The position numbers and the translations under genes were made by a program. From positions 1 through 29,193 of IMG/VR virus record IMGVR_UViG_3300037882_000744: a stretch of DNA of 29,193 nt. The stretch is one strand, 5' to 3'. The notes beneath the pieces were generated by a model that searched no databases, was not told where the DNA came from, and saw nothing but the letters and a program-made list of their open reading frames with translations. This stretch comes from a virus. Positions 1 to 29,193 of this stretch are shown here, piece after piece. Every line of letters begins with the position of its first letter. Within the stretch, counting starts at the first letter, position 1.

Positions 1-351
1 TACTTCCTCTAAAGATACTGAAACTAAATCAAGATCATCACCGTTTAAGTTAGCTATTAACTTCTTGAATTTAATCTCCATTTGATTTTTTAAAGATTCT
101 GAAGATTCGTCGTCCAGTTTTTTAGAAATATCGACTATACCTTCTGAAGATGAATCTAAATTCATTAAAAATTGTTTCATTTCTTTTTTAGAATATTCTG
201 ATTTAATCAGTTGATTTAGTATCTCCTTTTGATATACTTCAACATGCTTAATTAAATATTCCTCTTGTTCTCTAGTTAGAAGTTCTCCAGAGTCAATAGA
301 TTTTAGATAGTAATGAACCGAATTGTCTGTACTCTCTTTTTTATTTTTCAC
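1..351 (-). CDS. RNA polymerase sigma-70-family factor, N-terminal part (cut by window edge)
   Basis: This is an open minus-strand frame of 117 codons with no stop, starting at a GTG (351-349) and running off the left edge. GGAGGG lies just upstream (355-360 on the complement), which fixes the start. Residues 8-50 read like sigma-70 region 1.2: an N-terminal 'DNSVHYYLKSI' element, then 'GELLTREQEEYLIKHVE' and a 'KEILNQLIKSE' helix. This is the same order as 'DPVRMYLREMG..LLTREGEIELAKRIE' in RpoD-type factors. The rest (about 60-117) is acidic and lysine-rich, like the variable segment between regions 1.2 and 2. The DNA-binding regions 2-4 lie outside the window, so function is inferred from one region only. 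It is divergent from the dUTPase operon. A phage sigma would redirect host RNA polymerase to phage promoters; see the repeated extended -10 elements in this window. It could instead be a degenerate sigma-like protein. Confidence 0.72.
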   Translation of the reverse strand, partial: MKNKKESTDNSVHYYLKSIDSGELLTREQEEYLIKHVEVYQKEILNQLIKSEYSKKEMKQFLMNLDSSSEGIVDISKKLDDESSESLKNQMEIKFKKLIANLNGDDLDLVSVSLEEV

Positions 352-372
352 GTTCCCTCCGTATATATTCAT

Positions 373-401
373 AGTATAATTCAAGAGATAGTTTAGTACA
401 A
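373..401 (-). promoter_or_regulatory. putative promoter for the sigma-like gene
   Basis: On the minus strand TTGTAC (401-396) is followed after 17 bases by TATACT (378-373). The predicted start is near 366, giving a leader of about 15 nt that carries GGAGGG before the GTG. The -35 match is modest (TTG only) and the -10 matches 5 of 6. The same 85-bp gap must also hold a plus-strand promoter for the dUTPase operon. TATAAT at 375-380 is a candidate for that but has no clear -35 or TGn. Confidence 0.35.
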
Positions 402-442
402 TAAAAAATATAGTTGTATCAAAATGATAATGGAGAGTGTCA

Positions 443-880
443 ATGTTTTATACAAAAACAAAAGATGTTAAGGATCCAAATAGAGGTACTGAAGGTAGTG
501 CTGGTATAGATTTTTATATTCCTAATGAGGTACAACCTATTACATTAGGTCCTGGAGAGTCTTGCAATATCCCATCTGGAATTAAAGTATTAATACCATA
601 TGGATATGCAGGCATATTCTTTAATAAGTCTGGAGTAGCAATTAAGGGTCTTAATGTGGGAGCATGCGTAGTCGATTCTGATTATCGTGGAGAAGTTCAT
701 CTGAATTTGCATAATGTATCAAATTTAAACATCACAATTAACCCAGGACAAAAAATTGTACAAATGCTAATCCAACCCGTTAATATGTCTTCTGTCATCT
801 GTATTACAGAAGAACAATATAATATGCAACCATCTACAGAGCGCGGTACGGGTGGTTTTGGGTCTACAGGGAGTAATTAA
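443..880 (+). CDS. dut: dUTP diphosphatase (dUTPase)
   Basis: It hydrolyses dUTP to dUMP and pyrophosphate, keeping uracil out of DNA and supplying dUMP. All five motifs of the trimeric dUTPase family are visible in order: AGIDFY (motif 1), NKSGVA (motif 2, with Lys in the usual Arg position), VVDSDYRGE (motif 3), GQKIVQMLI (motif 4) and the C-terminal glycine-rich RGTGGFGSTG (motif 5). The length of 145 aa is normal. The frame also opens at a GTG at 437, but that GTG overlaps the ribosome site GGAGAG (432-437). The ATG at 443 has that site 5 nt upstream and is the better start. The stop overlaps the next ATG by one base (TAATG), so it heads a tight operon with the ThyA-fold enzyme and the kinase. 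Confidence 0.95.
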   Translation: MFYTKTKDVKDPNRGTEGSAGIDFYIPNEVQPITLGPGESCNIPSGIKVLIPYGYAGIFFNKSGVAIKGLNVGACVVDSDYRGEVHLNLHNVSNLNITINPGQKIVQMLIQPVNMSSVICITEEQYNMQPSTERGTGGFGSTGSN

Positions 881-1674
881 TGAAGATATATAATGACATA
901 CACTTTGCGTATTTAGGTACTTTAGAAGACGTTTTAAGTAATCCTGACCATGTATCATCTCCAAGGGGTCAAACTTGCCGTGAGAAACTTAATTATCAAT
1001 TTACGATTACTAATCCTAAAGTTGAAAATATTCTAACTTTTGATAAAGAACGTAATAAAGTAATTGATTCGTATTCAGACAAAGAATTTGATCTATATGA
1101 AAGCGGCTCTAACAAAGTTGAAGACTTTGCTAAAGCTTCCAAGTTTTGGAATCAACTAGCAAATCCAGACGGCACTGTAAATTCAGCCTACGGATATCTA
1201 ATTTGGAAAAACCAATCCCATGGTTCTGATTTTGAAACTCAATTGATTCAGACAGATCCTCCCAAATTTCCAGGAGACGGTAGTATCAGCAGAACTGAGT
1301 CTGTACGTAGAACTCCGTGGGATTGGGCTAAAATGTCCCTAAGACAAGATAAAGACACTCGCCAATCTATTTTAAGATTTAGTTTACCTGAACACTTCTG
1401 GAAAGGCAATAAAGACTTTACGTGTACCCTACATGGTTACTTTCAAATTAGAGATAATAAATTAAGTTTAACCATTAATATGAGATCCAATGATCTTATG
1501 TTAGGTCTTGTTTACGATTTACCGTGGTTTATCAGTTTGATTTATAAAATGCGTGATGAACTTTTAGATGTATATCCAGATCTCCAAATTGGATCGTATA
1601 CACACTATGTTCACAATATTCATATCTACGATAGGGACTTAGATAAAATCAACAAAATGTTAGGACGAGCATGA
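880..1674 (+). CDS. ThyA-fold dCMP hydroxymethylase-like enzyme
   Basis: A 264-aa member of the thymidylate synthase fold. Visible landmarks are the phosphate-binding Arg in SPRGQT (R29), NSAYGYLIW (101-109), a DTRQS element (159-163) at the TS double-Arg position, the nucleophile Cys182 in DFTCT, IRDNKL, NMRSNDLMLG (200-209), and the C-terminal His/Tyr pair in HNIHIY (H248, Y250). The TS residue that reads pyrimidine identity is an Asn three places after 'LG' (LGxxxN). Here it is Asp213 (LGLVYD), the same change as in T4 gp42, dCMP hydroxymethylase. DF.CT, IRD.K and NMRSND also match gp42 as I recall it. The predicted reaction is dCMP plus methylene-tetrahydrofolate giving 5-hydroxymethyl-dCMP. 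It overlaps dut by 1 nt and the kinase by 4 nt. A dUMP-directed hydroxymethylase or an unusual thymidylate synthase remains possible. Confidence 0.8.
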   Translation: MKIYNDIHFAYLGTLEDVLSNPDHVSSPRGQTCREKLNYQFTITNPKVENILTFDKERNKVIDSYSDKEFDLYESGSNKVEDFAKASKFWNQLANPDGTVNSAYGYLIWKNQSHGSDFETQLIQTDPPKFPGDGSISRTESVRRTPWDWAKMSLRQDKDTRQSILRFSLPEHFWKGNKDFTCTLHGYFQIRDNKLSLTINMRSNDLMLGLVYDLPWFISLIYKMRDELLDVYPDLQIGSYTHYVHNIHIYDRDLDKINKMLGRA

Positions 1675-2228
1675 GTCAAGTATTTTTAATTGATGGAATA
1701 GATAGATTAGGTAAATCAAGCCTAATTAAGGGCATCCAAGACCTGTTGGGATATCATTTAGTAGTTCACTATGATAAGCCAAAGAAATTACAAGTTTACG
1801 AGTCTTTATTTAAAGAGAAGGCACTTCAAAAATATCAATTTGAAACAAATCAAAACATGTTTAATTTAATTAAATCTGGGATACCTCTTATTCTAGATAG
1901 AACTCATTTGGGGGAAATGGTGTATGCACCTCTTTATAGAAAATACCCAGGTGATTATGTATTTGAGTTAGAGGCCGAAATGCTTAAAACTATCAAAAAT
2001 GCCAAAGACGTTAGACTAATCTTATTGACCTCCTCTAATTGTGATATGTTGGTAGACGACGGTTTATCATTTGACCCATCTAAAAAGCACCAAGAACAAG
2101 AAATGTTTAAAAATGCTTTTAACAAGTCTCAAATAAGTAATAAGGTAATGATTGATGTCCATAATAATTCAGGTGGATATAGACCATATAACGATATTCT
2201 GTTGGAAGCTGTTTACGGAATAAAATAG
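1671..2228 (+). CDS. P-loop deoxynucleoside monophosphate (thymidylate-like) kinase
   Basis: A 185-aa P-loop protein with an N-terminal Walker A of the thymidylate-kinase type, DGIDRLGKSS (residues 8-17), and an ILDRTHLGE element (74-82) resembling the DR(x)xxxE substrate-binding loop of phage and cellular dNMP/deoxynucleoside kinases. The start overlaps the hydroxymethylase stop (ATGA), implying coupled translation and a linked pathway. The natural job in this position would be phosphorylating the product of the preceding enzyme, as T4 gp1 does for hydroxymethyl-dCMP. That substrate is inference; the fold and kinase class are seen. Alternatives are a plain dTMP kinase, a deoxynucleoside kinase, or a kinase that acts on hydroxymethylated bases in DNA, as known in phages with hypermodified thymine. 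Confidence 0.72.
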   Translation: MSQVFLIDGIDRLGKSSLIKGIQDLLGYHLVVHYDKPKKLQVYESLFKEKALQKYQFETNQNMFNLIKSGIPLILDRTHLGEMVYAPLYRKYPGDYVFELEAEMLKTIKNAKDVRLILLTSSNCDMLVDDGLSFDPSKKHQEQEMFKNAFNKSQISNKVMIDVHNNSGGYRPYNDILLEAVYGIK

Positions 2229-2249
2229 TTAACTTTTGAAACTTAACTA
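2226..2249 (+). promoter_or_regulatory. inverted repeat (operator-like or weak hairpin) overlapping the kinase stop
   Basis: TAGTTAA (2226-2232) is mirrored exactly by TTAACTA (2243-2249). The symmetry continues inward through TTT/AAA with a single C-C mismatch and a 2-base centre, giving 11-base arms. No T-run follows, so it is a poor intrinsic terminator. It lies just upstream of TATACT (2255-2260), a possible -10 for the following gene, so an operator is plausible. Confidence 0.4.
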
Positions 2250-2292
2250 GATACTATACTTTTGTTAGCGGAATTGCTAATTAGGAGGACAA

Positions 2293-2574
2293 ATGGAAAC
2301 GCAAGAAAATAAAGCCGAAGTACAAAAACTGTCTCAAAAAGATGCAGTTTTGAAATTCGTGACTGAAGCTTTGGGTTTAGCTCAGTTACCAGAGGGTGCT
2401 AAGTTAAAAGATGCAGTTACAAAAGATATCCGTAAAGCTGTTAGACAGAAGCTGTTTACTGCTATCCGTAACGGAGAAGTTAAATTATCAAAACAATATG
2501 ATGATTCTAAACTTAAGAAATACTGTTCAGGATTAATCAATAATTGGTTAAAAAAAGACTCTAGATTTAACTAA
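2293..2574 (+). CDS. small phage protein of unknown function
   Basis: A 93-aa, lysine-rich soluble protein with a strong ribosome site (AGGAGGACAA before the ATG). The N-terminal half is predicted helical and the C-terminus holds KLKKYCSGLINNWLKKDSRFN-type sequence. That 'YxSGLxNNWLRKD.R.N' type of ending is one I associate with small uncharacterised phage proteins, but I know no assigned function. It is separated from the kinase by a 64-bp gap with an inverted repeat and a possible -10. A short TTAGC/GCTAA hairpin (2265-2280) sits just before its ribosome site. It is probably transcribed with the small membrane protein that follows 11 bases downstream. Confidence 0.75.
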   Translation: METQENKAEVQKLSQKDAVLKFVTEALGLAQLPEGAKLKDAVTKDIRKAVRQKLFTAIRNGEVKLSKQYDDSKLKKYCSGLINNWLKKDSRFN

Positions 2575-2585
2575 TTGGAGATAAC

Positions 2586-2912
2586 ATGCAATTTTTAATG
2601 GAAATGCTACTAAATAATATTATAGTACTTTTGTTTTTAACATTAATTACGTATATTGCTATTGATCAAAAGAACAAATATATCGTTAAGAACGGATTAA
2701 CAAAAGAAGAATTTAACTTGTCGTTTAGACAAAAGTTTAATGAGGTAGTGGGATACCTTTTTAAAAAGTTAGTAAATGCATTAGCTGTATCGATAGTAAT
2801 TTCTCTAATCTCGTTTAGAGAACTATTCATTCCAGATGTATTTCATACTGTGTTTCTAACGATATTGTTGATTCCGTATAGCGAAAAATACATCTTAAAA
2901 CTAGTTAAATAA
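2586..2912 (+). CDS. small multi-span membrane protein, unknown
   Basis: A 108-aa protein with two or three predicted membrane segments: about residues 5-27 (NNIIVLLFLTLITYIAI), 62-78 (ALAVSIVISLISF) and 84-102 (FHTVFLTILLIPYS). A charged, lysine-rich loop lies between the first two (about 28-58). GGAGAT precedes the ATG at 2586. The topology and size would allow a holin or an envelope-modifying protein. No lysis gene (endolysin, spanin) was seen next to it, so no function is assigned. It ends immediately upstream of the extended -10 promoter at 2928. Confidence 0.75.
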   Translation: MQFLMEMLLNNIIVLLFLTLITYIAIDQKNKYIVKNGLTKEEFNLSFRQKFNEVVGYLFKKLVNALAVSIVISLISFRELFIPDVFHTVFLTILLIPYSEKYILKLVK

Positions 2913-2927
2913 AGTTAAGTCGGACAT

Positions 2928-2936
2928 TGATATAAT
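2928..2936 (+). promoter_or_regulatory. extended -10 promoter (TTGATATAAT class)
   Basis: TGATATAAT is a perfect TGnTATAAT extended -10, preceded by T to give the 10-mer TTGATATAAT that also starts two other units in this window. There is no -35 match 17 bases upstream. Counting from the -10 puts transcription start at about 2943, the A of the next gene's ATG. Confidence 0.65.
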
Positions 2937-2942
2937 ATTAAG

Positions 2943-3710
2943 ATGTCCGATATTAGTCTTAAAATAAAAGCTGAACAACTAGGTAAAACTTTAGAAAATC
3001 TATCCCCGTTGATAGAGGATGAAGTTAATAATGCCGTAAAGAATTTAGCCCACGCTGCCTATTCTGCGATGGTAGCTAAAATTCAAAGTATGGGCATTTC
3101 TGATAAATCAAGAAAAGACTATTTAAAAGCTTTGGACTTCCATAATTTAGGAGATGACTCATATCTAATCAGCTTAGACGGAGAATGGGCTAATAAATTA
3201 GAGAAGGGTTTTCCAGCCTACTCCATTAGAGATCAATTATTAAAGTCGTCCAAAAGTGTAGCCGTGGGATCAAGAGCTGGAGAGCCGTGGGTTAGAACTT
3301 CAGAAGACGGTCACAAATACGCAGCAGTCCCGTTTCAACATAAAGCTGGTCCAAAAGGTCCTACCGGAGACCTAGCATCTGATATCAAGAATCTTATGGC
3401 CAAAGGCGTTAATGGTGTGGTTCAACCTTTAGGTAAAGTTTATAAGAATGCAGAAGGTAAAGCCATCAACGGTAAAGTCGCATCAGTAAACTCTTCAGAT
3501 GTTCAGGACCCTAAATTAAAAGGACTAACTAAATATCAATATACTGGAAAGTCTGGTAAAGTGTCGTCAGTTTATATGACATTCAGGATGGTATCTGAGG
3601 CCGGTAAAGACTGGAAACATCCAGGACATAAAGGTTATCAACTTTTTAAAGAAGCTGAGGACTATATTGAACAAGAAATGGACCAGATACTAAAAACCCT
3701 GTTAAAATAG
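2943..3710 (+). CDS. head-tail connector / neck protein (HK97 gp10-like)
   Basis: A 255-aa protein that starts with a long amphipathic helix region (about 5-50). It then has an isoleucine/leucine strand region with 'WANKLEKGFPAYSIRDQLL' (about 81-100) and ends with WKHPGHKGYQLFKEAEDYIEQ. The pattern 'xxExG...I......HPG.K...F...A......' is what one sees in HK97-gp10-type tail-completion/neck proteins, which join the portal-connector complex to the tail. It is the first structural gene in the cluster and is directly followed by a probable tail-completion protein and the sheath. No Shine-Dalgarno is visible before the ATG. The start is supported by the expected N-terminal helix and by a promoter placed to give a leaderless transcript. 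The similarity is a pattern match, so the exact neck role is not certain. Confidence 0.65.
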   Translation: MSDISLKIKAEQLGKTLENLSPLIEDEVNNAVKNLAHAAYSAMVAKIQSMGISDKSRKDYLKALDFHNLGDDSYLISLDGEWANKLEKGFPAYSIRDQLLKSSKSVAVGSRAGEPWVRTSEDGHKYAAVPFQHKAGPKGPTGDLASDIKNLMAKGVNGVVQPLGKVYKNAEGKAINGKVASVNSSDVQDPKLKGLTKYQYTGKSGKVSSVYMTFRMVSEAGKDWKHPGHKGYQLFKEAEDYIEQEMDQILKTLLK

Positions 3711-3717
3711 GATTAAT

Positions 3718-4629
3718 ATGCAAGGATTTATAATTCCAGAATTAGTAATAGAGTCCATTATAAGAGATGGACTTCAAAACGTTAAAAATGATAAAACTAT
3801 CATTGATAGCATCTTTAATCAACTAATTAGAACATATAATGATCGTAAATATGGTGCAGCCGAGATAGCTAAAATTAAAGCCTTAGTTGATAAAGACATC
3901 CCAGTTCTCTATAGCTACGCACAAGTTGATGCCCAATCTATGTCATTTACAATCATGGTCGGATCGGATGAAGAAGATAAAAATAGAGCCCACCTTTCAG
4001 ATCACTACGAAGAACTAGAAAACGAAATAGTAGATCCGGTTAAACTACAAGCTCTCCACAGAGTGGATAATCTTCAAGTTTTGTCGTATGATACCCTAAC
4101 AGGTAAAATTATAGTCGACGACACCACAAATCTTTCCCCGGTCTATCGTGGAATGTTATATGTGGACTCTGTCGGAAACGAGTTTGATATTGTCACTGGT
4201 ATCAATAATACTCCTGGCGATAAATCATTTTATATTCAAAAAGGCGCAGAAGTAGACATCTCTAATACAGACGGTTTCATTAAGTCTAGCTTAGATTTCG
4301 AACGATATGAACTTAGAGGTGTAACCGGGAACGTCAGGTTAGTTATAGGATGTCATTCTAAAGATGCCCTGACGACAAAGTACATGTATATACTCTTAAA
4401 GTACTTCCTTTTATCTAGAAAAAAGGACATGATAAGTCGTAGTTTTTATGTATCCACGTATAGTGGGTCAGATTTTAATAGAGATTCCGAATACGTTGGA
4501 GATCAAGTTTATACTAGATTTTTGACTACGTCTGGTAAAGTTGATGATACCTGGAGATCAGACCAGATAGTATTAATTGATAATATAGAGGTAGTTGCTA
4601 CTCCTGTAGAGTGCCCAGATGACGAATAG
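3718..4629 (+). CDS. probable tail completion / terminator protein
   Basis: A 303-aa protein 7 bases after the neck-like gene and upstream of the sheath, where myophages keep neck and tail-terminator genes. The sequence is mixed alpha/beta and charged. Its best landmark is the C-terminal region KYMYILLKYFLLSRKKDM followed by 'SRSFYVSTYSGSDFNRDSEY', a helix-then-strand block that I associate with proteins in the tail-completion position of large myophages. I see no enzymatic motif. The call rests mainly on gene order. A second neck or connector component is an equally reasonable label. The ribosome site is weak (AGGATTAAT). Confidence 0.5.
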   Translation: MQGFIIPELVIESIIRDGLQNVKNDKTIIDSIFNQLIRTYNDRKYGAAEIAKIKALVDKDIPVLYSYAQVDAQSMSFTIMVGSDEEDKNRAHLSDHYEELENEIVDPVKLQALHRVDNLQVLSYDTLTGKIIVDDTTNLSPVYRGMLYVDSVGNEFDIVTGINNTPGDKSFYIQKGAEVDISNTDGFIKSSLDFERYELRGVTGNVRLVIGCHSKDALTTKYMYILLKYFLLSRKKDMISRSFYVSTYSGSDFNRDSEYVGDQVYTRFLTTSGKVDDTWRSDQIVLIDNIEVVATPVECPDDE

Positions 4630-4668
4630 CTTTTAAATGACAAACTATATTTTTAGATAGAATATGAC

Positions 4669-4896
4669 ATGAGCCGAAAAAATAAGAAGGCTGTAGCCGA
4701 TAAGATAGAAGAAAGTCAACCACAAGTTGAAAATAAAGTTGATTTGGTTACGTTTTCTGAGTTTTTCCAAGAATCTTTACGTAAAGGTTTAGTTAATTCT
4801 TGGCAAGATAAAGAGATTAAAACCTTCTTTAATGACATCGGTTTAACAGATAAAGAACCTTTAGATAAATATAAAGACGCGTTGGCAAAGTATTAA
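4669..4896 (+). CDS. small protein of unknown function before the sheath
   Basis: A 75-aa charged, soluble protein. The N-terminus is basic (SRKNKKAVADK) and the remainder reads as short helices (FSEFFQESLRKGLVNSW, KTFFNDIGL). No known domain was recognised. No Shine-Dalgarno precedes the ATG. The upstream 35 bases hold a promoter-like pair, ATGACA (4637-4642) then TAGAAT (4658-4663) with a 15-base spacer, and the segment resembles the promoter at 15548. Initiation may therefore be leaderless or weak. The tail sheath follows after 24 bases with its own strong ribosome site. Confidence 0.6.
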   Translation: MSRKNKKAVADKIEESQPQVENKVDLVTFSEFFQESLRKGLVNSWQDKEIKTFFNDIGLTDKEPLDKYKDALAKY

Positions 4897-4920
4897 AATT
4901 TCAAAGGTATAGGAGAAAAC

Positions 4921-6783
4921 ATGGCCATTAAGAAATCATTTAATGGGAAGACAATTAGAAAACCAGGTGCGTATTCACGCAGTAAAGTAGACAATTCTGC
5001 AGGTGCGCCACTTCGTGCTACAGACGTTCTCTTTATCGTTGGTGAGTCTTCTAAGGGTGCTCCCGGTTCTGTAACTGGGGTTCAAACATTTGCAGCTGAG
5101 AGATTAGATTCTTTAGTTGAAACTTATGGTGAAGGACCTCTTGTTGATTGTGCAATCGCCGCTGCAAGACCTTCTCGTCAATCTGGAATTGGTGGATCAT
5201 CAATTATTAAGATCTATAAGACTAATACGTCTCTACAAGCTTCTGCAATGTTAAAAAAATCAATTGATAATATTTACCAAGTTAAAGATCGTGCTTTCGG
5301 TGTTGAAGGTAATGATTTTAGTGTAATCGTAGCCAATGGAACAACTGCAAATCAGAAATCAATCTCTGTAGCGCAAGTCGGTGGAACTACTGAAACTCTT
5401 GGTGAAAACGCAGCTCAACAAGTTCTAAATATTAGATACATCGGTGACGGAACAACTGCAGCTATGACAATCGCAGGATTGACACAAGCTACGAAAACTC
5501 TAAATACTACTTTAGCTGGTGACCAAACTGACGGTTCTGTTAATTTAAGCATTCAACTTAGTAACTATACAATGAAGACTTTAGTAGATTTCATTAATAG
5601 TCAAGTTGGATATCAAGCTAATTTGCTAACTGTATCTTTAGCTCCAACTAGTGCTATTCAACTTGATGGTGTTACAGCTACTAATATTAAACCCGCTCTT
5701 GTAGTTCAATACCGTCTTCAATATGAAATCCTAGATGTACTTAATGCTTCAGAAAGAATCGAAGCTGTCATCCAAAACCCAGTTGTTGTGGGATTGATCG
5801 ACAATGCTACTACGTTCTTAAGTGGTGGGGCAAAGGGTGCTTCTACTAATACAAGCTTCTCTAATGCATTCGCAGCTTCTTTTGCAGAAGATTATAATGT
5901 TCTTCTTCCAGCTGTTTCAAGAGATGCTTCTGAAGATATCGCTGATGCAGTTGCTGGATTCACTGATGCATCATCTTCATACACTATTTCTGCAGTACTC
6001 GTATCTGCAGCAACTCATTTAGCTCTTCGTGGTGATACTAAAAATCGTAAAGAAGCTATGGGAATGGGTGGCGTTCGTAAAAATACTAAAGCAGCAGCTT
6101 TTGCTTCAATAGCTCAGATCGGTTCTGAATTGATGCAATTAACTATGCAAGATGTATTGAGTATCGATGCTCAAGGTAATGAAAGATACATGCATCCACA
6201 CGTTACTGCGGCCTTGGCTGCTGGAATGAGAACTGGAATGCCTGTTGGTGAGCCGTTAACTCATAAATTCCCTAATGTTTTAGACGTTGGTCATTTTATT
6301 AATCCTTCAACTGGTTTAGCAGCTGGTGATTTTAACGCAGGTTTAGACTTTGATGCAGCTATCGACGCTGGCGTATTGTTTATGGAAAAAGCTCAAGGCG
6401 GATTCCGTTGGGTTGTTGATAATACTACTTACGGTGTAGACGATTCATTTGTATTTAATCGTGGATCTGTTGTAGCAGCTTCTCAATTCGTAGCACGAAC
6501 AATTCGTGAAACGGCTGAATTGGTTTTCGTTGGTAAAAAGATTTCTAACGGTGCTGCAGCTTCAATTAAGAGTGTAATTAGAAATAAACTTCGTGAGTTA
6601 AACGCTCCTGATGTTAACATCATTACAGCTTCTGAAGATGCTCCTGAGGGATTCCGTGAAGATACATTTACGGTAACTATTCAGGGAAATACTGCTAGAG
6701 TTCAAGTTGAATTTAAACCAGTTCAAGGTCTTGATTTTATCTTCCTTGATTTCACTCTTGGCGATATTCGTCAATCGGCGTAA
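4921..6783 (+). CDS. contractile tail sheath protein
   Basis: A 620-aa protein forming the sheath that shortens to drive the tube through the envelope. It opens with the typical sheath N-terminus 'RKPGAYSRSKVDNSAG' followed by 'VLFIVGESSKGAP'. It closes with the conserved sheath C-terminal domain: a helix 'ELVFVGKKISNGAAASIKSVIRNKLREL' and the final strand pair '..VQVEFKPVQGLDFIFLDFTL', which is the region of the C-terminal arm exchanged between subunits. The middle (about 150-300) is a beta-rich insertion that probably faces outward. The ribosome site is GGAGAAAAC. Its neighbours are a small unknown upstream and the 162-aa protein and tube downstream, so sheath and tube can be made together. 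Confidence 0.93.
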   Translation: MAIKKSFNGKTIRKPGAYSRSKVDNSAGAPLRATDVLFIVGESSKGAPGSVTGVQTFAAERLDSLVETYGEGPLVDCAIAAARPSRQSGIGGSSIIKIYKTNTSLQASAMLKKSIDNIYQVKDRAFGVEGNDFSVIVANGTTANQKSISVAQVGGTTETLGENAAQQVLNIRYIGDGTTAAMTIAGLTQATKTLNTTLAGDQTDGSVNLSIQLSNYTMKTLVDFINSQVGYQANLLTVSLAPTSAIQLDGVTATNIKPALVVQYRLQYEILDVLNASERIEAVIQNPVVVGLIDNATTFLSGGAKGASTNTSFSNAFAASFAEDYNVLLPAVSRDASEDIADAVAGFTDASSSYTISAVLVSAATHLALRGDTKNRKEAMGMGGVRKNTKAAAFASIAQIGSELMQLTMQDVLSIDAQGNERYMHPHVTAALAAGMRTGMPVGEPLTHKFPNVLDVGHFINPSTGLAAGDFNAGLDFDAAIDAGVLFMEKAQGGFRWVVDNTTYGVDDSFVFNRGSVVAASQFVARTIRETAELVFVGKKISNGAAASIKSVIRNKLRELNAPDVNIITASEDAPEGFREDTFTVTIQGNTARVQVEFKPVQGLDFIFLDFTLGDIRQSA

Positions 6784-6786
6784 TAA

Positions 6787-7275
6787 ATGAAGAAGCAAGT
6801 AAACTGGGGTCCCCCTAAAATTGCATCTGCTAAAAGAGCTCCCGGAACATACGGTTCGTTTCGGGAACTTATGGAGAAATCCAATAATCTTCAGCAGGAA
6901 CAAGAAGAAGCTCAGGGTTACTTAGCTAAAGCAATGCCAGCTATGGTTGCGTTACTTGAATATAAGTTAAGAAATCAAGAACCATTAATTGTGATGAGAC
7001 CGCTTAGATATCAAACAAGCGATATCAATAGTGAAGAAGATGATGGTTTTTATAAAAGTACGAGTAGAGACCCAAAATTTAAAGATATCATTAAAACAAT
7101 ATTACCTGGAACTCAGTTAATGTTGAAATCTTTAGATATGGCGTTACAAGAATTTGTGTTTCAAGATGCTAAAGGAAATGAGCATTCTTTAAACTTCGTA
7201 GAACGAAACAATATTTTGACTCAAACAAACATTTTTGAAGAAGTTAAAAGTTATTTGGAAAGTAAAGGAGAATAA
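6787..7275 (+). CDS. unknown protein between sheath and tube genes
   Basis: A 162-aa protein beginning 4 bases after the sheath stop (TAATAAATG) and ending 2 bases before the tube start, so it is cotranslated with both. It is mostly helical, with a Gln/Glu-rich helix at about 27-45 (ELMEKSNNLQQEQEEAQ). A central hydrophobic helix reads 'AMVALLEYKLRNQEPLIVM', and the C-terminal region reads 'NFVERNNILTQTNIFEEV'. No signal peptide or enzymatic motif is seen. The position suggests a tail assembly or minor tail role, but the sequence alone does not show it. Confidence 0.7.
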   Translation: MKKQVNWGPPKIASAKRAPGTYGSFRELMEKSNNLQQEQEEAQGYLAKAMPAMVALLEYKLRNQEPLIVMRPLRYQTSDINSEEDDGFYKSTSRDPKFKDIIKTILPGTQLMLKSLDMALQEFVFQDAKGNEHSLNFVERNNILTQTNIFEEVKSYLESKGE

Positions 7276-7277
7276 TT

Positions 7278-7685
7278 ATGAGTAAGGTTTTAACGGGTAG
7301 TAAAGCTGCTCTAAAAATCAATGGTGTTAAAGTAGGTTATGTTGGTGGTGTAAACATCAACGAAGATAATACTCTAACAGATATTGATGTTCTTGATCAA
7401 TTAGAGGTTGCAGAACATGCTGAAACTGCTCATAAAGTATCGTTCAGCTGTAATCTTTTTAAGATCGACGGTAATTCAACAAGTCAATTAGGTATCTCTC
7501 CAGCAAATATTAGAGATATTTTGACTCAACCAGAACTCACTATGGAATTATACAATTCTGTAGATGATAGAGTTGAGTATACAATTTCAGGTGTTAAATT
7601 TGAAGGTGGATCAGGTTCTGTCGACGCTAGAGGCGTATGGCAAGGTACTTGGAACTTCAAAGGTCGCATCGGTCGCGGTTTATAA
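7278..7685 (+). CDS. tail tube protein
   Basis: A 135-aa, beta-rich protein of the size of phage tail-tube subunits. Landmarks are 'KAALKINGVKVGYVGGVNIN' (first hairpin), 'IDVLDQLEVAEHAETAHKVSFSCNLF' (the 'LDQ.E..EH..TA..V' element that I associate with tubes of myophages) and a glycine-rich end '..VWQGTWNFKGRIGRGL'. Subunits stack as hexameric rings to make the channel through which DNA passes. It is the last gene of the plus-strand block; a strong terminator follows within 10 bases of the stop. In most myophages the chaperones and tape measure come next, whereas here an inverted cassette intervenes. Confidence 0.88.
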   Translation: MSKVLTGSKAALKINGVKVGYVGGVNINEDNTLTDIDVLDQLEVAEHAETAHKVSFSCNLFKIDGNSTSQLGISPANIRDILTQPELTMELYNSVDDRVEYTISGVKFEGGSGSVDARGVWQGTWNFKGRIGRGL

Positions 7686-7694
7686 TCATTAAAT

Positions 7695-7761
7695 CCAGTA
7701 CTTTATTTACTGGTGTGGGCCTTCTACTCTCCCCCGTATAGATAGGCCCATTTTTATTTTT
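7695..7761 (+). terminator. tandem hairpin intrinsic terminator after the tube gene
   Basis: There are two stem-loops. CCAGTA (7695-7700) pairs with TACTGG (7708-7713) over a 7-base loop. TGGGCCT (7716-7722) pairs with AGGCCCA (7744-7750), and the stem can extend through TCTA/TAGA (7723-7726, 7739-7742). A T-rich run TTTTTATTTTT (7751-7761) follows. It is the GC-richest hairpin seen in the intergenic sequence and ends the sheath-tube transcript. It also meets the end of the minus-strand cassette, whose last stop overlaps the T-run, so it may act in both directions. Confidence 0.85.
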
Positions 7762-7915
7762 AAAACGGTATAAAATCTAACTCCTCTACGCCGTCATCTT
7801 CTTCATCCAGATCGTCTTCATCCCCATCCTCATCGAAATCATCATCAATATATTCTTCATGTTCTTCTTCAGTTTCTATCTCTTCTAACTCTTGTTTATT
7901 TTTGTAATGTTTCAC
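7760..7915 (-). CDS. 51-aa highly acidic small protein
   Basis: A minus-strand frame starting at GTG (7915-7913) and ending TAA (7762-7760). The GTG is the base immediately after the stop of the upstream gene (TAA 7918-7916), with GGAGG 4 bases before it inside the end of that gene. This is a clear sign of coupled translation. After a short basic start (KHYKNKQ) the protein is almost wholly Asp/Glu (EEIETEEEHEEYIDDD... then DEDGDEDDLDEEDD), finishing VEELDFIPF. Such acidic phage miniproteins sometimes mimic DNA or bind basic partners; that is speculation here. It is the last gene of the inverted cassette. Confidence 0.65.
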   Translation of the reverse strand: MKHYKNKQELEEIETEEEHEEYIDDDFDEDGDEDDLDEEDDGVEELDFIPF

Positions 7916-8143
7916 TTATCCTCCGTTTTTCTTTGAATACATATAAATACCATTATCTCCAAACTCTGCATAATCAAACGAGTGCTGTTTTAAATCGTGG
8001 ACTGCTTTAGACAGTTCCATCGGTTTAATACCTAAAGATATAGCCTTCTCAAAAAGGGTTTTAGGAGTTCCCTCGAAAGCTTGATTATGACGCTTGCTAT
8101 GAACTTGGTACAAGCCGTTTTTTAAGTCTCTAATTCTGTACAT
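7916..8143 (-). CDS. 75-aa protein of unknown function
   Basis: A minus-strand ORF with an AAGG ribosome site about 7 bases upstream. The sequence begins MYRIRDLKNGLYQVHSKRHNQAF and ends DYAEFGDNGIYMYSKKNGG. It reads like a small beta-strand/helix domain, with a middle helix 'TLFEKAISLGIKPMELSKAV'. No known family was recognised. Its start lies inside the preceding 38-aa membrane ORF (14-base overlap) and its end abuts the acidic 51-aa ORF, so it sits in the centre of a compressed run of small genes downstream of the protease. Confidence 0.65.
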   Translation of the reverse strand: MYRIRDLKNGLYQVHSKRHNQAFEGTPKTLFEKAISLGIKPMELSKAVHDLKQHSFDYAEFGDNGIYMYSKKNGG

Positions 8144-8246
8144 TTAAAACCTTCTTTACAAGCATATAGGCCAATATAACAAATCCTCCGGGTAAAATAA
8201 TAGCTAAAATTACCTGAACTGACTTGTATTTAAGAAGCTTTTTCAT
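8130..8246 (-). CDS. 38-aa single-span membrane peptide
   Basis: Found by reading the minus strand: ATG at 8246-8244 and TAG at 8132-8130. The peptide has a basic start (MKKLLKYKS), one hydrophobic span (VQVILAIILPGGFVILAYMLV, about residues 10-30) and a basic tail (KKVLNVQN). The positive-then-hydrophobic layout fits a single-pass inner-membrane peptide. It overlaps the preceding ORF by 17 bases and the following one by 14, consistent with translational coupling. The ribosome site (AGG, 7 bases upstream) is weak. Its small size means chance cannot be excluded. Confidence 0.55.
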   Translation of the reverse strand: MKKLLKYKSVQVILAIILPGGFVILAYMLVKKVLNVQN

Positions 8247-8391
8247 AATAAACCTGCTTTATTTTTAATACCAAATCTTCTAAATCTTTAATATACCTAT
8301 TTGGATTTAGTCTCACTTCAAACGAGTCTCCGTTTACCATGTGAACAACGCAGAAACACTTATTAGTGGCTAAGATTATTGAATCAATCAC
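8230..8391 (-). CDS. 53-aa protein of unknown function, GTG start
   Basis: A minus-strand frame starting at GTG (8391-8389), which overlaps the TGA stop of the upstream gene as GTGA, a classic coupled start. It ends TAA at 8232-8230. It has a hydrophobic strand-like beginning (DSIILATNKCFCVVHMV) and a charged second half with helix-like content (NRYIKDLEDLVLKIKQVYYEK). No family was recognised. It fills what would otherwise be an unexplained gap between two small genes. An internal ATG start (residue 18) is possible but has no ribosome site. Confidence 0.5.
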   Translation of the reverse strand: MIDSIILATNKCFCVVHMVNGDSFEVRLNPNRYIKDLEDLVLKIKQVYYEKAS

Positions 8392-8573
8392 ACTGCCGCC
8401 TTTTTGTTTTTAGGTTTTTGATCTATAAATTTTAAATTAAATAAATCTTTTAATGATTCTTTAACTCTAGCTTCACCGTACGTGGCGAATAGATTTTGGA
8501 TATGAATAGATATTGCCACGTCTGTAGGTGGTAAATCGTGAATGGATTTAATTTTAATTACATTATTTTTCAT
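8388..8573 (-). CDS. 61-aa protein of unknown function
   Basis: A minus-strand ORF with a strong ribosome site (GGAGGAACTT before the ATG at 8573). The sequence reads MKNNVIKIKSIHDLPPTDVA, then a helix 'SIHIQNLFATYGEARVKESLKDLFNL', then a lysine-rich end. It is small, soluble and of no recognised family. It is the first small gene after the protease. The 32-base AT-rich gap between them has no terminator, so readthrough from the protease promoter is expected, and the whole cassette probably forms one transcript. Confidence 0.65.
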   Translation of the reverse strand: MKNNVIKIKSIHDLPPTDVAISIHIQNLFATYGEARVKESLKDLFNLKFIDQKPKNKKAAV

Positions 8574-8605
8574 AAGTTCCTCCGTTAATTAATAGTAATA
8601 TAGTT

Positions 8606-9442
8606 TTATTCTTTAATTAATTTAATTTTAAGATTTTCGCATTGTTGTTTCAAAATGAGATGAAGATAATTAGGAGAAGCTTGACTTGTACCATTTCGAT
8701 AATCATATCCGCCGCCACGATTAGTAGAATACAAATTGAATCCATTCATAGAAACTGCTTTTGGATGAGTATTAGAAGATTGACAAACACCGTCTGGGCA
8801 CAGATTTTGTACTACAAAAAATCCGTTAGGGAGATACTGCATTTTTCCTCTAATCTTAAGACCGTCTATGTAACTAGCTGGATACTGAGGTCTTTTAGTT
8901 AAATCAAAACCTGTTATATCATCACCATTTCCAACAGCTACAGTAACTTTTGTACCTTTACGTTTAAGGAACTTTTGTAATGCTAGGAACTCAGAGAGCA
9001 CGGCTCCCTCACCAGACAAAGATATGTTAATATGAGTAAACTTATCCTCGATAGCTTTATTTATGCATCTGGTGGTATCCTCAGAAGAGGTAAAGCCTTT
9101 ACATGAGTAAATCTCCACATTATGACATAATGGATCTTTTAGATTTTCTCCTAAAGCTATAGTACCAGCTACATGAGTTCCATGGCCTAATTCATCTGTA
9201 TAATCAACTGAATCCTTTATGTATTTAACGTGGTTAACCAAATCCTTATGTGGATCAATACCTGAGTCAATTACCATTACCTTAAATATTTGAGCTTTTG
9301 AACTAATAAGATCATGAGTTTTCTTATCTACTTTGATAGGTTTTATAAGTTTAATAGTTTTGGTAACGGGTTTAAATATAGTCGGTTCTGAGGAACAAGA
9401 TCCAGAAAACAAGAAAATCGCTAATAAAATGAATAATTTCAT
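8606..9442 (-). CDS. subtilisin-like serine protease (S8), predicted lipoprotein
   Basis: A 278-aa secreted peptidase. The frame extends 11 codons further upstream, but AAAGGTGG directly precedes the ATG at 9442, and only that start gives a clean signal peptide: MKLFILLAIFLFSGSC with a lipobox-like FSGSC and Cys16 as the possible lipidated residue. The full S8 catalytic set is present: Asp59 (VMVIDSGID), His87 (GHGTHVAG), oxyanion Asn172 (VAVGNG) and Ser253 (NGTSQASP). The substrate-groove SLSGEG (141-146) is also seen. There is no long propeptide: about 30 residues separate the lipobox from the domain. It would act at the periplasmic or outer-membrane face. It leads an inverted cassette inside the tail genes and is not an expected virion part. 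Lipidation is uncertain because the lipobox is non-canonical at -1 and -3. Confidence 0.88.
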   Translation of the reverse strand: MKLFILLAIFLFSGSCSSEPTIFKPVTKTIKLIKPIKVDKKTHDLISSKAQIFKVMVIDSGIDPHKDLVNHVKYIKDSVDYTDELGHGTHVAGTIALGENLKDPLCHNVEIYSCKGFTSSEDTTRCINKAIEDKFTHINISLSGEGAVLSEFLALQKFLKRKGTKVTVAVGNGDDITGFDLTKRPQYPASYIDGLKIRGKMQYLPNGFFVVQNLCPDGVCQSSNTHPKAVSMNGFNLYSTNRGGGYDYRNGTSQASPNYLHLILKQQCENLKIKLIKE

Positions 9443-9461
9443 AATTACCACCTTTATATAA

Positions 9462-9491
9462 ATTTTACATATCAATTGTCCATAATTACAA
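9462..9491 (-). promoter_or_regulatory. putative promoter for the protease cassette
   Basis: On the minus strand TTGTAA (9491-9486) is followed after 18 bases by TAAAAT (9467-9462). The predicted start near 9455 leaves a 13-base leader carrying AAAGGTGG before the protease ATG. TTGATAT (9475-9469) lies inside the spacer and matches the element repeated on the other strand. The boxes are imperfect. A competing pair, TGGACA/TATAAA, would place the start inside the ribosome site and was not preferred. Confidence 0.35.
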
Positions 9492-9507
9492 CAATATTTT
9501 AAAGATG

Positions 9508-9572
9508 TATCATATTGATATTATTGCTGTTTCAAGGTGATCAGTAGTTGATATATTACGTATTGGGTAATA
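9508..9572 (+). promoter_or_regulatory. regulatory region with TTGATAT repeats and two dyads
   Basis: TTGATAT occurs at 9515, 9548 and 9582 (33 and 34 bases apart), with a further copy on the minus strand at 9475-9469. The first plus copy lies in the palindrome TATCA-TAT-TGATA (9508-9520). A second dyad, TATTAC (9554-9559) with GTAATA (9567-9572), overlaps the -35 position of the chaperone promoter. This arrangement between divergent units looks like tandem promoters or repressor sites. Confidence 0.45.
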
Positions 9573-9591
9573 AAGGTTAAGTTGATATAAT
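9563..9591 (+). promoter_or_regulatory. promoter for the tape-measure/baseplate unit
   Basis: TTGGGT (9563-9568), a 17-base spacer, then the extended -10 TGATATAAT (9583-9591). The predicted start is near 9598. The leader of about 20 bases contains GGAGA (9609-9613), 4 bases before the ATG at 9618. Of the TTGATATAAT-class promoters here it is the only one with a partial -35. Confidence 0.65.
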
Positions 9592-9617
9592 TGTCAATAG
9601 ATTAAGATGGAGATTCT

Positions 9618-10013
9618 ATGAAAAATAAGATAGATGAGCTACCAGATACAACTGGTGAGTTTTCAATCGATCTAATTGGATCGGTCACTAAAAAGAGATT
9701 TTTAGGTGAGTTTGTCTGTAAACTACCGACTATAAAAGATCAAGCTAAAATTGCGGTTTATGAATCATCTTTAAACGGTGAATTTCCAATGAATCTAAAC
9801 TCTGGGGTCTTAAACATTCATAAAAAAATAGCATATCTTAGATTCACTTTGATCGATATCCCCAAATTCTGGAGAGACTCTGATTTGGGTTATGATTTAA
9901 GAGATCCTAACATTATAGATGCCGTTTACACTGAAGTATTATCGTTTGAAGATCGATGGGTAAAAGATGTTTGGGGTGAGGAAGTAGTAGATGGACAAAA
10001 AGAAGAGAATTGA
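9618..10013 (+). CDS. tail assembly chaperone-like protein (first of pair)
   Basis: A 131-aa acidic protein opening the transcript that leads into the tape measure. It has a beta-rich first half (GEFSIDLIGSVTKKRFLGEF) and a 'FWRDSDLGYDLRDPNIIDAVY' segment that reads like the C-terminal helices of short chaperone-type proteins. No strict motif exists for this group. The call rests on position: two small overlapping genes immediately before the tape measure gene, as with lambda G/GT and many myophages. It overlaps the next ORF by 23 bases in the +1 frame. Confidence 0.55.
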   Translation: MKNKIDELPDTTGEFSIDLIGSVTKKRFLGEFVCKLPTIKDQAKIAVYESSLNGEFPMNLNSGVLNIHKKIAYLRFTLIDIPKFWRDSDLGYDLRDPNIIDAVYTEVLSFEDRWVKDVWGEEVVDGQKEEN

Positions 10014-10377
10014 TCCATATAAAAACCTCAAAACCTTAGGATATAATTTATCTCAATTACCGGATAAATATAATCTTAAAGAGCTAACTAGATACGCCAA
10101 ATTTTATTTGGCATCTAAAACTGGTACGTTGCTGAAAGATCCTATTTGGGATACTTATACAACTGAAGAGATGTTAACAGAATTTTACGCATATTTAATG
10201 GAAGACCGAGAATATAGATTAAGATTTGAACAAGAATCTGGAATTAAAGGCGAAGTTGATGACTTTGCTTCGTGGGCTGAAAAGAAGATTCAAGAAGATT
10301 CTAAAGTTAGAGACAAAGTTTTAGGACAAATGGAAGAAAACATAAAATTCAGTCCTAATGATGTAATTGGAGAATAA
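9991..10377 (+). CDS. tail assembly chaperone-like protein (second of pair)
   Basis: A 128-aa, mostly helical, charged protein (for example EEMLTEFYAYLMEDREYRLRFEQ and a long Glu/Lys helix to the end). It starts at an ATG inside the end of the preceding gene, with GAGG about 9 bases upstream, and ends 2 bases before the tape measure ATG. In-frame TAG codons sit directly before its ATG (9985-9990). It is therefore a separately initiated protein unless ribosomes shift within the 23-base overlap. Its role is inferred from position: binding the tape measure until tube assembly. Confidence 0.55.
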   Translation: MDKKKRIDPYKNLKTLGYNLSQLPDKYNLKELTRYAKFYLASKTGTLLKDPIWDTYTTEEMLTEFYAYLMEDREYRLRFEQESGIKGEVDDFASWAEKKIQEDSKVRDKVLGQMEENIKFSPNDVIGE

Positions 10378-10379
10378 CT

Positions 10380-12371
10380 ATGAGTGGTGGCGCAAGCATT
10401 AAAATTTCGGCAGATACCTCGCCCTTAAAAAAGTCTATATTAGATGTGAGTAAATCTATTAAAGATTTAAAAGGTAGCAAGGTTCAAATATTCTCAAACG
10501 AAGAACGTAAATTCATTAAAACTGAATTAAAAAAAGAAATCGTCTTAATGACTGCTAAACTTAAAGAGAATAGAGAAGAAATCTCTAAAATGGTGGCTGA
10601 ACAAAAGAAAATGACCAAAGGTTCTAAGGAAGAATTAGAAGCTAGAGAGAAGATTTTAAAAGCTTATAAAGTTCAAGCTAAATTAGCTAAAGAAATGGGT
10701 AATACAAAAGCGTCAGTTAAATCAGGTGGTGGTATCGATTCAGCATCTGGCGGAATGGGTGGATTACTTAGTGGATTAATGTCATTTGCTAGAATGATTC
10801 CAGGTTTAGGCGCAGTAGCTACTCTAGGTTATGGTGCTATGAAGGGCGTTCAAGCAAATGATCAATACAGAGCTGGGGTTCCAAATAGAAATAGACTTAA
10901 AGGTTTAGGTGTAGATGACGAAAACTTTGGATCAGCTAATGATCTAGCTCGCGTAGGATTAACTGAGCAAGATCTAATTCAAAGACGTATTGATGCAACT
11001 GCAACTTTAGGTAGAGATGGGACTTCAAACGAAACTGAAATGAGAAAAGCATCTTTTGAGCGAGCCTTTGGTTTAGAGGGTGGAACCATGACTGGAATAT
11101 CTAGTCAACTTAGATCCAGCGTTGGTGGACAAGGTGCCACAGAAGCTCAAATGAAATTACAAGCTTCTGTATTAGCGGCTGGAATTGAAGATGCAATTGG
11201 ACCCTATTTAGAATCTGCTACTCAATTATTGAGCTCTATAAACGAGACTGGTACAACCCAAACTGCAGAGATGACATCTTTATTGGCCCAATTAACTAGA
11301 GATGGTGAGCGCACTCCAGAGTTAATGGCTAAAACCTTTGCATCAATTAATGATGCGGTAAAAGGTTCTTCTGGAGAAGCTAATGCGTTCCTACAAACTG
11401 CGTACGCTAGATCAGGAATTGGTGGCGGAACATTAGGTGGAACTAAGTTTGCTCTTTCCTCTGGTGGAATTATGGGTCAAGACCGGGCATCTTTAGAAAA
11501 GCGTGGTTATAATAAAGATCTTTTAGATAACATGGATAAGTCTGGAATGTTCACTGGTGTGGGAGAACGTTCGTCTTCAATACTAGAACAATTTAGAAAA
11601 TCAGGTGGATTACAAGCTGGTGAAAAGGTTTCAGATATTAAAGATACAGATCGTATGGTCGGTATGGGAAATCTAGCCAATAATGTGTTTGGAACTAAGG
11701 GCGATCAAGGCTTCGATGTTCTAATGATGTTAGAAAAGGTCCAAAATAAACAAATGAGTCGTAAACAATTCGACGATAAACTCAAAGAACTCCAAGAAGG
11801 TAAAGACCCATCTCTATCAAGACTCGACAAAATAAATAATACTTTATCCGGGAATACAGAACAGTTAAGTAACATAAATAATAATTTAATGGAAATGCTA
11901 GGTAAAGAAGCAGTTCAACCGTTTAACGAAATGAAAAGAATAGATAACGAAGGTATTATAGGAGTTAAAAATGTAGCTGGAGCAATTAATGATTCTGGAG
12001 TAACTAGAGCTGTTGGTGATGCAGGAGCTGGTGCTGGAAGAGCTGTAAATTCAGGTAAAATGGGTAGCTGGATGTATGATAAGTTTGGTGGCGGAGATAT
12101 GGATAAAATCCAAAACGACTACTGGACAAGCGAAGCTGGGATTATAAGAACTGCTAAAGATCGTAGAGATAAAGGAACAGGCTTCGTTGGAAAATCAGAT
12201 GAAGAAATAGAACAAATGGTCAAAAAGTCTTTAAATAAAGATAAAGCCCCAACTGCAAAAGAGATTGGAAAAGAAGTAGCTAATGCGCTAATCGAGAGTC
12301 CTATTGTAAATAAAAATAGTATGACTCTCCAAATGCCAGATGGAACACTCACAGACCGGACGGGTAAATAA
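10380..12371 (+). CDS. tail tape measure protein
   Basis: A 663-aa protein that sets tail length and is later ejected ahead of the DNA. It begins with a tape-measure-like 'ASIKISADTSPLKKSILDVSKSIKDLKG' and then a long Lys/Glu coiled-coil (about 40-110). A glycine-rich hydrophobic patch follows (about 119-158: GGMGGLLSGLMSFARMIPGL, GAVATLGYGAMKG), of the kind that may enter the host membrane. The remainder is Gly/Ala/Ser-rich and alpha-helical. With the usual ruler of about 0.15 nm per residue it predicts a tail of about 100 nm. It lies between the chaperone-like pair and the hub gene, and its last base is the first base of the next ATG (TAATG). Confidence 0.85.
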   Translation: MSGGASIKISADTSPLKKSILDVSKSIKDLKGSKVQIFSNEERKFIKTELKKEIVLMTAKLKENREEISKMVAEQKKMTKGSKEELEAREKILKAYKVQAKLAKEMGNTKASVKSGGGIDSASGGMGGLLSGLMSFARMIPGLGAVATLGYGAMKGVQANDQYRAGVPNRNRLKGLGVDDENFGSANDLARVGLTEQDLIQRRIDATATLGRDGTSNETEMRKASFERAFGLEGGTMTGISSQLRSSVGGQGATEAQMKLQASVLAAGIEDAIGPYLESATQLLSSINETGTTQTAEMTSLLAQLTRDGERTPELMAKTFASINDAVKGSSGEANAFLQTAYARSGIGGGTLGGTKFALSSGGIMGQDRASLEKRGYNKDLLDNMDKSGMFTGVGERSSSILEQFRKSGGLQAGEKVSDIKDTDRMVGMGNLANNVFGTKGDQGFDVLMMLEKVQNKQMSRKQFDDKLKELQEGKDPSLSRLDKINNTLSGNTEQLSNINNNLMEMLGKEAVQPFNEMKRIDNEGIIGVKNVAGAINDSGVTRAVGDAGAGAGRAVNSGKMGSWMYDKFGGGDMDKIQNDYWTSEAGIIRTAKDRRDKGTGFVGKSDEEIEQMVKKSLNKDKAPTAKEIGKEVANALIESPIVNKNSMTLQMPDGTLTDRTGK

Positions 12372-13975
12372 TGGCTAATAAAGAGTATAAATTTTCAAAC
12401 GAGACGGAACATCTTTATCCACAGTGTAAAGTTGTTTTGTATCCATGGAAAGAAATTTTAAATAATCCAGAGTTATCAGATGAAAAATTATCCCAATCTG
12501 GACGTTTGGATATTTCAAGCCAAATTCAATCGGTTACGTTCTCAAAGAATATGGGGTCTCCCGCTGGGTCGTTCTCTATAGATCTAACTAATTCACCTAA
12601 TTACGGGACAAACGATTGGAAAGATATAATTAAAAGAGGATACTGGTTAGTTATTTATATGTCTCAAGATGGAGATCTGAGAATGAATCCGTCTGTAGGA
12701 CCTAATTTAGCTAAAAACAAGATGTCAGAAGCCAAAAGAATTCGATGCATTGGATATGTGGATCGCGTATCTGTCAAAATGTCAGTAGAAGAGAATAGAT
12801 CTATAAATGTTGGATTTACTGTTACTGGTCGCGATTTTGGCGCCGTATATGATGATACAAACATATGGCATAACATGTTCCAGTTCGATAAAATTATATT
12901 AGATTCTATTTCACAAACAAAGCTTAATATAACTGGAAACGTTAGAATTCACGAAGCTATTAAATTAATACATGATCTTTTTTATTATCCTTTAAATATT
13001 CCAGGTGCAAAAGTAAACGATAACAAGAGCTTATTATCTATAGGTCTTCAGTGGTTAATGCCTAAAGAGATGATATCTGATATAGGGTTCAACTTATCCA
13101 AACTTCCGAAGGGTACTTTTTGGGGAACTCTTCCTGGAGTTTTCGAACCAGAGGTTACTGGAGCTGGAATTGCAATAGAAAAACCAGGGGATTATTTAAC
13201 TGGAAATGCTTGGCAACAACTAAAAAGACTTAGTATCCCCCAATATCACGAATTATTTTGTGAAACAACTGACGAAGGAAAGCCTAAATTAACGTTTAGA
13301 CCTATCCCTTGGGGTATAGACCAATCTAAATATCCAATAAACGCTCCAAATATTAAAATGTATAAAGACCTATCTCCAGTAGTAACAGTTCCAGCTGTGC
13401 AACTGTATGATGTAGATTTAGGTGAGGATGATAATTCTAGATACAACTCTTTTTTAGCTACTGTCTCTACAGGACTAATCAACACCGAAGATAACACGTC
13501 TCTTTTATTAGGCAGAGGTTTTCCAAAGAATAACACAGCATCTATAAAACGTCACGGTTTTAGACCTATGCATATAACCGTAGACTCAATAGTAAAGAAC
13601 GAAGAATTAGCTAATGGTAGTGCTGACTTAAATCAATTAGTTGAATTTAATGAAGTACTGTACGATTATTGGAATAACGCCGTATATGCTGAATCAGGAT
13701 CGATTAATAAAAGAGGATCCAACGATGTCAAAATCGGAAAAGTAATGAAATTTAGAAATGATGTTCCGTATCTTTCTACAAAAAGATATTACATCGAAGG
13801 ATATGTAGACACTTTTATGGTCGGAGATAAGAGAGAACGTTCGTGGACTCAAACTGTCATCCTAACTAGAGGCTTCGAAGAAGCTGATTTAAAATCTAAA
13901 GTTGGATTTTCGGTTAGGAACACAGAATTTAAAGGTTCTGGTGAATATACCAAAGGTTCCGGGGAGAATAACTAA
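12371..13975 (+). CDS. baseplate hub protein (gp27 / P2 gpD-like)
   Basis: A 534-aa protein after the tape measure and before the spike, the standard place of the hub that joins tube to spike. The N-terminal region carries 'SSQIQSVTFSKNMGSPAGSFSIDLTNS' (about 50-75), the strand pair with 'N.GSPAG.FSI' found in hub proteins. Further on are 'RCIGYVDRVSVKMS' (about 121-134) and 'NVGFTVTGRDFGAVYDDTNI' (about 145-165), the 'V.GRD' element of this family. The C-terminal half holds 'RYYIEGYVDTFMVGDKRERSWTQTVILTRG', the closing barrel. It should trimerise, providing the 3-fold to 6-fold adapter. Stop and next ATG overlap by one base (TAATG). Confidence 0.82.
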   Translation: MANKEYKFSNETEHLYPQCKVVLYPWKEILNNPELSDEKLSQSGRLDISSQIQSVTFSKNMGSPAGSFSIDLTNSPNYGTNDWKDIIKRGYWLVIYMSQDGDLRMNPSVGPNLAKNKMSEAKRIRCIGYVDRVSVKMSVEENRSINVGFTVTGRDFGAVYDDTNIWHNMFQFDKIILDSISQTKLNITGNVRIHEAIKLIHDLFYYPLNIPGAKVNDNKSLLSIGLQWLMPKEMISDIGFNLSKLPKGTFWGTLPGVFEPEVTGAGIAIEKPGDYLTGNAWQQLKRLSIPQYHELFCETTDEGKPKLTFRPIPWGIDQSKYPINAPNIKMYKDLSPVVTVPAVQLYDVDLGEDDNSRYNSFLATVSTGLINTEDNTSLLLGRGFPKNNTASIKRHGFRPMHITVDSIVKNEELANGSADLNQLVEFNEVLYDYWNNAVYAESGSINKRGSNDVKIGKVMKFRNDVPYLSTKRYYIEGYVDTFMVGDKRERSWTQTVILTRGFEEADLKSKVGFSVRNTEFKGSGEYTKGSGENN

Positions 13976-15054
13976 TGTCTAGACGTAGATGGAATGGGTC
14001 ATATCAATCTAGCAACACTCCCACATATAACAAACCTGGGGTTAAAAGAGATGACTATGCTCTCTATAGAGCTATGATTACTGAAGTCCTTTATGTGGAT
14101 GACCCTTCTAATATTTCAAAGAATAGCCAAAACCCTGAAGTATTATATAGTGCTGTTATTTTAGGTGGAATGGAAGAGGGAAATGTTCTCTCTAATTGTA
14201 GATTAGCCTCGTGGTTGGGCGGAAATACTAATTATTCAGAGAGAACATTAGTACCTACATCTAAAGATTTGTCTAAGGTTAGATTATCTCAACATGATGG
14301 AGACATAGTTTATATTGAATTCAACCAAGGTCATGATGGATATCCAGTAATCATAGCTCTAGCTAAAGGATTATCAAATAAAGTAGCAGCAACTAAAGCT
14401 GATGGACCTAGAGTATTAGAAGAATATAATGGATTAATTAGAAATATAAATAATAAAGGCGAGTTGATTACCACTATGAAAAGTGGATCTGTTAAAGACG
14501 GAAGATTTGTCTCCCAAGATTCGTTCTTAATAAAAGAGGAATGGTTATCAGACGAAAAAGTAAATTTATCTTTTAAAACTGGTTTAAAAATTACGCACGA
14601 CGGCAAAAATGATATATCAACTACCACATATAAAAATGGATTAGCTCTAACACAAAACGGTAAAGACGATAAAACCACTGTTCTATTTAAGGGTGGTTTA
14701 GCTATAACCGCAAATGGAAAAGATGACGTCTACACTTTAGTTACCAAAGAGGGTGCCTCAATAAAAATTGATGGTAAAAATGATGTAATTCATTTAAAAG
14801 ATAAAGGAACTGGAGCTCTAAAGATCACTGGAGAAAAAGTGGCAATGGGAGCTGCTTCTGCAGAACTTCTAGAACAGATAAGTCAACACCTCCAACAAGT
14901 TATTACGTTTGCTAATTCAGAAGCGAACCACGTCCATTTAGGAAATTTAGGGTATCCTACTGCAGTTCCAACTACTACTGCTAACTGGACAGCTTTAGGA
15001 ACTGCCTTAACTGGTATAAAAGCGTTAGTAGACGGAATTAAAGGTACGTTGTAA
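13975..15054 (+). CDS. baseplate spike protein (gp5/gpV-like) with beta-helix repeats
   Basis: A 359-aa spike. An OB-fold-like part (about 30-135: ALYRAMITEVLYVDD, SAVILGG, DIVYIEFNQGHDGYPVIIALA) is followed by a linker. Four tandem repeats of about 19 residues then run from 203 to 278 (DNA 14581-14808), with consensus GLxITxNGKDDxxTxxxK; Gly, Asn/Asp and Lys recur in register. Such repeats build the trimeric beta-helix needle in gp5-type spikes. The C-terminal part (about 279-359) is helical, unlike the sharp iron-bound tip of P2 gpV, and has one HVHLG. No lysozyme domain is present, so wall digestion must be supplied elsewhere. It overlaps the next gene by 1 base. Confidence 0.82.
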   Translation: MSRRRWNGSYQSSNTPTYNKPGVKRDDYALYRAMITEVLYVDDPSNISKNSQNPEVLYSAVILGGMEEGNVLSNCRLASWLGGNTNYSERTLVPTSKDLSKVRLSQHDGDIVYIEFNQGHDGYPVIIALAKGLSNKVAATKADGPRVLEEYNGLIRNINNKGELITTMKSGSVKDGRFVSQDSFLIKEEWLSDEKVNLSFKTGLKITHDGKNDISTTTYKNGLALTQNGKDDKTTVLFKGGLAITANGKDDVYTLVTKEGASIKIDGKNDVIHLKDKGTGALKITGEKVAMGAASAELLEQISQHLQQVITFANSEANHVHLGNLGYPTAVPTTTANWTALGTALTGIKALVDGIKGTL

Positions 15055-15542
15055 TGGCTATGAACCCAACGGATTTAGCTAGCGAGATAGCATCTGCTTT
15101 GGGTTATCCAGGGAATGTAACTATCCAGGTTCAGGGATTTGCCCAAGGAATCATAGAAGAAATAACTCAAAACGGGGTCGCTTCTACTGGAGCTACTCCA
15201 AGTCCTCATACAATTTCTGCTATCACCGGTGCAAGTATGGCCTCTAAAGTAGCCAACTACGCTGGATACGGTTATGTGACTCCTACGCTTTTGGGCTATT
15301 GCTCAGGTATAGTTGCCCACATTACAAGTTCAGCGGTTATTTCATACACAGGTCCTGGAGGACTTCCGCCGATGTTCTTCTTAGGAGGTACTATTTCTGG
15401 ACTTTCTGGAGCTGCTCTAGCCATACAAGTAGCTTCATCGGCTGGATACCCTGGAGTTACTCCCCAGTTATTGGCCAAATGCACTGCAATAGCAGACCAT
15501 ATAATGAACAACGGTGAAGCTAATAATGGAAGTATAACATAA
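15054..15542 (+). CDS. baseplate-associated protein made of three repeats
   Basis: A 162-aa protein composed almost entirely of three tandem copies of a module of about 40 residues, at 8-47, 62-100 and 122-160. The pattern is 'AxxVAxxAGYpgVTPqLLgxcxgIxxHIxxnGxxxxg'. The GY pairs fall at residues 17, 71 and 131. Small-residue-rich helices alternate with Gly/Pro turns. No signal peptide or enzyme motif is seen. It is directly downstream of the spike, overlapping it by one base, and is the last gene before a new promoter at 15548. I recall similar repeat proteins beside spike genes in other phages but know no proven function. Confidence 0.72.
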   Translation: MAMNPTDLASEIASALGYPGNVTIQVQGFAQGIIEEITQNGVASTGATPSPHTISAITGASMASKVANYAGYGYVTPTLLGYCSGIVAHITSSAVISYTGPGGLPPMFFLGGTISGLSGAALAIQVASSAGYPGVTPQLLAKCTAIADHIMNNGEANNGSIT

Positions 15543-15547
15543 CTAAT

Positions 15548-15556
15548 TGATAAAAT
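15548..15556 (+). promoter_or_regulatory. extended -10 promoter, variant TTGATAAAAT
   Basis: TGATAAAAT differs from the TGATATAAT box by one base and has the same upstream T. There is no -35 match. The predicted start near 15563 gives a leader of about 20 bases with GGAGA (15573-15577) before a GTG start. The gap between the flanking genes is only 41 bases. Confidence 0.5.
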
Positions 15557-15583
15557 ATAGTCATATTTAGATGGAGATTTTAG

Positions 15584-17728
15584 GTGGCTTTTGGAATTAC
15601 AGATCTTGTAAATAATATATCTGCTTCTGTTGACGGTTTAATAGCCGACTTTAAAGGTGAATCGTCTAAAGTTATTCAATATCATCAAGGTGAGGCTGAA
15701 TTAAGAAACATCCAGTCTCAACTAAATCCTGAGAGTTGGTCAAAGTTAAGTTTCCCGTACACTTTTGCCATTATAAATCTTAAAAAACCAAATGATAACG
15801 GTGGATTCTCAGACTTTCAATTACCGTTGGCTCCACAATCTATTAATCAAAAAGAACAACCTGCTATCTCCATAAAACCATCTCAAGGTGGAACAACGGT
15901 AAATCATAACGGCGTTGGATACGGTACTTTAAATATTCAAGGTACTACTGGTATTGCACCATTTCGTGGTGAAGGTGGAGTTAATAGAAAAACTGGTGAA
16001 GCGATCTTCCAACCTAAAGATTTAAAACATAAATCTGGTTACGAAGTCTTTATCCATCTAAGAAATTGGTTTCGTAGTTATTATCAGTGGAAATCTAAAC
16101 AAGGTCAATCTGGAAAAGACTATAGACTTATTTTTAAGAATTATAAAGATGGTGAGTTTCTAATAGTAGAACTTGAAGATTTTGAAATGGATCGACAAGC
16201 TGCTAAGCCATTTTTATATGAATACAAGCTAGAATTTAAGATTTTGTCACATTTCTCTTTTCAAAATCCAGCATCTAAAACAGGATTTTTAGCTGATACG
16301 GAAGCCTTCATCCAAAATGCATTAGATAAAATAAATACGGCAAAAGGGGTATTCCTAAGAACTCAGGGTATTTTACGACAAATAGAAGCTACGTATGATG
16401 CCTCGGTCTTAGAGCCTTTAAGACAAAGTACTTTAGCAATAAAAGCTTTACTGGGCGTACCCTTAGTAGCCGCTGATATCTCCAGTAGAACTATTGTGAA
16501 CACTGTTTCTACGGCTGGAGCTTTGTTGATTACTGCAAGAGAGGCATTAAATTTTGCCACATTAGGTGCAACAGGTCAATCGAGTACGTTATCAGAGATT
16601 GATGGTCTATTGGACAAAAGATTGTTTGGATCTAAAAACACACTTAAAAAGACTTTTGATGCTGTAAATTCTGAGGTTAAATTAAAGGGTTCTGGTGGTT
16701 TAATGAAACTTGGTGGCCTAACCATGAAAATGGACATAGGTCAATTTCCGGAGAAAACAGTTAGTTCCACTGTAACTGAACAAAACAGATCATTAGAACT
16801 TCCTAGAAACTTTTATGAAGAAGCTATTAAATCATTAGAGAGAGTTAAACAAAACGCTGAGGATTTCTTTAATCTAGGATCAACTCAATATGATCAAATT
16901 TTTGACAGAACTTCTACGTTAAATGCTGATTTCACTAAAACAGTAACTAATGATGAATATGATATGTTAAATGCTTTTAATGAAGCGGTTACCGGTTTAA
17001 ACTTATTACTTTCAACAACTGATCTATTCAAGTCTAATTTTGATGACAGAATTAATGACATGGTTACAAGATTCAATGGAAATATTGAGTTATTTGCCAA
17101 CCAAGCCGTAAAACAGATGAAATTAGAAAAAGGTTTGACTTTAGAAAGATTGGCACAACAAGAATTAGGTGATTCTACTAGATGGGGTGAAATAGTAGAA
17201 GTTAATAACCTAAAAGCTCCGTATGTTTCAGAAGACCCTAACGAATCTAGAGACGGAGTATTAAAGCCTGGATCTAATATCTTAATACCAGTTCCGTTGT
17301 TAAACGGCTTTAGTCAAGTTCCTGTAGGTAAAGTAAATAAACTGACAAAAAATATGTCAGAATTAGAACGTAGTCTTGGAACTGACTTAAAAATTAATAG
17401 AGATTTTGATTTAGTTTTAAGTTCATCTGGAGATTTTGAATTAATAGCTGGCGCTGACAACATGGCACAAGGTACAATACTTAAGTTAAGTTATGAGCCT
17501 GGAGAAGTTATGAGTCATCCAGAAATTGGATCTGGCTTAATTGTTGGTAAAAAGTTTCCCCCAGTAGAAGAGATAAAGGATAGAATTACTACATCTCTTT
17601 TACAGGATAACCGAATCAACAAGATTTCAGATTTATCACTATTGAGACAATCTGGAGCTCTATATATTAGTTTTAATTTATTTGTAAAACAAGTGGATAT
17701 TGCTATCCCTGTGAAGATAAAGGTGTAA
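15584..17728 (+). CDS. baseplate wedge fusion: gp53/LysM-type region plus gp25-like domain
   Basis: A 714-aa protein with a GTG start (15584), 6 bases after GGAGA. Residues 50-230 are a beta-rich domain (SFPYTFAIINLKKP, GTLNIQGTTGIAPFRG, YEYKLEFKILSHFSF), like the N-terminal domain of LysM-bearing baseplate proteins. A helical middle (about 240-505) follows. Residues 509-570 form a LysM-like module (LEKGLTLERLAQQELGDSTRWGEI...NNL...LKPGSNILIPV). Residues 593-714 read as a gp25/GpW-type wedge domain: LGTDLKI, DFDLVLSSSGDFELIAGADNMAQGTILKL, GEVMSHPEIGSGL, then the closing strands. In T4, gp53 and gp25 are separate wedge proteins, whereas here they lie in one chain. The stop is one base before the BaseplateJ-like gene start. 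Confidence 0.78.
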   Translation: MAFGITDLVNNISASVDGLIADFKGESSKVIQYHQGEAELRNIQSQLNPESWSKLSFPYTFAIINLKKPNDNGGFSDFQLPLAPQSINQKEQPAISIKPSQGGTTVNHNGVGYGTLNIQGTTGIAPFRGEGGVNRKTGEAIFQPKDLKHKSGYEVFIHLRNWFRSYYQWKSKQGQSGKDYRLIFKNYKDGEFLIVELEDFEMDRQAAKPFLYEYKLEFKILSHFSFQNPASKTGFLADTEAFIQNALDKINTAKGVFLRTQGILRQIEATYDASVLEPLRQSTLAIKALLGVPLVAADISSRTIVNTVSTAGALLITAREALNFATLGATGQSSTLSEIDGLLDKRLFGSKNTLKKTFDAVNSEVKLKGSGGLMKLGGLTMKMDIGQFPEKTVSSTVTEQNRSLELPRNFYEEAIKSLERVKQNAEDFFNLGSTQYDQIFDRTSTLNADFTKTVTNDEYDMLNAFNEAVTGLNLLLSTTDLFKSNFDDRINDMVTRFNGNIELFANQAVKQMKLEKGLTLERLAQQELGDSTRWGEIVEVNNLKAPYVSEDPNESRDGVLKPGSNILIPVPLLNGFSQVPVGKVNKLTKNMSELERSLGTDLKINRDFDLVLSSSGDFELIAGADNMAQGTILKLSYEPGEVMSHPEIGSGLIVGKKFPPVEEIKDRITTSLLQDNRINKISDLSLLRQSGALYISFNLFVKQVDIAIPVKIKV

Positions 17729-17729
17729 T

Positions 17730-20700
17730 ATGGCATTAGTCTTAAAGTCGGAAAGACAAATACAAGCAGAGATATTGGCAAGATTAATATCTCAATTAGG
17801 TCTAAACGATATCAATCCCGGATCAGTTATTGATGTCCTCACACAAGCTGTCTCTCAACAAGATTTTGCTCTTTATTACCAAATTGCACAAGTATCTAGA
17901 CTTGTCGATATTGATTCTTTAACTGGAGATGATTTAGATAATAAAGCTTTCGAATATGGTTTAGAAAGATTAACGGCTGAAAAAACTAAAGGCCGAATTA
18001 CAATTTTAAGACCTTCTACGTTTGTTAAAATATCTACCGCATTTTATGCCGGCTCACCTTCTCCTATTGTGGGAGACACTCAAATAGATGTAAACGACGC
18101 GTCAAACGTTTTAATAGCCTCTTCTGGAACTCTTATATTAGGTAGAGGTACAAACAACGAAGAGCAAGTTACATATTCTGTAGCTCCTGTAAACAACGTA
18201 AACTTTTGGAGATTTACATTAGATAATCCTCTCACAAAAGATCACGCTGTTGAGGAAACAGTAATTCTCAGACAAGGTAGCGATGAAGTAATTTTAGCGG
18301 GCACTACTGTAGTAGTTCCTGCCACTGGTTCAAATGCTGAAATTCAATTCTCAGTAGATAATGATACGGTATTATTGGCTGGTGAGGATAAAGTAATAAA
18401 TGTAGAAGTGACCGCAGTTGAGGCTGGTTCTTTAGGAAATATTCCCGTAGGAGCTATCGACGGAGAAGCTGCTTTTAATTCTGCCCCGTTTCCTGGAGCA
18501 AGGGCTAGAAACGACGTAAAGTTTACTACTGGAAGAGATCGTGAAGACGATGATGAACTAAGAGATCGAATTAAAAACTATGTTCAAGGTATATCTAAAG
18601 CTGTTAAACAAGCTATTTTAAACGCCATAGTTGGATTAGTTGATCCTGAAACTGCAAAACGTGTTGTATCTGCTTCAGTAGTTCTTCCTGTTGACGAAGT
18701 TGGCGATGTAAAAGTATATATTGATGATGGTACAGGTTTTGAACCATCGTTTGAATCTCAAGGTTTTGAAGTGGTATTAGCATCCTCCACTGGTGGAGAA
18801 CAACGCCTTCAGGTAGATAAATTTCCAGTATCCAAAGCTCAAATAGAATCTAACTCTCAAGAAGCATATAACATGTCTTCTGGAGCATTGACGCTAATTA
18901 CTGAAGTTGGAATTCTTCAAGAAACAATTACTTTTAATCCAGCTGATTTCAGATTTCCTGACATAGCTACAGCTGAAGAAATAGTAGCTGCTATTAACGA
19001 TAAATCCACTTTATTAGAAGCTAGAACTTCACAAGTTGGTAAACGAATTTTAATAACAGCTAAAGCTGACATTAATGAATCTATTAGAATTGTTGGTGGA
19101 ACTGCTAACGCTATTATTAACTTTCCTTTAGACAGAAAAGACACTATTAATCTTTATATTGATGACGAAAAGAAATCTAAAGATGGTGAAACGGCTAAAC
19201 TTGATTCTGGAAACTTAGCCCCTTATAACTTAGCAGCAATTGGTCCATTCCCACAATTACTAAATATAGTAATCGATGGTAAATTGGCAAACCCACAAGT
19301 AGCCACTTTTAACTTTGCAGATGCCTCTGATGTGAACGCTGTTACAGCTCAAGAGATCTGTAACGTGTTAAACAGAGACCTTGTAGGTATAGTCGCAAGT
19401 CCAATCAACGATAATACAAGAGTTAGAATTGAATCACTAACTAAGTTGTCTAACAAGTCTAAACTTAATGTAACTGGTGGAACTCTCAATAATGCCGTAA
19501 ATGGTTTAAATATGTCGTTGGTAGAATTCGTTGGAATAAACGGAGACTACAAATTTAACAGAGAATTGGGAATTATAGAATTAGCACAACCTTTAGGGAT
19601 AAACAAACTAGTAACTTTAGGTTCACTATTCACTAGAGCTAAATTGAGAGCGTCGTCTTCTGAATTATATTCTCCTACAAACGGAAGTACTTTGGTTATC
19701 GAAGTTGATGGCGCAGCAGATCAAACTATTACATTTGATGCAACGTTTGCAGCAGGTAAAACAGCCCAACAAACAGCTGATTTTATTAATGCACAACTTT
19801 CTGGTGCAACTGCAATTGTTCGTGAAATTGGTGGACTTAATTATTTAGAGATAAACACGAACACTTATAAAACTAATGGTACTTTAGAGATTAAAGGAAC
19901 ATCTACGGCTAACGCGTTCTTTGGATTTACGTTAGATACACAGATCCAATCTAGTGAGCCTAATAAATCTCATGTAGTTTCAGGTCAACCTGGTCCATAT
20001 GATTTTTCAGAAGCTGATTCATTAGTTACGGTAGTGGATAATGATATCGTAAACAACACTTTTGCTATTTTAATGAATTATCAAGCATCAGTGTCGTCTG
20101 CCTCGGCTCCTAATATATTCTCTGATTCTGGTTTAGGTGGAGTATTCCCTAACGCTATAGATTTAGTCAATTATTATGTAGCGTTTACCTCTGGACTAAA
20201 TACCTTAAATGGTGTAGTAACCACCGTACAAGATCAAGGCTTAGGAATATTTAGATATACTTTTAATCCAGTTCCACCTTTGTTTGCGTCATTTGCAGTT
20301 GTAGGATCACTATTTAAAATAGAAGATTTGGCTGATTCTGAAAATAACGGTCATTTCGTAGTAGCTGCCTCAGGCGCAAACTATGTAGATGTGTTAAACT
20401 TAGACGGTGTAAATGCTTCAGCTCAGACTGGCTCTGGTACTTTAAGTCAACGTAGACAAATCTCAGCTTATAACCAATTGACTGGTCAAATAACTACGTC
20501 TTCTGGATTTTCTAATACTCCTGTAGCATCTGATGATTTTATATTGATCCCGTCTACTATTACTAATTTAGTTAAATATATAAACAATACTAAAATTACA
20601 TCTTTTACATTAAAAGGTGAAGCTGTAGGAGTCGATAATAATACTAAATTACAATTGACTTCTAAATCTCAAGGTTCTGATGGTTACATTCAAGTAACTG

Positions 20701-21146
20701 GTGGAAATGCTAATCGTGAGTTACAATTCAATACCCTTTCAGTTAGAGGTATCCAAGCTTATAGTTACTGGGTTGGATTATTGGCATTAGTTCACAAAAC
20801 TATTTACGGTGACGATTCTGACTTGGCTTCTTATCCAGGAGTAGGTGCTGCTGGAGTTGTATTTAGAGTTTTAGCTCCTACTGTTAAAAACATCGAGGTT
20901 GAGTTAGATATAACTCTTGAAGAAGGTATATCTATTGCTGCGGTTGAAAATGATGTTAAATCTGCGGTATCTGGATACATCAATACTTTAGGCGTTGGAG
21001 ATGATGTAATCATTGAACGAATCAGAGCCGCTGTAATTGCGGTCCCTGGAATTATAGATGTGGTTATCAATACTCCAACGGTAAATATAGCTATAGCGGA
21101 CAACGAAAGAGCAAATGTCGCAGACCCAGACATTTTGATCGGATAA
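17730..21146 (+). CDS. baseplate wedge protein, BaseplateJ/gp6-like, very long
   Basis: A 1138-aa wedge protein. The N-terminus (about 1-80) has 'LARLISQLGLNDINPGSVIDVLTQ', 'DSLTGDDLDNKAFEYGLERL' and 'KGRITILRPS', the usual start of J/gp6 proteins. At about 230-300 is the hallmark 'AGSLGNIPVGAI' followed by 'TTGRDREDDDELRDRIKNYV'. The C-terminus (about 1040-1138) has the closing J-type domain 'LEEGISIAAVENDVKSAVSGYINTLGVGDDVIIERIRAAVIAVPGI'. Between about 340 and 1030 is a beta-rich stretch not found in compact J proteins (P2 gpJ about 300 aa, T4 gp6 about 660 aa). It is Asn/Thr/Ser-rich and may be several Ig-like domains. Ribosome site AAAGGTG. Confidence 0.85.
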   Translation: MALVLKSERQIQAEILARLISQLGLNDINPGSVIDVLTQAVSQQDFALYYQIAQVSRLVDIDSLTGDDLDNKAFEYGLERLTAEKTKGRITILRPSTFVKISTAFYAGSPSPIVGDTQIDVNDASNVLIASSGTLILGRGTNNEEQVTYSVAPVNNVNFWRFTLDNPLTKDHAVEETVILRQGSDEVILAGTTVVVPATGSNAEIQFSVDNDTVLLAGEDKVINVEVTAVEAGSLGNIPVGAIDGEAAFNSAPFPGARARNDVKFTTGRDREDDDELRDRIKNYVQGISKAVKQAILNAIVGLVDPETAKRVVSASVVLPVDEVGDVKVYIDDGTGFEPSFESQGFEVVLASSTGGEQRLQVDKFPVSKAQIESNSQEAYNMSSGALTLITEVGILQETITFNPADFRFPDIATAEEIVAAINDKSTLLEARTSQVGKRILITAKADINESIRIVGGTANAIINFPLDRKDTINLYIDDEKKSKDGETAKLDSGNLAPYNLAAIGPFPQLLNIVIDGKLANPQVATFNFADASDVNAVTAQEICNVLNRDLVGIVASPINDNTRVRIESLTKLSNKSKLNVTGGTLNNAVNGLNMSLVEFVGINGDYKFNRELGIIELAQPLGINKLVTLGSLFTRAKLRASSSELYSPTNGSTLVIEVDGAADQTITFDATFAAGKTAQQTADFINAQLSGATAIVREIGGLNYLEINTNTYKTNGTLEIKGTSTANAFFGFTLDTQIQSSEPNKSHVVSGQPGPYDFSEADSLVTVVDNDIVNNTFAILMNYQASVSSASAPNIFSDSGLGGVFPNAIDLVNYYVAFTSGLNTLNGVVTTVQDQGLGIFRYTFNPVPPLFASFAVVGSLFKIEDLADSENNGHFVVAASGANYVDVLNLDGVNASAQTGSGTLSQRRQISAYNQLTGQITTSSGFSNTPVASDDFILIPSTITNLVKYINNTKITSFTLKGEAVGVDNNTKLQLTSKSQGSDGYIQVTGGNANRELQFNTLSVRGIQAYSYWVGLLALVHKTIYGDDSDLASYPGVGAAGVVFRVLAPTVKNIEVELDITLEEGISIAAVENDVKSAVSGYINTLGVGDDVIIERIRAAVIAVPGIIDVVINTPTVNIAIADNERANVADPDILIG

Positions 21147-21150
21147 ACTC

Positions 21151-22482
21151 ATGAGTAATGCATTAAAGAGATATCAAAGTACACTTCCAAAAACGTTTAA
21201 TCCTGAGCAAAACAGGGTTATATACGCTCTTTTATATGCAATTGCTTTATCAGATGATGATGTTGAAAGCGCCATTCAAGAAGCTAAGAAACAGTTATTT
21301 GTTAGAACTGCTACTGGAAGAAATTTAGATAATTTAGCTAATTCTTTAGGAGTAGAACGCCCACCTACTTTAGGATTAACAGATCAAGAATTTCAAGAGT
21401 TGATTCCAAATTTAAGTTTAAAGCCTAAAAACATTAGAAAAGCTTTCTACGATACGGCTGATGTATTTTGGGGTCAATCATTCTCCAGAGCTAATATCAC
21501 TTCTAGAAATGTAGCACCGTTTAATGTCTCTCTAGGCGACTCAATTACAGTCCAAATAGATCAAAGAGAAATTCAAATAGTAAAAGTTTTAGCTGGTGAT
21601 ATAGCTATAAACGGCGCAGCGACTGCAGAAGAGATTCAAAAGATTCTCTCTAAAATAAATGGAGTAGTTGTATCGATAAGAGAAGATGCACTGACTTCAG
21701 ATAAGTCTATTAACATTCAAACCACAACTCCAGGACCTACTGGATCTATTACAATTATAGATTCTACGATGATTGGTATATCAAAATTAGACTTTGATTT
21801 AGGTACTTTTGATATTTTAAATTTAGATCAACGCGTTGCGATTTATAATATAAACCAAAACGAATTATTGATTGAAATTCCAGCAATAGTTCCAGCCCTG
21901 AGAAGAACCTTAAAAGGAAGTCATCACTTCCATTTAGACTCTACGCTAGAACCTCCTAGAGGAATTACTCAAAGTGTGTGGTCAGGATCGTTTCTATTCA
22001 ATCCAAATGGTAGTGTGAATACATTTACTATCACTAAACAACGAGCTTTGTTACAACAAATCGTCTCAAAAGGAGACGTTTATACAAGTGTAGCCGTTGA
22101 TAATACCTCGACTTTTGATTCACCCTCTGGTGAACTAATATTTGGTTTCGGCACTTCAGAACAAGAGGGTCCTATAAAATACAGAGGTATTCCGAATAGT
22201 GCGACTATACTTTTAGATCCAAGCTATACTTTTAAATTCAACCATTCAGCTGGAGCGTCTATAAATGTTATTTCTAAGCAAGAACCGTATGTTCCAGTAC
22301 GTTCTGGTAAAGATTTAGCTATCTATTTAACATCTCCATCTGGAGCTAGAGAGATAGTTCAGAAGATTTTAGAGACTTTAGCGTCAGCTGGAATCATTAT
22401 TAAGTTTAAAATATTAGCTCCTAAATACAAGTATTTGCAGGACAATCCTTATATTTCAGAAGATGACGCACCTGGCGAATAA
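21151..22482 (+). CDS. baseplate wedge protein (tail protein I / gp7-position)
   Basis: A 443-aa protein following the BaseplateJ-like gene by 4 bases, where phages place tail protein I or gp7-type wedge-to-fibre adapters. The N-terminal helical region carries 'VIYALLYAIALSDDDVESAIQEAKKQLFVRTATGRNLDNLANSLGVERPP'. The 'TA.G..LD.LG..LGV.RP' pattern is shared by J-neighbouring wedge proteins. The middle is beta-rich (about 110-230 and 255-390) and the C-terminus returns to a helix 'GAREIVQKILETLASAGIIIKFKIL'. It should connect wedge to tail fibre; the next gene is the fibre. The exact T4 or P2 equivalent is not settled. Confidence 0.7.
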   Translation: MSNALKRYQSTLPKTFNPEQNRVIYALLYAIALSDDDVESAIQEAKKQLFVRTATGRNLDNLANSLGVERPPTLGLTDQEFQELIPNLSLKPKNIRKAFYDTADVFWGQSFSRANITSRNVAPFNVSLGDSITVQIDQREIQIVKVLAGDIAINGAATAEEIQKILSKINGVVVSIREDALTSDKSINIQTTTPGPTGSITIIDSTMIGISKLDFDLGTFDILNLDQRVAIYNINQNELLIEIPAIVPALRRTLKGSHHFHLDSTLEPPRGITQSVWSGSFLFNPNGSVNTFTITKQRALLQQIVSKGDVYTSVAVDNTSTFDSPSGELIFGFGTSEQEGPIKYRGIPNSATILLDPSYTFKFNHSAGASINVISKQEPYVPVRSGKDLAIYLTSPSGAREIVQKILETLASAGIIIKFKILAPKYKYLQDNPYISEDDAPGE

Positions 22483-22504
22483 CCAAAGCCAACTTCCTTA
22501 AAAT

Positions 22505-22513
22505 TGATATAAT
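22505..22513 (+). promoter_or_regulatory. extended -10 promoter of the tail-fibre unit
   Basis: TGATATAAT, again inside the exact 10-mer TTGATATAAT, with no -35 match upstream. The predicted start is near 22520. GGAGA (22531-22535) precedes the ATG at 22540. A second partial copy, ATTGATATTGG, lies at 22522-22532. No terminator hairpin separates it from the previous gene, so it probably adds to readthrough transcription. Confidence 0.65.
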
Positions 22514-22539
22514 CTATACAGATTGATATTGGAGATTAA

Positions 22540-25500
22540 ATGGGAATTCTTTCAAGACCTAGGTTTCTACCTCAGCAACGTTTAGATTTAGAAGACATAA
22601 ATGCGTTGTTATCTGCGCTTAGAACTGATTCTAAACTATACACAAAGCAATTAGTTAGTCAAAATAACCTAGTTTTTAAGGGTTTTTCTGTAACTGGTAT
22701 TGGTCTTCAAAACGCCGTAGTTAATATGGCAGATGCTACTTTAATCATTCCACAAAATAACAATGACTTCTCTTGGTTTACAGCTGCTCCAGCTGAGCCA
22801 AATATTACTATTCCTGACTCTAGTTTAGCTGATGGCGTTAGAAACTATGTAGAAATTCTCCTCCAAACTGAAAACAACACTCCGTTAACCAAGGCATTTT
22901 GGGATCCCGAAGCCAATTCAGGAGTTGGCGCAGAGTTTAATCAGATCGTAGAAACTATTACAGATCTTAAAGTTGAGATGGTTGTATCTCAAGGTGGATT
23001 CTCTGGATCACCTGACCGTTTACCACTTTGTATTATCGATGTGGATGGCGCTGGAACAATTAAACAAATTCTAGACCGTAGAAATCTATTTGGTCGTTTA
23101 GGAACTCCAGCAAATATTGACAATCGTTATTCTTGGGCTTCTAAGTTTGAACCTGTTTATTCGTTGAACATGACTGCCCAATCTGGTACATTCGTTGCTG
23201 GTGAAACTATCAACATCGGTACAGAAACTGCTAAAGTAATTACTGGCGGTGGTGCTTCTATTACTTTTAACGCTCCATCTGGAATCAATTTCTTTCCTGG
23301 AAACTCTGTAACTGGAGTAACCTCTGGAGCTACAGGAACAATCAATACTGTTTCTGAATCTTTTGCAGGTGCAGATAAAGACCTCAAAACTCAAAAAGAT
23401 ATTAATGATGCTTTGATGACTGAATTAGCCTTTGTAAAAGGTACTAGATTTTGGTATCAAGACGCAGCTTCATCTTTAACTGGTATTATTAAATTCTTAG
23501 AATCTATTTTAGTTCAAAACTCAGCTACTGCAGCTTTTTCTTGGGATGGTTCTGACTTATCTATTACAGATGACAATATCACTCCTGGAAATGATACATT
23601 AGGTTTCATTCGAATTATGGGCCGCGGTGATGATCTCGCTTTGACTCGTGAAGATGGAACTGGTGGCACTTCAAAAATCACTGTAGCCGATGGTGAAGTT
23701 TTATATGTAAAAATTCCTACAACAGGAAACAGAACATTCTCAGGAACTGGTGTTGCAAATACTAATTTTCAATTGGTAGATATTGCTTCTTATGTTTCAT
23801 CAGACGAAACTTATTGGTTAGCATATCGTGAAGGTACTAGACTTTATGTTCGTGGTTATGGTGAAATGGAACCAGGTGAGACCATTAATATTGGTGATCC
23901 TGAATTAGAAGATATTTTAGCTCAAATAGCAGCTAACCAAGTCATTGCAAACCAAGATCGCACCTCTAAATTAATTGAAGGTGGAACTTGGTCTTATATT
24001 GAAAATTCTGGTTCTCCAGTAACTATTGCGTCAGTATCACTTCCATCAAACGGTTTTGTAGTAATAGATGCTGCAAATAAATTAATCGCTCAAAGCTTTA
24101 CTCCTGGATCAAATGTCAGTTTAAATCAAGTAGACGTTCAAGTTAGAAAAGCTGGATCCCCAGTTCATGATATTCGCATGAAGATTTATCCAGATTTAGC
24201 AGGTGAACCTGATACATTAACATTATTAGGTCAGTCTGGACCGTTGTCTGCAGCTGGATTAACTACTTCATTTGTAACTAAAACAGCGTTTAACATGTTG
24301 TCTTTGATTCCTTTGACAAGTGGTCAAAAATATTGGTTAGTTTTAAACGCTGAAAACATTACGACTTTAGATGCTGGAAACCACGTTCAATCTTGGTATG
24401 AAGGTACAGCTGATGGTATTGCAGGACAAACAATTTCTACCTCTAATGATAATGGAAGTACTTGGAGTGATAATCCACAAGGTAGAGATTTAAACTTTGA
24501 TGCGTTTGCAGCTGGTGTAGCTTCTAATGATTTAGAATTAAGTGCAATTGCGTATATTCAAGTTCCTGGAATTCCACTAGGACGTAATACAATACAACCT
24601 CAAATCATCCAACTTCCTAATCCTACATCTGTAGCTTATGTGAATATTAATAGAAACGCTGGAGCAAACGCTAACTTAACAGTTTCAGTAGTAGATTCAG
24701 CTTCATTAGTATTGAATGATAATATAGTAATCGTTGCTAGAAAAGTTACAGGTGGTGCTTTAGTAGGTTCTCACTCTTTCTTATTGAAAAATGGTGAACT
24801 TCTAGAACTTGATGGAGCTTTAGCTGAAATCAACAGATTGTTAGGTCAACTTAAACTTAAGAATCATGAAACAGACCAACAAAAAGTTAGAATTACTGCA
24901 GCCGATTCATCTCTATTAAACGGTAATACATTGAGCCAGATGATTGGTAACTTCTTATTGAAGTTTACTGGTGCACAAATTAACTTTCAAACTGGTGTAG
25001 TTACAAAAGAAGATGGGGTTACTGCTTTAGGAACTAATTTCACTCCTTTTGCAATTCCTTCAAATCAATATTTCTGGTATGGTGTTTCTTTAAATCCTAG
25101 TACTTTAGACGTAGATGGAATGCAGTTAGCTACTGTTCAAGTAGATTTAGCGTCTTCTGCCAACGCATCTCAATCAGCATCCTTAAAACCAGTTATCACT
25201 GGTGAAATCAAACTTGGTGCTATTCAAATTTTCAATAACGCTGGAACTTTAGAAGTTGTTGATGTTAGACCTCTAGGTGTTGGATCAGGTTCTGGTGGAG
25301 GAGCTGGTCAAGGTGCATCTTTCGATGCTGAAATTAGATCTTATTTAAAACTAAGTCCTTATGAATTCGCTACAGAAAACATTATTGCCGTAGACGGTGA
25401 TGATAACATAGATATTACTTCTACTGGAGCATATAGTCCTGCCACTAAGACTTTCGCAATGGATGTAGGCGAGACTTTAATCAGCGAAGAACTATTAGAC

Positions 25501-28341
25501 GCTGATTTTATTGCAGCTAACCGTCCATTAGCTAAAGCCCGAATCTTATTAAGATACGCTGAAGGCGAAGTAGATCCAAATCCAGTTGTTGAATTATCTA
25601 AAAACGGTGGAGTATATACCGCTGTTGTAATGAACAGAATCGGTAATACAGATACTTTTGAGGGTGAACTTGAAATGTCTGCAGCGGTTGGAACTTCTCT
25701 ATTAATGAGAGTTACTGCTTCAGCTCAATCTGAAGTGTTTGCGTATGCGGTATTTTACGATACTACTTTTGTAGCTATCCCACTAGGTTTAACTAAGAAT
25801 GTTCATACAGAAACGTTCTCAGGTAACGATAACCTAACCACATTTACACTGCCTTTCATCCCTGATGTGAGATCACTCCAAGTGTTTGATAAACGTCGTG
25901 GTCAAGTATATGTGTATTCTCCAAATAACGTATCTTTTACCGTATCCGGTAATAATGTTATATTCTCAAATAACTTCTTTGATTATCCTGGTGATACTGT
26001 TGAATTAGAGTTTAGACAACTTGAAGGAAACGGTTTTGATAATGCTGATCAAAACGCAGTAGCTATTGCAGCTCTTCAAACAAGAGACAACGCTATCGGT
26101 GACCAATTAAACGGTCAAGGTAACTTTGTAGTATTAAGTAAAATAGCAGCTCCGTTTACAACTGTTGAAAATCGTGAAATGATCCCAGATTTTACTAATG
26201 ATTTAGCTCCTAGAATGGGTGTTGAACGTATACAATTCCAGGAAATGTTTGATCTTAACCAAGAATTTGGTCCTAATGGCGAAGTTGTAAAAGGATTAAC
26301 GAACGATAAGTTTAACAGAGTTAGATTTATTGGTACTTGGAGTTCTTTCGCTAACACAGCTGGTGAGGGATTTACCACTATCGCAGTAAACGATTATTTA
26401 GAAGTAACTTTTTATGGTACAGGATTAAACATATTAACTAACGTTGATATTCCTAGTAGAGATATAAGAGCGTCAGTAGACGGTGGTTCTGAAGGTTCTA
26501 ATTTAGTTTTTAACGGTTCTGCAGTATTACAAGGTAGAAACTATAATTTAAACGCAGCTATATCTGCTGTATCAGGACTAACTCCTGGAGTACATACTGT
26601 AAAAATTAGAAACAATAACGCAGCCGGTTTAGGTCTTTTTGGTATTGAAATTTTAAATGAAACATCTCAATTGTTTGTTAACTCTGGTGATTATGTTTCC
26701 AAAGGTAAACGTTATTCTCTAGGTTCAAGAACTGGTACTTCATACAATTCAGGTTTTGATTCTGGAGTTCTTGGAACAAAGGGTGGATGCGTTTCTGTTT
26801 ACTTAAAAGATGATAATACTTTGGGTAAAGCTGTCAATCCTACGGAAGCTAACATTCAATATTTAGCTTCAGCTAACCACACTAACGAACAAATAGTTCG
26901 TAAATATAACTTTAGAGAGTTCGGTAAAGGTCGAGGAGATGATTTCAGTATCATTCCTATATCTTTTACCAATGATTCAAGAGCGTTTACCGGTGAAGAT
27001 GGTGTTACCTCTTTAACTGGTCAAAACTCTGGATCATATGATTTAAACGGTGGAGTAAATGGTTTAGGCTGGGGAAATGCCACGGCTGAATACGTAATTA
27101 CATTTATAGGTACTGGTTTAGACATAATGGATCTTACAAATTCTCTGAGCGGATCAAATTTGAATGTGTTCGTTGACGAAGTTTCAGCTGGTACGTTGGC
27201 TCAAATAGCTGGACTTAAACGTCGTAAAATTGTTTCAGGTCTTCCTTATGGAACCCATACAGTTCGTTTACAAGCTGGCTCTCCCTCTCCAACTGATTGG
27301 GTATTTCAAGAAATTATAATATATGCCCCAAAGAAACCAACAATTCCTTCTACGGCTGTTGAGTTATCTAATTATTTTGTGATGGCAAATTATGTTCAAG
27401 GAAACTCAATTACTAACGTTTTAGACTCTACTGGTGTATTACACAAAACTCCTAATAGAGAGTTTATCTACGGTGGAACATGGACTGTAAACGGTATAAA
27501 TCCTGCGTTAGTAGTTGGTGGCCATGATATTAGAACTACTGTAAATAGTTCTTTCTTCGAACACACTTTCTTTGGAACTGGATTTAGTTTACCAATCAGA
27601 GGAAACGTCTCTACAGCAAATATTACCTTGACACTTGATGGTTCAACTAATTTTACAGGTTTAACGGTTAATCAAACTGCCTCAGGCACGTTTGTTCCCG
27701 CAACTGGAGTTTATACTGGCGCAATTAATGATGGACACTTAGGTGTTTCAGGTTTACCATTAGCTAAACATACTATTAGAGTTACATTTAATAATGCCGC
27801 AACAGTTACTTATTTTGCTCCAGGACTTCAAATTATTACTCCAATCCACGCTCCTAAATTAGTAGAAGACGTTACTAGACAAGATGCAATGGATGTAGGT
27901 TCAGAGTCTTTACAAGATTTAAGAGACTTTTCTAATAAACAATTAGTTGAAACAGAGAAGACTCTAAGAACTACTGGAATCGCTGATTCATTAGCATCTA
28001 CTTTAAACGTATTCTTTCCTACTTATATTAAGTCTACTATTTACTTAGAAGAAGAGGGCGAAGTAGATTACAAATTTGATTGTCGAGCATTTATAGGTCC
28101 TAACCCCGGAGCTTTGATCGTAGTTAGACTTAGATTAGATGGTGTTTTCACTTCTGAGTTAATACAAACTAGACAAAATAATGCGTCATTTAACTGGAGT
28201 CAAACTATTGGATTCTCTAGAACTATTAAATTAAGTAAAGGATTTCATACTTTACAAATTTGGTTAGCTAATACAGATACGGTATCTGCAGGTTCTGGAT
28301 TCTCTAACGGTATTCTCAGTGTTAGAAAGGTTACAAAATGA
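22540..28341 (+). CDS. 1933-aa modular tail fibre / receptor-binding protein
   Basis: The largest gene here. The N-terminal 200 residues (FLPQQRLDLEDINALLSALR, FKGFSVTGIGLQNAVVNM, then DGAGTIKQILDRRNLFGRLGTPANI) look like a baseplate-attachment domain. About 490-660 is a beta-sandwich (IAQSFTPGSNVSLNQVDVQV ... KYWLVLNA...SWYEG) resembling the 'choice-of-anchor' type often found in adhesins. A glycine hinge lies near 925 (GSGSGGGAGQG). In the C-terminal third three diverged copies of a galactose-binding-like domain recur, around 1290, 1523 and 1678. Each has 'F.GTG', a central VDG/VDE/LDG strand and a 'GLP.G.HTVR'-type strand. The end (about 1785-1933) is another beta domain, a likely tip. Its stop overlaps the next ATG (ATGA). 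Confidence 0.82.
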   Translation: MGILSRPRFLPQQRLDLEDINALLSALRTDSKLYTKQLVSQNNLVFKGFSVTGIGLQNAVVNMADATLIIPQNNNDFSWFTAAPAEPNITIPDSSLADGVRNYVEILLQTENNTPLTKAFWDPEANSGVGAEFNQIVETITDLKVEMVVSQGGFSGSPDRLPLCIIDVDGAGTIKQILDRRNLFGRLGTPANIDNRYSWASKFEPVYSLNMTAQSGTFVAGETINIGTETAKVITGGGASITFNAPSGINFFPGNSVTGVTSGATGTINTVSESFAGADKDLKTQKDINDALMTELAFVKGTRFWYQDAASSLTGIIKFLESILVQNSATAAFSWDGSDLSITDDNITPGNDTLGFIRIMGRGDDLALTREDGTGGTSKITVADGEVLYVKIPTTGNRTFSGTGVANTNFQLVDIASYVSSDETYWLAYREGTRLYVRGYGEMEPGETINIGDPELEDILAQIAANQVIANQDRTSKLIEGGTWSYIENSGSPVTIASVSLPSNGFVVIDAANKLIAQSFTPGSNVSLNQVDVQVRKAGSPVHDIRMKIYPDLAGEPDTLTLLGQSGPLSAAGLTTSFVTKTAFNMLSLIPLTSGQKYWLVLNAENITTLDAGNHVQSWYEGTADGIAGQTISTSNDNGSTWSDNPQGRDLNFDAFAAGVASNDLELSAIAYIQVPGIPLGRNTIQPQIIQLPNPTSVAYVNINRNAGANANLTVSVVDSASLVLNDNIVIVARKVTGGALVGSHSFLLKNGELLELDGALAEINRLLGQLKLKNHETDQQKVRITAADSSLLNGNTLSQMIGNFLLKFTGAQINFQTGVVTKEDGVTALGTNFTPFAIPSNQYFWYGVSLNPSTLDVDGMQLATVQVDLASSANASQSASLKPVITGEIKLGAIQIFNNAGTLEVVDVRPLGVGSGSGGGAGQGASFDAEIRSYLKLSPYEFATENIIAVDGDDNIDITSTGAYSPATKTFAMDVGETLISEELLDADFIAANRPLAKARILLRYAEGEVDPNPVVELSKNGGVYTAVVMNRIGNTDTFEGELEMSAAVGTSLLMRVTASAQSEVFAYAVFYDTTFVAIPLGLTKNVHTETFSGNDNLTTFTLPFIPDVRSLQVFDKRRGQVYVYSPNNVSFTVSGNNVIFSNNFFDYPGDTVELEFRQLEGNGFDNADQNAVAIAALQTRDNAIGDQLNGQGNFVVLSKIAAPFTTVENREMIPDFTNDLAPRMGVERIQFQEMFDLNQEFGPNGEVVKGLTNDKFNRVRFIGTWSSFANTAGEGFTTIAVNDYLEVTFYGTGLNILTNVDIPSRDIRASVDGGSEGSNLVFNGSAVLQGRNYNLNAAISAVSGLTPGVHTVKIRNNNAAGLGLFGIEILNETSQLFVNSGDYVSKGKRYSLGSRTGTSYNSGFDSGVLGTKGGCVSVYLKDDNTLGKAVNPTEANIQYLASANHTNEQIVRKYNFREFGKGRGDDFSIIPISFTNDSRAFTGEDGVTSLTGQNSGSYDLNGGVNGLGWGNATAEYVITFIGTGLDIMDLTNSLSGSNLNVFVDEVSAGTLAQIAGLKRRKIVSGLPYGTHTVRLQAGSPSPTDWVFQEIIIYAPKKPTIPSTAVELSNYFVMANYVQGNSITNVLDSTGVLHKTPNREFIYGGTWTVNGINPALVVGGHDIRTTVNSSFFEHTFFGTGFSLPIRGNVSTANITLTLDGSTNFTGLTVNQTASGTFVPATGVYTGAINDGHLGVSGLPLAKHTIRVTFNNAATVTYFAPGLQIITPIHAPKLVEDVTRQDAMDVGSESLQDLRDFSNKQLVETEKTLRTTGIADSLASTLNVFFPTYIKSTIYLEEEGEVDYKFDCRAFIGPNPGALIVVRLRLDGVFTSELIQTRQNNASFNWSQTIGFSRTIKLSKGFHTLQIWLANTDTVSAGSGFSNGILSVRKVTK

Positions 28342-29099
28342 AAGTAACTAGTGTTTATAGAAAAGATAAAATAGGTACGCTAAGTCACAATCTTGGAAAC
28401 GTCAATATGGCTTCTTCTATTGTCACGATTGGTGGACTTCAATATGATACAGAAGGTTCTAGATCTGTGGCACTTCCTGCTATGATCGCCAACACTAGAT
28501 ATCAAATTTATGCCGTACTCTCTGGAGGAGATATAATTTTAATTGTTTCTCAGAATGAAAATTCAAACGGTCCTGCCGGATATACTAGTTGGAAATTGGT
28601 CGCCTCGTTATATTCTAATGGTTTATCTTCAGTCGGCTTTGGATCATTTGTCAATATTGTAGGTACTCCAAGTAGTTCTCTTATAGATTTCGATACAACT
28701 AGTACCTTTGTTTCTAATATAGGATATGATGCCGCGTGGTTAAGAGATGGTAAGTATATTAAAGCTTTAATTAGAGCTACTTTTACTGGAACTCCAAATA
28801 ACCCGGCCAATACTATTTTTCAATTACCTAATGGATTAAGTATAGACATATCTAATGTTATACCTGACATTGTGGGTTCTGGCAGATTGGTTTCTGGAGG
28901 CATTGGTTATTCTGGGAGAGTTCAGTATGTATCCAACACCTCTGTTTCATTAGAATCGATGAATGCCTCGGCTACACATGTAGTAGGAAATAATTTAACT
29001 GGAACATCTCCAGCTACTATTATTAATGGAAATTTTATTCATGTTAATATTGATTGTGCAATTCAGGGTTGGTCTAATACTGCCATAGAGGATTTATAA
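28338..29099 (+). CDS. second tail fibre / fibre tip protein
   Basis: A 253-aa, Ser/Asn/Gly-rich beta protein whose start overlaps the large fibre stop (ATGA), so the two are translationally coupled. The N-terminal half 'MIANTRYQIYAVLSGGDIILIVSQNENSNGPAGYTSWKLVASL' and the ending 'IHVNIDCAIQGWSNTAIEDL' match a pattern I know from C-terminal domains of phage minor tail and fibre proteins ('..PV.GWS....'). This suggests the receptor-reading end of the fibre or a separate trimeric tip. No chaperone or protease motif is seen. Confidence 0.65.
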   Translation: MKVTSVYRKDKIGTLSHNLGNVNMASSIVTIGGLQYDTEGSRSVALPAMIANTRYQIYAVLSGGDIILIVSQNENSNGPAGYTSWKLVASLYSNGLSSVGFGSFVNIVGTPSSSLIDFDTTSTFVSNIGYDAAWLRDGKYIKALIRATFTGTPNNPANTIFQLPNGLSIDISNVIPDIVGSGRLVSGGIGYSGRVQYVSNTSVSLESMNASATHVVGNNLTGTSPATIINGNFIHVNIDCAIQGWSNTAIEDL

Positions 29100-29100
29100 T

Positions 29101-29193
29101 ATGAGTACAGGTAAAGGTTCAAAATCAATTCGTAAAAGTCAACAAGGTAACGATTTAATACCTTCAGTTGGTTTTTTAAATACTGTAGCTAAA
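29101..29193 (+). CDS. start of a further ORF (cut by window edge)
   Basis: An ATG one base after the preceding TAA (TAATATG arrangement) opens 31 codons without a stop to the end of the window: MSTGKGSKSIRKSQQGNDLI, then PSVGFLNTVAK. The N-terminus is basic and Ser/Gly-rich. Too little is present to assign a family. Position suggests another fibre or tail accessory gene of the same transcript. Confidence 0.6.
   Translation, partial: MSTGKGSKSIRKSQQGNDLIPSVGFLNTVAK

Follow-up and report, generated by a model that had tools for sequence, protein, structure and literature searches.

Gene content and layout of the locus

The window analysed here is a 29,193-base IMG/VR virus record, which is a fragment of a large uncultured phage. 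Most of the window is filled by a tail and baseplate gene cluster; in a fragment of 29 kb, the phage DNA polymerase, a dCTPase and any transferase may sit outside it. Three rightward genes at the left end encode a dUTPase, a thymidylate synthase-fold enzyme and a P-loop kinase. The features relevant to this analysis are as follows.

1..384, minus strand: start of a sigma-70-like gene (N-terminal part of the factor), oriented away from the operon and truncated by the contig end (homologous ORFs in relatives)
437..880, plus strand: trimeric dUTPase, operon gene 1 (PF00692, 1.2e-23; PHROG 135, 1e-38)
880..1674, plus strand: predicted dCMP 5-hydroxymethylase of the thymidylate synthase superfamily, T4 gp42-like, 264 aa (PF00303, 2.9e-15)
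1183..1191, plus strand: codons of Ser102-Ala103-Tyr104 (T4 Ser94, Tyr96), hydroxymethylase signature (alignment; PMC6400193)
1414..1428, plus strand: codons of Asp179-Phe-Thr-Cys182-Thr183 (alignment)
1516..1518, plus strand: GAT codon of the pyrimidine-reading residue Asp213, equivalent to T4 Asp179 (alignment)
1671..2228, plus strand: thymidylate kinase-type P-loop kinase, candidate (hydroxymethyl-)dNMP kinase (PHROG 761, 1.6e-11)

The ORFs at 880-1674 (+) and 1671-2228 (+; 185 aa) are both real. The first gene product scores above the cut-off of the dut model TIGR00576 and its canonical motifs (AGIDFY, NKSG, VVDSDYRGE and RGTGGFGSTG) are those of an ordinary dUTPase, translation of which is more likely to start at ATG 443, after a GGAG, than at GTG 437. 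The dUTPase stop codon (TAA, 878-880) overlaps the ATG of the second gene at 880, and the stop codon of the latter (TGA, 1672-1674) overlaps the kinase ATG at 1671. These overlaps at both junctions suggest translational coupling, and bear out the proposal of the earlier note that the three genes constitute one coupled operon. Promoter and terminator scans gave no signal above chance.

Homologous full-length or longer ORFs of the sigma-70-like gene occupy the equivalent position in four related records (L093, L003, L004 and L099), with the copy in G001 (L003) matching the sigma factor family PHROG 351 (1.1e-56). Within the tail cluster, an S8 subtilase (PF00082, 3.5e-18) whose signal resembles that of a lipoprotein is encoded on the opposite strand (8606-9475, minus) and is accompanied by small ORFs (7760-8573, minus); S8 proteases are present too in the relatives G003 and G005.

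Active-site residues of the thymidylate synthase-fold enzyme

In addition to PF00303, the product of 880-1674 matches PHROG 160 (7.8e-32). The earlier note had described a ThyA-fold enzyme with a catalytic Cys182 and with Asp213 in place of the Asn of thymidylate synthases, and both observations held. Cys182 is encoded by TGT at 1423-1425 and is equivalent to the T4 gp42 nucleophile, Cys148; the adjacent Thr183 lies at position 147 of the E. coli numbering, where Thr is T4-like, and window Asp179 is the equivalent of T4 Asp145, the Asp that activates the substrate water. Alignment of the selectivity position placed Asp, not Asn, at residue 213, opposite T4 Asp179 and MilA Asp186 in direct alignments and opposite Asn177 of E. 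coli ThyA in a multiple alignment; the ThyA sequence was verified by its Cys146, His147 and Asn177. This pyrimidine-reading position is Asn in thymidylate synthases and in dUMP-hydroxymethylases.

All of the tested active-site and signature residues of T4 gp42 (PDB 1B49, 6A9A) are matched in the window enzyme (E60, S94, Y96, R123, D145, C148, T149, S169, D171, D179, H216 and Y218, with window equivalents including Glu69 for E60, Thr183 and Asp205), save for one phosphate-binding arginine, Arg124, which is Gln in the window. This substitution is probably tolerated, because Gln also occurs at this position in 80 of 80 loci read (the best 80 of 280 relatives) and in the ViI-type dUMP-hydroxymethylase. 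The motifs DF.CT (KDFTCT in the window, SDFMCT in T4), IRD.K and an exact NMRSND are common to both proteins, as had been noted previously. The two enzymes nevertheless differ in that they are 26% identical, are distinguished by an insert of ~30 residues before the WDWA helix and belong to different phage lineages.

The T4 ternary complex defines a signature of hydroxymethylation consisting of Asp at the third position ahead of the Cys (Cys-3), Ser-x-Tyr, Asp179 and lack of a C-terminal tail (PMC6400193). Like T4 gp42, the window enzyme is missing the C-terminal tail, with 14 residues beyond the HxY motif as against 55-63 in the thymidylate synthase references; a sister clade has 54-87. The residues at Cys-3, Cys+1 and position 177 were also compared. 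Asn177 to Asp marks thymidylate synthases from contigs with modified cytosine, and 177 and 147 were the top-scoring positions in that analysis, distinguishing modified from unmodified contigs (PMC8670742). Canonical synthases have Leu at Cys-3, His, Met or Val at Cys+1 and Asn at 177, such that the Asp, Thr and Asp of the window, along with the missing tail, argue against an ordinary thymidylate synthase.

Two other substrate or product assignments bear on these same residues. A dUMP hydroxymethylase, feeding hydroxymethyluracil or a thymidine-hypermodification pathway, would suit the adjoining dUTPase, the hydroxymethylase-type Asp179 and the thymidylate kinase-like neighbour, but the ViI and M6 types of dUMP-hydroxymethylase show Asp, Asn and Asn at the three positions, with Asn at both 147 and 177 where the window has Thr and Asp, and are set apart in the tree described below; we regard this assignment as exceedingly improbable. 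A dCMP 5-methylase, leading to replacement of cytosine by 5-methylcytosine as in the Xp12 type, is also very unlikely. Conversion of a thymidylate synthase into a dCMP methylase by the Asn to Asp change alone is attributed to Liu and Santi (1992) in PMC8670742 and would favour a methylase; set against this, the hydroxymethylation signature is made up by Asp179, Ser102/Tyr104 and the lack of a tail, and the window lacks the methylase-like pattern of the Microbacterium phage Albedo enzyme, which serves here as a model of how a dCMP methylase might look and has Ile, Met and Asp at the three positions together with Pro and a 62-residue tail.

The sugar preference can be approached by comparison with the CMP hydroxymethylase MilA (PDB 5JNH, 5B6D), in which Asp186 reads cytosine. 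Lys133 and Ala176 of MilA represent a ribose pattern, while Arg and Ser represent a deoxyribose pattern (PMC5175136). The window enzyme differs from MilA in having the deoxyribose pattern (Arg161 and Ser203), pointing to a deoxyribonucleotide as the probable substrate.

Conservation across IMG/VR relatives

Searching IMG/VR by means of the family alignment yielded 280 relatives that passed, and the best 80 of these were read. A twelve-residue signature, ESYRQDCTDDHY, was present in all 80 of these loci (best 80 of 280), down to 38% identity, and departs from T4 solely in having Gln for Arg124. The Ser/Tyr and Arg-Gln stretches belonged to the search pattern and their invariance is partly selected, while Glu, Asp145, Cys, Thr, Asp171, Asp179, His and Tyr218 (T4 numbering) were outside it. 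The Cys, Thr and Asp at the positions of Cys182, Thr183 and Asp213 were likewise invariant (80/80 of the best 80 of 280). This invariance indicates that the key hydroxymethylase residues of the window enzyme have not arisen by chance.

Profile, fold and phylogeny

A profile built from eight lineage sequences was searched against the PDB and an AlphaFold2 model was derived from an eight-row alignment. Hydroxymethylases outranked ThyA, with scores of 88 bits for MilA, 84 for T4 dCMP-hydroxymethylase, 38 for ThyA and 35 for the flavin dCMP hydroxylase AfhB, and the window enzyme fell far under the cut-offs of all NCBIfam ThyA models. The model had a mean pLDDT of 79, with weak regions at residues 113-128, 137-140 and 169-182. 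MilA, the top profile match, was also the top Foldseek match of this thymidylate synthase-fold model, but VIA structural re-alignment resulted in a tie between MilA (Z 21.6) and AfhB (Z 21.4), so the fold by itself cannot choose between them.

This tie with the AfhB structures (9IQC, 9IQU) raises the alternative of a flavin-dependent dCMP 5-hydroxylase of the AfhB/RB69 ORF048 type, producing 5-hydroxycytosine that is arabinosylated later. Such enzymes are of the same superfamily and likewise have Asp at the selectivity position; there is a precedent in Mosigvirus (PMC13390438), and a thymidylate kinase-like gene is also found near RB69 ORF048. A literature search by the name AfhB found no paper. 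The profile scores (35 bits versus 84-88) nevertheless favour the hydroxymethylases, and the RB69 5-hydroxy-dCMP synthase (Glu, Thr and Asp at Cys-3, Cys+1 and 177) has Glu, Thr, Asn and Phe at T4 Asp145, Ser94, Asp171 (a pterin contact) and Tyr218, where the window is T4-like at all four. Long-branched RB69 also falls outside the tree group of the window enzyme, and arabinose genes were not seen near the latter. We therefore assign a slim chance to the hydroxylase.

In the phylogenetic tree, the window enzyme grouped with T4 gp42, Xp15, Effie and Gubbabump (94/94), separately from the canonical thymidylate synthases (100/99) and from the dUMP-hydroxymethylases, with Molly among them (99/99). 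The deeper order is unsure because several reference branches are long.

The adjoining kinase

The third gene encodes a Walker A motif, GIDRLGKS, at 1695-1718. An AlphaFold2 model of the kinase (pLDDT 84) had YorR (Z 15.7) and thymidylate kinase (Z 14.7) as the top PDB folds; the curated cut-offs for thymidylate kinase were not reached (PF02223, 14.6 bits versus 27; TIGR00041, 14.9 versus 83). The protein is a kinase of the thymidylate kinase type and not of the T4 gp1 type. Members of this family were near or adjoining the hydroxymethylase in 39 of the 80 loci read (best 80 of 280), and a canonical thymidylate kinase is present alongside a relative of the window kinase in G003 and G004. Homologues also adjoin the hydroxymethylase in two cultured phages, Lactobacillus phage ATCCB and Enterococcus phage vipetofem, the latter having a homologous dUTPase after the hydroxymethylase in the same cluster; these phages differ from the window in their ~30% identity and in that both carry a beta-glucosyltransferase. 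The earlier suggestion of a dNMP kinase is plausible from the genomic association and from the canonical thymidylate kinase that two genomes have in addition, with hydroxymethyl-dCMP as a candidate substrate.

A guanylate kinase gene lies just upstream of the dNMP-kinase-like gene in one sister-clade record (L131:8548-9030), with homologues in 24 sister-clade loci, and the two proteins might together cover part of the substrate range of T4 gp1. In the huge phage LR756500.1, the P-loop half of the hydroxymethylase-adjacent kinase gene is in other frames (~152478-153000, minus), due to which this gene looks frameshifted or misassembled.

Gene context in relatives

An ordinary thymidylate pathway, in which dUTPase supplies dUMP, ThyA forms dTMP and thymidylate kinase raises this to dTDP, would be consistent with the dut-thy-tmk gene order, the canonical dUTPase and the thymidylate kinase-type kinase. 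Set against it, beyond the residues, the missing tail and the position of the window enzyme outside the canonical clade, is the presence of a separate ThyX, scoring above cut-off in three of the nine first related records (G003, G006 and W01) as well as 21 of another 47; as a consequence, the ThyA-fold enzyme is unneeded for dTMP in these relatives. Also unexpected for a thymidylate operon is a gp56-type dCTPase near the hydroxymethylase in near relatives. We consider an ordinary synthase to be very improbable.

The gp56-type gene (PF08761) overlaps the start of the hydroxymethylase gene in L093, one of the closest relatives found (72% identical), such that gp56-type, hydroxymethylase and kinase-like genes form a run of three overlapping genes; in L003 and L099 it lies within about 1.5 kb upstream. 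All three proteins are 33-37% identical to the T4 gp56 dCTPase-dUTPase, taken as the 171-aa ORF beside dam (unannotated in the record used), and both the T4 and the related proteins match PHROG 173. In the window and L004, the gene immediately preceding the hydroxymethylase encodes a trimeric dUTPase, which has a different fold from gp56. The interchange of these two gene types suggests a requirement of the operon for a pyrimidine dNTP pyrophosphatase and, at least in the sister phages, T4-like removal of dCTP. A dCMP deaminase gene was near the hydroxymethylase in 31 of 46 close loci (among the best 80 of 280).

The near relatives thus resemble the gp56-gp42-gp1 set of T4 in having a gp56-type dCTPase, a hydroxymethylase and a dNMP-kinase-like gene, but differ in having a kinase of the thymidylate kinase/YorR type; in the window, the genes are adjacent rather than scattered as in T4, and the trimeric dUTPase stands in the place of gp56. 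A further parallel is the metagenomic huge phage LR756500.1 (462 kb), which has a hydroxymethylase 41% identical to that of the window, a kinase gene immediately upstream and a separate ThyX. The active-site signature, profile ranking and phylogeny, in combination with ThyX in relatives and the gp56-type dCTPase in near relatives, support the dCMP-hydroxymethylase assignment of the earlier note, and the product of 880-1674 is very probably such an enzyme.

Other neighbours of the hydroxymethylase were observed in the relatives. One, n107, was rejected as a dCTPase, having no family match and being unlike dCTPases. A conserved gene of ~128 aa (G003:74118-74519), usually located shortly upstream, is represented by homologues in 28 of the 46 close loci and is without a match in Pfam and PHROGs. 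Another conserved family, found close to the hydroxymethylase in 32 of the 46 close loci (G005:24785-25351, equal to L019:4785-5348; G003:75377-75976; G004:87056-87598, minus; G006:78224-78799, minus), resembles ThyX weakly but collinearly (6.4e-5 for PF02511 in G005; hhalign probability of 23-50%, with controls <1%), lacks the ThyX RHR motif and is perhaps a degenerate ThyX paralogue. In LR756500.1 (276494-278212, minus), the halves of ThyX are split within one 577-aa frame in an intein-like manner with an HNH-like stretch between them.

Proposed pathway and implications

5-Hydroxymethylcytosine is the altered DNA letter by which T4 evades bacterial restriction enzymes. We think it highly probable that the operon is a T4-like module for production of the hydroxymethylcytosine precursor, carried by phages of a previously unstudied lineage with no relationship to T4. 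Cys182 would attack C6 of dCMP while Asp213 would read and protonate the cytosine, with methylene-tetrahydrofolate as the probable donor of the one-carbon unit; water activated by Asp179, and not hydride, would then be added to the methylene to generate 5-hydroxymethyl-dCMP. The thymidylate kinase-type neighbour probably raises this product to the diphosphate and nucleoside diphosphate kinase would complete the triphosphate, which the phage polymerase would insert instead of dCTP. The dUTPase, or the gp56-type dCTPase-dUTPase of sister phages, would trim dUTP, and possibly dCTP, to monophosphates. The presence of 5-hydroxymethylcytosine in virion DNA is a likely outcome of such a pathway.

This would extend T4-style cytosine replacement to a widespread lineage of large uncultured phages (280 IMG/VR loci passed; the best 80 among them were read). 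If so, many restriction enzymes and some of the Cas nucleases would be ineffective against these phages, which would be targets of modification-dependent defences and may have DNA that is under-sampled by methods that are poor at handling modified cytosine.

Possible decoration of hydroxymethylcytosine

The earlier note also raised a sugar-decorated form. Across the window and seven related fragments, no beta-glucosyltransferase, GT-A, GT-B or carbamoyltransferase match (PF09198, PF00535, PF00534 and PF02543) exceeded the cut-off, though fragments are not enough to establish absence. Decoration is thus unsupported for the window phage. LR756500 differs in this respect, as it has its own T4-type beta-glucosyltransferase (PF09198, 6.7e-23) at 1.4 kb from the hydroxymethylase, for which no counterpart was found in the close relatives of the window; among 47 further records, PF09198 occurred only in L135, a near-copy of LR756500. 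On present evidence, glucosylation fits this distant phage and not the window phage. The homologous hydroxymethylase of Xp15 sits with a carbamoyltransferase. A doubtful, though conceivable, variant of the pathway is that hydroxymethylcytosine in this lineage is decorated without glycosylation, and that in the branch of the window the dUTPase, in the place of gp56, took over dCTP hydrolysis.

In the sister clade, a gene for an ATP-grasp ligase (YheCD/RimK-like) is directly downstream of the hydroxymethylase in 18 of 34 loci (among the best 80 of 280), and hints at a possibly new decoration, as the ligase could join hydroxymethylcytosine to an amino acid or a comparable acid. Examples of this gene, which is near the kinase and guanylate kinase genes, are L141:10901-12115, L136:10849-11847 and L148:10927-12612, and a distant copy is present in LR756500.1 (254760-255749, minus).

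Follow-up and report, generated by a model that had tools for sequence, protein, structure and literature searches.

Gene Content of the Window

The window analysed here, 29,193 bases in length, spans one complete virus record of the searchable collection and represents a fragment of an uncultured myovirus. The left part of the window carries genes for dUTPase, thymidylate synthase and thymidylate kinase. The remaining features of interest, among them tail and baseplate genes and a truncated sigma factor gene, are collected in Table 1. Judged by its position, the protein encoded by gene 22540 is likely to be a virion component of the tail or fibre. A gene for a subtilisin-like (S8) protease (8606-9475, minus strand) lies in a minus-strand block within the virion gene cluster, and there is a weak match to it at the same place in the relative G001.

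A nucleotide search against cultured phages gave no match to the window. Protein searches returned distant relatives only, with 32% identity to the baseplate of Myxococcus phage Mx1 and 22-24% to SPO1-type sheaths. The relatives used for comparison were drawn from IMG/VR at 42-70% protein identity, the chief one being G001, a contig of 114 kb.

Table 1. Genes, promoter boxes and leader elements of the window, in order of position (+1, predicted transcription start)
Position	Strand	Feature	Remarks
1..351	-	N-terminal 117 aa of a sigma70-family factor	GTG start at 351; cut by the contig end
2927..2936	+	TTGATATAAT promoter box	-10 hexamer 2931-2936; ends 6 nt before ATG; predicted +1 at 2943
2943..3710	+	phrog_16819 gene	Unknown function; predicted leaderless transcript
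4921		Tail sheath gene	
9515..9557	+	Near-copies TTGATATTAT (9515) and TTGATATATT (9548)	Spacing of 33-34 nt; upstream of 9582
9582..9591	+	TTGATATAAT promoter box	Promoter of the 9618 operon; predicted +1 ~9598
9605..9614	+	AGATGGAGAT	Leader / Shine-Dalgarno element
9618..10013	+	Tail assembly chaperone-like gene, phrog_1038	Heads operon 9618-15542
12371		Tail lysin-like gene	
15547..15556	+	TTGATAAAAT promoter box	Predicted +1 ~15563
15569..15578	+	AGATGGAGAT	Leader / Shine-Dalgarno element
15584..17728	+	Baseplate protein gene, phrog_975	Opens baseplate operon 15584-22482
17730, 21151		Further baseplate genes	
22504..22513	+	TTGATATAAT promoter box	Predicted +1 ~22520
22531..22536	+	GGAGAT	Shine-Dalgarno
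22540..28341	+	Gene for a 1933-aa protein	No family assigned; orthologs in relatives

Copies of the Box in the Window

An initial annotation of this DNA described three exact copies of a 10-mer, TTGATATAAT, and a single variant, TTGATAAAAT, each in a short intergenic gap at a gene front and on the coding strand. All four were recovered at the positions claimed. Each is on the plus strand, in a short gap that precedes a tail or baseplate gene, and no exact copy of TTGATATAAT is present on the minus strand of the window. The same annotation had put the chance expectation at less than one copy. In dinucleotide shuffles 0.30 copies are expected, and three copies were reached in none of 100 shuffles. 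Copies with one mismatch number 8 against 7.8 expected, so that by count alone there is no excess over chance.

It is intergenic position, and not the one-mismatch count, that decides the reality of the signal in the window. All four occurrences of TGATAWAAT fall on the plus strand within the 1110 intergenic bases, which amount to 3.8% of the window, and there is none in the coding sequence of the window or on its minus strand. Among 2000 Markov-simulated versions of the intergenic DNA of the window, none contained TTGATATAAT more than once. Equal frequency inside genes, which the annotation had named as counting against a promoter class, is therefore not seen; the box is nearly absent from coding sequence.

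Two further arrangements were noted around the boxes. Three TTGATAT-type copies occupy one 143-base gap (9515-9591), the last alone being a full box, and this array could represent tandem promoters or a binding array. The first two of these copies had been passed over in the initial annotation. An inverted repeat, CGGACAT / ATGTCCG (2921-2949), surrounds the -10 box at 2931 and overlaps the start codon of gene 2943; it is not evident by eye in the upstream sequences of the relatives.

Conservation in Relatives

Footprinting of the regions upstream of orthologs of genes 2943, 9618, 15584 and 22540 found TGnTAWAAT in 29 of 44 (6/16, 8/9, 9/10 and 6/9, respectively). Coding windows of matching length carried it in 13 of 2233 cases. 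The motif was found upstream of none of the orthologs of the intra-operon genes 4921, 9991, 10380, 12371, 13975 and 21151. Five of 19 orthologs of gene 7278 do have a box upstream, and some relatives therefore have an additional promoter there.

An independent test was provided by JAJVIE010000002.1 (G017:C4; 100,447 bases, 34% GC), the single match in a genome collection, which was fetched after the motif had been defined. This contig holds 11 exact copies of TTGATATAATT, where Markov genomes would lead one to expect 0.37. Every one of them is intergenic and on the phage coding strand, at a coding fraction of 0.91. The copies precede the orthologs of 2943, 6787, 9618, 15584 and 22540, as well as the gene upstream of the terminase, the portal gene and the block ahead of the major capsid protein; the remaining boxes front three genes without an assigned function.

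These results bear on the reading of the boxes as chance AT-rich matches without promoter function. One-mismatch matches are indeed no commoner than in shuffles, as such a reading would have it, but it is refuted by the orthologous conservation in diverged relatives and by the placement of all 11 copies in G017:C4, and chance may be set aside with near certainty. The box is a real promoter signal of an uncultured phage family, located ahead of virion genes.

It was also observed that G017:C4 (loci L143-L148) sits in a 2.7-Mb metagenome-assembled genome (MAG) labelled Candidatus Omnitrophota, of which the other contigs sampled have a GC content of approximately 64%, compared with 34% for the phage contig. 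The contig has probably been misbinned, and the label of the MAG therefore names no host for it. That the remainder of this MAG lacks the motif was dropped as evidence, since the GC difference makes this lack uninformative.

Promoter Architecture

Alignment of 37 sites, which were picked by similarity to TGnTATAAT so that the -10 logo is partly circular, gives T-T-G-A-TATAAT-T, with all of the information contained within TTG.TATAAT.T and none farther upstream. The TGn directly 5′ of TATAAT has its T-15 in 35 and its G-14 in 34 of the 37 sites. The extra T before the TG, regarded in the initial annotation as a conserved feature, is only moderately conserved (24/37), about equal to the T that directly follows TATAAT (25/37).

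Neither the missing -35 nor the contrast with coding windows is affected by the circularity of the logo. Over the 37 sites, at spacings of 16-18, no -35 element was detected, with a best match of 2.73 against 2.54 in shuffles (p = 0.11). A -35-like hexamer had been described as lacking at three of the four sites in the window. It is lacking at all four, where the best match to TTGACA is 3/6 over spacers of 15-19. An extended -10 promoter class without a -35 is strongly supported by the orthologous conservation, the rarity in coding sequence and the lack of -35 information.

Certain k-mers, such as ACTTAACTT, are mildly enriched upstream, and a fixed upstream element of this kind was rejected as their position is not fixed. 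The late -10 of phage SPO1 is GATATT; it was discarded as a lead, the conserved hexamer here being TATAAT. Canonical sigma70 promoters at the gene fronts of G001 and G017:C4 amount to scattered 10-of-12 matches only, and for this reason a separate early promoter class is not established.

Transcript Starts and Leaders

Transcription would be expected to start seven nucleotides past the box. Where the box ends six nucleotides before ATG, as it does at gene 2943 and others, the transcript would therefore start at the A of the start codon, resulting in a leaderless mRNA. Within 412 kb of family sequence, TATAAT-N6-ATG/GTG opening a frame of at least 50 codons occurs 30 times, against approximately 2 for each neighbouring spacing. 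The 6-nt spacing between the box and the ATG of gene 2943 recurs at its orthologs (L038, L040, L041, L042, L049, L055 and G017:C4). This excess predicts leaderless mRNAs, that of gene 2943 included. In L013 (near 2162) and L039 (near 9106), a promoter of the predicted leaderless type comes directly after a terminator-like hairpin with a T-run.

The other box promoters would give a leader of approximately 10-40 nt, often ending in a Shine-Dalgarno element of the form AGAT..GGAGAT. Of 29 orthologs of the leadered members 9618, 15584 and 22540, 15 have this element ahead of the start codon, and it was not found upstream of the other gene families of the window. Genes that are not promoter-proximal more often have GGAGA followed by some other base.

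Timing of Use

Where a function could be assigned to the fronted genes of the window, G001 and G017:C4, it is in most cases one in virion assembly. None of the 11 boxes of G017:C4 falls in its replication block (21.4-44.6 kb), which makes up 23% of the contig (p ~0.06 by simple proportion). G001 was scanned with a matrix built leaving out the G001 sites. In this genome the box precedes portal, tail and baseplate genes, and also a ribonucleotide reductase gene (61998), while a weaker variant is located before a small gene of the replication block.

The box could instead be a general promoter that is used throughout infection, its absence from the replication genes of one relative being a matter of sampling. 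The ribonucleotide reductase and replication-block copies of G001 fit this proposal, as does a probability for G017:C4 that is only borderline. It is opposed by the predominance of virion-assembly genes among the assigned genes in all three sequences, and is considered unlikely. It concerns timing, and is compatible with either of the readers of the box discussed below. The description of the class as “late” in the initial annotation is a reading of gene content only; on this ground, late use of the box is likely.

The Phage Sigma Factor

The 117-aa fragment encoded at the left end of the window shares 54% identity (E = 5e-38) with the sigma of G012 and 34% (E = 3e-14) with the full-length sigma of G001. 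Its region 1.2, taken alone, is below the Pfam cut-off. The fragment ends before domains 2-4, with its own recognition residues off the contig. A sigma70-family protein with region 2 was found in 7 of 13 relatives searched, several of these with region 4, and G017:C4 also encodes a sigma70-family protein. The G001 sigma is 463 aa in length and its alignment with RpoD extends through region 4. Against the Pfam curated cut-offs, its regions 2 (69 bits) and 4 (43 bits) lie above, and its regions 3 and 1.2 below.

The region 3.0 glutamate of sigma70, E458, contacts the extended -10. At the equivalent position G001, G005 and G012 carry F or W, a puzzling change given that the box retains its TG. 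This combination of TG-containing promoters with F or W was recorded for the phage sigma relatives at L012 (10400-11791), L112 and L115. In region 2.4, T440 is replaced by R in G001, G005 and G012 and by K in G017:C4.

Studies of sigma70 have identified R584, E585 and R588 (E. coli numbering) of region 4.2 as the residues that read the -35 (PMC2613000). The -35-contacting motif TRERIRQ is altered to TKMGVRL in G001 and TKMGVKV in G005, giving K, M, R and K, M, K, respectively, at the three equivalent positions. The sigmas of G008 and G011 retain the -35 contact residues, and G008 uses the box despite this.

Copies of TGATAWAATT (forward/reverse) number 7/0 in G005, 5/0 in G008, 0/5 in G011 and 5/1 in G001, all of which are sigma-bearing, compared with 0/0 in G007, 0/0 in G014, 2/0 in G006 and 3/2 in G009, which are records without a region-2 sigma. 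Strand-consistent boxes go with a region-2 sigma and few or unbiased boxes with its absence, though this pattern follows lineage; being confined to one lineage, the co-occurrence of sigma and motif is not independent evidence.

As the box is a consensus extended -10, the primary sigma of the host could read it unaided. The reader might then be the host sigmaA holoenzyme, with a phage factor that blocks sigma domain 4 and the phage sigma serving other promoters. This would silence -35-dependent promoters and spare those of the extended -10 type, in the manner of P23-45 gp39 or T4 AsiA. That gp39 acts in this way has been reported for P23-45, whose middle and late promoters are of the extended -10 type (PMC7403470), and the sigmas of the clade that retain their -35 contacts are in keeping with it. 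However, the clade has a full-length sigma of its own, the sigma-bearing relatives carry a strand-consistent box, and no gp39- or AsiA-like protein was noticed; host sigmaA with such a blocking factor is the main rival, but a less likely one. The sigma genes, the altered -35 contacts and the strand-consistent boxes together favour the phage-encoded sigma, which probably reads the box, a view held with moderate confidence.

Comparison with Known Systems

The middle and late genes of Thermus phage P23-45 are transcribed from extended -10 promoters that need no -35 (PMC7403470), an architecture shared by the box promoters of this clade. In P23-45 it is gp39 that displaces domain 4 of the host sigmaA, whereas this clade encodes a whole sigma70-family factor. 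The late promoters of T4 have a -10-type element that is read by the phage sigma-family protein gp55, and no upstream or -35 element (PMC2988020). They resemble the present system in both the architecture without a -35 and the phage-encoded sigma-family protein. In contrast, gp55 resembles sigma70 in domain 2 only and acts with gp33 and the gp45 clamp, while the sigma of the relatives has recognisable regions 2 and 4 (1.2 and 3 being weaker) and the box is TTGATATAATT. The clade sigma is not gp55-like, because its region 4 is recognisable.

Phages phiEco32 and 7-11 also combine a phage sigma with a short motif upstream of structural genes, a motif that in its long form follows a TG (PMC4331800). 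Their core motif is TGATGT, and the relationship of their sigma to the sigmaA family is described as no more than distant. At some late genes of Staphylococcus phage K there is a -10 or an extended -10 but no -35 that can be aligned (PMC11598898); the late promoter and factor are undefined there, whereas here one consensus is conserved across relatives. As for leaderless starts, a -10 region adjacent to the open reading frame has been linked to leaderless mRNA in Deinococcus-Thermus (PMC12340547). Those are bacterial genes, whereas here the genes are those of phages, in whose genomes leadered GGAG starts are used as well. What is new in the present system is the consensus, the predicted leaderless subset with its leadered counterparts sharing AGAT..GGAGAT, and a full-length sigma that in two relatives has an altered region 4.2. 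Neither the sigma gene at the left edge of the window nor the leaderless spacing at 2943 had been described in the initial annotation.

Proposed Mechanism and Significance

It is proposed that T(T)GATAWAATT serves as the promoter of one transcription class in this uncultured myovirus clade. The element would comprise TG, one base and TATAAT, usually with a T on both sides and no -35, and would sit ahead of virion-assembly operons. It would most likely be read by the host core RNA polymerase together with the phage’s own full-length sigma70-family factor. A more specific proposal, put forward tentatively, is that this factor gave up -35 reading in region 4, with the virion genes placed on -10-only promoters and key ones leaderless.

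From sequence alone, an uncultured myovirus family thereby gains a promoter definition, a likely reader and start-site predictions. Some large phages that are in culture, phage K among them, still have undefined late promoters. The box can serve as a marker for virion operons in contigs from metagenomes. Should the phage sigma prove to be the reader of the box, that factor would represent a natural sigma70 factor with regions 2 and 4 that has lost -35 recognition. The conserved leaderless starts make the translation of leaderless phage mRNA testable. Should the tentative proposal above be true, a phage sigma switch would be coupled to a switch in the mode of translation initiation.
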